A stretch of DNA of 51,675 nucleotides from Clostridia bacterium (GTDB lineage: Bacteria; Bacillota; Clostridia; Oscillospirales; Acutalibacteraceae). Of the stretch, positions 1 through 51,675 are shown one piece after another; the stretch's first letter is position 1, and every line of letters starts with the position of its first letter. A program made the translations under genes and the position numbers. The stretch spans positions 1 through 51,675 of the forward strand of contig JAFRLW010000025.1 of assembly GCA_017431035.1 (NCBI GenBank), read 5' to 3'. The notes beneath the pieces are model-generated. The model saw nothing but the letters and a program-made list of their open reading frames with translations, had not been told where the DNA came from and ran no database searches.

Positions 1-231
1 GTTTGGCATATCCTCGAATATCAGAAACGTAAAAGCGCCTTTATCAAAATCCTTCAGCAGTTCATTCTGACCGATAACCGTTTCCATATCCGACGGCAGA
101 TACGTCAGCATATCGTAGTTTACTCGGGTATTAATCATGCCGATAACCGATGGTATCATAAGAATAACCGTCAGTATCAGTATCGGGATGCGGTGCTTTA
201 CTACCGCTTTTGAAAAATGCATAATCTTCAT
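1..231 (-). CDS. MMPL/RND-type transporter, N-terminal fragment
   Basis: The first 77 codons of a membrane protein that runs off the left edge. It starts with a short basic stretch, then one hydrophobic segment (about residues 15-35), then an extracytoplasmic stretch containing NTRVNYDMLTYLP, a pattern common at the start of MMPL-type exporters. The ATG at 231-229 overlaps the TGA of the DUF308 gene upstream (ATGA), so the two are translationally coupled. MMPL proteins are proton-driven exporters of lipids or hydrophobic compounds; the substrate here is unknown. The family call rests only on the N-terminus. The TetR gene just upstream is a plausible local regulator. Confidence 0.6.
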   Translation of the reverse strand, partial: MKIMHFSKAVVKHRIPILILTVILMIPSVIGMINTRVNYDMLTYLPSDMETVIGQNELLKDFDKGAFTFLIFEDMPN

Positions 232-836
232 CTATCCTTTTCGAAAAAATCAAATGTATCTGTCTCAACAAAATCGGGCACTTGGTTTTTGACAATTAAA
301 ACCGTTCTGATGACGGTATAGAGATTAAGTATCCCTTCGGAAAGAAATGAAACGCCCATTAGAATTGTCAGTACCCCTGCGCCGAATGCAGAATCAAAAA
401 TAAGGGCAACACCTATGATTCCTGCGATAATTGCCAAAGAAAGAATAAGCCACCAATCTTTGATACCAAAACGTTTGGAATCCAGTGCAATCCGAATTTT
501 GAACAGCCCGTCAAACAGAATGGCAATACCGAAAGCAGCGGCAATAAAAGCCATCGCGTTTTTGGGATGAAAAAGAACGATCGTCCCCAATACCACCATC
601 AATATTCCGAATTCCAAATCAAATTGAAACGCCAACCGATACAGATCTTTGGAAAAATAACCAATCAATTTTACGATACCGAATACGATTGCTGAGATTC
701 CTATTTCGATTCCGACGATCTTCGTTGAAATTTCCGGCAGTGCGATAAATAAAATCCCTGCTATGCAAAACAGTACCGATATCACAATGTATCCGATTTT
801 GGCTATTCTCATCGGTGCGACAGAACGCATTTTCAT
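228..836 (-). CDS. DUF308/HdeD-family integral membrane protein
   Basis: A protein of 202 residues made almost entirely of hydrophobic helices (about six), with the paired small-residue helices typical of DUF308/HdeD-like proteins. I chose the ATG at 836 because AAAGGAGG lies about 10 bases upstream; a reading frame extending to 905 has no comparable site. The stop overlaps the start of the MMPL gene, so they form an operon. HdeD-type proteins are linked to acid or membrane stress in enterobacteria, but the biochemical function of clostridial members is not known. The gene may assist, or be co-induced with, the exporter. Confidence 0.7.
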   Translation of the reverse strand: MKMRSVAPMRIAKIGYIVISVLFCIAGILFIALPEISTKIVGIEIGISAIVFGIVKLIGYFSKDLYRLAFQFDLEFGILMVVLGTIVLFHPKNAMAFIAAAFGIAILFDGLFKIRIALDSKRFGIKDWWLILSLAIIAGIIGVALIFDSAFGAGVLTILMGVSFLSEGILNLYTVIRTVLIVKNQVPDFVETDTFDFFEKDR

Positions 837-903
837 AAACTGCGAACCTCCTTTGATGATTCTGTTGTCAGTATAGTACTTTGTCGACGCTTTGTATACG
901 GAC

Positions 904-942
904 AAAAAATACCCAATGCCTGATTTTTAGGCATTGGGTATT
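904..942 (-). terminator. Rho-independent terminator after the TetR gene
   Basis: Inverted repeat with 13-base arms (908-920 and 930-942), followed on the minus strand by a run of T. It separates the TetR gene from the DUF308-MMPL pair, so that pair probably has its own promoter in 837-903. Confidence 0.8.
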
Positions 943-985
943 GATTAGGCTGATTTTCAGACATCTTACGGCTGTTTGTCTGATT

Positions 986-1543
986 TTATGTTTCTTCACA
1001 ACGTTCGATCATTTCCTTAAGCATACCTTTTTTGATATCCATAAGTCGTGTAAGTGAAGAACGAATATCCTCGCTCATATCGTTTCTTAACCAGTTTGAA
1101 ATAATTCCAAAGCCCAAACTGGAAAGATAATTTTTTATGATTTCCAAATCGTTTTTTTTAATTTTATGTCCTCTCAGTACGGTTGACAAGTACGCTTCGA
1201 TGGCATAATCACAGACCTTCCAAAGATACATCTCATAAATATCACGATTTGTCGAATGATAGATGTGCAAAACGGCACGTTTTTTGGACAAAGCCGTATC
1301 AATAACTGCATCCAGACAATCTCCGAAGTTATCAACGGTAGGATATGTTTGGATGATTGTGGCTGCATCTTCCTCAACGACGGTTTCAATTAAATTCGGA
1401 ATACTTTCGAAATGATAATAGAAAGTATTGCGATTGATTCCGCAATCAGTCACAATATCCTTGACTGTAATTTGTGAAAGCGGTCGTTCTGTCAAAAGTT
1501 TTATAAAAGAGTCTACAATTGCTTTTTTTGTGAAATTTGCCAT
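986..1543 (-). CDS. TetR/AcrR-family transcriptional regulator
   Basis: A 185-residue protein. Residues about 8-55 form a TetR helix-turn-helix: the core ITVKDIVTDCGINRNTFYYH ends in the family hallmark T-F-Y-Y-H-F. The remaining all-helical part would be the ligand-binding and dimerisation domain, of the kind seen in the small TetR_C group of Firmicutes. The start at 1543 has a GGGAGAAA site upstream. Placed directly upstream of the DUF308 and MMPL genes and on the same strand, it is probably a local repressor of that membrane-transport pair. The inducer cannot be inferred. An imperfect dyad about 20 bases upstream of its start might be its operator. Confidence 0.85.
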   Translation of the reverse strand: MANFTKKAIVDSFIKLLTERPLSQITVKDIVTDCGINRNTFYYHFESIPNLIETVVEEDAATIIQTYPTVDNFGDCLDAVIDTALSKKRAVLHIYHSTNRDIYEMYLWKVCDYAIEAYLSTVLRGHKIKKNDLEIIKNYLSSLGFGIISNWLRNDMSEDIRSSLTRLMDIKKGMLKEMIERCEET

Positions 1544-1562
1544 TTTATTGTTTCTCCCATCT

Positions 1563-1584
1563 GATTTCTACGATATCCGAAATC
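1563..1584. promoter_or_regulatory. Possible operator dyad upstream of the TetR gene
   Basis: GATTTC and GAAATC, inverted with a 10-base spacer, lie 20-41 bases upstream of the TetR start codon. TetR proteins often bind such dyads in their own promoters. The inner bases are not symmetric, so this may be chance. Confidence 0.25.
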
Positions 1585-1640
1585 CCATTTAGAGATTTAC
1601 ACTAACTTTAAGCCGCACGGATAAAATCGGAGGGGTTTTT

Positions 1641-2993
1641 TTACATATCTTTTAACTTGTTAAGCATTTCGATTATCTTATCCCGTACCTGTTCTGCGGT
1701 GCCCCTTACATAGCGTGTGGTGTCCACCTCATAGCATCCGTATTCAAAGGATTCATCGGTAGGAAGATAATAGTAATTTGCGTCGGTATAACCCTGACTG
1801 AAAGTAAAGGGGAAAGGTGAAGCCTCTCTTATTTCTTTACCCGTTTTGCCAAACATTTCAAAAGGCGCTGCAGAAAAGGCAACATCTCCCGCCTTATATA
1901 CCCTCAGCGGTATTTCGATATAGTCTTCTTCTATCTTACTTCTCGCAACAATTCCCGCTGCGTGAGCAGGACTGTGAAAGCCCATATCAACCGCCATTTG
2001 TTTAAGTTCCGGGGTGGTTCCGTGTTTTGTGCGGTAGTCTTTAATCATTTGAGCGTCGGCCAGGCGGTCAAGACCGTCTCGGTTGACCTTGGCTTTTATT
2101 GTTTCTTTTATGGAAACAACCTTGCCTGAAGGTATTTTTTTCAGTTTTTCGTTATCGTATATTTCATTTATATATTCCGAAATCAGTCTGCCGTATTCAA
2201 GATAATTTGTGGTGCGGTTTTCTCTTGTTATACGGCTTTTTTCGTTCAGGTTTCCGGCGCAACCTTGGAAAAAAGCAACAAAACAGTTATGCTCAGACTC
2301 AAGCCAACTTCTTATCGCGCCCGAATAATCGGCAGAGAGGTCGGTTTTCTTTTGACCGCCGGTCAGGTGGTTGTGCGCCTGCCAGTTGACAAGTACGATA
2401 TCCTTTGCCTCACTGTTGTCATCTTGAGTTCTTACAAACTTTATTATACGAAGTGAATTGTCCGCCTCTGTCATATGCTTAAAACTCTTGGCTTTGCTTA
2501 TATAACCGTAGTTATCACCGGTGATGGTTCCGTCTTCTCGCATATAGTGACGGACAAAGTTCAGTCCCTCCACCTTGGTTTCACCGACGTATATTTCGGC
2601 CGGTTTTTGGTCGGACATAGCCGCTTTACATGCCATAACGCCTTTTTCTATAAGACTTTCTCTATAGGCTTTTACTTCGGGCAAATCAACGTAAACCGCT
2701 ATTGAAGAATGGGTATGTGTACCGCTTAAATGGAAATAATCGGGGTCGATACCGCACTCATCCTGTAGCCTTTTTGCTATTTCTTCTCTTATATCAACAC
2801 GGCATTGTGTGATATCATAGGTGGTAAGCAGAAGTGTTTTGTCGTTTTCGTCGGTTATGGCGACGGCGGTATAGTATATTTCGCTTAAAACCCTGTCGTG
2901 TATTCTAAGCAAAGGATTACCGAAACTATCAAGCGGAGCAGGAAAATCTGGTGTTATATTTACCCTTCCGAAGCCTACCTTAAAGTCTGACAT
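1641..2993 (-). CDS. Neutral/alkaline ceramidase-like hydrolase
   Basis: A 450-residue protein resembling the N-terminal catalytic domain of neutral/alkaline nonlysosomal ceramidases. It opens with VGFGRVNITPDFP, and carries the zinc-site signature HLSGTHTHSS near residue 90, NWQAHNHLTG near residue 205 and FFQGCAGNLN near residue 240. The classical family motif reads S-G-T-H-T-H-S-x-P-G; here the P-G is missing. There is no signal peptide and no separate C-terminal immunoglobulin-like domain, so it is probably cytoplasmic and its substrate may not be ceramide. GAGG lies before the ATG at 2993. Monocistronic as far as can be seen. The family is clear, the reaction is not. Confidence 0.75.
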   Translation of the reverse strand: MSDFKVGFGRVNITPDFPAPLDSFGNPLLRIHDRVLSEIYYTAVAITDENDKTLLLTTYDITQCRVDIREEIAKRLQDECGIDPDYFHLSGTHTHSSIAVYVDLPEVKAYRESLIEKGVMACKAAMSDQKPAEIYVGETKVEGLNFVRHYMREDGTITGDNYGYISKAKSFKHMTEADNSLRIIKFVRTQDDNSEAKDIVLVNWQAHNHLTGGQKKTDLSADYSGAIRSWLESEHNCFVAFFQGCAGNLNEKSRITRENRTTNYLEYGRLISEYINEIYDNEKLKKIPSGKVVSIKETIKAKVNRDGLDRLADAQMIKDYRTKHGTTPELKQMAVDMGFHSPAHAAGIVARSKIEEDYIEIPLRVYKAGDVAFSAAPFEMFGKTGKEIREASPFPFTFSQGYTDANYYYLPTDESFEYGCYEVDTTRYVRGTAEQVRDKIIEMLNKLKDM

Positions 2994-3032
2994 ACAATTA
3001 CCTCACATTTTAACTATTATATTTGCTATCGT

Positions 3033-3038
3033 ATTATA
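3033..3038 (-). promoter_or_regulatory. Possible -10 element for the ceramidase-like gene
   Basis: A perfect TATAAT on the minus strand, 40 bases upstream of the start codon at 2993. The matching -35 region is weak. Confidence 0.4.
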
Positions 3039-3103
3039 CCATATATAATACAAAAAGTCATTATAATTTGCAGATTTTTGTAAAAAAGTTTTAGGATAAA
3101 ATG

Positions 3104-3132
3104 TTGACAAATGGCATAAAGGGGTTTATAAT
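3104..3132 (+). promoter_or_regulatory. SigA-type promoter of the Leu T-box operon
   Basis: TTGACA at 3104-3109 and TATAAT at 3127-3132 with a 17-base spacer: a consensus vegetative promoter. Transcription would begin near 3139, at the start of the T-box leader. Confidence 0.9.
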
Positions 3133-3138
3133 TTATCA

Positions 3139-3424
3139 TCATAAAGATTAAATGCTATGAAGGAATTATGCTCTTTAGTCTAACTTTAAGAGAGTCGGCG
3201 GACGGTGTGAGCCGATAGCGAAACTAAAAGGCAGTCTCGTTCCGGAGCAGGCGGGGTAAAGGCTACGGCTTGTAATCTCGCACGGGCGCCCCGTTATAGG
3301 CTTACGGCTTAGTAGAGTCGGAAAGCGATTACACCCCTTGCGGCGTAGTAATCGGGGTGGTACCGCGAAAAAATGTTTTTTCGTCCCCGAAGTCCTTTGT
3401 GGATTTCGGGGATTTATTTTTTGT
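3139..3424 (+). promoter_or_regulatory. T-box leader, leucine specifier (CUC)
   Basis: Transcribed leader with the T-box parts in order. Stem I has the AGAGAGTCGG motif near 3188. The specifier CTC at 3236-3238 is followed by a purine and then TTCCGGAGC, whose GGAGC can pair with GCTCT near 3169. The T-box sequence GTGGTACCGCG is at 3357-3367, followed by an intrinsic terminator. The UGGU bulge suits a tRNA with discriminator A, as in tRNA-Leu. Uncharged tRNA-Leu would stabilise the antiterminator and switch the operon on when leucine is scarce. The specifier was read by hand, aligned to the other two leaders here; specifier-to-T-box spacing is nearly the same in all three (116-118 bases). 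Confidence 0.9.
3384..3423 (+). terminator. Attenuator terminator of the Leu T-box
   Basis: TCCCCGAAGTCC (3384-3395) pairs with GGATTTCGGGGA (3401-3412), followed by a T-rich tract. This is the OFF-state hairpin, mutually exclusive with the antiterminator. Confidence 0.9.
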
Positions 3425-3440
3425 CAGTTTTGGAGGAAGT

Positions 3441-4844
3441 ATGAAAAACCTTAAATTATGTGACACAACAATTAAAAATGCAAACGGCGAGTGCGGATAT
3501 TCTCTCTCTTTCAGAGAAAAAATCGAACTTGCCAAAATGCTTGACAAATTAGGCGTTGACGTTATTGAAATGGGTGTTCCGCAATCTTTAAGAACCGATG
3601 GGCTTCTTATAAAATCAATAGCGGCGGCAGTAGAAAACGCCACCGTTTCGGTTGCAATTCCGATAGAAAGCGAGAAGGACGCCGAGTATATATGGGAATG
3701 CCTTAAAGATGCAAAGAATAAAAGGCTTCAGGTATCTCTTCCGGTTTCCACCGTTCAAATGGAATATCTTTATCATAAAAAGAGCGATGGTATGATAGAA
3801 CTTGTTAAAGAAAAAGTTTCCCTTGCAAAACGTTTTACCGATAACGTAGAGTTTTGCGCCGAAGACGCCACAAGGGCTGATTTTGACTTTTTGCTGGATG
3901 TGATTAGCGCCGCAAAGGATAGCGGAGCCACCGTATTCACCCTTTGTGATGCGGCGGGGGAGATGCTGCCCGAAGAGTTTTCTTCTCTTGTAAAAAATGT
4001 AAAGGAAAAACTCGGCGAGGTCAATATAGGCGTTCTTGTCAGCGATAATCTCTATATGGCACAGTCGTGCGCCGTAAATGCCATTTCCGCAGGCGCTGAC
4101 GAAATTAAGGTTTGTGCGGTAAAAGGCAATACCGCCGCTTTAGAGCAGGTGGCCTTTGCCGTTAATGCCGTATCGGATAAACTGTCGGTTAAGACCGGTG
4201 TTAAAATCACCGAACTCCACCGCACAGCCGCTAAAATAGAAAGGCTTTGCCGTACTGACAGACCGAAATCTTCCCCCTTTGATAACGGAGTCAGGGAAGA
4301 GGAGGATTTTACCCTCAGCGTTCACGACGAAAAGTCGCAAATAGCGGCGGCGGCAAGTAAACTCGGCTATGATTTGAGCGGTGAAGATATTGATATAGTA
4401 TATGAGGCGTTTTTGAGTGTCGCCGATAAAAAGGAACAAATAACCGCCAAAGAACTTGATGTGCTTATAGCTACAAGCGCCTTGCAGGTTCCGCCTACAT
4501 ATAAACTTGAGGGATATGTCATAAACTCAGGCGATATAATAACTTCTACAAGCCAAATCAGACTTTCAAAAGACGAAAAGACCCTTGAAGGTTTTGCCGC
4601 AGGCGACGGTCCGGTTGACTCTTCTTTCCTTGCCATAGAGCAAATAACCGGTATGCATTATGAACTTGACGATTTCCAAATCCGTGCCGTTACAGAGGGC
4701 AGAGAGGCTATGGGCGAGTCGGTTGTAAGGCTTCGCAGTAACGGAAAGCTCTATTCCGGCAGGGGTATTTGCACAAATATCGTAGGATCTAGTATTATGG
4801 CGTATATAAATGCACTTAATAAAATCGTTTATGAGGAGAACTGA
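3441..4844 (+). CDS. LeuA-like protein (DRE-TIM fold plus leucine-binding domain) lacking catalytic residues
   Basis: 467 residues; start at 3441 behind GGAGGAAGT. Residues 1-270 align with the TIM barrel of isopropylmalate/citramalate synthases. Residues 350-467 are a good LeuA dimer/allosteric domain (GDGPVDSSF, AVTEGREAMGES). The catalytic core is altered. The usual DTTLRDGEQ is DTTIKNANGE (residues 8-17), so the catalytic Arg is Lys12 and the metal-binding Asp is Asn13. The usual H-x-H-N-D metal site reads LVSDN (199-203). The NGxGERxGN loop is not recognisable. It therefore may not perform the acetyl-CoA condensation. It could be a leucine-sensing partner of the next enzyme, or a DRE-TIM enzyme with different chemistry. 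It is first in the Leu T-box operon, one base upstream of the next gene. Confidence 0.75.
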   Translation: MKNLKLCDTTIKNANGECGYSLSFREKIELAKMLDKLGVDVIEMGVPQSLRTDGLLIKSIAAAVENATVSVAIPIESEKDAEYIWECLKDAKNKRLQVSLPVSTVQMEYLYHKKSDGMIELVKEKVSLAKRFTDNVEFCAEDATRADFDFLLDVISAAKDSGATVFTLCDAAGEMLPEEFSSLVKNVKEKLGEVNIGVLVSDNLYMAQSCAVNAISAGADEIKVCAVKGNTAALEQVAFAVNAVSDKLSVKTGVKITELHRTAAKIERLCRTDRPKSSPFDNGVREEEDFTLSVHDEKSQIAAAASKLGYDLSGEDIDIVYEAFLSVADKKEQITAKELDVLIATSALQVPPTYKLEGYVINSGDIITSTSQIRLSKDEKTLEGFAAGDGPVDSSFLAIEQITGMHYELDDFQIRAVTEGREAMGESVVRLRSNGKLYSGRGICTNIVGSSIMAYINALNKIVYEEN

Positions 4845-4845
4845 A

Positions 4846-7326
4846 ATGAAACTTTCTTTTTCCACAAGGGGACTTCACGATATTTCTTTTGAAGTTCTTA
4901 CTGATTTGGCGGTTGAAAACGAGTTTTCCGGAATAGAAATATACGACGCTTTCAAAGAGCCGTCACTTATCGGTGCGGGGGCTCCTTTACATAAGTACAA
5001 CGCCGCCGCAACCGCTCGCTATTTAAGAGAGAAAAATATAGAACTGCCGTTGTTTGACAGTTCTTGCAACATAGGTATGGGTGATAGCAAAGAGATAAAA
5101 AACGCCCTTTTCCTTATATCAACCGCCGCTTCTATGAAAAGTGAGTATGTCAGTATCAGGTCGGATTCTACTGATGAGTCGCTTATACAAAAAGATATAA
5201 AAACGCTCTTGTCTGCCGCAAAAGAAAAGGGAATAACTCTGCTTATCAAGACAAACGGCGCTTTTTCCGACACTGAAAAACTTAGAAATATGCTTGAAGT
5301 GTTTGCAAGTGACAATTTGGGTGTATTATGGGACGTTCATCATCCCTACAGAGATAAAAACGAAACCCCCGAGCAGACTATAAAAAATCTCGGCGCTTAT
5401 ATAAAACACGTTCATTTGCGTGATTCGGTTGACAAAGATACCTACCGCCTTGCAGGTGAGGGAGATATGCCGATAGACGAGGTTATGCGCGCGCTTTATT
5501 CGGTTGACTATGACGGCTTTATTTCACTCGAGTGGAAAATAGAGTGGATGCCCGACCTGCCTTATCTTGACGTCATACTTCCGCACTTTGTAAATTATAT
5601 GCACCGTTTCTCATCAACCAGGGGCAAGAAAAAGAGTCTTTACCCTAACTTTGACGGAACGGGTCAGTACGTTTGGAAACAGGATGAACTAATCGACCTC
5701 ACCTTTTCAGAGGTGCTTGACCGTATGGCTAAAGAGTTTCCCGACCAGTATTGTTTTAAGTACACTACCCTTGATTATACAAGGACCTATGAACAGTTCA
5801 GAGACGACGTTGACGAGTGTTCAAGAGCGTTGGTCTCCCTTGGTGTTAAACCCGGCAGTAAGGTTGCCGTTTGGGCGACAAACGTTCCCGAGTGGTTTAT
5901 AACCTTTTGGGCGACTGTTCGTATAGGTGCGGTGCTTGTCACGGTTAATACCGCCTATAAAATACACGAGGTGGAGTATCTGCTTCGCCAGTCGGATACA
6001 CATACCCTTGTGCTTATAGAGTCCTGCCTTGACTCTAACTATAAAGAGATAATAAAAGAACTGTGTCCGGAACTTGACAGTATAAAACCGGGTGAGCATT
6101 TACACGCAAAAAAACTTCCGTTTTTGAGAAATGTTATAACCGTAGGCTTTAAGATGAAAGGTTGTCTTGAGTTTCGTGAAATGCTTTCCCGTGCCGAAAT
6201 GGTATCGCCTAAAGAAACGGCGAGAATGGCAAAACAGGTCCGCCCTGATGACGTTTGCAATATGCAGTACACTTCCGGCACAACAGGTTTCCCGAAAGGC
6301 GTTATGCTAACCCACTATAATGTTATCAACAACGGCAAATGTATAGGCGACCGTATGGGACTTTCCACTGCCGACAGAATGATGATACAAGTGCCGATGT
6401 TCCACTGTTTCGGTATGGTGCTTTCAATGACCTCTTCCATAACGCACGGCGCAACCCTTTGTCCAATACCTTATTTTTCGGCAAAGAGCGCCCTTGCTTG
6501 TATAAATCAGGAAAAGATAACCTGCTTTAACGGCGTTCCCACAATGTTTATTGCCATGTTCAACCACAAGGATTATAAAACCACCGATTTTTCCCATATC
6601 AGAACGGGAATAATGGCGGGTTCGGGTTGTCCGCCCGAGCTTATGAAAAGGGCCGCAGAAAAAGACGGTATGAATATGAGGGGAATTGTCAGCGTTTACG
6701 GTCAGACCGAGTCATCCCCCGGCAGTACAATGTCGGCGTGGACCGACCCTATTGACGTACGCACCGAAACGGTGGGATATGCTTTTCCGCACATTTTGTG
6801 TAAGGTTATCGACCCCGAAACCGGCAAAGAACTTCCCGCAGGACAAAACGGCGAGTTTTGTTCAAAGGGCTATAACACTATGAAAGGCTATTATAAAATG
6901 CCCGGCGCCACTAAAGAGGCGGTGGATAGCGAGGGTTGGCTCCACTCAGGCGACCTTGCCTGTAGGGATGAAAACGGCAACTATCGTATAACGGGAAGAC
7001 TGAAAGATATGATTATCAGGGGCGGTGAAAACCTCTATCCTAAAGAGATAGAAGAGTTCATTTATACCCACCCTGCCGTAAAAGATGTTCAGGTTGTCGG
7101 CGTTCCCGATAAGCGCTACGGCGAGGAGGCTATGGCCTTTATAATTCTTAAGAACGGCGAAAAGGTGACCGAGCCTGAAATGCGTGCTTTTATAACAGCA
7201 TCCCTTGCCCGTCATAAAATACCTAAATATATAGAGTTTGTAGACTCTTTCCCGATGAACGCCGCAGGAAAAATACTCAAATACAAAATGCGTGAAGATG
7301 CGGCAAAGAGGCTTGGACTTGTTTAA
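4846..7326 (+). CDS. Fusion of a xylose-isomerase-like TIM barrel and an AMP-forming acyl-CoA synthetase
   Basis: 826 residues from the ATG at 4846 (GAGGAG upstream). Residues 1-255 form a sugar phosphate isomerase/epimerase (AP endonuclease 2 type) barrel with likely metal ligands in WDVHHPYR (162-169) and KHVHLRDS (187-194). Residues about 285-826 are a complete acyl-CoA synthetase: P-loop YTSGTTGFPKG near 475, VYGQTES, HSGDLA, a hinge at GRLKDMIIRGGEN, and the C-terminal catalytic lysine in AAGKILK. The ligase resembles short/medium-chain FadD-like enzymes rather than the other two ligases in this window. It would convert an acid plus ATP and CoA to acyl-CoA. The Leu T-box suggests isovalerate; this is inference. 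The barrel's role is unknown. Confidence 0.8.
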   Translation: MKLSFSTRGLHDISFEVLTDLAVENEFSGIEIYDAFKEPSLIGAGAPLHKYNAAATARYLREKNIELPLFDSSCNIGMGDSKEIKNALFLISTAASMKSEYVSIRSDSTDESLIQKDIKTLLSAAKEKGITLLIKTNGAFSDTEKLRNMLEVFASDNLGVLWDVHHPYRDKNETPEQTIKNLGAYIKHVHLRDSVDKDTYRLAGEGDMPIDEVMRALYSVDYDGFISLEWKIEWMPDLPYLDVILPHFVNYMHRFSSTRGKKKSLYPNFDGTGQYVWKQDELIDLTFSEVLDRMAKEFPDQYCFKYTTLDYTRTYEQFRDDVDECSRALVSLGVKPGSKVAVWATNVPEWFITFWATVRIGAVLVTVNTAYKIHEVEYLLRQSDTHTLVLIESCLDSNYKEIIKELCPELDSIKPGEHLHAKKLPFLRNVITVGFKMKGCLEFREMLSRAEMVSPKETARMAKQVRPDDVCNMQYTSGTTGFPKGVMLTHYNVINNGKCIGDRMGLSTADRMMIQVPMFHCFGMVLSMTSSITHGATLCPIPYFSAKSALACINQEKITCFNGVPTMFIAMFNHKDYKTTDFSHIRTGIMAGSGCPPELMKRAAEKDGMNMRGIVSVYGQTESSPGSTMSAWTDPIDVRTETVGYAFPHILCKVIDPETGKELPAGQNGEFCSKGYNTMKGYYKMPGATKEAVDSEGWLHSGDLACRDENGNYRITGRLKDMIIRGGENLYPKEIEEFIYTHPAVKDVQVVGVPDKRYGEEAMAFIILKNGEKVTEPEMRAFITASLARHKIPKYIEFVDSFPMNAAGKILKYKMREDAAKRLGLV

Positions 7327-7362
7327 GCGTAGGGCTAAATGTTTTAAGGAAAGGAATTGAAA

Positions 7363-9219
7363 ATGTATCTAAAAAAACTTTTTTCTTTTTTGGCGGCGGC
7401 AGCAATTATTGTAAATATCTTTTGCATAATACCGATTAAGGCAAAAGCGGAAAACGGAAGTGACGTTGTAAGCACGATTCCGGGTGATACAAACGGAGAT
7501 TATGTATTTGACGACCAGGACGCCATACATCTTCTTTTCTGCGTTTATTTCCCTGAAACATATATGGTTTCAGGTCAGTGTTCTGATTTTAACGGTGACG
7601 GTGAGCTTACAGACCAGGACGCCGTATATCTGCTGTTCAGCTTATACTTCCCTGAAACATATCTTCTTCCGAAAACGTATTTTAACAGTTATAACGGCCT
7701 TGAAAAAATCAACGAGGATAATACCTACATCACCGTTAATATTACCGATAATCTCACCCTTGATATGAGGGGGATATACGGTATACCGCAAAAAGAGATA
7801 TATAATGGTATAATTTCGCTTGACTGGGGCGACAGCGAAACAATAGAAGATGTCGCAAAGGCTTACGAAGAGTCACAAAATAACCTTAAACATACCTATT
7901 CCTCTCCGGGAGAATATGTTATTACCCTTACGGGTATGACGCAGTTTATGGGACTTTGGGTGAGGGCAAACTCATCGATTATAAACCGAGTGGAACTATC
8001 TTCTAAAATAACAAAAATACAGCAAATGGCTATGGATGGACTTGATACGCTTGTTGTAAACAACCCTGAGCCGTTTGATATTTACAACCAGTATGATGAA
8101 AAAATAACCGTTATAAATAATATAGGAAAAATAAACCGTATTGAAATCCCCGAAAACAGTTTTCTTTCCTTTTATGACTCGGATAAATATGATGCGATAT
8201 TAAAAAATGCACTTGTAAAGCCTGATGACAACTTACTCTACGATAACATCACCGTAACGGTCGGCGAAAATGGAGATTTTACTTCTATAAACGAGGCTAT
8301 GCGTTATTTGTCGGTATATTTCCCGACCTATCGTTCGGGTGGAATACACGCCTATATAAAGATTTTAAGCGGCACGGTAATAAAAGACCAGATTTTTGTT
8401 GACGGATATGATTGTTCGTGGATGGTCATTACATATGAGGACTATTTGCCGTCAGTTATACAATACTCAACTGTTTGTCAGGATATAGCAGAGGGGAAAA
8501 TTATCTTTGATGACACCGAAAACTTTAACACTGTTAAGGTTGATGCAACCGATTTCAGCGGCATTTCCCATGACACAAGGGGTGATGTTTGCTTTTTAAG
8601 AGCTGAAAACGGCGGAAAACTTCCGCAGATAAACTGTGTGTTTAAGCTTGTAAACAATCAAAAAAATAATATTCCTGTTGCCGGAATGGTTTGTAATAAG
8701 GGGAGTATCGGTGTGGTAAATCCTCTTTGCGGATTTATAGGCTTTTATGACGGAGTAATAGCAAATAATGAATCTTCCGTAACTATTCGTGAGGGAATAA
8801 CTATGGACTGCACTCGTTGGGGATGCCATGCTCGTCATAACGGAGAAATATCTGCCCGCTCGATAATCGCTACAGGTTGTGCAAAAGAGAACTCTTTTGA
8901 ATCGGCGGCTGTTTCAGCCGATAGAATTGCCGACCTGGATTCGAGAGGGGCATATATAAGCAATAAAGGTGTACAAATAAGATGTAATAATACAAGCCGA
9001 ATGAATTGTAACGGAATGAACATTGTCGGTGATGGTGAAAACACAGTAGAAATTGTAAATGAAAACGTTTCTACATTAAACGCAATATCAATGCTTGTAA
9101 GCGGAACTGTCAAAATAACAAACGCATCAGGAAGCACCATGCTTGTAGGAAATTATAATTTTGATAAAGAATACATATTTAACACCTTAACGGCAAATGG
9201 TGTGATTTATAAACAATAA
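7363..9219 (+). CDS. Secreted dockerin protein with PKD-like and beta-helix regions
   Basis: 618 residues. A signal peptide (K-K, then a hydrophobic core, ending near AKAEN at 27-31) is followed by a type I dockerin at 41-100: two calcium-loop repeats, GDTNGDYVFDDQDA and DFNGDGELTDQDA, each followed by a near-identical YFPETY helix end. A stretch with LDWGD and HTYSSPGEYVITLTG (about 135-185) looks PKD-like. From about 300 on, ENGDFTSINEA suggests a right-handed beta-helix of the pectate-lyase or phage-tailspike type. I see no recognisable glycoside hydrolase site. I chose the ATG at 7363 over a TTG at 7357 from the spacing to AAGGA. It lies 36 bases after the synthetase fusion with no visible terminator, so read-through from the Leu operon is possible. 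Confidence 0.75.
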   Translation: MYLKKLFSFLAAAAIIVNIFCIIPIKAKAENGSDVVSTIPGDTNGDYVFDDQDAIHLLFCVYFPETYMVSGQCSDFNGDGELTDQDAVYLLFSLYFPETYLLPKTYFNSYNGLEKINEDNTYITVNITDNLTLDMRGIYGIPQKEIYNGIISLDWGDSETIEDVAKAYEESQNNLKHTYSSPGEYVITLTGMTQFMGLWVRANSSIINRVELSSKITKIQQMAMDGLDTLVVNNPEPFDIYNQYDEKITVINNIGKINRIEIPENSFLSFYDSDKYDAILKNALVKPDDNLLYDNITVTVGENGDFTSINEAMRYLSVYFPTYRSGGIHAYIKILSGTVIKDQIFVDGYDCSWMVITYEDYLPSVIQYSTVCQDIAEGKIIFDDTENFNTVKVDATDFSGISHDTRGDVCFLRAENGGKLPQINCVFKLVNNQKNNIPVAGMVCNKGSIGVVNPLCGFIGFYDGVIANNESSVTIREGITMDCTRWGCHARHNGEISARSIIATGCAKENSFESAAVSADRIADLDSRGAYISNKGVQIRCNNTSRMNCNGMNIVGDGENTVEIVNENVSTLNAISMLVSGTVKITNASGSTMLVGNYNFDKEYIFNTLTANGVIYKQ

Positions 9220-9240
9220 GTAAAAAAAGCAAAAAAACGC

Positions 9241-9269
9241 TTGACAAACGGGATATTCGGTGTTATCAT
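9241..9269 (+). promoter_or_regulatory. SigA-type promoter of the Ile T-box unit
   Basis: TTGACA at 9241-9246 and TATCAT at 9264-9269 with a 17-base spacer, ahead of the second T-box leader. Confidence 0.8.
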
Positions 9270-9275
9270 ATCAAA

Positions 9276-9551
9276 AAATAACAAAGGCTTTGACGAAGAC
9301 GGTCTTGATTTCTTTTTGTTAGAGAGTCGGTGGTTGGTGAAAACCGATAAAAAGGCTTCAAAAGTACCTATCACTTCCGAGCCGAAGTCCGAAAGATTTT
9401 TAATTTAGTAGGCGCTTCCGTAGTTGCTGCGTAAAGGCAAAGGGGTTGTTTGACCCTATTAAGAGGCAGTCTTTTGATTGCAATTTGAGTGGTACCGCGA
9501 GTGTTGATTGATTACACCCGTCTCAAAGATTTGAGACGGGTGTTTTTATTT
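9276..9551 (+). promoter_or_regulatory. T-box leader, isoleucine specifier (AUC)
   Basis: At the base of Stem I, GGCTT-TGAC-GAAG near 9287 pairs with CTTC-C-GAGCC near 9374-9383. The AGAGAGTCGG motif is near 9321. ATC at 9370-9372 sits directly before ACTTCCGAGCC in the specifier position. The T-box sequence GTGGTACCGCG is at 9489-9499. The UGGU bulge fits the A discriminator of tRNA-Ile. Isoleucine starvation should turn on the XRE-cupin-ligase downstream. The 3' half from the T-box to the terminator is nearly identical to that of the Val leader, which points to duplication. Confidence 0.9.
9514..9551 (+). terminator. Attenuator terminator of the Ile T-box
   Basis: ACACCCGTCTCAAA pairs with TTTGAGACGGGTGT, followed by TTTTATTTTT. 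OFF-state hairpin of the leader. Confidence 0.9.
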
Positions 9552-9569
9552 TTCCGGGAGGGATGAAAA

Positions 9570-11837
9570 ATGTTGACTGTAGAACAGGAAAAAATGCTGG
9601 AGGTTGCGGCACGTATTCGTGAAATGCGTGAGATTTCGGGGCTGACAGTAGAGGAAATGGCAAACAAGGTAGAAGTCACGGTTGATGACTATCTTCGTTA
9701 TGAGGGCGGAAAGGAAGATTTCCCCTTTACCTTTATACATAAATGCTCAAAAGTTTTTAATATCGGTATTACCGATTTGCTTGAGGGTAAAAGCGCCCAT
9801 TTGTCTTCGTATACGGTTACAAGAAAAGGTCACGGTCAGACAACGGCTAAAGAGGACGGCATAGAAATAAAAGATTTGGCGCCTATGTTCCTTAAAAAGA
9901 TAGCCGAGCCGTATTGGGTTAAGTATGAATACAGTGAACAACTTCAGGATAAACCGATACACCTTATAAAGCACTCGGGACAGGAGTTTGACCTTATTAT
10001 TTCAGGCAGACTTAAAATCCAGGTCGGCGATAATATCGAGTATTTAAGCGAGGGCGACAGCATCTATTACAACAGTTCCACCCCTCACGGTATGATAGCC
10101 GTAGACGGCAGAGATTGTATCTTTTTGGCGGTGGTACTCTCCGGCACAAACGATACCGAAAACGTTGTACGTGACACTTTGATACCAAACCGTGTTGAGT
10201 CAAGGAAAACGGTTGCCGAAAAGTTTATCACCTGTACCGAAAACGAAAACGGATATCCGCTTTCTATCAACTTCAAAAATGAGGATAGTTTCAATTTCGG
10301 TTTTGATGTTGTTGACAGAATTGCAAAAAAATCCCCCGAAAAACTCGCTATGCTTCATATTGCAAACGACGGAACCGAGCGCCGTTTCACCTTCCGTGAT
10401 ATCAAGCGTGGCTCCAACCAGTGCGCTAACTATTTTAAGAGTATAGGTATCAAAAAAGGCGATAGGGTAATGCTGGTGCTTAAAAGGCATTATGAGTTCT
10501 GGTTTTCTATTATTGCGCTTCACAAAATAGGCGCTATCGCAATACCTGCTACCAACCAACTCCAGTCTCACGATTTTGAATATCGTTTTAACGCCGCAGG
10601 TATTAGCGCAATAGTTTGTACCGCCGACGGCGTGACCGCTGATATGGTGGACGAGGCGCAAAAGACCTCTCCGACACTAAAGCACAAATTACTTGTCGGC
10701 GGAAGTAAAGAGGGCTGGCGCACCTTTGACGAGGAGTTCAAAAGTTACAGCGCCCACTACTATAGAGATGACGATACCGCTTGCGGTGATGATACTATGC
10801 TTATGTTCTTCACATCAGGCACTACCGGTTATCCTAAAATTGCGGCGCATAGTTATAAATATCCGCTTGGTCACTACCTCACCGCAAAATACTGGCACGG
10901 TGTTGATACTGACGGACTCCACTTCACTATTTCTGAAACAGGCTGGGGTAAAGCCCTTTGGGGCAAACTATACGGACAGTGGCTGTGCGAGGGTGCGGTC
11001 TTCACCTACGACTTTGACCGCTTTGACGCCGCAAAGATTTTGCCTATGTTCAAAAAATACAATATCACAAGTTTTTGCGCTCCGCCTACTATGCTTCGTA
11101 TGATGATAAGGCAGGATATTTCAAAATATGACTTTTCTTCGGTTAAGCATATGACCACCGCCGGCGAGGCGCTAAACCCCGAAGTTTATAAACTCTTCAA
11201 ACAGGCGACAAACCTTAAAATTATGGAAGGATTCGGTCAAACCGAGACCACCCTTTCTATCGCCAACTTTAACGGCGGCACACACAAACTCGGCTCAATG
11301 GGAAGACCCTCTCCGCTCTTTGACGTTGAACTTATGGATGAACAGGGTAACCCGGTACCCGACGGTGAAGTAGGCGAGATAGTCATTAAAGCCGGTGATA
11401 AGGTGCCCTGCGGACTTTTCAAAGGCTACTATAACGAACCTGAAAAGACAAAAGAAGTTTGGCACGATGGTTATTACCATACCGGCGATACCGCTTGGCG
11501 TGATGAGGACGGTTTCTTCTGGTATGTAGGACGTGTAGACGACGTTATCAAATCGTCGGGCTACCGCATAGGACCGTTTGAGATAGAAAGCGTAATTATG
11601 GAACTGCCTTATATTCTTGAGTGCGGTGTTTCCGCCGCACCCGATGAGGTCAGAGGTCAGGTTGTTAAAGCGTCAATAGTCCTTGTTGACGGTGTAGAGC
11701 CGACTGAAGAACTTAAAAAACAAATACAGGATTACGTTAAAACTCATACGGCTCCCTATAAATATCCCCGTATAGTTGAGTTCCGTGACAGTTTGCCTAA
11801 AACAATAAGCGGAAAAATCCAACGAAATCTTTTATAA
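9570..11837 (+). CDS. XRE-HTH / cupin / acyl-CoA synthetase fusion, Ile T-box controlled
   Basis: 755 residues; ATG at 9570 behind GGGAGGGAT. Residues about 12-70 form an XRE-type helix-turn-helix (ARIREMREISGLTVEEMA). Residues about 115-190 form a cupin with candidate metal ligands His135, Glu139 and His173. Residues about 215-755 are an AMP-forming synthetase of the acetyl-CoA-synthetase/medium-chain type: P-loop FTSGTTGYPK (414-423), TTAGEAL, GFGQTET, the YHTGDTAWRDEDG motif and catalytic Lys749 in SGKIQR. It activates a carboxylic acid to its CoA thioester; the isoleucine specifier suggests 2-methylbutyrate (inference). HTH-cupin proteins normally stand alone as regulators, so this fusion may both sense and act, or the N-terminus may be a purely structural or allosteric module. 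Confidence 0.85.
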   Translation: MLTVEQEKMLEVAARIREMREISGLTVEEMANKVEVTVDDYLRYEGGKEDFPFTFIHKCSKVFNIGITDLLEGKSAHLSSYTVTRKGHGQTTAKEDGIEIKDLAPMFLKKIAEPYWVKYEYSEQLQDKPIHLIKHSGQEFDLIISGRLKIQVGDNIEYLSEGDSIYYNSSTPHGMIAVDGRDCIFLAVVLSGTNDTENVVRDTLIPNRVESRKTVAEKFITCTENENGYPLSINFKNEDSFNFGFDVVDRIAKKSPEKLAMLHIANDGTERRFTFRDIKRGSNQCANYFKSIGIKKGDRVMLVLKRHYEFWFSIIALHKIGAIAIPATNQLQSHDFEYRFNAAGISAIVCTADGVTADMVDEAQKTSPTLKHKLLVGGSKEGWRTFDEEFKSYSAHYYRDDDTACGDDTMLMFFTSGTTGYPKIAAHSYKYPLGHYLTAKYWHGVDTDGLHFTISETGWGKALWGKLYGQWLCEGAVFTYDFDRFDAAKILPMFKKYNITSFCAPPTMLRMMIRQDISKYDFSSVKHMTTAGEALNPEVYKLFKQATNLKIMEGFGQTETTLSIANFNGGTHKLGSMGRPSPLFDVELMDEQGNPVPDGEVGEIVIKAGDKVPCGLFKGYYNEPEKTKEVWHDGYYHTGDTAWRDEDGFFWYVGRVDDVIKSSGYRIGPFEIESVIMELPYILECGVSAAPDEVRGQVVKASIVLVDGVEPTEELKKQIQDYVKTHTAPYKYPRIVEFRDSLPKTISGKIQRNLL
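11496..11575 (+). repeat. 80-base exact repeat, copy 1 (in the Ile-unit ligase)
   Basis: Identical at every base, including third codon positions, to 14143-14222 in the Val-unit ligase. The flanking gene sequence differs at many synonymous sites, so this looks like gene conversion or a recently homogenised tract. Confidence 0.85.
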
Positions 11838-11854
11838 AAAATCCCATAAAAACA

Positions 11855-11883
11855 TTGACAACAATTAAAAGTAATGGTATAAT
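11855..11883 (+). promoter_or_regulatory. SigA-type promoter of the Val T-box operon
   Basis: TTGACA at 11855-11860 and TATAAT at 11878-11883 with a 17-base spacer, beginning only 17 bases after the preceding stop codon. Confidence 0.9.
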
Positions 11884-11889
11884 AGCGGA

Positions 11890-12168
11890 AAATAAAAAGG
11901 CTTTGACGAAGAGGTCATAAAGTCACGGTATGCGTAGAGAACCGGCGTTTTGGTGAAAGTTCGGTGATATCGCCTTTGTGATGTAACTTCTGAGCCGGAA
12001 GGAAGAACGGTTTTTATGACCTATTAGACCCTTCCCGAGAAGGCTGCGTAAGTGCATAGGAGTTATTAGACTCTGAAGTGGCGGTTTTTTTACCGTAATT
12101 TGAGTGGTACCGCGAGTGTTGATATTTACACCCGTCTCAAAGATCATTACTTTGGGACGGGGTTTTTT
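11890..12168 (+). promoter_or_regulatory. T-box leader, valine specifier (GUA)
   Basis: GGCTT-TGAC-GAAG near 11900 pairs with CTTC-T-GAGCC near 11987-11995. GTA at 11983-11985 precedes ACTTCTGAGCC in exactly the place of ATC in the Ile leader. The T-box sequence GTGGTACCGCG is at 12104-12114 with the UGGU bulge that suits the A discriminator of tRNA-Val. It would switch on the 7.4-kb operon downstream when tRNA-Val is uncharged. The AGAGAG motif of Stem I is weaker here (GTAGAGAACCGG). Confidence 0.88.
12131..12168 (+). terminator. Attenuator terminator of the Val T-box
   Basis: CCCGTCTCAAAG (12131-12142) pairs with CTTTGGGACGGG (12150-12161), with one G-T pair, followed by TTTTTT. Confidence 0.9.
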
Positions 12169-12192
12169 CGTTCCAGCAAGAAGGGATGTTTT

Positions 12193-14484
12193 ATGGAAAA
12201 AATAACAGGTCTTGATTTCAAAATCAAAGAAATGGCGCTTCGTATCAGGGAACTGAGAGAAGTCACCCGTTTCACCCCTGCCGAAATGGCGGAAAAAACC
12301 GGTGTAACGCAGGAGGAGTACCTCAAGTGCGAAAACGGCGAGAGTGACTTAAACTTTGCTTTTATCTACCGTTGCGCTTTGGCTTTCGGTGTTGACGTTA
12401 CCGATATTATCGAGGGTGTCAGCCCTACTCTTACATCTTATACTTTAACCCGTGCCGGCAAAGGACAAATTATAGATAAGGCTCACGGTATGGAGTATTA
12501 TAACCTTGCTTCCTCTTTCCAAAACAGGATAGCCGAGCCGCTTTTTGTCCACAGTGCATACAGCGAAGAGGCGCAGCATAAAGATATTCAACTCACAACC
12601 CACTCGGGTCAAGAGTGCGATATTGTTATAAAAGGTCACCTTATGGTGCAGGTAGGTCATCATAAAGAGGTTTTAGGACCGGGCGACAGCATCTATTACG
12701 ATAGTTCCACGCCCCACGGTATGATAGCGGTGCAAAACGAGGACTGTCTGTTCTATGCTATCGTATTAAACCCCACCGGAGAGCCTATCCCCGAACTCAC
12801 ACCGGCACGACTTGTGCCTGAGGCGGACCGCAAGATAAGGCGTGACGATAAACCCCGTGTTTATAAAGACTTTATCGACGTTACAGAGGATGAAAACGGA
12901 ATACCCACCTCAATCCGCTTCAAAAATGAGGATAAGTTCAATTTCGGTTTTGACGTTGTTGATAAAATCGCCGAAAAAGACCCTGAAAAACTTGCTATGC
13001 TTCATATTTCGGCAAACAAGACCGAGCGCCGCTTTACCTTCCGTGATATGATGCGAGCCTCAAACCGTTGCGCAAACTATTTTAAGAGCCTCGGTATAAA
13101 AAAAGGCGATAGGGTGCTTTTGTCCCTTAAACGCCACTACCAGTTCTGGTTTGCTATTTTGGGTCTTAACAAACTCGGCGCTATCGCTATTCCGGCTGTA
13201 AGCCAACTTCAGTCCCACGATTTTGAATACCGCTTTAAGATGGCGGGGGTTTCGACCGTTATTTGCACTGCTGATGAGGACACCGCCAATCAAATAGATA
13301 TTGCGCTTAAAGAGTATGACGGAATGAAGAATAAACTTATTGTCAACGGCTCAAAGCCCGGCTGGCGCAGTTTTGATAAAGAATATCCGCTATACAGCAC
13401 CCATTTTGAAAGAGATGAGAATACCGCTTGCGGAGATGACCTTATGCTTATGTACTTTACATCAGGTACAAGCGGTTATCCCAAAATTGCGGCTCATAAC
13501 TATAAATATCCGCTCGGTCATTTTCATACTGCTAAATACTGGCACTCGGTTGACAGTGACGGACTTCACTTCACAATTTCCGATACCGGTTGGGCAAAGG
13601 CTATGTGGGGTAAACTCTACGGACAGTGGCTTTGCGAGGCGGCAACCTTTGTATATGACTTTGACCGCTTTGACGCCGCAGATATTTTGCCTATGTTCGC
13701 AAAATACCATATAACCACATTTTGCGCTCCGCCTACTATGCTTCGTATGATGGTTAAAAAAGATATCAGTAAATACGACCTTTCTTCCGTAACCCATATG
13801 ACCACCGCCGGCGAGGCGCTGAACCCCGAAGTTTATCGCCAGTTTGAAAAGGCGACCGGACTTCAGATAATGGAGGGCTTCGGTCAGTCGGAGAGTACAA
13901 TGATTTTAGGCAACCTTGCAGGCGCTCCGCATAAAATCGGCTCAATGGGCAAACCCGTTCCGATTTATGACGTTGACCTCTTTGATATGGAGGGTAACTC
14001 AGTACCCGTAGGTGAGGTTGGCGAGATAGTTGTAAACCTCAAAAACGGCTCGCCCTGCGGACTTTTTACCGGATATTATAACGATGAAGAAAAAACCAAA
14101 GAAGCCATACACGACGGCTACTATCACACCGGCGATACCGCCTGGCGTGATGAGGACGGTTTCTTCTGGTATGTAGGACGTGTAGACGACGTTATCAAAT
14201 CGTCGGGCTACCGCATAGGACCTTTCGAGATAGAAAGTGTTATTATGGAACTGCCATACGTGCTTGAGTGCGGTGTTTCCGCCGCTCCCGACGAGGTCAG
14301 GGGTCAGGTTGTTAAAGCTTCGATAGTTTTAATAGACGGGGTAACGCCAAGCGACGAACTCGCCAAAGAGATACAAGAGTACGTCAAAACCCATACGGCA
14401 CCATATAAATATCCACGTATAGTAGTCTTCCGTGACAGTTTGCCGAAAACGGTCAGCGGAAAGATACAAAGAAATCAACTGTGA
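12193..14484 (+). CDS. XRE-HTH / cupin / acyl-CoA synthetase fusion, Val T-box controlled
   Basis: 763 residues from the ATG at 12193 behind AAGAAGGGAT; a longer reading frame to 12100 would start inside the T-box and is not credible. Domain order is as in the Ile-unit paralogue: XRE helix-turn-helix (LRIRELREVTRFTPAEMAEK), cupin (HSGQECDIVIKGHLMVQVG, SSTPHGM), then the synthetase with FTSGTSGYPK, TTAGEAL, GFGQSEST, YHTGDTAWRDEDG and a C-terminal SGKIQR lysine. The two proteins are clearly close duplicates, most alike in the C-terminal domain. The valine specifier and the 2-oxoisovalerate oxidoreductase genes downstream point to isobutyrate as substrate (inference). First gene of the Val operon; the next gene starts 8 bases after the stop. 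Confidence 0.85.
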   Translation: MEKITGLDFKIKEMALRIRELREVTRFTPAEMAEKTGVTQEEYLKCENGESDLNFAFIYRCALAFGVDVTDIIEGVSPTLTSYTLTRAGKGQIIDKAHGMEYYNLASSFQNRIAEPLFVHSAYSEEAQHKDIQLTTHSGQECDIVIKGHLMVQVGHHKEVLGPGDSIYYDSSTPHGMIAVQNEDCLFYAIVLNPTGEPIPELTPARLVPEADRKIRRDDKPRVYKDFIDVTEDENGIPTSIRFKNEDKFNFGFDVVDKIAEKDPEKLAMLHISANKTERRFTFRDMMRASNRCANYFKSLGIKKGDRVLLSLKRHYQFWFAILGLNKLGAIAIPAVSQLQSHDFEYRFKMAGVSTVICTADEDTANQIDIALKEYDGMKNKLIVNGSKPGWRSFDKEYPLYSTHFERDENTACGDDLMLMYFTSGTSGYPKIAAHNYKYPLGHFHTAKYWHSVDSDGLHFTISDTGWAKAMWGKLYGQWLCEAATFVYDFDRFDAADILPMFAKYHITTFCAPPTMLRMMVKKDISKYDLSSVTHMTTAGEALNPEVYRQFEKATGLQIMEGFGQSESTMILGNLAGAPHKIGSMGKPVPIYDVDLFDMEGNSVPVGEVGEIVVNLKNGSPCGLFTGYYNDEEKTKEAIHDGYYHTGDTAWRDEDGFFWYVGRVDDVIKSSGYRIGPFEIESVIMELPYVLECGVSAAPDEVRGQVVKASIVLIDGVTPSDELAKEIQEYVKTHTAPYKYPRIVVFRDSLPKTVSGKIQRNQL
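14143..14222 (+). repeat. 80-base exact repeat, copy 2 (in the Val-unit ligase)
   Basis: Identical to 11496-11575 in the Ile-unit ligase. It encodes the hinge region around WRDEDGFFWYVGRVDD. Confidence 0.85.
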
Positions 14485-14492
14485 GGAAAAAT

Positions 14493-15278
14493 ATGAGAGT
14501 ATCGGTTATACAAATGGATATGGAGTTTTTAAGCCCTGATAAAAACTTCAAAAAAGCCGCTTTATTGATAGAAAAAGCGGCAAAAGAGGGTATAGATACC
14601 GTAGTATTGCCTGAAACCTGGAACACCGGATTTTTCCCGAGGGAGAATATAGAAACCCTCGCCGATAATAACGGTGAACGGGTAAAAATGGAAATAGGAA
14701 CACTTGCAAAAAAGTATGGCATAAATATTGTTGCCGGCAGTGTTACAAATAAAAAGCAAGACGGTATTTATAATACGGCATACGTCTTCAATAAAAAGGG
14801 CGAAACGGTTGCCGAGTATGATAAAACCCACCTTTTCACCCCTATGGATGAGCATAAGTTTTATAACAAAGGCGACCATTTATCCTTTTTTACATTAGAC
14901 GGTATTAAATGCGGCATTATAATTTGCTATGATATTCGTTTTCCTGAACTTATAAGAAGTTATACCACAAAAGGTATTGATTTGTTGTTTGTCGTGTCCG
15001 AGTGGCCGAGTGTCAGGATACCCCACCTTATAGCGCTTAATAAAGCGAGGGCAATAGAAAACCAGATGTTCACCGTTTGCGCAAACTCTTGCGGAAGGGC
15101 GGGAGAAACGGTCTACGGCGGAAACTCGGTTGTGTTTGACCCGTGGGGCGAAGAGATAGCAAAAGCCGGAGAAAAAGAGGAAATTATAACCGTCTCTCTC
15201 GATTTTTCGGTAGTTAAAGATATCAGAGAAAGTATAAACGTATTTCGTGACCGCAGGCCCGAAATATATGATATATAA
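14493..15278 (+). CDS. Carbon-nitrogen hydrolase, omega-amidase-like
   Basis: 261 residues from the ATG at 14493 (GAGGAAAA upstream). Nitrilase-superfamily protein with the Glu-Lys-Cys triad visible in VVLPETW, YDKTHLF and IICYDIRFPEL. The cysteine motif C-Y-D-I-R-F-P-E and the overall length match omega-amidase/NIT2-like enzymes, which hydrolyse 2-oxoglutaramate or 2-oxosuccinamate left by transamination of glutamine or asparagine. Sitting between a ligase and a branched-chain aminotransferase, it could pull glutamine-driven transamination forward. A role in releasing branched-chain acids from amides cannot be excluded. Cytoplasmic; same operon. Confidence 0.85.
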   Translation: MRVSVIQMDMEFLSPDKNFKKAALLIEKAAKEGIDTVVLPETWNTGFFPRENIETLADNNGERVKMEIGTLAKKYGINIVAGSVTNKKQDGIYNTAYVFNKKGETVAEYDKTHLFTPMDEHKFYNKGDHLSFFTLDGIKCGIIICYDIRFPELIRSYTTKGIDLLFVVSEWPSVRIPHLIALNKARAIENQMFTVCANSCGRAGETVYGGNSVVFDPWGEEIAKAGEKEEIITVSLDFSVVKDIRESINVFRDRRPEIYDI

Positions 15279-15303
15279 AATAAACTGTTAAGGAGATATA
15301 ATT

Positions 15304-16407
15304 ATGAAGTATGACATCAAGTATCCTGTAACCAGGACCACACATCCGAAAGCAAGACCCGCCGATGAACACAATTTGGGCTTTGCAAATTATTTTACCG
15401 ACCATATGTTTATGATGGACTATGACGAGGGTATAGGTTGGCATGACGGTAGAGTAGTACCGAACGAGCCTATTCCGATAGACCCTGCTTCCTGCGTGCT
15501 TCACTATGCGCAAATGATGTTTGAGGGTATGAAAGCCTATCTTCGTCCCGACGGCAAATTGCAGATTTTCCGTCCTGATATGAACGCCAAGAGAATGGCT
15601 CGCACCGCTGAACGTATGGCTATGCCGGCAGTACCCGAAGAGATACTTATTTCCGGTATTGAGGCGGTACTTAAAGAGGACGCCGACTGGATGCCTAAAG
15701 CGGAGGGAACCTCAATGTATATCCGTCCTTTCGTTTTCGGAAACGAGATTTCTTTCTCGGCTCAGGCGGCTAAACACTATACTTTCATAATTTTGCTTGC
15801 TCCGTCAGGCTCTTACTATGCTTCAAACGAGGGCAAACTCGGCACCGCAAGAATATTTGTTCAGGATAAATATATCCGTGCGGCAAAGGGCGGTACAGGT
15901 TTTGCCAAAGTAGGCGGTAACTACGGCGGCGCTATGAAAGCCAGTCTTGACGCAAGAGAGTATAACTGTAAAGACGTTTTGTGGCTTGACGCCGCTGAAC
16001 ATAAATATGTTGAGGAGATAGGAACTTCAAACGCCTTCTTCCGTATAAATGATGAAGTTATCACCGCTCCCCTTGACTCAGGCACAATTCTTCCCGGTGT
16101 AACTCGTGATTCTGTTATACAGCTTCTTAAAAAATGGGGTATAAAAGTAAGCGAGAGAAAACTCGCTATCGACGAGGTGCTTTCCGCTGCAAAAGACGGC
16201 TCACTTAAAGAGATTTTTGCAAGTGGCACCGCCGCCGTTATATCTCCTATCGGTTGCCTTAATGTTAAAGGTGTTGATTACCAGGTTGCCGATGGTGAAG
16301 CAGGCGAGGTAGCAAACCGCCTTTATAAAGACCTTTACGGTATGCAAACCGGTAAAGTTGAGGACTATATGGGCTGGACCTATCCTCTTGATATAACCGT
16401 TAAATAA
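15304..16407 (+). CDS. ilvE: Branched-chain amino acid aminotransferase
   Basis: 367 residues; ATG at 15304 behind AAGGAGATATA. Fold-type IV PLP aminotransferase of the longer branched-chain subgroup: MMFEGMKAY near the N-terminus, the lysine-containing KVGGNYGGAMKA region, the E-I-G-T-S-N-A-F-F motif (usual E-x-G-T-x-N) and SGTAAVISPIG near the C-terminus. It interconverts valine, leucine and isoleucine with their 2-oxoacids using glutamate/2-oxoglutarate. Together with the oxidoreductase downstream it links branched-chain acyl-CoAs to amino acids. The stop TAA overlaps the ATG of the next gene by one base. Confidence 0.93.
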   Translation: MKYDIKYPVTRTTHPKARPADEHNLGFANYFTDHMFMMDYDEGIGWHDGRVVPNEPIPIDPASCVLHYAQMMFEGMKAYLRPDGKLQIFRPDMNAKRMARTAERMAMPAVPEEILISGIEAVLKEDADWMPKAEGTSMYIRPFVFGNEISFSAQAAKHYTFIILLAPSGSYYASNEGKLGTARIFVQDKYIRAAKGGTGFAKVGGNYGGAMKASLDAREYNCKDVLWLDAAEHKYVEEIGTSNAFFRINDEVITAPLDSGTILPGVTRDSVIQLLKKWGIKVSERKLAIDEVLSAAKDGSLKEIFASGTAAVISPIGCLNVKGVDYQVADGEAGEVANRLYKDLYGMQTGKVEDYMGWTYPLDITVK

Positions 16408-17057
16408 TGAAACGAATAACACTTTTTTGCGGCCATTACGGCAGCGGTAAAAGTAACATAGCGGTAAACTATGCGCTTTCTCTTAAAAATAAAGGACTGC
16501 CGGTAGCCCTTGCCGATATTGATATAGTAAACCCCTACTTTCGCTCGGCTGACAGCAGAGAAGAACTTGAAAGCGCCGGTGTAAAGGTGATAACCCTGCC
16601 TTTTGCCAATTCAAACGTTGACCTGCCGGCTATTCCGTCTGAGGTTTACGGACTTGTGCAGAACAAAAACACCTATGCCGTTATGGATATAGGCGGTGAT
16701 GACCGTGGCGCCTTGGCGCTCGGCCGGTTTACGCCATATATAAAAGAAGAAAACGACTACGAAATGATTTTTGTGGTCAACTTCTACCGACCGCTGACTA
16801 AAACGGCTATAGATGCGCTTTCGGTTATGAAAGAGATAGAGGCGGCGGCAAATCTTCGCTTTACGGGTATTGTCAACAACTCTAATCTCGGGGAAGAAAC
16901 CACCTTTAGTGATGTTTTTCGCTCGGTGGATTTGGCGGAAGAACTTTCCCGCCTTTCATCATTGCCGGTGCTTTTTACCGTAATGGACGAAAGAATTAAA
17001 GAGGAAGAAAAAATAGAAAACCTCATAAAAATTAAACTTCAAAAGAAAATATTTTGA
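16407..17057 (+). CDS. P-loop NTPase of unknown role in the Val operon
   Basis: 216 residues. A deviant Walker A, GHYGSGKS (residues 9-16), is followed by DIDIVNPYFRSAD and, near residue 95, VMDIGGDDRGALALGRF, which resembles a Walker B/switch region of SIMIBI-class (MinD/CobQ-like) NTPases. It has no membrane segment or metal-binding cluster. Coupled to ilvE by a TAATG overlap and 16 bases before the ferredoxin gene, so it is co-expressed with the oxidoreductase. A maturation or metal/cofactor-insertion ATPase for the complex is possible, but nothing in the sequence proves it. Confidence 0.6.
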   Translation: MKRITLFCGHYGSGKSNIAVNYALSLKNKGLPVALADIDIVNPYFRSADSREELESAGVKVITLPFANSNVDLPAIPSEVYGLVQNKNTYAVMDIGGDDRGALALGRFTPYIKEENDYEMIFVVNFYRPLTKTAIDALSVMKEIEAAANLRFTGIVNNSNLGEETTFSDVFRSVDLAEELSRLSSLPVLFTVMDERIKEEEKIENLIKIKLQKKIF

Positions 17058-17073
17058 TAAAGGAGTTGCAAAA

Positions 17074-17280
17074 ATGCCAAAGGTAACCTTCAAAACCGAT
17101 TTGTGCAAGGGATGCGGACTGTGTGTAAACGCTTGTCCCAAAGGCATTATTGAACTTGCAAAAGACCAAATAAACAAAAAGGGACATAGTCCCGCTCGTA
17201 TAACCGACAGTGAAAAATGCATAGGTTGCGCTTTTTGCGCTACTATGTGTCCTGACTGCGTTATCAAGGTAGAAAGGTGA
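17074..17280 (+). CDS. 2-oxoisovalerate:ferredoxin oxidoreductase, 2x[4Fe-4S] delta subunit
   Basis: 68 residues with two full C-x2-C-x2-C-x3-C-P motifs (CKGCGLCVNACPKG and CIGCAFCATMCPDC), each able to hold a [4Fe-4S] cluster. AAAGGAGTT precedes the ATG. It is the small ferredoxin-like subunit that carries electrons between the TPP site of the oxidoreductase and external ferredoxin. It is followed by the alpha, beta and gamma genes in the common delta-alpha-beta-gamma order of four-subunit 2-oxoacid oxidoreductases. Confidence 0.9.
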   Translation: MPKVTFKTDLCKGCGLCVNACPKGIIELAKDQINKKGHSPARITDSEKCIGCAFCATMCPDCVIKVER

Positions 17281-17290
17281 GGTGTTTTAT

Positions 17291-18355
17291 ATGAGTAAAG
17301 TCCTTATGAAAGGTAACGAGGCTATAGCCGAGTCGGCTATCAGGTCGGGTTGCCGCCACTATTTCGGCTATCCTATAACACCCCAGACCGAACTTGCCGC
17401 CTATATGGCGAAAAGAATGCCTAAAATAAACGGAACTTTTTTACAGGCGGAGAGTGAAATTGCCGCTATAAATATGGTTTACGGCGTTGCCGGAACGGGT
17501 AAGAGGGTTATGACATCCTCTTCTTCACCCGGAATATCCCTAAAACAAGAGGGTATTTCCTATATAGCCGGAAGCGATCTGCCCTGCCTTATAGTAAACG
17601 TTCAGCGTGGCGGTCCGGGACTTGGCGGTATTCAACCCTCCCAGTCGGACTATTTTCAGGCTACAAAGGGCGGCGGACACGGTGACTATCACCTAATCGT
17701 TTTAGCCCCGTCGTCAGTACAGGAAATGGCTGATCTTACTGCGCTAGGCTTTGACCTTGCCGATAAATATCTTATGCCTGCCATGCTTTTAGCTGACGGC
17801 ACAATAGGTCAGATGATGGAGCCGGTAGAACTAGGCGAAGAAAAGGCTGTTTCCACCGAAAAAAAACCTTGGGCAGTAACCGGCACCGAGATGAAGAGAA
17901 AACACAATATCGTAAACTCTTTATACTTGGCGCCCGATGAACTCGAAAAGAAAAACTTTGAGAGATATGAAAAATATAAAACAGTTGAGGAAAACGAGGC
18001 AAGATACGAAAGCTTTATGATGGAAGACGCCGAGTATTGCGTTGTCGCTTTCGGTATAGCCGCCCGTGTTTCCAAAAACGCTGTCGTTGCTGCGAGAAAA
18101 GAGGGCATAAAGGTCGGACTTATAAGACCTATAACCTTGTGGCCTTTCCCGAAAAAAGCCATAGCCGAAGCGGCAGGAAAAGTAAAAGGTATGCTCTCGG
18201 TTGAACTTTCAACCGGACAAATGATAGAGGATATCAAACTCGCCGCAAATTGCGCCGTTCCGGTGGAACTTTGTTGCCGTGTCGGCGGTATGATAATGTC
18301 GCCCGACGAGGTGCTTAACAGTATTAAAAAATTAGTCGGAGGTGCCGGAAAATGA
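17291..18355 (+). CDS. vorB: 2-oxoisovalerate:ferredoxin oxidoreductase, alpha subunit VorB
   Basis: 354 residues from the ATG at 17291; a GTG nine bases upstream overlaps the ribosome binding site and is less likely. It contains [57 protein letters not shown] split over residues 50-80, and [20 protein letters not shown], all typical of the VorB/KorA alpha subunit. It forms the pyrimidine-binding part of the TPP site. The enzyme reversibly converts a 2-oxoacid plus CoA to acyl-CoA, CO2 and reduced ferredoxin. The branched-chain assignment is supported by the valine T-box and the adjacent aminotransferase; a 2-oxoglutarate enzyme would look similar. Confidence 0.88.
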
Positions 18356-19104
18356 TAGTATTTGACAAACCGAAAAGCCTTACAGATGCGGAACTTCACT
18401 ATTGTCCCGGTTGTACTCACGGTATAATTCATCGCCTCGTTGCCGAAGCGATAGATAACCTCGGTATAGAGGGAAAAGCCATAGGCGTAGCGCCGGTAGG
18501 TTGCGCCGTTATGGCATATAATTATTTTGCCTGCGATATGGTAGAGGCGGCTCACGGCAGAGCCCCCGCCGTTGCAACAGGTATAAAACGCAGTCTGCCC
18601 GATAATATTGTCTTTACATATCAGGGCGACGGCGACCTCGCTTCCATAGGTATGGCGGAAACGGTACACGCCGCCACAAGAAATGAAAACATCACCGTTA
18701 TTTTCGTAAACAATGCAATTTACGGTATGACAGGCGGACAAATGGCGCCGACCTCACTACCCGGTCAAATAACCCAAACTTCACCCTACGGCAGAGATGT
18801 AAAAACCGCAGGATATCCCGTCAAAATAGCCGAACTTCTATCAGCCCTTGACGGTCCTGAGTTTATTGCTCGTGTTGCGGTCAATAATGTTAAAAACGTA
18901 AACACCGCAAAACGCACAATACAAAAAGCCTTTGAAAATCAGATAAACAATAAAGGTTTCTCTCTTGTAGAGGTTATATCCTCCTGCCCGACAAACTGGG
19001 GTATGACTCCAAGCGACGCTCTTAAATGGATAGATGACAATATGATACCCTACTATCCGCTTGGCGTCTTCAAAGACAAAAGCGCAAAGGAGGAAACAAA
19101 ATGA
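18352..19104 (+). CDS. 2-oxoacid:ferredoxin oxidoreductase, TPP-binding beta subunit
   Basis: 250 residues. The thiamine diphosphate domain is shown by [11 protein letters not shown] (residues 17-27), GVAPVGCAV, the [13 protein letters not shown] segment and the magnesium-TPP motif GDGDLASIG followed by [11 protein letters not shown]. The ATG overlaps the alpha-subunit stop (ATGA), so the subunits are translationally coupled. It carries out decarboxylation, or reductive carboxylation in reverse, at TPP. Length and motifs match the VOR/KOR beta subunit. Confidence 0.9.
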
Positions 19105-19631
19105 CTACCGAAATACTCATAGCGGGATTTGGCGGACAGGGAATACTCTTTGCCGGCAAGTTTCTCGCAAACAAGGGACTTTTTGAAGGTAGATCTTTAA
19201 GTTGGCTTCCTTCCTACGGACCCGAAATGCGTGGCGGCACCGCAAACTGCAGTGTTGTTTTGTCGGATGAGCCGATAGGTTCGCCTATCGTAACAAACCC
19301 CGACGTTCTTGTGGTTATGAACCTGCCTTCTCTTGATAAATATGAAAACGCCGTAAAACCGGGCGGTACGATATTTGTTGACTCAAGCCTTATTAAAAGA
19401 GAGGTTAAAAGGGAGGACGTAACCGCTTATTATATACCGGCTACCCGTCTTGCAAACGAGAACAATATGCCCACCCTTGCCAATATGATTATGATAGGCA
19501 AGGTGATTAAAGAGTGCGGTGTTGTAAGTACGGACGGTATGGAAGAAGCGGTCAATAAAATTGTTTCCGCTCGCCACCAAAATCTTAAAGAAATAAACCT
19601 TAAAGCCCTTAAAATAGGCGAGGAATATTAA
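19101..19631 (+). CDS. 2-oxoacid:ferredoxin oxidoreductase, gamma subunit
   Basis: 176 residues, opening with [17 protein letters not shown], the family's G-x-G-G-Q-G motif, and continuing with [17 protein letters not shown]. It overlaps the beta-subunit stop (ATGA) and is the last gene of the Val T-box operon, ending just before a strong terminator. The gamma subunit is thought to bind CoA and complete the complex. The absence of any further gene before the terminator defines the operon: ligase, amidase, aminotransferase, ATPase and the four oxidoreductase subunits. Confidence 0.9.
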
Positions 19632-19633
19632 AG

Positions 19634-19669
19634 AAAAAAATCACAGGGTAAATACCCTGTGATTTTTTT
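19634..19669 (+). terminator. Terminator of the Val T-box operon
   Basis: TCACAGGGTA / TACCCTGTGA inverted repeat with A and T runs on its two sides, straight after the gamma-subunit stop. Confidence 0.9.
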
Positions 19670-19732
19670 ATGCTTTATTTTCTCCTTGTTTTGTGCTAAT
19701 ATGATATAAAGGCAAAAAAGGGGGGCGTAAAA

Positions 19733-20863
19733 ATGCCAAAATGGACTGCAAAAATAGCGGATTTTATAAGAGAAACCGATAAGATACTGCTTTTTGTTTG
19801 TGTTGCCGCCAGTCTTTTCGGCAGCGTTGCGGTGCTTTCCGCCACAAGATACCTCGAAACCTATCGTCCGTTTGCGGTGCAACTGATAGGAACGGCGCTT
19901 GGCGTTTTTATTGCCGTTATAATAGCCGGTTTTGACTTTGACTTTTTCACAAGACATTATATACTTGCCGCCATAGTAGGCGTGGTGCCGGTGATACTGA
20001 CCTTTTTTATCGGCTTTGCCCCTGCGGGTACCGACGATAAAGCGTGGCTTGATTTAGGCATTACTACCTTTCAACCCTCCGAACTTATGAAAATATGCTT
20101 TATAGTAACCTTTGCGGCTCATTTGTCTAAAGTTAAAGAGAATATCAACAAACCTAAAACACTTATTCCCGTTCTTCTTCACGGTGCTTTTCCTGTGCTT
20201 CTTATTCACTTTCAAGGCGACGACGGCACGGCGCTCGTTTTCGCCATAATGGTGGTATTTATGCTCCTTGCCGCAGGACTTTCGTGGAAATATTTTGTAG
20301 CGGCGATAGGGGTGGCGCTTGTAGCCTCTCCGCTTGTGTATTTTCTTGTTATGAACGAGGACCAGCGTGCGAGAATTGTAAGCGTTTTTGATATAGAGGC
20401 GGATATCAGCGGCTCTACCTATCAACAGTACCGTGGGCGTGCCGCCCTTGCTAACGGCGGATTTTTCGGACAAGGACTATTTAGAGGCTCACTCACACAA
20501 AACGGTGGAGTGCCCGAAGGACAAAACGACTTTATATTCGTAAGTATAGGCGAGGAACTCGGAATAGTAGGTTGCCTTGCGGTAATAATACTGCTTTGCA
20601 TAATTTGTATCAGGTGTCTTAAAGCGGCAAGACTTTGCCGAAAGGAGAGCGGAAAAATAATCGCCGTAGGTTTCTTTGCTATGATGTTTGCGCAGATGTT
20701 TATAAATCTCGGTATGTGCTTGGCGCTTCTTCCCGTTATCGGCGTAACATTGCCGTTTTTCAGCGCAGGCGGTACAAGCCTTGTTTGCGTATATATGGGC
20801 GTAGGGCTGGTGCTTAGCGTATATATGCACAGGAACACGAGAACAATTCATCTTCACGATTAA
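19733..20863 (+). CDS. SEDS-family peptidoglycan glycosyltransferase, RodA/FtsW-like
   Basis: 376 residues; ATG at 19733 behind AAAGGGGGGCG. About ten membrane segments, with SEDS landmarks: TTFQPSELMKI in the first third, RGRAALANGGFFGQG in the middle loop, NDFIFVSIGEELG, and GGTSLVCVYMGVGLVLS at the end. SEDS proteins polymerise lipid II into glycan strands, together with a class B penicillin-binding protein. The family covers RodA, FtsW and SpoVE; no neighbour decides between them, although the sequence reads most like RodA. Monocistronic between two terminators. Confidence 0.88.
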   Translation: MPKWTAKIADFIRETDKILLFVCVAASLFGSVAVLSATRYLETYRPFAVQLIGTALGVFIAVIIAGFDFDFFTRHYILAAIVGVVPVILTFFIGFAPAGTDDKAWLDLGITTFQPSELMKICFIVTFAAHLSKVKENINKPKTLIPVLLHGAFPVLLIHFQGDDGTALVFAIMVVFMLLAAGLSWKYFVAAIGVALVASPLVYFLVMNEDQRARIVSVFDIEADISGSTYQQYRGRAALANGGFFGQGLFRGSLTQNGGVPEGQNDFIFVSIGEELGIVGCLAVIILLCIICIRCLKAARLCRKESGKIIAVGFFAMMFAQMFINLGMCLALLPVIGVTLPFFSAGGTSLVCVYMGVGLVLSVYMHRNTRTIHLHD

Positions 20864-20875
20864 AAGATATTTTTC

Positions 20876-20910
20876 GGGTCAAAACCAAAGCGGTTTTGAC
20901 CCTTTTTTCT
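20876..20910 (+). terminator. Terminator after the SEDS gene
   Basis: GGGTCAAAACC pairs with GGTTTTGACCC across a 5-base loop, followed by TTTTTT. Confidence 0.92.
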
Positions 20911-20915
20911 TTTAC

Positions 20916-20944
20916 TTGTATTTTAATGTTTATTAGTATATAAT
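20916..20944 (+). promoter_or_regulatory. SigA-type promoter of the M50-scpAB operon
   Basis: TTGTAT at 20916-20921 and TATAAT at 20939-20944 with a 17-base spacer, 26 bases before the start codon. Confidence 0.8.
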
Positions 20945-20970
20945 ATAGATATAGATTGGAGTGGTATATC

Positions 20971-21642
20971 TTGTTGCTTAGTATCATAAGAGGAAGCGGG
21001 GTTTCCTGGTATAATGTAATCGCTGCCGTTTTATCCAGCCTTGCGGTTATTTTTCTTACCCTCCCGATACACGAGTTTTCCCACGCTTTTGTGGCGACAA
21101 AACTCGGCGACCCCACTCCTAAGTTTCAGGGAAGACTGACATTAAACCCCTTTGCGCATATTGACTATATCGGCGCTTTGTGTATTATTCTTTTCGGCTT
21201 TGGCTGGGCAAAACCCGTTCAGATAAATGCGAGGTATTTTAAGAGTCCTAAATGGGGTATGGCGCTATCATCCCTTGCAGGACCGCTCTCTAATATTGTG
21301 GTTGCTTTTATTTCTCTTATAATTTATAACGCCGTAAGGTTTTTACCTGTTTCGAATATAACCTTTGCCTTGCGTTATTTCTTTTATTATTTAGCGCAGA
21401 TAAACGTTTATCTCGCTGTTTTCAACCTGATACCCATACCTCCGCTTGACGGCTCGAGAATACTGTTTTCCGTTTTGCCGCAAAAATATTATTTTGCCGT
21501 TATGCGCTATGAAAGATATATCTATATCGCTCTATTGGCGCTTTTGTGGTTGGGTGTTTTGACCGTTCCGCTTAACATCCTGTCAAATCTTATATTAGGC
21601 GGTTTATCAAACGTTGCCGCCCTGCCTTTTAATCTAATATGA
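20971..21642 (+). CDS. Site-2-protease-type M50 metalloprotease
   Basis: 223 residues if the TTG at 20971 is used; it lies 9 bases after GGAG, whereas the upstream TTG at 20956 overlaps that site. Multi-pass membrane protein with the zinc motif HEFSH near residue 35 (H-E-x-x-H) and the distal FNLIPIPPLDGSRI motif with the conserved L-D-G. This is the YwhC-type group of M50 peptidases found beside scpA in many Firmicutes. The cleaved substrate is unknown. It is followed 13 bases later by scpA. Confidence 0.85.
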   Translation: MLLSIIRGSGVSWYNVIAAVLSSLAVIFLTLPIHEFSHAFVATKLGDPTPKFQGRLTLNPFAHIDYIGALCIILFGFGWAKPVQINARYFKSPKWGMALSSLAGPLSNIVVAFISLIIYNAVRFLPVSNITFALRYFFYYLAQINVYLAVFNLIPIPPLDGSRILFSVLPQKYYFAVMRYERYIYIALLALLWLGVLTVPLNILSNLILGGLSNVAALPFNLI

Positions 21643-21655
21643 AAGGATAAAAACA

Positions 21656-22375
21656 TTGGAAACTTCCATATCCTACAAAATTGAGGGCTTTGAAGGTCCG
21701 CTTGATTTATTGCTTTCACTTATAGCGAAAAACAAACTTAATATTTATGATATAAAACTCTCGGTTTTAATTGACCAGTATTTAGAGCAGATAGAGGCTT
21801 TTAAGAGGGAAGAACTTGAGATAAAGAGTGAGTTTCTCGAAATGGCGGCAAGGCTCATCTATATGAAAACCGTGAGTTTGCTTCCACGCAAAGAAGAGAT
21901 AGAAAGACTGACTGAGGAATTGACCGGAGAACTTATCGAGTATAGTATTTGTCGTGAAATGGCGGGAAAACTCGGAACCATGACCGAGGGCTTTGATAAG
22001 TTTGTAAGGCGCCCCGGCGAATATGATTTTCCGAAGAGTTATGAACTTGTTCACACGCCGGATATTCTACTTTCCGCATATTTAGAGGCGGTCGGCAGAG
22101 GCAGAAAAAGGCTTCCGCCTATTGACGCCCCGTTTAGAAAAATAGTTGCAAAGAAGATAGTTTCGGTTTCCGAAAAGATAGTTTTTGTTCTTAGAAATCT
22201 TGTAAAACGGGGAAATAATAAAATTATGGGGCTTTATAAATCGGCAAAAAGCCGTTCCGAACTTGTTGCAACATTTTTGGCTGTGCTTGAACTTTGCAAA
22301 GCCAACCGTGTTGAGATAACGGGAGACACGGCGGAAACGGCGGAAATTAAACTTGTGGGAGGACACCGCAGATGA
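21656..22375 (+). CDS. scpA: Segregation and condensation protein A
   Basis: 239 residues; a TTG start at 21656 after GAAAGGATAA. The N-terminus YKIEGFEGPLDLLLSLI and the following NKLNIYDIKLSVLIDQYL are diagnostic for ScpA, the kleisin subunit that bridges the SMC head domains. The acidic/lysine-rich centre and C-terminal winged helix are present. It works with ScpB and Smc in chromosome compaction and segregation. It overlaps scpB by ATGA. Confidence 0.95.
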   Translation: METSISYKIEGFEGPLDLLLSLIAKNKLNIYDIKLSVLIDQYLEQIEAFKREELEIKSEFLEMAARLIYMKTVSLLPRKEEIERLTEELTGELIEYSICREMAGKLGTMTEGFDKFVRRPGEYDFPKSYELVHTPDILLSAYLEAVGRGRKRLPPIDAPFRKIVAKKIVSVSEKIVFVLRNLVKRGNNKIMGLYKSAKSRSELVATFLAVLELCKANRVEITGDTAETAEIKLVGGHRR

Positions 22376-22959
22376 ATGATAAAGAAATAGTATCGGCGCT
22401 TGAAGCGGTGCTCTTTGCTTCGGGTGAGCCGATAAGCAAAAAAAGAATAGCCGAAGCGCTATCGGTAGATGAAAAAAACATAGATAAATACGCAAAAATG
22501 CTAAGCGACTCTTTAGCGCTCAGGAACAGCGGACTTTGTCTTTTGAAACTTGAAAACACCTATCAAATGTCGACTAAAACAGAATATGCCGAGTATATTA
22601 AAAAAGCCTTTGATATAAAACGCAAAACTCCGCTTTCTCCGGCGGCTCTTGAAGTTTTGGCGGTTATATCCTATAACCAACCGGTGACCCGTGCTTTTGT
22701 TGAACAGGTGAGGGGTGTTGACTGTTCGGGCGTTATAGCAACCCTGCTCGAAAAAGAACTGATAGAGGAAAGAGGCAGACTTGAACTGCCGGGAAGACCC
22801 CTTCTCTACGGTACAACCAAAAACTTTTTGAGATGTTTCTCAATAGGCGATTTATCAGAACTGCCTCCGCTTCCGAAAGAGGAAGTGCCGGGCGACCTCG
22901 GTGAGCAACTGAAAATTGACGACAGTCAAATCTCCGAAGAGGAAGGTAGCGAGTCTTGA
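22372..22959 (+). CDS. scpB: Segregation and condensation protein B
   Basis: 195 residues. ALEAVLFASGEPISKKRIAEAL at the start, then LEVLAVISYNQPVTRAFVEQVRG and the RGRLELPGRPLLYGTT motif are characteristic of ScpB, a tandem winged-helix protein that dimerises and binds ScpA. The start overlaps the scpA stop and its own stop overlaps the TTG of the next gene, so the cluster is tightly coupled. Confidence 0.95.
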   Translation: MNDKEIVSALEAVLFASGEPISKKRIAEALSVDEKNIDKYAKMLSDSLALRNSGLCLLKLENTYQMSTKTEYAEYIKKAFDIKRKTPLSPAALEVLAVISYNQPVTRAFVEQVRGVDCSGVIATLLEKELIEERGRLELPGRPLLYGTTKNFLRCFSIGDLSELPPLPKEEVPGDLGEQLKIDDSQISEEEGSES

Positions 22960-23630
22960 CGGCTTTGATAATTATACTGTCCGTTCTGCTTTTCTTTGCG
23001 TTACTATTCTTTTTGCCGGTTTCGGTAAGACTTTCCTACAACAAAAAAATAGGCTTAAAAGTTTACTATGCCGGAATAAAGGTCTATGATATAAACAAAC
23101 CTAAAAAAGAAAATGAACAAGGGGAAGAAGAGCGGGAAAAAGAAACAAGCGGACATAAAGTAGGCGAAAAAGAGAAAAAAGAACTTTTCCTAAAAAGAGA
23201 TTTTGAAAAAATGGAAAAGATAGAGTTTATAAAGTATTATTCTCACGTCTTAAAGGATGTTCTTGTTCGCTTTAAGAGCCTGATTAAAAGATTTACCTTT
23301 ACCGTTTTTGATATAACCGTATCGGTAGCATCTGATGACGCTATGACCACCGCTGTTGAGTTTGGTGCGGTTAGCGCTGCGATAAGCCCCGTTGTCACCC
23401 TTATATTGCAGTTTGCAAAGGTAAAAAGAAAAAGCATAAATATCTATGCCGATTTTGTTGGCGACTCGATGTATGTTAAAACCGATATAAAACTCAGCGT
23501 GAAACTGTTGTTTTTGGCTATCTTTGCAAAAAGATTATTCTCTTTGTACAAAGCGCTTGACAACGGCACCTATATGATAAAAGAACAGAATAAAACTACA
23601 GATAGTGAAAAGAGTGAAGAAAATGAGTGA
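22956..23630 (+). CDS. DUF2953 (YtfI-like) membrane-anchored protein
   Basis: 224 residues with a single N-terminal membrane segment (residues 2-24), a charged Lys/Glu stretch around 48-75 and a C-terminal part containing FTVFDITVSVASDDAMTT and ADFVGDSMY, in the manner of DUF2953 proteins. In Bacillus the related ytfI gene precedes ytfJ (gerW), and here too the next gene is a YtfJ protein. That supports a sporulation or germination link, though the function is unknown. It uses TTG overlapping the scpB stop (TTGA), with GAGGAAGG upstream. Confidence 0.8.
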   Translation: MTALIIILSVLLFFALLFFLPVSVRLSYNKKIGLKVYYAGIKVYDINKPKKENEQGEEEREKETSGHKVGEKEKKELFLKRDFEKMEKIEFIKYYSHVLKDVLVRFKSLIKRFTFTVFDITVSVASDDAMTTAVEFGAVSAAISPVVTLILQFAKVKRKSINIYADFVGDSMYVKTDIKLSVKLLFLAIFAKRLFSLYKALDNGTYMIKEQNKTTDSEKSEENE

Positions 23631-24009
23631 AGAAAACAAAGCAAAAGGAATAATGGACGTCACACTTGATAAACTTCGTGCTTTAGTAGACGCCGACGTA
23701 ATTATCGGAACACCCGTAACAGCGGGAAAAATAACCCTTATTCCCGTATCCCGTGCCTCGTTTGGCGTTGCAACGGGCGGCAGCGATATACCTGCCAAAG
23801 GCGGCGTCGGCTTTGGCGGAGGCGGCGGAGCCGGAGTGACTATCACCCCTATGGCTTTTGTTTGCGTATGCGGAGAGAGTGTGCGTATGCTTCCCGTTTA
23901 CAGTAATATGAACAGTTTTGATAAGGCTGTAAGTATGGCTCCCGATTTGCTTGAAAAGGTTAAGGGACTTTTTAAGAAAAGCGACCCCGATACTTTTATA
24001 GAGAAATAG
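23623..24009 (+). CDS. ytfJ: GerW/YtfJ-family sporulation protein
   Basis: 128 residues from the ATG at 23623, which overlaps the previous stop by 8 bases. The core VIIGTPVTAGKITLIPVSR, then the glycine-rich GVGFGGGGGAG loop and ITPMAFVCV are diagnostic for YtfJ/GerW. In Bacillus subtilis GerW is needed for normal germination responses. In many Clostridia the gene sits in this scpAB-linked cluster. Probably soluble and made in the forespore. Confidence 0.9.
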   Translation: MSEENKAKGIMDVTLDKLRALVDADVIIGTPVTAGKITLIPVSRASFGVATGGSDIPAKGGVGFGGGGGAGVTITPMAFVCVCGESVRMLPVYSNMNSFDKAVSMAPDLLEKVKGLFKKSDPDTFIEK

Positions 24010-24020
24010 AATAAATAAAC

Positions 24021-24052
24021 CTTTTCACCCATAAATATTTATGGGTGAAAAG
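24021..24052. repeat. 32-base perfect palindrome overlapping the dacF-like ribosome binding site
   Basis: Arms of 16 bases each (24021-24036 and 24037-24052) with no mismatch. The GGGTGA ribosome binding site of the next gene lies in the right arm. No T run follows, so it is not a normal plus-strand terminator. It could fold in RNA and mask the site, or be bound as DNA. Confidence 0.85.
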
Positions 24053-24053
24053 T

Positions 24054-25157
24054 ATGAAAAAAATAATATGCGTCATTTTAGCAACGCTTATTTTACCTTG
24101 CTTTAGTATTTGCGCCACTACGGACAGTGCCGTGTCCTCAGTTGTGATAAACGCCGATACCGGCGAGGTTTTGTATTCAAAAAACGAAAACAGCCGACTT
24201 GCCATGGCGTCCACCACTAAAATTATGACCGCCCTGCTGCTGATTGAAAACACCGACCTTAATAAAAACTACAGGGTAGAAAAAGAAGCGGTAACGGTAG
24301 AGGGGACGAGTATGGGATTAAAGGCGGGGGATATAGTTTCGGGCTATGACCTGCTTTACGGTATGATGCTCTCTTCCGGAAACGACGCCGCAAATATGGC
24401 GGCTATAGCGGTGGCGGGGAGTATAAAAGATTTTGTAAAACTTATGAACAAACGGGCAAAAGAACTCGGTCTTCTTGACACCTCTTTTGCCACACCGTCA
24501 GGACTTGACAGCGACACCCATTATACAACGGCAACAGACCTTGCAAGGCTCACTATGTATGCTATTAAAAACCCTGATTTTGCCGCCGCCTGCCGTGAAA
24601 AATACAAAACCCTTAATTTCGGCGTGCCTGCCACCGACCATACGCTTAAAAATCACAACAAACTTCTGTTTTTGTATGATGATATAATCGGCGTAAAAAC
24701 AGGCTTTACCAAAAAGGCGGGCAGGTGTCTTGTTTCCTCAGCAAAAAGAGGGGATAAAACAGTGATAGCCGTCACGTTAAAAGATAAAAACGACTGGGCG
24801 GACCATAGGGCTCTTCTTGATTTGGGGTTTAGCCTAATAGACAGCGGAAAAAGAGAAATAACTCCGCCCGATTTAGAACTTAAAACCTCTGACGGAAAAA
24901 GTGTGAAAATCTCGCTTCCGGGATATAAATATTATGAAAAAAACAAACTTAACGTTTCTTATAAAACCGCCTCTTTGCCCTTTATCCATTTACCGCTTGA
25001 AAAGGGTGAATACGTAGGATATATAGAATATTACGTGGATCTGAAAAAGATAAAAAGACAAAACGTATATACAAAGGAAAAGGTCGGTTATGCCTTTACA
25101 AACTTTAATAAATATATAACCATTGTAAAAATCATACTTTCACAACCGGGAAAATAA
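24054..25157 (+). CDS. D-alanyl-D-alanine carboxypeptidase, DacF/DacB type
   Basis: 367 residues with a signal peptide (KKIICVILATLILPCFSICA). The serine peptidase S11 motifs are all present: MASTTKIM (S-x-x-K nucleophile), SSGNDAA (S-x-N) and VKTGFTKKAGRC (K-T-G). The C-terminal domain is the beta-rich PBP5-C region. It removes the terminal D-Ala of peptidoglycan stem peptides. In Bacillus the matching position between scpAB and rluB holds dacB with spmA and spmB; here spmA and spmB are absent and rluB follows directly. ATG 24054 is preferred over a GTG at 24045. Confidence 0.9.
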   Translation: MKKIICVILATLILPCFSICATTDSAVSSVVINADTGEVLYSKNENSRLAMASTTKIMTALLLIENTDLNKNYRVEKEAVTVEGTSMGLKAGDIVSGYDLLYGMMLSSGNDAANMAAIAVAGSIKDFVKLMNKRAKELGLLDTSFATPSGLDSDTHYTTATDLARLTMYAIKNPDFAAACREKYKTLNFGVPATDHTLKNHNKLLFLYDDIIGVKTGFTKKAGRCLVSSAKRGDKTVIAVTLKDKNDWADHRALLDLGFSLIDSGKREITPPDLELKTSDGKSVKISLPGYKYYEKNKLNVSYKTASLPFIHLPLEKGEYVGYIEYYVDLKKIKRQNVYTKEKVGYAFTNFNKYITIVKIILSQPGK

Positions 25158-25161
25158 TTTT

Positions 25162-25896
25162 ATGAAAAATGAAAAAATAAGACTACAAAAGTTCTTGTCC
25201 CAAAACGGAGTTTGCTCACGTCGCAAGGCGGAGGAATATATCCTTTCGGGAAAAGTGAAAATCAACGGTAGAAAAGCCGAAATAGGTCAAAGCGTTGACC
25301 CCAAAAGAGATAAAGTCACTCTTCACGGAAAGCTTGTTGCGGTTAAAGATACAAAAGTGTATATTATGCTTAACAAACCACGTGGCTATGTCACAACCCT
25401 TAGCGATGAGTTTGGAAGAAAAACCGTTCTCACCCTTGTAAAAGGCGTGGGTGAGCGTGTTTTTCCGGTCGGAAGACTTGATAAGGACTCAGAAGGACTT
25501 CTCATTATGACTAACGACGGGGAACTGTCAAATCTATTGACCCACCCGAAAAGCAACGTCAACAAGGTTTACAAAGTGACGGTAGGCGGCGAGGTTACCG
25601 ACCAAATGATAGAAACCCTTTCATCAGGCGTTGTGATAGACGGCAGAAAAACCAAACCCTGCGACGTATACATAATGGAGAAAAAGACCGATAGAACAGT
25701 TCTCGGCTTTATTATCCACGAAGGGAGAAACCGTCAAATCAGGAAAATGTGCGATAGCGTCGGGCTTAAAGTTTTAAGGCTCAAGAGGGTAGAGATAGCC
25801 GGAGTTAAACTCGGCGGACTGAAACTCGGCGACTGGCGCCCCTTAAATGAACGGGAACTTACAAGACTGCAAAATATTTCAAAATCGGAGAACTGA
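25162..25896 (+). CDS. rluB: 23S rRNA pseudouridine synthase, RluB type
   Basis: 244 residues: an N-terminal S4 RNA-binding domain (RLQKFLSQNGVCSRRKAEE) followed by the RsuA/RluB catalytic domain with GRLDKDSEGLLIMTNDG, which contains the catalytic Asp, and IHEGRNRQIRKM. It isomerises a uridine in 23S rRNA (position 2605 in E. coli numbering for RluB). The position after the carboxypeptidase gene matches the Bacillus scpAB-dacB-spmAB-rluB order. Confidence 0.92.
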   Translation: MKNEKIRLQKFLSQNGVCSRRKAEEYILSGKVKINGRKAEIGQSVDPKRDKVTLHGKLVAVKDTKVYIMLNKPRGYVTTLSDEFGRKTVLTLVKGVGERVFPVGRLDKDSEGLLIMTNDGELSNLLTHPKSNVNKVYKVTVGGEVTDQMIETLSSGVVIDGRKTKPCDVYIMEKKTDRTVLGFIIHEGRNRQIRKMCDSVGLKVLRLKRVEIAGVKLGGLKLGDWRPLNERELTRLQNISKSEN

Positions 25897-25897
25897 T

Positions 25898-26263
25898 ATG
25901 ATAGAGATTAAAATACCGGAAGATAAAACAATTACCGAAAAATTATATAAAGACTATGGTATAACGCAAAAAGGCGACTCGGTTATTGCAAAGAGCGCTG
26001 AGGATATGCTCGGTTTTTGTCTTTTTACCGTCGGCGAAAACGAGGTCACTATTCATGAATTAGAGCCTAAAGACGATGCTTTAATGGCGGACGGAATACT
26101 AAGAAGCGCTCTCCACGTTGCGAGCGAGCGCTTTGCCTTTAAGGCGTATTATGATAACGAAAAGTTAGAGGATATAATAACAAAACTCGGCTTTTTGAAA
26201 GAAAAAGAAACAAAACAAATTGATATAGATAAACTTTTTCGTGGTTGTCACAAAGGAGAATAA
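25898..26263 (+). CDS. Small GNAT-like protein
   Basis: 121 residues from the ATG at 25898 (GGAG upstream). The centre MLGFCLFTVGENEVTIHEL and ILRSALHVASERF resembles the acetyl-CoA-binding core of a short GNAT acetyltransferase, and the last part resembles the GNAT end with LGFLKEKE. It is shorter than most GNATs and has no clear Q/R-x-x-G-x-G/A loop, so activity is uncertain. One base after rluB and directly before the LCP gene. Confidence 0.5.
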   Translation: MIEIKIPEDKTITEKLYKDYGITQKGDSVIAKSAEDMLGFCLFTVGENEVTIHELEPKDDALMADGILRSALHVASERFAFKAYYDNEKLEDIITKLGFLKEKETKQIDIDKLFRGCHKGE

Positions 26264-27310
26264 ATGGAAGAAGTAAAAAAAGAGGAAAAGAAACCGGCAA
26301 AGGATAAAAAACGGGGCAAAAAGATTTTTATAATCGTTTTGTCTGTTGTTTTGGCGCTTATAATTTTGCTTGTCGGAACCTTTTTTTGCCTTAGATACTT
26401 AGGGTTTAGAGGTTTTCACAAAAACGATAAAAATATAAAACACGATGACGTTATAGTTGATGATGAGGATAATATCACCTATAAGGGTGAAAAGTACAGA
26501 CTTAATAAAGATATAATTTCTATCCTCATAATAGGTGTAGACAGAAGAGATATAAACGAAAATAAAGGTATCGGCAAAAACGGTCAGGCGGACTGCATCT
26601 TTCTAGCGGCGATAGACACCGCAAAAAAGAATTATACTTTTATCCCTATTTCCCGTGAGTCTATGGTAGATGTTGAAGTTCATACCGCTTCAGGCGCATA
26701 TGCCGGAATACAAAAGGAGCAAATATGCCTTGCCTATGCCTACGGTTCAACACCGAAAGAGTGTAGTAAAAATGTGTTAAAATCGGTAAGCCGTATGTTC
26801 TATGGGCTTAATATCAATTCTTATGTTACAATAGACCTTGAGGGGCTTTCAAAACTTTCCGAAATGGTCGGCGGTGTGGAGGTCACTTCTCCGGAAACAC
26901 TCAGCGCTTCGGGACATAGAATTACAGAGGGACAAACCGTTACCCTTTCGGGTGAAGACGCACTCTTTTTTATCAGGGATAGGGAAAGTGATATAGACGC
27001 CAACAATCGCCGTATGGTAAGGCAAAAAATCTTTCTATCGGCGCTTCTGTCAAAAACGGGCAACGTGATTTTAGATGATTTTACAAAACTCGGCGAGATT
27101 TATAATTCGCTCATACCCTACACCTCTACAAATATAGGGCTATCTAAGATAACCTATTTTGCCACTTCGTCGCTCAGCCGTGATATAGGTTCGAGCATAG
27201 TATATAAATCCATTGAGGGTACAATGACCGAGACCGAGTATTCCGAGTTTAATATAAACGAGGAACAACTGCTTGATTTGATAGTTGAAACATTCTATAT
27301 TAAAGCATAA
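26264..27310 (+). CDS. LytR-CpsA-Psr family protein, cell-wall polymer ligase
   Basis: 348 residues: a cytoplasmic Lys-rich tail, one membrane anchor (about residues 22-46), then an LCP domain with IGVDRRD, ADCIFLAAID, FIPISRESMVDV, MVGGVEV and the Arg-rich FIRDRESDIDANNRRMVRQ. LCP enzymes transfer polyprenyl-linked glycopolymers such as wall teichoic acids to peptidoglycan, or act as related phosphotransferases. The AAAGGAGAATAA site precedes the ATG. Last gene before a terminator. Confidence 0.88.
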   Translation: MEEVKKEEKKPAKDKKRGKKIFIIVLSVVLALIILLVGTFFCLRYLGFRGFHKNDKNIKHDDVIVDDEDNITYKGEKYRLNKDIISILIIGVDRRDINENKGIGKNGQADCIFLAAIDTAKKNYTFIPISRESMVDVEVHTASGAYAGIQKEQICLAYAYGSTPKECSKNVLKSVSRMFYGLNINSYVTIDLEGLSKLSEMVGGVEVTSPETLSASGHRITEGQTVTLSGEDALFFIRDRESDIDANNRRMVRQKIFLSALLSKTGNVILDDFTKLGEIYNSLIPYTSTNIGLSKITYFATSSLSRDIGSSIVYKSIEGTMTETEYSEFNINEEQLLDLIVETFYIKA

Positions 27311-27313
27311 ATA

Positions 27314-27345
27314 AAAAACGGCTTGTTTTACAAGCCGTTTTCCTT
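27314..27345. terminator. Bidirectional terminator between the LCP and CAP genes
   Basis: AAAACGGCTTG / CAAGCCGTTTT hairpin with A and T runs on both sides, between two convergent genes. Confidence 0.88.
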
Positions 27346-28059
27346 TTATCTTATAAATATCTGAACGTGGTATTTTATGCCGTTTTCTATATATTCGCCG
27401 ACCGCCATACCGGTGAAATCGGGGCTTAGAATATTTCTTCTGTGTCCTTCTGAGTTCATCCACCCGTTCATAACACTTGTGGCTGTTCTGTATCCGTAGG
27501 CTATGTTTTCGCCTACTGCCATATAGGTTATGCCGTCATCACTAACCGCCGTAAAACAGGATCTGCCGTCCGGTCTTGTGTGGGAAAAATAACGGCTTAT
27601 CTCCTTTGCCCTTTTATCCGCCGCAGCCTCTAAATCATTTCGGTAAACAAGGGGTGATACTCCCGCTTCCGCACGGCGTATATTGACTATTTGGAATATT
27701 TCCGTTTTATCGCTAATTGACGGCTCTTTTTCCTCCTCTTTTGGAGCACTGCTTGCAGGCGGCTCACTAATGATATTTGCTCTATTATCATCATAAGTAA
27801 CCACTGCGCTTTGAGAGGTTTCCTCTTTAGGAAGTTCCGAAATAACGGGAGTTTCTTCCGCTTTTTCTGTAGTTTCGTTTTCTATATTGCTGCTGCTGTC
27901 AGTAGCGGTTTCGCTCTCCCAAAAACTTGACGTTTCGCTTTCTGTGTTTAATGTAATGTTATCATCAGACGATAGGTTTCCGCCACCCTCTAAGTTAGTA
28001 CACCCTGTAAGTAATAAAGCTAAAAGACAAGGCAAAAATGCCTTTAATAACAGTTTCAT
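27346..28059 (-). CDS. CAP-domain lipoprotein (YkwD-like)
   Basis: 237 residues. The N-terminus MKLLLKAFLPCLLALLLTGC is a lipoprotein signal with the cysteine at residue 20. A Ser/Thr/Glu-rich linker (about 25-110) leads to a CAP (SCP/PR1) domain with VNIRRAEAGVSPLVY, YFSHTRPDG, VGENIAYG and MNSEGHRRNIL, which carry the conserved His and Glu residues. Proteins of this type in spore-formers include YkwD-like and SafA-associated proteins; their biochemical activity is not established. GAAAGGAGAAAG precedes the ATG. Confidence 0.88.
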   Translation of the reverse strand: MKLLLKAFLPCLLALLLTGCTNLEGGGNLSSDDNITLNTESETSSFWESETATDSSSNIENETTEKAEETPVISELPKEETSQSAVVTYDDNRANIISEPPASSAPKEEEKEPSISDKTEIFQIVNIRRAEAGVSPLVYRNDLEAAADKRAKEISRYFSHTRPDGRSCFTAVSDDGITYMAVGENIAYGYRTATSVMNGWMNSEGHRRNILSPDFTGMAVGEYIENGIKYHVQIFIR

Positions 28060-28209
28060 ATTTCTTTCTCCTTTCTATTCTATGATAGATTGAAAAAGCA
28101 CTTTTTTCAATGCAAAAATAATGGAAAAAATCCCTTGTTTTAGGTATTTTTTTAATTTTTGCATATTTTAGTTTGCCTTGCAAATAATAGAGTTTAGAGG
28201 TGATAAAAT

Positions 28210-28662
28210 ATGACACTTACACAAAAAGAACAGTCATTACTAAAGGATATGAAAGACTCCGAAAAACTCTGTATCGAAAAGTACAGAAAAGCGTCGGAAT
28301 GCGCCCGTGACCCGCAACTGAAAAACCTTTTCAGTTCGCTTTCCGCCGCCGAGCAAAAACATCTTGCCATTTTTGAAAAAATGGAAAAAGGCACGGTAGA
28401 GCAACCGCAAACCGGAAACTCAAACACCGAAACTTTTACCGCAACCTACGGCAAAGAAGACTCGCCCGATAAACAAAACGACAGTTATCTTTGCACCGAC
28501 TCTCTGACTGCCGAAAAACACGCTTCTCATCTTTATGATACCTGCGTTTTTGAGTTTACCGACCCCGCCGCCCGTCAGGCGATAAACACTATTCAAACCC
28601 AAGAGCAAAATCACGGCAAATCAATTTATGACTATATGAAAGTCAATAATATGTACGGATAA
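28210..28662 (+). CDS. Ferritin-like spore coat protein, CotF-like
   Basis: 150 residues predicted to form two pairs of helices. It opens with TLTQKEQSLLKDMKDSEKLC and repeats a related helix later (LTAEKHASHLYDTCVFEFTDP), with Glu-x-x-His patterns (AAEQKHLAIFE, TQEQNHGKS) reminiscent of ferritin-like proteins and CotF/DUF2383-type coat proteins. Whether it binds metal is not clear. An AGAGGTGAT site precedes the ATG. The upstream sequence has no convincing SigA promoter, consistent with a sporulation sigma factor, but I could not identify one. Confidence 0.65.
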   Translation: MTLTQKEQSLLKDMKDSEKLCIEKYRKASECARDPQLKNLFSSLSAAEQKHLAIFEKMEKGTVEQPQTGNSNTETFTATYGKEDSPDKQNDSYLCTDSLTAEKHASHLYDTCVFEFTDPAARQAINTIQTQEQNHGKSIYDYMKVNNMYG

Positions 28663-28664
28663 AA

Positions 28665-28700
28665 AGAAACGGAGTTTAAGTAGATTAAACTCCGTTTTTA
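28665..28700 (+). terminator. Terminator after the CotF-like gene
   Basis: AAACGGAGTTTAA pairs with TTAAACTCCGTTT across a 5-base loop, followed by T residues. Confidence 0.9.
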
Positions 28701-28716
28701 TTTACATTATTTACCC

Positions 28717-28745
28717 TTTACAAACAAAAAAATCTATGTTAAAAT
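28717..28745 (+). promoter_or_regulatory. SigA-type promoter of the Y-family polymerase operon
   Basis: TTTACA at 28717-28722 and TAAAAT at 28740-28745 with a 17-base spacer; the SOS box follows 2 bases later. Confidence 0.75.
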
Positions 28746-28747
28746 AA

Positions 28748-28759
28748 GAACAAATGTTC
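28748..28759. promoter_or_regulatory. LexA (SOS) box
   Basis: GAACAAATGTTC matches the Gram-positive LexA consensus GAAC-N4-GTTC. It lies at the expected transcription start, so LexA bound here would block RNA polymerase. The gene downstream is a mutagenic-type polymerase, a classical SOS target. Confidence 0.85.
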
Positions 28760-28796
28760 GGGGAAAATTATTAAAACCGGGAAAGGAGAGGGTAAT

Positions 28797-30260
28797 ATGG
28801 AGAGGACATATATAGCGATAGACTTAAAATCTTTCTACGCTTCGGCGGAGTGCGTGGCAAGAGGACTTGACCCGCTTGATACCAATTTAGTTGTTGCCGA
28901 CCCGTCACGTACCGAAAAAACCATTTGCCTTGCTGTTTCACCCTCTCTTAAAGCCTACGGCATTTCGGGCAGAGCCCGTCTTTTTGAGGCGGTAGAGCGC
29001 ATAAACGAGGTCAACCGGGCGAGAAAAATAAAACTAAAGGGCAAAGAGTTTTCGGCAAAATCATACTCAGACCACGAACTTAAAGCCGACAAAAGTTTAG
29101 AACTTGATTATATAATAGCGCCGCCGAGGATGAACTATTATAAAAAGGTAAGCACCGATATATATGGCATATATCTTAAATATTTTGACGAGCAAAGTAT
29201 ACACGTTTATTCAATAGACGAGGTTTTTATAGACGTCACACACTACCTTTCCACCTACAAAATGGACGCAAGAAAACTCGCTACAAAAATAATAAAAGAG
29301 GTTTTAAGGAAAACGGGTATTACCGCAACGGTCGGAATAGGGAGTAATTTATACCTTTGCAAAATTGCTATGGATATAGGGGCAAAACACGTAAAACCCG
29401 ACCGTGACGGCGCAAGAATTGCCGAACTTGACGAGATGTCCTACCGCCGTCTTTTGTGGGACCATACGCCTATAACTGATTTTTGGCGAATAGGAAGCGG
29501 TTACGCCCGTCGCCTTGCGGAACACGGTATGTATACAATGGGGGACGTTGCCGCCTGCGCCGTTTATAACGAGGACCTTTTGTATAAAATATTCGGCATA
29601 AACGCCGAACTGCTTATCGACCACGCTTTCGGTTATGAGCCGGTAACACTAAAAGAGATTAAAGCCTACCGTCCCGAAAACAACAGCCTTAGTTCCGGTC
29701 AGGTACTCGCCACGCCATATAACTATAAAATGGCACGGCTTATAATAAGGGAGATGACCGACCTTTTGGTGTTGGATATGGTGGAAAAAGGGCTTGTCTG
29801 CGAACAAATGGTTTTGCATATAGGATATGATATCAGTAGCACCGCCACGCACAAAGGCGAAATAGTCGCCGATCGCTACGGCAGATTCACGCCAAAACCC
29901 TCTCACGCTTCTGTTAACCTGCCTTATGCTACGGCGTCTACCAAAATAATTATGGACGCCGTGACAAAACTATATGAAAAAACTGCCGATAAAGAACTTC
30001 TTATCCGCCGTATGTTTGTCACCGCAAACAAGGTAAAACCGCAAGACGTAGCGGCAAAAGAGAAAACAGGCGAGCAGTTAAACCTCTTTGAAGATAGGGC
30101 GGCGATAGATGATATGCTTGAAAAAGAAAAAAAGATACAAAAAGCCACCATATCCATTAGAAAAAAATACGGCAAAAACGCCGTGCTAAAGGGTATGAAC
30201 CTGCAAGAAGGCGCCACCGCCAAAGAGCGAAATCTTCAGGTCGGCGGACATAAGGGGTGA
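28797..30260 (+). CDS. Y-family DNA polymerase (UmuC/UvrX-like)
   Basis: 487 residues; GGAAAGGAGAGG upstream. The palm motifs are AIDLKSFYASAE (metal-binding Asp9) and YSIDEVFID with Asp141-Glu142. The fingers and little-finger regions follow, with TVGIGSNLYLCKIAMD and the helix-hairpin-helix part around DFWRIGSGYARRLAEHGMYTMGD. It performs translesion DNA synthesis. The sequence belongs to the Firmicutes UmuC/UvrX group rather than DinB. It is paired with a YolD-like gene and controlled by a LexA box, as in other Firmicutes. The C-terminus (residues about 430-487) is a Lys-rich tail with no obvious clamp motif. Confidence 0.9.
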   Translation: MERTYIAIDLKSFYASAECVARGLDPLDTNLVVADPSRTEKTICLAVSPSLKAYGISGRARLFEAVERINEVNRARKIKLKGKEFSAKSYSDHELKADKSLELDYIIAPPRMNYYKKVSTDIYGIYLKYFDEQSIHVYSIDEVFIDVTHYLSTYKMDARKLATKIIKEVLRKTGITATVGIGSNLYLCKIAMDIGAKHVKPDRDGARIAELDEMSYRRLLWDHTPITDFWRIGSGYARRLAEHGMYTMGDVAACAVYNEDLLYKIFGINAELLIDHAFGYEPVTLKEIKAYRPENNSLSSGQVLATPYNYKMARLIIREMTDLLVLDMVEKGLVCEQMVLHIGYDISSTATHKGEIVADRYGRFTPKPSHASVNLPYATASTKIIMDAVTKLYEKTADKELLIRRMFVTANKVKPQDVAAKEKTGEQLNLFEDRAAIDDMLEKEKKIQKATISIRKKYGKNAVLKGMNLQEGATAKERNLQVGGHKG

Positions 30261-30267
30261 GGGTATT

Positions 30268-30681
30268 ATGAATAAAAAATATGAAGATATAATAAATATT
30301 TCCTATCCCATACCCACCCTTCGCCACAGGATGAGTATGAACGACCGTGCGGCGCAGTTTAGTCCCTTTGCGGCGCTCACGGGGTATTCTGATGATATTG
30401 AGGAAAAAGGAAGATATGTTGAAAAAAGACCCACACTAACAGAGGACGATATAATTCTTCTTAATAAAAGGTTTGGTATTTTGGAAGAAAAAGCAGGGGA
30501 TAGACCGAGAGTATTTATAACAAGGTTTATAAAAGACAAGAAAAAAAGCGGCGGAACGCTTGAAACAAAGGAATACACCGTTAGAAAAGTGGACACTATA
30601 GAGCGTATTTTAACGACCGATAAAAACGAGCGAATACCCATAGACGACGTGATTTTTCTTGACGGCGAAATCTACAAATAA
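30268..30681 (+). CDS. YolD-like protein
   Basis: 137 residues, 7 bases after the polymerase gene. It contains RMSMNDRAAQFSPFAALTGY, the hallmark of YolD-like proteins, which are encoded next to Y-family polymerases in Firmicutes and have been proposed as UmuD-like partners. The rest is mixed alpha/beta with a basic KDKKKSGG loop. The same SOS control is likely. The biochemical role is not settled. Confidence 0.85.
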   Translation: MNKKYEDIINISYPIPTLRHRMSMNDRAAQFSPFAALTGYSDDIEEKGRYVEKRPTLTEDDIILLNKRFGILEEKAGDRPRVFITRFIKDKKKSGGTLETKEYTVRKVDTIERILTTDKNERIPIDDVIFLDGEIYK

Positions 30682-30683
30682 AA

Positions 30684-30715
30684 GCGGATATAAGTTTATC
30701 TTATATCCGCCGTTT
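30684..30715. terminator. Bidirectional terminator between yolD-like and dpaB
   Basis: GCGGATATAAG pairs with CTTATATCCGC; T-rich or A-rich flanks suit both convergent transcripts. Confidence 0.8.
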
Positions 30716-30716
30716 A

Positions 30717-31289
30717 TTATATTAACAAAGGTTTTATTTGTTTACCGCAAAGCGCTTCTTCTACAGTGTCTTTTATAAGAGTAAAATCGCATATCATAGA
30801 GGTTTCTTTTTTGTCCGGGTCATCTTGACCAAAGGGCACAAAATAAATGTTTTTTGTATTAAGGAGTGCGCCTATATTTTTAGCCGAAGCGCTAAGGGCG
30901 TCGTTTGTCGCAAGTCCTAAAACAACGGGTCTGCGGTTTCTAAGGTGCGCCTTGACCGCCATTGTAACGGGGGTATCGGTAATGCCGAGTGCGATTTTTG
31001 CAAGGGTGTTTCCCGTACAGGGGGATACAACCAAGATATCAAACAGTCCTTTCGGACCTATCGGCTCAGCACCCGTTATATCGTGAATAATCTCTTTGCC
31101 CGTGGCCTTTTTTACCGCCTCTTTTAAGTCGTCGGCCTTTATAAATCTTGTGTCGGTATTATATACAATTTGCGACATTATTGCCGTAACGTCATAGTTT
31201 TCTTTACATAGTTTTTCAAGTTCGCAAAGCGAGTCTTTTATAGTGCAAAACGAGCCGCAAAAAGCGTAACCTAATCTTATCGTTTCCAA
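30717..31289 (-). CDS. dpaB: Dipicolinate synthase subunit B (SpoVFB)
   Basis: 190 residues with a TTG start. AAAGGTGAT lies just upstream; a GTG three codons earlier overlaps that site. It is a flavoprotein-like fold: RLGYAFCGSFCT at the start, VVSPCTGNTLAKIALGITDTP in the centre, and LATNDALSASAKNIGALL. With DpaA it makes dipicolinic acid in the mother cell late in sporulation from dihydroxytetrahydrodipicolinate; the product gives spores heat resistance. It lies 53 bases downstream of dpaA on the same strand. Confidence 0.92.
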   Translation of the reverse strand: METIRLGYAFCGSFCTIKDSLCELEKLCKENYDVTAIMSQIVYNTDTRFIKADDLKEAVKKATGKEIIHDITGAEPIGPKGLFDILVVSPCTGNTLAKIALGITDTPVTMAVKAHLRNRRPVVLGLATNDALSASAKNIGALLNTKNIYFVPFGQDDPDKKETSMICDFTLIKDTVEEALCGKQIKPLLI

Positions 31290-31342
31290 AAAAATCACCT
31301 TTAACAGTAGTATTTGACTTGTTGCCGCTTAGGACAAAAAGT

Positions 31343-32110
31343 CTATTTCTTTTGGCTTATTATTTTTTCTATAGTTGTTGCAATTATCCTACCTGCGCTA
31401 AGCGGTGCCGTTTTACCCGGAATACCCGGTAGTTTAATATAGTTTTTGTGCTCGCCCTTTGCACAACCCTTTGTCGACAGGTCAAATATAACGGGTGATT
31501 TTGGCACTTCGCTGCCGAAAATATCAAGGTCTAAGGTGTTGAAAATTATATCAAAAGAGTTGGCTGTTTTGGCTATTTCCTTTGAGTTTATGTGTTTTAT
31601 GCACATACTGTCAAGTTCGGCAAAATGCGACTCTCTTCTTGCGCTCACTGTGATATCGGCACCAAAAGATAATAGTCTTAAAAGCAAAACTTTACCTACT
31701 CTGCCATAGCCCGTTATCAGCACTTTACTGCCAAAAAGGGTTGTATCGGTGTTTTCTACCGCTGCGGCGATAGCACCCTCAGCGGTGGAAATTGCGTTGT
31801 TTATACAAAACTCGTCAAGGGCGGCATAGTCCGTTTGAGGATAGCGATTTGCGTCATAACCGGCTGTTAGTATCAGGGCGCCTCGCTTGGCATCTTTTAA
31901 GATATCAAGGGGCAATTTAATCCGTGTTAGCGGTGCGTTTATATTTTCGCCGTCTCTCGTTGAGGGTATCGGTAAAATAATAGCGTCCGCATTTTTTATA
32001 TCACCGAAATCGTTATCAAAAAGCCCGTATGAACTGCACTCGTACTTTTTGCTTAAAATATCAAATGCTACTGTCATTCGGCGGTCTCCGCCTAAAAATA
32101 AAAGTTTCAT
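31343..32110 (-). CDS. dpaA: Dipicolinate synthase subunit A (SpoVFA)
   Basis: 255 residues from the ATG at 32110, directly behind AAAAAGGAGTT; a longer frame to 32182 would run through the cca terminator. Motifs: LLFLGGDRRM at the N-terminus, an NAD(P)-binding VLITGYGRVGKVLLLRLLSFG near residue 130 and the C-terminal YIKLPGIPGKTAPLSAGRI, all diagnostic for DpaA. Presence of dpaA and dpaB implies an endospore-former that makes dipicolinate by the SpoVF route rather than by the alternative EtfA-based route used by some clostridia. Confidence 0.94.
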   Translation of the reverse strand: MKLLFLGGDRRMTVAFDILSKKYECSSYGLFDNDFGDIKNADAIILPIPSTRDGENINAPLTRIKLPLDILKDAKRGALILTAGYDANRYPQTDYAALDEFCINNAISTAEGAIAAAVENTDTTLFGSKVLITGYGRVGKVLLLRLLSFGADITVSARRESHFAELDSMCIKHINSKEIAKTANSFDIIFNTLDLDIFGSEVPKSPVIFDLSTKGCAKGEHKNYIKLPGIPGKTAPLSAGRIIATTIEKIISQKK

Positions 32111-32134
32111 ATAAACTCCTTTTTTGAAAAAATA

Positions 32135-32174
32135 AAAACGCCGTAAAATGTACTTTACAATACATTTTATGGCG
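32135..32174 (-). terminator. Terminator after cca
   Basis: On the minus strand CGCCATAAAATGTA pairs (one mismatch or wobble) with TACATTTTACGGCG and is followed by TTTTTATTTTTT. It separates cca from dpaA. Confidence 0.85.
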
Positions 32175-32188
32175 TATTTCAAAATAGG

Positions 32189-33340
32189 TTAATCGATATT
32201 TAATATTTGAAGCAGTGTTTTTTTATTGTTGTCGTTTTTATTCTTTATAACAACCGCTTGCGCTCTTCTTAATACTTTGCCTATCTCCTCACCTTTAAGT
32301 CCCATATTTTTAAGGTCCTCTCCCGTGAGGGCAAGGTCGCTTATTCTATAAGGCTCGTTACTATTAGTTATCTCATAATAGAGTTTTTTTGTTTTGTCGG
32401 TGTTCTCTTTTACTGTGTTTTTATAAAGTAGATAATCGGGAAAAACCTCACTGTAGTCAATAAGCAGTCTTTTTATCTGTTCTTTGTTTTCAGGTGGAGA
32501 AACAGCGTTTAGTTTGTGCATACTAAAAAGATAGTTTTCTTCTTTTGAAGATAATTTAAGCCCCTTTACCGCCTTTTCATAATCGGTTGTGCAGTTCTCC
32601 AAAAAGTCAAACAACCTGATAATACCGGGGCTTAGTTTTGTAAGATTATCTGTGTTTCCGTCTTTTATTGATAAAAACTCAAGACAGTTTGTTTTAAGCA
32701 GCGGGGATAAAGCAGAGGGGTTTTTGCCGTTTATCGCTTTCTTTATTTCTTCTCTTATTCGCTCTACACTAATGTTTTTAAGGTTGTTTGAAAGGGATAG
32801 CGCCGCAAGGTTTGTATTTTCTTCTATAGCAAAAGATAGGGTGGAAGCAAACCTGTAAAGCCTTAAAATGCGAAGGGCGTCTTCGGAAAACCTTTTTTTC
32901 GGGTCGCCCACCGCTTTTAGCGTTTTGCGTTTTAGGTCATCCGTTCCGCCAAAAAGGTCGACAACGCCCGCCTTTTCGTTATAGGCTATGGCATTTACGG
33001 TAAAATCACGCCTTGAAAGGTCGGTTTTAAGGTCGGATACGTATTCTACGTTTTTCGGATGTCTGAAATCGCTGTAATCATCCTCTTTTCTATAGGTGGT
33101 AATCTCTACGTTTCCACCCGCAGTCACTACTGTGACCGTGCCGTGTTTTATACCGGTATCAACGGTTTTAGTGAAAAGTTGTTTTATAATATCGGGCGTT
33201 GCGTTTGTGGTGATATCATAGTCCTTAGGGGCAAGACCTAAAAGCATATCCCTGACCGGTCCGCCGACTAAATATGCGTCGTATCCCGCAGTGTTCAGAG
33301 TGTCTAATATTTCACTCACAAAAAGGGGTATTTTGAGCAT
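32189..33340 (-). CDS. cca: CCA tRNA nucleotidyltransferase
   Basis: 383 residues; ATG at 33340 seven bases after AGGAGG, preferred over the TTG at 33346. Class II nucleotidyltransferase: AYLVGGPVRDMLLG, PKDYDITTNA with the metal-binding D-x-D, RRDFTVNAIAYN and the neck region with FSEDALRILRLYRFA, followed by a helical RNA-binding body. It adds or repairs the 3'-CCA of tRNAs. A C-terminal HD phosphohydrolase domain seen in enterobacterial enzymes is not evident. Confidence 0.93.
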   Translation of the reverse strand: MLKIPLFVSEILDTLNTAGYDAYLVGGPVRDMLLGLAPKDYDITTNATPDIIKQLFTKTVDTGIKHGTVTVVTAGGNVEITTYRKEDDYSDFRHPKNVEYVSDLKTDLSRRDFTVNAIAYNEKAGVVDLFGGTDDLKRKTLKAVGDPKKRFSEDALRILRLYRFASTLSFAIEENTNLAALSLSNNLKNISVERIREEIKKAINGKNPSALSPLLKTNCLEFLSIKDGNTDNLTKLSPGIIRLFDFLENCTTDYEKAVKGLKLSSKEENYLFSMHKLNAVSPPENKEQIKRLLIDYSEVFPDYLLYKNTVKENTDKTKKLYYEITNSNEPYRISDLALTGEDLKNMGLKGEEIGKVLRRAQAVVIKNKNDNNKKTLLQILNID

Positions 33341-33387
33341 AACCAAACCTCCTTCAAAAAAGGGTTTATTTTTTTATATAAAAGATA

Positions 33388-33393
33388 TATAAT
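33388..33393 (+). promoter_or_regulatory. Possible -10 element upstream of murC
   Basis: A perfect TATAAT; the spacing-matched -35 (TTTATT at 33365-33370) is weak. It would start transcription near 33400, 127 bases before murC. The rest of this 186-base intergenic stretch also holds the cca promoter region. Confidence 0.4.
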
Positions 33394-33398
33394 ATATT

Positions 33399-33524
33399 AT
33401 GGATTATCATTTATTTCAAGATTTTGAGGCAAAAAGGAACGAAAGTTTTGACCTTTAAAACCATTTTGTTCTTACCGATGATAAGCCATCATTGATAAAA
33501 TATATTGCCAAAGAAAAGGTGTAA
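33399..33524 (+). pseudogene. Possible remnant small ORF interrupted by one stop codon
   Basis: An ATG at 33399 opens a 41-codon frame that is interrupted by TAA at 33456-33458 and otherwise stays open to TAA at 33522-33524, two bases before murC. After the stop the frame reads NHFVLTDDKPSLIKYIAK, which has the look of coding sequence. There is no ribosome binding site before the ATG. It could be a decayed small gene or chance. Confidence 0.2.
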
Positions 33525-33526
33525 AT

Positions 33527-34906
33527 ATGAAACCCGTAAAAGAATATGATAAATTGTTACACGGAATTAAACACGTTCATATGATAGGGATAGGCGGCAG
33601 CGGTATGTATCCTCTTGCCGAAATCCTTCATACAAAGGGCTATACGGTTTCCGGCTCGGATAATAACGAGAACGAGGCAACCTCCCGCCTTAAAACGCTT
33701 GGTGTCAAAGTGTATAAAGGGCAGTCAAAAGAGAACGTAGAGGGGGCGGAACTTGTAGTATATTCCGCCGCCGTTCACGAAGATAACGCAGAGAGGGTAA
33801 GAGCAAAAGAACTGAATATTCCTCAAATCGAGAGAAGTATGTTGCTCGGCGCCCTGACCCGTAAATATAATAACGTCATAGCGGTTGCCGGTACACACGG
33901 AAAAACTACCGCCACCTCTATGATAACACAAACTTTGCTTCTTAACAAGATGGATCCTACATCTGTTATAGGCGGCAAGTTGCCGCTTGTGAACTCATAT
34001 TGTACAGTGGGAAAAAGCGAAAACTTTGTATGTGAGTCTTGTGAGTTTGTTGATAGTTTTCTTGAGTTTTCGCCCGATATATCGGTGCTTCTTAACGTTG
34101 ATAATGACCACCTTGATTATTTTGGCACAATGGAAAACCTCGAAAAATCTTTTTCTAAGTTTGTTTCTTTTTCAAAGAAATGCTATGTCTTTGGGGAAGA
34201 TGAAAGAGCGCTCAGGGTTGTTAAAGAGTCGGGCGTTCCTTACACTACCTTTGGTTTTAGCGGTTGCGATTATACGGCAAGGGATTTGACCCCTGGACAA
34301 AAAGGACTAAAGTTCAGCGTTTATAAAAAAGACGAGTTTTTAACAAATGCAGAACTTTCCGTTCCCGGCAAACATAATGTATTGAACGCCCTTTCGGCTT
34401 TTGCCGTTTGCGTTGATTTGGGTGTAGAGCCTAAATGTGTTGCAAGTGCGCTCCTTTCCTTTTCGGGTGCGGGAAGAAGATTTGAGGTCTATGGCGAGGT
34501 AAATGGTATTAAGGTTGTTGATGACTACGGTCACCACCCGACCGAAATAGCCGCCACAATAAACGCCGCAAGGGAACAGGGTGCAAAGAATATAATTATC
34601 GCTTTTCAACCCTTTACCTATTCGAGAGTTGCAAACCTGAAAGACGGGATGATAAAATCACTCTCTCTTGCCGATCGGGTGTATCTTACCCCTATTGTCG
34701 CTTCAAGAGAGGAAAATGTTTGGGGCGTTTCTTCAGAGCAAATAGCAAAACCGCTTTCGGGCGAGGTTGTAGATGATTATAATATCCTTGCCGACAAAAT
34801 GATAAAAGACGCAAAAAGCGGAGATTATATCATAACCATGGGCGCCGGAGATATCTATAAAGCGGCAGGTATAATAATGGAGAAATTGAAAAATGAAAAC
34901 CGTTAA
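33527..34906 (+). CDS. murC: UDP-N-acetylmuramate--L-alanine ligase
   Basis: 459 residues; AAAGGTGTAAAT upstream. Mur ligase signatures in order: HMIGIGGSGMYPLAEIL (nucleotide-binding fold for UDP-MurNAc), VAGTHGKTTATSM (ATP P-loop), LLNVDNDHLDYFG and DDYGHHPTEIAATI. It adds L-Ala to UDP-MurNAc in the cytoplasm, the first step in building the stem peptide of peptidoglycan. First gene of a compact operon; it overlaps the next gene by 14 bases. Confidence 0.95.
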   Translation: MKPVKEYDKLLHGIKHVHMIGIGGSGMYPLAEILHTKGYTVSGSDNNENEATSRLKTLGVKVYKGQSKENVEGAELVVYSAAVHEDNAERVRAKELNIPQIERSMLLGALTRKYNNVIAVAGTHGKTTATSMITQTLLLNKMDPTSVIGGKLPLVNSYCTVGKSENFVCESCEFVDSFLEFSPDISVLLNVDNDHLDYFGTMENLEKSFSKFVSFSKKCYVFGEDERALRVVKESGVPYTTFGFSGCDYTARDLTPGQKGLKFSVYKKDEFLTNAELSVPGKHNVLNALSAFAVCVDLGVEPKCVASALLSFSGAGRRFEVYGEVNGIKVVDDYGHHPTEIAATINAAREQGAKNIIIAFQPFTYSRVANLKDGMIKSLSLADRVYLTPIVASREENVWGVSSEQIAKPLSGEVVDDYNILADKMIKDAKSGDYIITMGAGDIYKAAGIIMEKLKNENR

Positions 34907-36038
34907 ACTATATGACCAAAACGCCTATATAAAAGACTTTAGCGCGACGGTTTTGCTTTGTGAAAAGTGTGAAAACGGATATAAAATACAACTTGATAAA
35001 ACCGCTTTTTTCCCCGAAGAAGGCGGACAACCCTCCGATACGGGCAGTATAAACGGCGTAAAAGTCACATATGTAATTGAGGAAAACGGCATTATTTATC
35101 ATTACACCGAAAAACCTTTTCAAAAAGATGAAAAGATAGAGGGCCATATTGATTTTAACAGGCGCTTTGTTTTTATGCAAAACCATTCGGGAGAGCATAT
35201 AGTTTCGGGCGTTGTTTATAAAAACTTTGGCTTTAATAACGTCGGTTTTCACTTAAACGAGCAGTTTGCCACTGTTGATTTTGACGGCATATTAAGTCGT
35301 GAAATGCTTGATTATGTAGAAAATGCGGCAAATGACTTTGTATATAAAAACCTGCCGGTTAAAGCGTATTATCCGACAGCTGAGGAACTAAAAAGAATAA
35401 ACTACCGCAGTAAAAAAGAAATAGACGGCGATATACGTATAGTTGATATAAAAGGCGCCGATATTTGCGCTTGTTGTGCGCCGCACGTAAACTCCACCGG
35501 TGAAATCGGTATTATAAAAATACTTGACGCTTCTAAAATGCGGGGCGGCACAAGGGTTGTTCTAAAGTGCGGAAGTTTGGCTCTTTTGGATTATAGGGAT
35601 AAGTTTTTGAATATCAGCGAGATTTCGGCTATGCTTTCCGCAAAACAAAATGAGAGCGCAAAAGCGGTAAATAGTCTTATTTCACAAAACGAAGCGCTTA
35701 ATCAAAAGGTTAATGAACTGACAAGAAAAATAACCGAAATCAGAGTTCTTTTGGCTAAAGATGAGCCGTTTTGTTTTGTAGAAGACAATAATATGAAAGA
35801 AATGCAACTGCTTGCCGACGGCTTACATAAATCTAGCGGCAAAACCCACGCCGTTTTTTCGGGAAAGGATACTTATAACTTTGTCATTTGCGGAGACGAA
35901 GCGGAAACGGAAAAAATCTTTTCCGAGTTCAAAGATATTTTCTCTGTGCGTGGCGGCGGACGAAACGGAATGGTGCAGGGCAGTGTTAATGCAGATATTG
36001 AAAAAATAAAATCATTTTTTTATGAAAGGCTTAAATAA
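34893..36038 (+). CDS. AlaX-type alanyl-tRNA editing protein with a DHHA1 domain
   Basis: 381 residues. It resembles the editing half of AlaRS: FFPEEGGQPSDTG, the zinc/editing motif MQNHSGEH (H-x-x-x-H), then CACCAPHVNSTGEIG with the second Cys and His ligands, and a C-terminal DHHA1 region after a short coiled coil (FSVRGGGRNGMVQGS). Stand-alone AlaX proteins hydrolyse Ser-tRNA(Ala) or Gly-tRNA(Ala), so preventing mistranslation. The combination of an AlaX core and DHHA1 matches the long AlaX class. It overlaps murC by 14 bases and prmA by one base. Confidence 0.85.
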   Translation: MKTVKLYDQNAYIKDFSATVLLCEKCENGYKIQLDKTAFFPEEGGQPSDTGSINGVKVTYVIEENGIIYHYTEKPFQKDEKIEGHIDFNRRFVFMQNHSGEHIVSGVVYKNFGFNNVGFHLNEQFATVDFDGILSREMLDYVENAANDFVYKNLPVKAYYPTAEELKRINYRSKKEIDGDIRIVDIKGADICACCAPHVNSTGEIGIIKILDASKMRGGTRVVLKCGSLALLDYRDKFLNISEISAMLSAKQNESAKAVNSLISQNEALNQKVNELTRKITEIRVLLAKDEPFCFVEDNNMKEMQLLADGLHKSSGKTHAVFSGKDTYNFVICGDEAETEKIFSEFKDIFSVRGGGRNGMVQGSVNADIEKIKSFFYERLK

Positions 36039-36958
36039 TGCAATTTACCGAAATTAAAATATCAGTTGACATAAAACATATAGAAACCGCTTCGGCCATA
36101 GCAAATATGACCGTCCCTTACGGAATATATATAGAGGATTATTCCGATCTTGAAGACGGGGTGCAAAAAATAGCGCATATAGACCTTATTGATGACGATT
36201 TGCGCAGCAAAGATAAAACCAAGGCGATAATCCACATTTATCTCAATGAGTGTGACCACCCTCTTGAAACCATAACCTATTTAAGCGAGCGCTTTGCCGC
36301 ACTGGGCATAAAAGCGGACGTTAAAAAGGCAGAGGTGGAAGATACCGACTGGAACGAAAACTGGAAAAAATATTTCAAACCCTTTGAGGTGGGGGATAAA
36401 CTTGCCGTTTGTCCCTCTTGGGAAAAATATGATAATAAGGATAACAGGTTTGTTATAAAACTTGACCCCGGCGCCGCTTTCGGCACCGGCACCCACGCCA
36501 CCACGGCGCTTTGTATGGAACTTTTGCAAAAGTACGTAAATAACGATACAACCGTTCTCGATATAGGAACGGGAAGCGGAATACTTTGCATTTCGGCGCT
36601 GTTGCTTGGCGCTAAAAGTGCCTTTGGCGTTGATATTGACGAACTTTCGGTCAAAACGGCTAAAGAAAACGCCAAACGAAACGGCGTAAATAAAAAATGC
36701 GATTTTATTGTAGGCGACCTTGCAAAAACAGTAGAGGGCAGATATAATATTGTTTGCGCAAATATAGTTGCGGACGTTGTTATACGACTGCTCCAAAGTG
36801 TCAAAAACTATATGGAAAAAGACGGAATACTTATAGTTTCGGGCATTATAGACGTCAGAAAAGATGACCTTCTCGCCGCCATACCGAAGTATGGATTTAG
36901 GATAGAGGAACACCTTGTCCGTGAAGAGTGGCACGCCTATGTTTTGCGTTCGCTATAA
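36038..36958 (+). CDS. prmA: Ribosomal protein L11 methyltransferase
   Basis: 306 residues. After an N-terminal substrate domain come GAAFGTGTHATTALCMELL and VLDIGTGSGILCISALLLGA, the SAM-binding motifs of PrmA, with the VGDLAK segment and CANIVADVV (N-P/A-x-x type) later. It methylates lysines and the N-terminus of ribosomal protein L11. The start overlaps the preceding stop (TAATG). Confidence 0.93.
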   Translation: MQFTEIKISVDIKHIETASAIANMTVPYGIYIEDYSDLEDGVQKIAHIDLIDDDLRSKDKTKAIIHIYLNECDHPLETITYLSERFAALGIKADVKKAEVEDTDWNENWKKYFKPFEVGDKLAVCPSWEKYDNKDNRFVIKLDPGAAFGTGTHATTALCMELLQKYVNNDTTVLDIGTGSGILCISALLLGAKSAFGVDIDELSVKTAKENAKRNGVNKKCDFIVGDLAKTVEGRYNIVCANIVADVVIRLLQSVKNYMEKDGILIVSGIIDVRKDDLLAAIPKYGFRIEEHLVREEWHAYVLRSL

Positions 36959-36975
36959 GATTTTTGGAGGAAAAA

Positions 36976-38091
36976 ATGTTAGAGTTTGGACAACTGAAAT
37001 TGCGCCTTACCGCAAACAAAGATGAAGTTATAGGGCTAAAAGACGCTATCGGTTATGAGACGCTTAAAAGAGAAATAGAGGAACTTGAACTAAAAGCGGC
37101 GCAACCGGGCTTTTGGGATGATGCCGATAAATCAAGAGAGATATTAAAACAAACGGGAACACTTAAGAATAAAGTGGAGGCCTATGACAAAATTGTTTCC
37201 TCTTATGATGATATTTTAGTCCTTATAGATATGGGGAACGAGGAGGAAGATTTATCCCTTGTTGAAGAGATAACTGTTGAGATTGAAACCCTTGAGAAAG
37301 AACTAACTGCGCTTAGACTTTCAACCCTGCTCACAGGAGAATATGACCGAAACAACGCCATACTCACCTTTCACTCGGGCGCCGGCGGTACAGAGGCTAT
37401 GGACTGGGTATCAATGCTTACAAGAATGTTCACCCGCTGGGGCGAACGGCACGATTTTTCAGTAAAAGTTCTGGACTTTTTAGAGGGTGACGAGGCAGGA
37501 CTAAAGAGCGCAACCCTTTTAATCGAGGGCGAAAATGCCTACGGCTACTTAAAAAGCGAGTCAGGCGTACACCGCCTTGTCAGAGTATCCCCTTTTGACG
37601 CTTCGGGCAGACGCCATACCTCTTTTGCGGCGGTTGAGGTTATGCCTGAAATAAGCGACGATATAGAGATAGAGATACGGGATGAGGATATAAAAATGGA
37701 TGTTTTCCGTTCCTCAGGAGCCGGCGGTCAGCATATCAACAAGACCTCTTCGGCGGTCAGGCTCACCCATATACCTACCGGTATTGTCGTTGCCTGTCAA
37801 AATGAACGCAGTCAGTTCCAAAACAAAGAAACTGCGCTTAAAATGCTAAAATCAAAACTTTTGGAAATAAAAGAGAGAGAACATCTTGATAAAATTGAGG
37901 ATATAAAGGGTGTTCAAATGGAAAACGCCTGGGGATCGCAAATCAGGTCGTATGTCTTTATGCCGTATACAATGGTAAAAGACCACCGCACCGATTATGA
38001 AACAGGCAATATAGGCGCCGTTATGGACGGAGATCTTGACGGTTTTATCAATGCATATCTAAAAGCCCTTTCAAAAGGCGAATTGAAATAA
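36976..38091 (+). CDS. prfB: Peptide chain release factor 2
   Basis: 371 residues in one frame; ATG at 36976 right behind GGAGG. The stop-codon recognition motif SPF occurs in VRVSPFDASGRRH and the GGQ motif in SSGAGGQHINKTS. It releases peptides at UGA and UAA. In many bacteria prfB carries a programmed +1 frameshift at an internal UGA near codon 25; here the N-terminus reads straight through (KDEVIGLKDAIGYETL), so that autoregulation is absent. Confidence 0.95.
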   Translation: MLEFGQLKLRLTANKDEVIGLKDAIGYETLKREIEELELKAAQPGFWDDADKSREILKQTGTLKNKVEAYDKIVSSYDDILVLIDMGNEEEDLSLVEEITVEIETLEKELTALRLSTLLTGEYDRNNAILTFHSGAGGTEAMDWVSMLTRMFTRWGERHDFSVKVLDFLEGDEAGLKSATLLIEGENAYGYLKSESGVHRLVRVSPFDASGRRHTSFAAVEVMPEISDDIEIEIRDEDIKMDVFRSSGAGGQHINKTSSAVRLTHIPTGIVVACQNERSQFQNKETALKMLKSKLLEIKEREHLDKIEDIKGVQMENAWGSQIRSYVFMPYTMVKDHRTDYETGNIGAVMDGDLDGFINAYLKALSKGELK

Positions 38092-38104
38092 AAAGGTGAA
38101 AATT

Positions 38105-39106
38105 ATGAAAAAAATTATTTTGTCTATTGTTGCAGTGACGCTCTCGGTACTCTTGTTATCCTCTTGCGGCAGTGCAAACAAAACCGTTCTTTTAGGCTCA
38201 AAAAGTGCTAAAAGTTACGTAGAACTCGGCAACTATGAAAAGATAGAGGTTGACTCATCTTCCGATGATTACAAAGTGTATTATGATGCGCTTTATAACT
38301 CCGATGTTGCTCAAAACGGACTGTATGACCAGGTTGACGAGGGCGAAGTTCAGTCGGGCGATTACGTAAATATTGACTTTGAGGGAAAACTTGACGGCGT
38401 CGCTTTTGAGGGCGGCACAAGTACGGGATATGATTTGCTTATAGGCTCAGGCTCGTTTATAGACGGCTTTGAGGAAGGACTTATAGGAAAAAAAGTAGGG
38501 GAAACTGTAGACCTTAATCTCACTTTTCCTGCAAACTATCAGTCGACCGAACTTGCGGGAAAAGACGTTGTTTTCACCGTTAAAATAAACTATAGAAGAG
38601 TACCGCAGGATATTGAAAAGGTTTATAAGGCTCTGGGCTTTGAAAGCGTGAAAAAATACGAGGAAGACCTGAATAACAGGTGCAAAGGTTTTTTTGCCGT
38701 TAAGACTTTTATAGAAAGTTGCAAGATTAAAAGTTCACCGAAAACCGATGAGTTTAACGGTCTTGTTTTGCTTGTGTTCTATGATAATTATTTAAGACAG
38801 TCACAGGGCGTTTCTTTGGCTTCTTATCTTAAAAACAACGGACAATCCGTCAACGATTTTGCAACAAATATTCTCGCTCACCTTAATGATAGCCAAATTG
38901 AAACCCTTCCAGAGTTCAAAGAGGTTAAAAATACCGTCCTTGTGACCTATGCGCTCAGTGAAGAAAAAGGTTTTTCAGCCGACGCCAAAGCCACCAATAA
39001 TAAGACGGAGTATGAAAAATGTTTGGCTGAATATAACAGTCTAAAGAGTAAATGTTCCGAGTTTCTCATAAAAAATACAACCATTAAAACCGGCAAGAAA
39101 AAATGA
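38105..39106 (+). CDS. Lipoprotein with a trigger-factor/FKBP-type PPIase domain
   Basis: 333 residues. The lipoprotein signal ends in LLLSSC. Residues about 75-165 match the PPIase domain of trigger factor/FKBP: GDYVNIDFEGKLDGVAFEGG, LLIGSGSFIDGFEEGLIGK and LAGKDVVFTVKI. The C-terminal helices resemble the substrate-binding arm of trigger factor. Exported trigger-factor-like lipoproteins are plausible folding helpers outside the membrane. I chose the ATG at 38105; the GTG at 38096 lies inside the AAAGGTGA site. It overlaps the next gene by ATGA. Confidence 0.85.
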   Translation: MKKIILSIVAVTLSVLLLSSCGSANKTVLLGSKSAKSYVELGNYEKIEVDSSSDDYKVYYDALYNSDVAQNGLYDQVDEGEVQSGDYVNIDFEGKLDGVAFEGGTSTGYDLLIGSGSFIDGFEEGLIGKKVGETVDLNLTFPANYQSTELAGKDVVFTVKINYRRVPQDIEKVYKALGFESVKKYEEDLNNRCKGFFAVKTFIESCKIKSSPKTDEFNGLVLLVFYDNYLRQSQGVSLASYLKNNGQSVNDFATNILAHLNDSQIETLPEFKEVKNTVLVTYALSEEKGFSADAKATNNKTEYEKCLAEYNSLKSKCSEFLIKNTTIKTGKKK

Positions 39107-39645
39107 TAAATCTTTATAAGATTTTGCTTTTAGACGATAATATAAGTGAGATAGAAGCCTTTTATGACCTTTTGCCCGAAAAGTTAAAGAGAAGAATAAA
39201 GGATAAAAACAAAGAGGAAAAAATCAGGTCGACAGCCTGTTATTATCTTCTTAATGATGCGCTTCAAACCACCGGTCATTCGCTTCTTGATTTGTATTAT
39301 TCCGATAGCGGAAAACCGCTTATTGACGGCATTTTTTTAAGTTTTTCCCATAAAGACAAAATGTGCGTTTTGGCTCTGTCCGATACCCCTTGCGGTGTTG
39401 ACACCGAAAAGATAGAAAAAAAGGATTATAAAGCGCTGTCCCGCTTTTCAAAAAAAGAGCAGGAGATAGCCCGTAACAGCCCCTACGGTTTTATGGAACT
39501 TTGGACTAAAAAAGAGGCTCTCATTAAACTGACGGGAGAGGGGATAAAGGGACTTATAAGCGCCGATATTTTTGATGAGAATATAAACTTTTTTATGGAG
39601 GAAGCAAGCGGTTATCTTATAACTGCGGCAACTCTGAAAAAATAA
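39103..39645 (+). CDS. 4'-phosphopantetheinyl transferase, Sfp type
   Basis: 180 residues. Motifs: FLSFSHKDKM, GVDTEKIEKKD (magnesium-binding G-V-D-x-E) and FMELWTKKEALIKLTGEGI (W-x-x-K-E-A). It moves the phosphopantetheine arm from CoA to an acyl or peptidyl carrier protein. No polyketide or peptide synthetase is seen in the window, so it may serve fatty-acid synthesis or a locus elsewhere. Last gene of the murC operon. Confidence 0.9.
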   Translation: MINLYKILLLDDNISEIEAFYDLLPEKLKRRIKDKNKEEKIRSTACYYLLNDALQTTGHSLLDLYYSDSGKPLIDGIFLSFSHKDKMCVLALSDTPCGVDTEKIEKKDYKALSRFSKKEQEIARNSPYGFMELWTKKEALIKLTGEGIKGLISADIFDENINFFMEEASGYLITAATLKK

Positions 39646-39653
39646 AATACTTG

Positions 39654-39693
39654 AAAACCGATTACAAAAGACGTAATCGGTTTTATTTTTTTT
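39654..39693 (+). terminator. Terminator of the murC operon
   Basis: AAAACCGATTAC pairs with GTAATCGGTTTT, followed by a long T tract. Confidence 0.92.
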
Positions 39694-39726
39694 GTAATAT
39701 TTTTGTAACTTTTTCGCTCTTTGCTA

Positions 39727-39755
39727 TTGCAAAATAAAGGAAAAAGGTGTACAAT
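39727..39755 (+). promoter_or_regulatory. SigA-type promoter of the CdaR-like gene
   Basis: TTGCAA at 39727-39732 and TACAAT at 39750-39755 with a 17-base spacer. Confidence 0.7.
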
Positions 39756-39811
39756 GAGTGATGTATATTATATATAAATATATTTTAATTATAGATTTAG
39801 GAGTTGAAGTA

Positions 39812-40888
39812 ATGGCTAAGCGATTGTTTCAGGGTGTTATTCACCAAATGAAAGAACATGTTGACAGAGTGTTCGGTGTGGTTGACAGCGATATGGCTGT
39901 TGTTGCCTGCAGCGACCTCGGAAGAATAGGTGAACAACTTTCCGTTTCCACTGCAATAGATCAGGAACTTGTCAGCGTAGGCGGTTATTCGTTTAAGTCG
40001 ATACCGGCGTCACAAGGCATAGAGTATTTTGTCTTTGTTGAGGGTGACGATATCGTTTCGGGTAAATATGCCGAAATACTTGCCGTATCTTTTGCAAATA
40101 TTAAAAATTACTATGATGAGAAGTATGACAAAAGCAATTTTGTTAAAAACATAATACTCGATAATATCCTCCCCGGTGACATCTATATCAAAGCGAGGGA
40201 ACTTCATTTTAATAACGATGTTTCAAGAACGGTTATTTTGGTAAGAAGTATCGGTGAGTCAGACGCCTCGGTTTACAATGCGCTTCAAAACCTTTTCCCC
40301 GATAAAACAAAAGATTTTATCATCAATATCAACGAGAGCGATATCGCTCTTGTCAAAGAAACGGCAAAGGATATTGAGCCTGCCGATATTGAAAATCTTG
40401 CAAAATCGATATATGATACCTTGCTTGGTGAGTTCTACGTTCACTCGGTTGTAGGTATAGGCACCACCGTTTCAAACCTCAAAGACCTTGCCCGCTCTTT
40501 CAAGGAGGCGCAGACCGCACTTGAAGTCGGAAAGGTTTTCGACACCCAAAGAAATATAATCCCTTATGAAAATCTCGGTATCGCAAGACTTATCTATCAA
40601 CTCCCGACCACCCTTTGCGAAACCTTTTTGCGTGAGGTATTCAAAAGAGGAACAATAGATTCGCTTGATAGAGAAACCCTCACAACAATTCAGGCGTTCT
40701 TTGAAAACAACTTCAACGTTTCCGAAACCTCAAGCCGCCTTTTTATCCACCGAAACACGCTGGTTTACCGTCTTGAAAAAATCAAGAAGATAACGGGGCT
40801 TGACCTTAGAGAGTTTGATGATGCGATAGTATTCAAAATCGCCCTTATGGTTAATCAGTATCTAAAGAATAATCCAACTAAGTTTTAA
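39812..40888 (+). CDS. CdaR/PucR-type transcriptional regulator
   Basis: 358 residues from the ATG at 39812 (AGGAGTTGAAG upstream). The N-terminal part (about 1-120) would be a sensory domain, the middle (about 130-260) looks like a CdaR GGDEF-like domain (VVGIGTTVSNLKDLARSFKEAQTAL), and residues about 300-350 form the PucR-type helix-turn-helix with AFFENNFNVSETSSRLFIHRNTLVYRLEKI. Such proteins are activators responding to sugar acids, amino acids or purines. The effector is unknown here. It lies 42 bases upstream of ftsE and the two could share a transcript. Confidence 0.85.
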   Translation: MAKRLFQGVIHQMKEHVDRVFGVVDSDMAVVACSDLGRIGEQLSVSTAIDQELVSVGGYSFKSIPASQGIEYFVFVEGDDIVSGKYAEILAVSFANIKNYYDEKYDKSNFVKNIILDNILPGDIYIKARELHFNNDVSRTVILVRSIGESDASVYNALQNLFPDKTKDFIININESDIALVKETAKDIEPADIENLAKSIYDTLLGEFYVHSVVGIGTTVSNLKDLARSFKEAQTALEVGKVFDTQRNIIPYENLGIARLIYQLPTTLCETFLREVFKRGTIDSLDRETLTTIQAFFENNFNVSETSSRLFIHRNTLVYRLEKIKKITGLDLREFDDAIVFKIALMVNQYLKNNPTKF

Positions 40889-40930
40889 TAAACTTTTCCA
40901 CTACGTTTAAGAAAGCAGGGAAGTGTAACT

Positions 40931-41659
40931 ATGGCAGAAAATGTAATAAACGATAATCTTTCGTTTTCGGCTGAACCTATTATAGAGTTTCGTGGCGTAT
41001 CAAAAACCTATCCTACGGGTACCCACGCTCTTGAAGACGTAAACTTGCGTATCAATAAAGGCGAGTTTGTTTTTGTGGTGGGTTCTTCAGGCGCCGGAAA
41101 AAGTACCTTTATGAAACTTATAATGCGTGAGGAAAAACCCAATACCGGCGTTATCAAGGTCAACGGTTTCAACCTTACCAAAATGGCTTCAAAACAGGTT
41201 CCGAAACTCAGAAGAACAATGGGTATGGTTTTCCAGGATTTCCGCCTTATAAATACTATGAACGTCTTTAATAACGTCGCTTTCGCTATGCACGTTATAG
41301 GTGCGGGGGATGCCGAAATCAGAAGAGAAGTTCCGAAAGCCCTTTCGGCTGTCGGACTCGGTGAGAAAGCCCGTTCAATGCCGATGCAACTTTCCGGCGG
41401 TGAACAACAGCGTGTAGGTCTTGCCCGTGCGCTTGTAAATGCTCCCGACCTTATTATTGCGGACGAGCCTACCGGTAACGTTGACCCCAATATGTCCTAT
41501 GATATAGTTACAATGCTTACCGAAATCAATAAAAGAGGAACAACCGTTATAATGGTTACCCATGACCACGGTCTAGTGCATGATTTCAACCACCGTGTTA
41601 TTATGCTTGACCACGGCAAAATAATTGCCGATATTCCTGCAGGAGGTGACAACGTATGA
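40931..41659 (+). CDS. ftsE: Cell division ATP-binding protein FtsE
   Basis: 242 residues. Walker A GSSGAGKST, a Q-loop in GMVFQDFRLI, signature LSGGEQQRVGLARALVNAPDL split across residues 150-175, and Walker B IIADEPTGNVDP. With FtsX it forms an ABC-type complex at the division site that drives a peptidoglycan hydrolase outside the cell. It overlaps ftsX (ATGA). Confidence 0.95.
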   Translation: MAENVINDNLSFSAEPIIEFRGVSKTYPTGTHALEDVNLRINKGEFVFVVGSSGAGKSTFMKLIMREEKPNTGVIKVNGFNLTKMASKQVPKLRRTMGMVFQDFRLINTMNVFNNVAFAMHVIGAGDAEIRREVPKALSAVGLGEKARSMPMQLSGGEQQRVGLARALVNAPDLIIADEPTGNVDPNMSYDIVTMLTEINKRGTTVIMVTHDHGLVHDFNHRVIMLDHGKIIADIPAGGDNV

Positions 41660-42663
41660 AGATGAGAAGTGTCAAATATCTTGTAGGCGAGGGCTTTAAG
41701 TCCACTTGGGCAAACCGCCTTATGTCACTCGCTTCCATAGGCGTGCTTGTCGCTTGTATGGTGCTTATAGGTCTTGCTATTCTCATTACCGAGAACGTCA
41801 ATTTGGCTCTTGGCCGTCTGGAACAAGAGAATACAATTATGGTTTATATGAAAGACTATAGTTGGGCGCTCTACGGCAGAACAGAGGAAACTGAGGTAAA
41901 AGAGGATGCCGATGAAAACGGTATCAGCGAGTCGGACTACGTTATTCATAATGAGGAAGAGGCAAAAGCCCTCTGTCAAAAAATAGCCGACCTGCCGAAT
42001 GTTGAGGCTGCCGATTACGTTTCCGGCGAAGAGGGACTTGACTCGGTTAAAAAGAATATGTTTGAGGGTCAGGCACAGTATTTTGACTTCCTAAACAGTG
42101 AACACGGAAACCCCCTCTCCGACGCCGCTCGTGTTACTATGAACGATATGTCAAAGTTCGATGAAACTATCGAGAGCATAAAGAAAATAGAGGGCGTTGA
42201 TACTATTCAGTCGCAGGGTGACCTCGCTGAAAAGATAGCCGGTTTCAAGCGTGGTTTTGCATTGGCGGCTATTTGGATAATTGCCATACTTCTTGTTATA
42301 GCGCTTATCATTGTTTCAAACACTATCCGTGTTACAATGTACAGCCGAAAACTTGAAATCAGTATTATGAAAGCCGTAGGCGCTACCAACTCGTTTATAA
42401 GACTTCCGTTTGTTATAGAAGGTATCATAATCGGTATCATCTCGGCGGTATTGTCAGAGGGTATTCTCTATTTTGTTTATACACTCCTCTCCGAGAAGAT
42501 AGCTACGGCGCTTGGCACAAACCAGTTGGTGCCGTTTAGCGATATGGCGCTTATAATGCTTGCTATATCACTCCTCATCGGTATATTCTCCGGTACACTC
42601 GGCAGTATAATAATCATCAGCAAATATCTCCGCCGTGAAGGCAGTGAGTTCTCCGCAATTTAA
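41656..42663 (+). CDS. ftsX: Cell division protein FtsX
   Basis: 335 residues. A cytoplasmic tail and first membrane segment (about 20-45), a large extracellular loop (about 50-195) and three C-terminal membrane segments with ISIMKAVGATNSFIRLPFVIEG, typical of the FtsX/MacB permease fold. It transmits FtsE ATP hydrolysis to the hydrolase outside. The next gene encodes a coiled-coil M23 hydrolase, a natural partner. Confidence 0.94.
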   Translation: MKMRSVKYLVGEGFKSTWANRLMSLASIGVLVACMVLIGLAILITENVNLALGRLEQENTIMVYMKDYSWALYGRTEETEVKEDADENGISESDYVIHNEEEAKALCQKIADLPNVEAADYVSGEEGLDSVKKNMFEGQAQYFDFLNSEHGNPLSDAARVTMNDMSKFDETIESIKKIEGVDTIQSQGDLAEKIAGFKRGFALAAIWIIAILLVIALIIVSNTIRVTMYSRKLEISIMKAVGATNSFIRLPFVIEGIIIGIISAVLSEGILYFVYTLLSEKIATALGTNQLVPFSDMALIMLAISLLIGIFSGTLGSIIIISKYLRREGSEFSAI

Positions 42664-42676
42664 GTAGGAGGGTCAT

Positions 42677-43825
42677 ATGAAAAAGATAAAAAGATTAAAG
42701 AAAGTTTTATCGGTAGTTTTGTGCTTTGCACTTGTGGTTTCACTTCAAGGTAATTGGCTTGTAAATGTCGGCGCTGTTACTCAAGGTGAAATTGATGAAG
42801 CAGACGCTAATGTAAACAATGCTTATGCGGAGTGGGAAAAAGCCACTCAACGTGTAACGGAAATACAGGCAAAAATAGACGAAAACCAGGCAAGAATAGG
42901 ACAAATAAACGCTACGATAGAGGCAAATAAAGCGGCTATCGAACAAACTAAAGAAGATATAGAAACCGACAAATTAGAGTTTCAAAAAAGACTTCGCTCT
43001 ATCTATATGAGCAATTCCGAAAGCCGTATAAAAATACTGCTCGGCGCCAAAAGTTTTTCGGAGTTTTTGCAACTCGCACAACTGACCGCTTCGGTTTCTT
43101 CTTATGATAAAAAACTCATAGAGTCTCTTGCCGAACAAATAAAAAACCTTGAGGCTAAAAACGAAGAGAATAAAAAACTTAAATCCGAACTTGAAGAAAA
43201 ACAAGCGGAACTTGATAAACAACGTGAAGAATCCGAAGCCGAACAAAAGAAGGCTAAAGAATTGCTTGAACATAACCAATCTATAGCCGACAGACTAAAG
43301 GCTGAAAAAGCCGCCGCCGATAATAGAAGAGCCGGATCAGTTAGTGTCGGTAATTTTGACGGCGTAAGCGGATTTATATGGCCTTCATATTGCTACGGAT
43401 TAACGGCTGCATTTATGGGAAATGACAGCGTTCACAACGGCAGACACTTCGGTGTTGATATAGGTGCTTCAAGAGGCACGGAAATACTTTCCATAGGCGA
43501 CGGAATTGTTGAGTCTATGAATAATACTTGTCCACATACCCAGTATGGTGGCTGCGGTTGCGGCGGTGGATATGGCAACTTTGCTCAAATCAATTACGGA
43601 ACGATCAACGGCAATACGTATAGTGCCATATACGGTCACGCCACAAGCATTATTGTTTCACCCGGCGAACACGTTTCAAAAGGACAGGTTATAGGCTATG
43701 TCGGAACAACCGGTTTCTCAACCGGACCGCATATTCACTTCGGTCTTATACAAAACGGTTCTTGGATAGATGCACAATCATTCTATGAGAACAGTTACGG
43801 AACAAGATTTACGATTTGGTACTAA
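42677..43825 (+). CDS. Coiled-coil M23 peptidoglycan hydrolase (EnvC-like)
   Basis: 382 residues with a signal peptide (residues about 1-30), a long coiled coil (about 35-220) and an M23/LytM domain with intact zinc motifs: HNGRHFGVDIG (H-x(n)-D) and GPHIHFGL (H-x-H). It should cut peptide cross-links. Position behind ftsE and ftsX points to activation by FtsEX, like EnvC or PcsB, but here the protein itself has an active-looking catalytic site. An odd cysteine-rich insert, CPHTQYGGCGCGGGYG, sits inside the catalytic domain. AGGAGGGTC precedes the ATG. Confidence 0.9.
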   Translation: MKKIKRLKKVLSVVLCFALVVSLQGNWLVNVGAVTQGEIDEADANVNNAYAEWEKATQRVTEIQAKIDENQARIGQINATIEANKAAIEQTKEDIETDKLEFQKRLRSIYMSNSESRIKILLGAKSFSEFLQLAQLTASVSSYDKKLIESLAEQIKNLEAKNEENKKLKSELEEKQAELDKQREESEAEQKKAKELLEHNQSIADRLKAEKAAADNRRAGSVSVGNFDGVSGFIWPSYCYGLTAAFMGNDSVHNGRHFGVDIGASRGTEILSIGDGIVESMNNTCPHTQYGGCGCGGGYGNFAQINYGTINGNTYSAIYGHATSIIVSPGEHVSKGQVIGYVGTTGFSTGPHIHFGLIQNGSWIDAQSFYENSYGTRFTIWY

Positions 43826-43832
43826 TATTAAA

Positions 43833-44336
43833 ATGAACAAAACACTCGTACTTCGCATAGTATCGGTAATACTTCTTATCGCCACCGCCACCGCTATATT
43901 TATCTTTTCTTCCGAGCCTGCAAAGGAGTCGAAGAAAACCAGCGGCGGCGTGGTCAGAGTGATTTGCAGAGTGCTTTACCCCGATTTTGAAAACAAAACC
44001 TTTATAGAAAAGGCGGAGATTATCAAATCGGTGCAAAGACCGGTCAGAAAAGCGGCGCATATGACTATATATGCCGTGTTTGCGATATTTGCTTTTTTAA
44101 GCGCTATCAGTTATAAAGCGTTACCGCTTTATATACGGCTTGCATTAAGTTACGGCTTTTGCCTTTTGTATGCGGTGGGGGATGAGATACACCAAAGTTT
44201 TGTCCCCGGTCGTGCCGGCAGGGCGAGTGACGTTATTATAGATCTTATAGGCGTAACCGTTTCTACAACCCTTATGCTTTATATATTCAAAAAATATTCT
44301 TTTTCGGAGAAGATAAACAATGAGCCAAAAAGATAA
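43833..44336 (+). CDS. VanZ-like membrane protein
   Basis: 167 residues from the ATG at 43833, 7 bases after the hydrolase. Four membrane segments and the motif YAVGDEIHQSFVPGRAGRASDVIIDLIG split across residues 110-140, with D-E-x-x-Q-x-F-x-P-x-R, which defines VanZ-like proteins. VanZ confers low-level teicoplanin resistance in enterococci; most chromosomal homologues have no known role. It overlaps the next gene by 17 bases. Confidence 0.85.
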   Translation: MNKTLVLRIVSVILLIATATAIFIFSSEPAKESKKTSGGVVRVICRVLYPDFENKTFIEKAEIIKSVQRPVRKAAHMTIYAVFAIFAFLSAISYKALPLYIRLALSYGFCLLYAVGDEIHQSFVPGRAGRASDVIIDLIGVTVSTTLMLYIFKKYSFSEKINNEPKR

Positions 44337-45582
44337 AGAAACAAGACACGAATATTTAATAAAAGGTATAACCGCTTTTTTGGTAATTGCGGCGGCGATA
44401 CTCTTCTATTTTTTAGTTCTTCGCATAGGGAATATAACCGGTTTTCTCTCAAAACTTATAGGTGTTTTACAACCGGTTATTTTAGGACTTGTTATCGCAT
44501 ATCTTATTAACCCGATAGTCAATTTCCTCAATGCAAGGCTGATACCTTTCTTCAAAAAGAAAATGAAGAAAAAACAAAACGCCGTAAAGGTGTCTAACGT
44601 TATAAGCGTTTTAATTTCCGAAATAATCTTCTGCGTCTTTGTATTCGGTTTTATAGCAATAGTAATACCGAGGTTTGCAGTCAGTGTTGCCGATATAGTA
44701 ACAACCCTACCTGAAAAAATACAGACCATAGGCGCAAAGGGCTTAAAGTTTGTTAAGTCAAACCCGAATATGAAACAGGTTTACGAAAGGGTTTTAACCT
44801 ACGGCGAAAATTGGGTGGAAAAGGACCTCGCCAAGTTTGCGGCAAAACTCGGCTCATCGGTAGCTTCCGGAGTTTTGGGCGTTGCAACCTTTTTGAAAGA
44901 CTTTCTTATAGGAATTATTCTTTCTATCTATCTTATGCTTTCAAAACGCTCTTTTGTCAGTCAGACAAAAAAGGTTTTCTATGCTATATGTAACGAAAAG
45001 GCTATCGACAGACTTTCCGAGTGGTTTGCAAAATGCCATAGTATTATGAGCGGATTTATAAACGGAAAACTCCTCGACTCATTGCTTATCGGTATTTTGT
45101 GTTTCCTCGGCACGTCAATTCTTCGCATTCCTTATTCGGTACTTATCTCCTGCATTATAGGTGTCACAAACGTTATTCCCGTATTCGGCCCTTGGATAGG
45201 CGGTATACCTTGTACCTTGCTTGTGCTTATGGTTGACCCTATGAAAGGACTGTATCTCGGTATTTTCATTATTCTTCTCCAAGCGCTTGACGGCAATATT
45301 TTAGGACCTAAAATACTCGGTGACAGAATAGGACTTGATACATTTTGGGTGGTTGTCGCTATCGTGCTCGGAGGCGGACTGTTCGGTGTGCTTGGTATGC
45401 TGCTCGGCGTTCCGGGATTTGCAATACTTTACTATCTTTTTGCAACCCTTATAAATCATCTTCTTCGCAAAAAGAACAAGTCGACCGACAGTAAAGATTA
45501 TGCCTACGGAAACGGCGATTTAGATAAAGTTGCCACAAATGAAACGGGAGGTAAAGAAGATGAGAAAACGCAAGATAATTGA
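44320..45582 (+). CDS. AI-2E family transporter (UPF0118)
   Basis: 420 residues with about eight membrane segments. The first pair is followed by a cytoplasmic or extracellular loop with Lys-rich KKKMKKKQN; the second half has ISCIIGVTNVIPVFGPWIGGIP and LDGNILGPKILGDRIGLDTFWVV, diagnostic for the family. Members include the proposed AI-2 exporter TqsA, YdiK-like proteins and sodium/proton antiporters, so the cargo is not certain. The last part is a polar tail that overlaps the next start codon. Confidence 0.88.
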   Translation: MSQKDKETRHEYLIKGITAFLVIAAAILFYFLVLRIGNITGFLSKLIGVLQPVILGLVIAYLINPIVNFLNARLIPFFKKKMKKKQNAVKVSNVISVLISEIIFCVFVFGFIAIVIPRFAVSVADIVTTLPEKIQTIGAKGLKFVKSNPNMKQVYERVLTYGENWVEKDLAKFAAKLGSSVASGVLGVATFLKDFLIGIILSIYLMLSKRSFVSQTKKVFYAICNEKAIDRLSEWFAKCHSIMSGFINGKLLDSLLIGILCFLGTSILRIPYSVLISCIIGVTNVIPVFGPWIGGIPCTLLVLMVDPMKGLYLGIFIILLQALDGNILGPKILGDRIGLDTFWVVVAIVLGGGLFGVLGMLLGVPGFAILYYLFATLINHLLRKKNKSTDSKDYAYGNGDLDKVATNETGGKEDEKTQDN

Positions 45583-46033
45583 GCAAAACGCCCTACTCTT
45601 TAACCAAATTGAAACCCTAAATAAAAAAATAAAAGAACTTGAAGAAAAGTTACAAAGCAGCAAGCAGGAAATAGAGGAATTAAAGGCGGAAACAAAAGAA
45701 AAGCCGACCGATAATTCTGCTGAAAATAAAACGCCCATAGAAGAACTGAAAGAAAAGGTTTTGAAATTAGCCCCCTTTAATGCCGAAGAATACGGCGCTA
45801 AAGCCATTGGGAAAATAGTTGTCGCTACGGCTACCGTTACCGCAGTTGGCAGCGAAAACGGCAACAATATAGAAACAGTAAACCGTATTTTAGGTATGGC
45901 GGAGGTTGCAAAAAGCAATATTCTTTCCGCCGTTTCAGACAATACGGATGAAAAAGAAAAAAGACTAACTATTGATAAAATCGTGGAAAAAACCTGCGAT
46001 TATATAAAAACGGCAAATAATTCACTTTCATAG
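45560..46033 (+). CDS. Coiled-coil protein of unknown function
   Basis: 157 residues; GGGAGGTAAAGAAG precedes the ATG at 45560, inside the previous gene's last codons (23-base overlap). Residues 1-50 have a strong heptad pattern (NQIETLNKKIKELEEKLQSS), followed by a Lys/Glu/Pro-rich linker, then a small alpha-helical domain around APFNAEEYGAKAIGKIVVA and RILGMAEVAKSNILSAVSD. No signal peptide or membrane segment. I do not recognise the family. It lies between the permease and the ABC exporter genes. Confidence 0.6.
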   Translation: MRKRKIIEQNALLFNQIETLNKKIKELEEKLQSSKQEIEELKAETKEKPTDNSAENKTPIEELKEKVLKLAPFNAEEYGAKAIGKIVVATATVTAVGSENGNNIETVNRILGMAEVAKSNILSAVSDNTDEKEKRLTIDKIVEKTCDYIKTANNSLS

Positions 46034-46051
46034 CATTACTCGGAGGATTTT

Positions 46052-47783
46052 GTGTTAAAAAGATTTTTGAAATGCGTCAGAGAGTATAAAAGACCCACTA
46101 TCGTGACGCTTGTACTAATAATGTTAGAGGTTGTAATAGACGTTATTATTCCGTTTATCGTTGCACGTCTTGTAAACGATATACGAGCCGGAATAAAAAT
46201 GGCTGAAATACTTAAAACGGGCGGCGTTTTATTTGTTATGGCTATTGCCTCGCTTCTTTGCGGTGGTATAGCCGGTTTTTCAAGTGCAAAAGCTGCGGCA
46301 GGTTTTGCCAAAAACGTAAGACACGACGTTTTCAGTAAAATAAACAGTTTTTCGTTTGGCAATATTGATAAGTTCTCTACTTCCTCTCTTACAACAAGAC
46401 TGACCACCGATATAACCAATGTTCAGATGTCCTATATGATGCTTATTCGTATAGCAGTCAGGGCGCCTCTTATGCTTATCTTTTCTATAGTTATGGCGTA
46501 CATAATGGGCGGCTCGCTTGCAGGAACGTTTGTGGTTGTTATACCGGTGCTTGTTTTCGGACTGCTGATGGTTGCAAAATATGCTATGCCCGCTTTCAGA
46601 AGCGTTTTCAAGAAATACGATAAACTAAATGAATCGGTAGAAGAAAACGTTCGTGGTATGCGTGTTGTTAAAGGTTTTGCAAGAGAAGAGTTCGAAAAGA
46701 AAAAGTTCAACAAAGCGGCGGATGATATTAGAGCCGACTTTACAAAAGCCGAGCGAATTGTCGCACTAAACGCCCCTATAATGCAGTTTTGCATATATTT
46801 CAATATGATATTCGTTATGACCGCCGGCTCTTACATTATAATCGGTCACAAAAGCGGAATAAACGTAGGCGAACTTTCCTCAATGCTCACCTACGGAATG
46901 CAAATACTTATAAACCTGATGATGCTTTCTATGATATACGTTATGCTGACTATGTCGGCGGAATCTATGAAACGTATTGTAGAGGTGCTGAATGAGGAAC
47001 CGACCATAAAAGACCCTGAAAATCCCGTTACCTTTGTTGCCGACGGTTCGGTGGTTTTCAAAAATGTAAACTTCAAATATGAGCGCAAAGCCAAAGAGTA
47101 TGCGCTAAGAAATATAAACATTGATATTCCGTCGGGCGCCACTGTCGGAATATTAGGAGGAACAGGCTCGGGCAAAACGGCGCTTGTTTCCCTTATCCCA
47201 CGCCTTTATGATACGGATAGCGGAGAGGTGCTTGTAGGCGGTGTAAACGTTAAAGATTACTTAAAATATGACCTTAGAAACGCCGTTGCCTGCGTGCTTC
47301 AAAAAAACCTGCTATTCTCCGGAACTATAAAAGATAATCTTCGCTGGGGTAATGAAAACGCCACCGATAGCGAGATAAAAGAGGCGTGTAAACTCGCTTG
47401 TTGCGATGAGTTTATCGACACTTTCAAAGACGGATATGATACCAAAATCGAACAGGGCGGAACTAACGTTTCAGGCGGACAAAAACAACGCCTTTGCATA
47501 GCAAGAGCCCTGCTTAAAAAACCGAAAATACTCATCCTCGACGATTCGACGAGTGCGGTTGATACCAAAACCGACGCCGAAATCCGTGCAGGACTTAAAA
47601 AATATTTACCGAACACCACAAAAATTGTTATCGCCCAAAGGGTTTCTTCGATAAGCGATTCCGATATGATAATTATTTTAGACGGCGGTGAAGTTTCGGG
47701 AATAGGAACACACAGTGAACTTCTCGCCACAAATGAGATATATAAAGAAATGTATATCCAGCAAACAAACGGAGGTGAAGAAA

Positions 47784-47791
<8 letters not shown>
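46052..47791 (+). CDS. ABC exporter subunit with a degenerate catalytic site
   Basis: 579 residues; GTG start behind GGAGGATTTT. An ABC type I exporter half: six membrane segments (about 15-300), then an ATPase with Walker A GILGGTGSGKTALV, Q-loop VLQKNLLF, signature NVSGGQKQR and Walker B ILILDDSTSAVDT. The catalytic Glu after Walker B is Asp, the usual sign of the degenerate site in heterodimeric exporters. It overlaps the next subunit gene by 8 bases. The pair resembles LmrCD/BmrCD-type multidrug or lipid exporters; substrate unknown. Confidence 0.9.

Positions 47792-51675
<3,884 letters not shown>

Follow-up and report, generated by a model that had tools for sequence, protein, structure and literature searches.

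Three consecutive units at positions 3104–19669 of the window (the whole stretch of DNA that was analysed, 51,675 nucleotides from a Clostridia bacterium) probably form a module that salvages 2-methylbutyrate, isobutyrate and isovalerate by reductive carboxylation under tRNA control. All three lie on the forward strand. In the mechanism that we propose, shortage of one branched-chain amino acid would lead uncharged tRNA to bind the matching T-box leader (CUC, AUC or GUA), so that transcription would proceed into that unit. The Ile and Val units would then supply MacS/MbcS-like ligases for 2-methylbutyrate and isobutyrate, respectively, and the Leu unit a ligase of another kind, whose likeliest substrate is isovalerate. 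A common 2-oxoisovalerate:ferredoxin oxidoreductase (VOR) from the Val unit would carboxylate the acyl-CoAs to 2-oxo acids using reduced ferredoxin, and the branched-chain aminotransferase IlvE would aminate the resulting 2-oxo acids.

The leaders were analysed with the Rfam covariance model RF00230 (gathering score of 93). The Leu leader (3148–3391) and the Ile leader (9281–9528) are full-length T-boxes above the gathering score, with 103 and 98.1 bits, respectively. The Val leader (11894–12142) is also matched over its full length, but its 73.9 bits (E = 1.1e-14) do not reach the gathering score. Its weak score is backed by covariation across 29 aligned Val leaders (from 41 cut out, all chosen for reading GTA), with a compensatory change in 19 of 39 predicted pairs. 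Reading the covariance alignments by eye gave the same specifiers, CUC, AUC and GUA, as our script. Alignments and a hairpin scan revealed a Stem I specifier, a T-box antiterminator and a competing terminator in all three leaders. The attenuator-like terminators, each a GC-rich hairpin with a T run (3383–3413 for Leu, 9514–9543 for Ile and 12131–12161 for Val), overlap their leaders at the 3' end. Between positions 3000 and 20000, the three highest-scoring promoter-like sites each sit just upstream of a T-box leader: TTGACA-17-TATAAT with 12 of 12 consensus matches for the Leu unit (3104–3132), and sites with 11 of 12 and 12 of 12 matches for the Ile (9241–9269) and Val (11855–11883) units. 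The scan as a whole returned 42 promoter-like sites versus 30.6 ± 5.9 in shuffles, only mildly above chance. A two-way terminator-like hairpin with a 16-pair stem, found on both strands, closes the Val unit (19634–19669). Cumulatively, these results establish the three leaders as Leu, Ile and Val T-boxes. The first-pass annotation had described three promoter and T-box leaders with these specifiers and had named a covariance model with specifier calling as the check; its specifiers stand, and only the Val leader scores low.

A covariance search of the organism's own genome returned nine T-boxes, these three among them. Genes for tRNA-Leu(GAG) and tRNA-Val(TAC) are present, and no tRNA-Ile(GAT) was seen among the genome's 36 tRNA hits. 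Induction by uncharged tRNA is the response that these leaders would be expected to confer. Another unit of this genome, under a Tyr T-box, was considered as a stand-in for a missing TyrA and was rejected, as PDH_N is present.

Profile searches placed AMP-binding ligase domains in all three units, bearing out the earlier claim of an AMP-forming acyl-CoA ligase behind each leader. The predicted 2-methylbutyryl-CoA ligase of the Ile unit (9570–11837) and the predicted isobutyryl-CoA ligase of the Val unit (12193–14484) both carry an HTH-cupin region at the N-terminus (Pfam), a fusion that had been overlooked. Their nearest solved relative is 3ETC (627 and 610 bits), homologous over the whole catalytic domain; this is MacS of Methanosarcina acetivorans, described in PMC10455477 as preferring 2-methylbutyrate. 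The best named NCBIfam model for both is MbcS, with 440 and 439 bits, under the equivalog cut-off of 850; they are relatives of MbcS and not members of the MbcS equivalog. As PMC10026030 describes it, the MbcS of S. aureus is selective for 2-methylbutyrate and isobutyrate and handles isovalerate poorly, which fits a separate Leu ligase. With the preference of 3ETC and MbcS as the best named model, 2-methylbutyrate for the Ile ligase and isobutyrate for the Val ligase are fair predictions. In contrast to MacS and MbcS, which they resemble over the whole length of the catalytic domain, the ligases here possess the N-terminal HTH-cupin, T-box control and a sub-cut-off MbcS score, and occur as two paralogues with different specifiers.

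One column of the catalytic domain, adjoining the acyl site, splits the ligases, with Gly in 86 of 86 Ile-type and Ala in 70 of 70 Val-type sequences. In the window these residues are Gly460 of the Ile ligase (codon 10947–10949) and the Ala of the Val ligase encoded at 13594–13596, counted along the alignment. Compared with the specifiers, column 460 holds Gly in 81 of 81 ATC rows and Ala in 61 of 61 GTA/GTC rows. On a tree built without this column the match between Gly/Ala and codon needs only two changes; there is one independent pair on the starred branches, so that the comparative test cannot reach significance and none is claimed for column 460. The two types are not two clean clades in the catalytic-domain tree: its Val side takes in 12 ATC rows together with 3 uncalled rows of Ile type, and its Ile side one GTA row (L148). 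The first-pass annotation had held that the specificity of these enzymes cannot be read from their own sequence. As both family and the Gly/Ala column agree with the leader codon, this was partly wrong.

The pairing of codon and ligase was surveyed among 165 distinct ligases whose N-terminus is intact. The leaders of the 90 Ile-type ligases read ATC in 82 cases by script and in one by eye (L161), leaving 7 without a call. Among the 75 Val-type ligases, the script read GTA for 57 and GTC for 5, and two more were read as GTC by eye (L136, L144); the remaining 11 had no call, one of them (L137) showing GUA in the Rfam alignment. Some Val ligases (L087, L091, L127, L135, L141 and L146) have no T-box of their own. 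For the Leu unit, 39 LeuA-like genes with more than 350 bases upstream gave 29 CTC, 4 CTG, 5 without a call and one script misread that is CUC in the Rfam alignment (L100). After misreads were checked, no discordant specifier was found among the leaders read. The pairing that the earlier annotation had proposed to look for in relatives thus recurs there, Ile-type ligases with AUC, Val-type with GUA or GUC, and the Leu unit with CUC or CUG.

It is possible, if rather doubtful, that the three ligases overlap in substrate and that the leader codon names the scarce amino acid, not a unique acid. MacS and MbcS are each described as accepting more than one acid (PMC10455477, PMC10026030), and L089, L105, L106 and others have an Ile-type ligase beside VOR without a Val-type ligase, so that one ligase may serve two acids. 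The fixed Gly/Ala difference beside the acyl site and the absence of discordant codons among those read argue instead for one predicted acid per ligase.

Downstream of its ligase, the Val unit encodes IlvE (15304–16407; NF009897, 434 bits, cut-off 307) and VOR. VorB (17282–18355) is above its curated cut-off (NF005507, 564 versus 399 bits) and is accompanied by a TPP-binding subunit (18352–19104; TPP_enzyme_C, under the NCBIfam cut-offs shown), a gamma-type subunit (19101–19631; TIGR02175, 83.6 versus 81.1 bits) and a ferredoxin-like subunit with two Cys clusters (17074–17280), recognised from its open reading frame and translation. These matches confirm the aminotransferase and the four-subunit 2-oxoacid:ferredoxin oxidoreductase previously assigned to this unit. 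Two further genes had escaped notice: a CN-hydrolase (14481–15278; Pfam) that co-occurs with one IlvE type and is a proposed omega-amidase partner of IlvE, and a P-loop NTPase (16407–17057) with a weak ParA/CbiA match, found in 83 of the 84 loci that match VorB. In 65 of 80 named loci the Ile ligase and VOR occur together, and in L087, L096 and L152 all three ligases and VOR form one closely spaced run.

The genome that carries these genes for ligase, VOR and aminotransferase, a draft that is 95% complete, showed no match over cut-off to IlvB, IlvC or IlvD and no LeuC-sized protein, the gene content expected for salvage. Among 18 same-genus genomes, IlvB, IlvC and IlvD were over cut-off in two, G009 and G010, and in none of the other 16 drafts. 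These two are also the only ones in the genus set with a second, LeuC-sized aconitase-family protein, its gene lying in one cluster with the ilv genes in each. G010 (89% complete) shows no fused ligase and no VorB over cut-off, G009 possesses both routes, and G017 (79% complete) has neither fused ligase nor IlvC. Among 147 genomes of the order, IlvC occurs in 8 of the 49 with a fused ligase (at least 930 bits) versus 61 of the 98 others (Fisher p = 9e-8, kinship uncorrected). Gene absence from draft genomes is soft evidence. Together with gene order and the relatives, the missing ilvB, ilvC, ilvD and LeuC-sized genes nevertheless support well the earlier proposal that a route from ligase through VOR to aminotransferase replaces de novo synthesis.

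The ligases might instead feed branched acyl-CoA starters into membrane branched-chain fatty acids, with the T-boxes merely coupling them to amino-acid supply. MbcS has this role in S. aureus according to PMC10026030, and it is the best NCBIfam score of the Ile and Val ligases, though below cut-off. We consider such a role improbable in view of the frequent company of VOR and Ile ligase, IlvE within the Val unit, the different amino-acid specifiers on the ligase types and the missing de novo genes. In a catabolic direction, branched-chain amino acids would undergo transamination, VOR would oxidise the products to acyl-CoA, and the acids would be released. We regard this as very improbable: both VOR and IlvE can run either way, and amino-acid fermenters are known to carry out such oxidation, but AMP-forming ligases favour activation, T-boxes induce upon shortage, and presence of a fused ligase is anticorrelated with IlvC. 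Reductive salvage is the direction that we favour.

The Leu unit begins with a LeuA-like protein (3441–4844) that, like the TIM-barrel fusion of the ligase behind it, the earlier annotation had overlooked. It matches Pfam HMGL and LeuA_dimer, sharing barrel and regulatory domain with LeuA (2-isopropylmalate synthase), and in NCBIfam it scores best against models of 2-isopropylmalate synthase but reaches none of their cut-offs. In contrast to LeuA, it has lost the catalytic Arg-Asp and the His-x-His metal site: 4 of 39 sequences retain the Arg, and 0 of 39 the metal Asp or both His. It is a probable pseudo-isopropylmalate synthase with a LeuA regulatory domain, and perhaps a leucine-sensing pseudoenzyme. 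That it is a working synthase making Leu from 2-oxoisovalerate by the usual branch, while the Leu-unit ligase does otherwise, was ruled out as highly implausible by the absent catalytic residues, and the lack of a LeuC-sized protein and the separate LeuA over cut-off (PRK03739) beside the LeuA-like protein in G009 also speak against it.

The Leu ligase (4810–7326, starting at 4810 or 4846) is a fusion of a TIM barrel (AP_endonuc_2) and an acyl-CoA ligase, predicted to act on isovalerate. It belongs to another subfamily than the Ile and Val ligases and is below every NCBIfam cut-off shown; no close solved relative was found. Isovalerate is its most likely substrate and the weakest of the three assignments, so that the acids named by the first-pass annotation fare well enough for Ile and Val by kinship to 3ETC and MbcS, and less well for Leu. 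A dockerin-like protein at 7357–9219 (dockerin by eye; no Pfam family) was left out of the module, since the one relative with a match at the same place, and a weak one, is G008 (L049).

We tentatively entertain, as somewhat less likely than not, a fuller reading of the three units as a three-channel, tRNA-addressed replacement of branched-chain amino acid synthesis. Here the leader codon would name the acid of its ligase, and the dead isopropylmalate synthase, with its leucine-binding domain, would sense leucine at the protein level and act on the isovaleryl-CoA ligase. Leu supply would then be subject to two controls, one on the RNA and the other on the enzyme.

This chemistry has long been known from the rumen. 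Work by Allison, Robinson and Peel in 1966–1971 on branched-chain volatile fatty acid carboxylation, as cited in PMC7356843, concerns the same acids and products (isovalerate to Leu, isobutyrate to Val, 2-methylbutyrate to Ile) and the same chemistry as predicted here, and methanogens are described as likewise using 2-methylbutyrate and isovalerate (PMC10658910). What goes beyond it is the set of genes and its control: three T-boxes, each specific to one amino acid, with separate ligases, HTH-cupin fusions and a LeuA-like pseudoenzyme. T-box regulons of branched-chain amino acid synthesis, transport and aminoacyl-tRNA synthetases, as surveyed in PMC2494555, share the leader architecture, the specifier logic and specifier-based gene annotation. 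Unlike in those regulons, the genes controlled here are acid ligases and VOR; the words 'acyl', 'ferredoxin' and 'isobutyrate' do not occur in the main text of that survey. The titles and abstract openings searched, where subscription journals are thinly covered, held no description of T-box-controlled branched-acid ligases, which is weak evidence for novelty of the gene set.

The module supplies genes and regulatory logic for the old rumen observation of isoacids as amino-acid precursors, and exposes a probable LeuA pseudoenzyme sensor. RNA leader codons become testable predictors of ligase substrate, and the gene set would allow branched-acid cross-feeding to be predicted from genomes.

A covariance search with the Rfam T-box model placed leaders at 3148-3391 (Leu unit, 103 bits), 9281-9528 (Ile unit, 98.1 bits) and 11894-12142 (Val unit, 73.9 bits, under the gathering score of 93), and specifiers taken by eye from the Rfam alignments read CUC, AUC and GUA, respectively. 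Both agree with the first-pass annotation, which had proposed three T-boxes with these codons. The top three promoter-like sites within 3000-20000 sit immediately 5' of the leaders, and each leader has a T-run hairpin overlapping its 3' end. For the Val leader, 19 of 39 predicted pairs show compensatory change in an alignment of 29 relatives (out of 41; excised by script, all chosen as GTA-reading). The source draft genome (1.48 Mb, 44 contigs, 95% complete; the window is contig 35) encodes tRNA-Leu(GAG) and tRNA-Val(TAC). No tRNA-Ile(GAT) was found among its 36 tRNA matches, and this gene has perhaps been lost from the draft.

The genes assigned earlier to these units, a ligase in each plus an aminotransferase and a four-subunit oxidoreductase in the Val unit, were all recovered. 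The Leu unit opens with a LeuA-like gene (start 3441), accompanied by a TIM-barrel-acyl-CoA ligase fusion (TIM-ligase). The Ile unit encodes an HTH-cupin-ligase. A second HTH-cupin-ligase is found in the Val unit, together with a CN-hydrolase, the aminotransferase IlvE, a P-loop protein and a VOR-type oxidoreductase (ferredoxin-like, VorB, TPP and gamma subunits), and the unit ends at a two-way terminator-like hairpin (19634-19669). The putative P-loop NTPase (16407-17057) is present in 83 of 84 loci with a VorB match. Directly after the Leu unit, 7357-9219 encodes a probable secreted protein in which dockerin-like repeats were recognised by eye, and whose only same-place counterpart is a weak match in the compared genome G008.

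Next, the pairing of codon and ligase was followed across relatives by calling specifiers with a script 5' of each ligase ORF in the window, the stretches from compared genomes and the best 80 of at least 579 loci with a relative (one scan). These loci come chiefly from rumen and gut MAGs that carry the labels Oscillospiraceae, Ruminococcaceae, Lachnospiraceae or Clostridia, with Erysipelotrichaceae (L125, L136) and Solobacterium (L144) among the other labels; the sets overlap, L085 being the G008 contig and L163 the G007 contig. The 171 ligase matches, of which 6 with an intact N-terminus are shorter than 740 aa, reduce to 165 distinct ones with an intact N-terminus. Among 90 Ile-type ligases, ATC was called in 82 by script and in one by eye (L161), leaving 7 without a call. 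The 75 Val-type ligases gave GTA in 57 and GTC in 5 by script, and GTC by eye in 2 (L136, L144); one of the 11 without a script call, L137, reads GUA in Rfam's alignment. LeuA-like genes with more than 350 upstream bases (n=39) gave CTC in 29, CTG in 4, one misreading (L100, CUC in Rfam's alignment) and 5 without a call, including L106, where a CUC T-box lies some 1 kb 5' of the gene. Another amino acid's specifier was found in none of the leaders read for all three gene types. Synonymous shifts do occur: GTC appears in 7 rows through 4 changes on the tree, at least 3 of them on starred branches. By locus, an Ile-type ORF was called in 74 of the 80 (ATC by script in 66), a Val-type ORF in 61 (GTA or GTC in 50, counting L136 and L144 by eye) and both types in 43.

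The arrangement varies among these loci. T-box scans, in which several loci end at a contig edge, gave none in L087, L091, L141 and L145 and none 5' of the ligases in L152 and L122; in L127, L135 and L146 only the Ile ligase carries a T-box. Three ligases stand in close succession in L087, L091 and L141, and in L096 and L152 the VOR gamma gene is followed by LeuA-like and TIM-ligase genes. A T-box reading UGG by eye lies directly 3' of the VOR gamma gene in L122 (8074-8313), and L137 has a group II intron match (30-95), near the contig end and 5' of its Ile ligase.

We found no IlvC, IlvD or IlvB over cut-off in the own genome (a 95% complete draft). Of the 18 same-genus genomes (57-98% complete), 16 likewise had none over cut-off; only G009 and G010 differ. 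Below the cut-off, weak matches were seen: IlvC has them in G003, G007 and G010, and IlvB in the own genome as well as in a few others. The sole aconitase-family protein of the own genome has 643 aa; within the genus, only G009 and G010 have a second, LeuC-sized one (420, 444 aa), the copies in G014 and G015 being fragments. In each of these two genomes IlvB, IlvC, IlvD and the LeuC-sized protein are clustered together. G009 carries both routes, de novo genes and ligase module; G010 (89% complete) and G017 (79% complete) both lack the fused ligase and a VorB over cut-off, and G017 has no IlvC either. Among 30 relatives, the own genome included, VorB exceeds cut-off in 22 and a fused ligase is present in 21 (a partial match in G003 scored as present), with IlvC in 1 of those 21 and in 6 of the 9 others. 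Order-wide, over 147 genomes, IlvC is present in 8/49 with the ligase versus 61/98 others (Fisher p 9e-8, kinship uncorrected; the 930-bit ligase cut excludes split, truncated and weaker relatives). It is present in 1 of the 16 genomes with two such ligases, which include G160 with a truncated second copy.

A column comparison of 86 Ile-type and 70 Val-type ligases (separation threshold at least 85%) yielded 13 separating columns, 2 of them in the catalytic domain and 11 in residues 9-115, the HTH and pre-cupin stretch (9594-9914 and its counterpart within 12193-12600). This pattern hints that the regulators fused to the two types may recognise different DNA or ligands. Of the two catalytic-domain columns, only column 460 is perfect, with Gly in 86/86 Ile-type and Ala in 70/70 Val-type proteins; three extra ATC proteins, about equidistant from both types, have Gly. 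Sorted by specifier, ATC goes with Gly (81/81), and GTA (54/54) and GTC (7/7) with Ala; the 16 rows without a call hold Gly in 7 and Ala in 9, and L161 has Gly. At the aligned position MacS (3ETC) has Gly, a 4-hydroxybutyrate ligase Ala, ACSM2A Ile and an acetyl-CoA synthetase Val. The Acs residue at this column presumably lines the acetate pocket. Given a chain offset of 7, with which Asp262 also fits, the residue after column 460 corresponds to ACSM2A Leu267, whose CB and atom S1 of the ligand BCO are 3.7 A apart (excerpt of PMC6122825). We take BCO to be butyryl-CoA. MacS favours 2-methylbutyrate according to an excerpt of PMC10455477. However, Gly and Ala at column 460 require just two changes on a tree built without that column, and this history counts against a strong claim from its match to the specifiers. 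Nor do the types form two clean clades in the catalytic-domain tree: the Val side includes 12 ATC rows plus 3 Ile-type rows that lack a call, and the Ile side includes one GTA row (L148). Because the C-terminal parts of the two ligases resemble each other more within a genome than across genomes (0.903 versus 0.873; within exceeding between in 51/61 genomes), some gene conversion between these parts is suggested. N-terminal parts show no greater within-genome likeness (30/61).

The own LeuA-like protein aligns with solved isopropylmalate synthases, with changes at the residues we take to be catalytic. Of the 39 LeuA-like proteins compared, 4 retain the catalytic Arg and none the metal Asp; each of the two His survives in one protein, never both together, and 35 have the GDGP motif of the regulatory region. 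The protein would putatively act as a leucine sensor. The ligase family of its partner, the TIM-ligase, differs from that of the HTH-cupin-ligases. Since isovalerate is a poor substrate of the S. aureus acyl-CoA synthetase MbcS (excerpt of PMC10026030), a separate isovalerate ligase, as predicted for the Leu unit, makes sense.

In VorB-bearing loci, the CN-hydrolase occurs in 10/10 with the own IlvE type (9 distinct, L049 and L085 being one contig) versus 0/54 with the other type; it therefore tends to accompany one aminotransferase type. L094 and L162 have a CN-hydrolase with no IlvE seen. Its sub-cut-off matches include the amidohydrolase model PRK10438, which we take to be YafV, an omega-amidase. 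A reasonable guess is that IlvE and the CN-hydrolase are a candidate glutamine transaminase and omega-amidase pair.

Other T-box units were also observed. In the own genome, a unit with a UAC (Tyr) T-box (L065:2119-4607, contig C39) encodes an acyl-CoA ligase and an indolepyruvate-type oxidoreductase; L072, L073 and L074 are alike, with UAC read by eye (by script in L065). The Tyr unit does not fill the place of a missing TyrA, because the own genome has a TyrA-type gene; it is a possible aromatic counterpart of the module. In G001 the partners are swapped (L045, L075), with an indolepyruvate-type oxidoreductase coming after the Ile ligase, while the Val ligase and VOR have a Tyr-unit ligase relative as their neighbour. 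A lone TrpB-like gene under a UGG (Trp) T-box (L066:239-1981, own-genome contig C14) possibly serves indole salvage.

Conversion of isovalerate, isobutyrate and 2-methylbutyrate to Leu, Val and Ile in the rumen has long been known (excerpts of PMC7356843; PMC10658910), and annotation of genes from specifiers is already practised in T-box surveys (excerpt of PMC2494555). Among the titles and abstract openings that our literature searches brought up, none describes the present gene set. We regard the module as real and conserved and as mostly explained by known parts, newly arranged, in which ligases with predicted substrates would feed branched acids through VOR and IlvE to Leu, Ile and Val.
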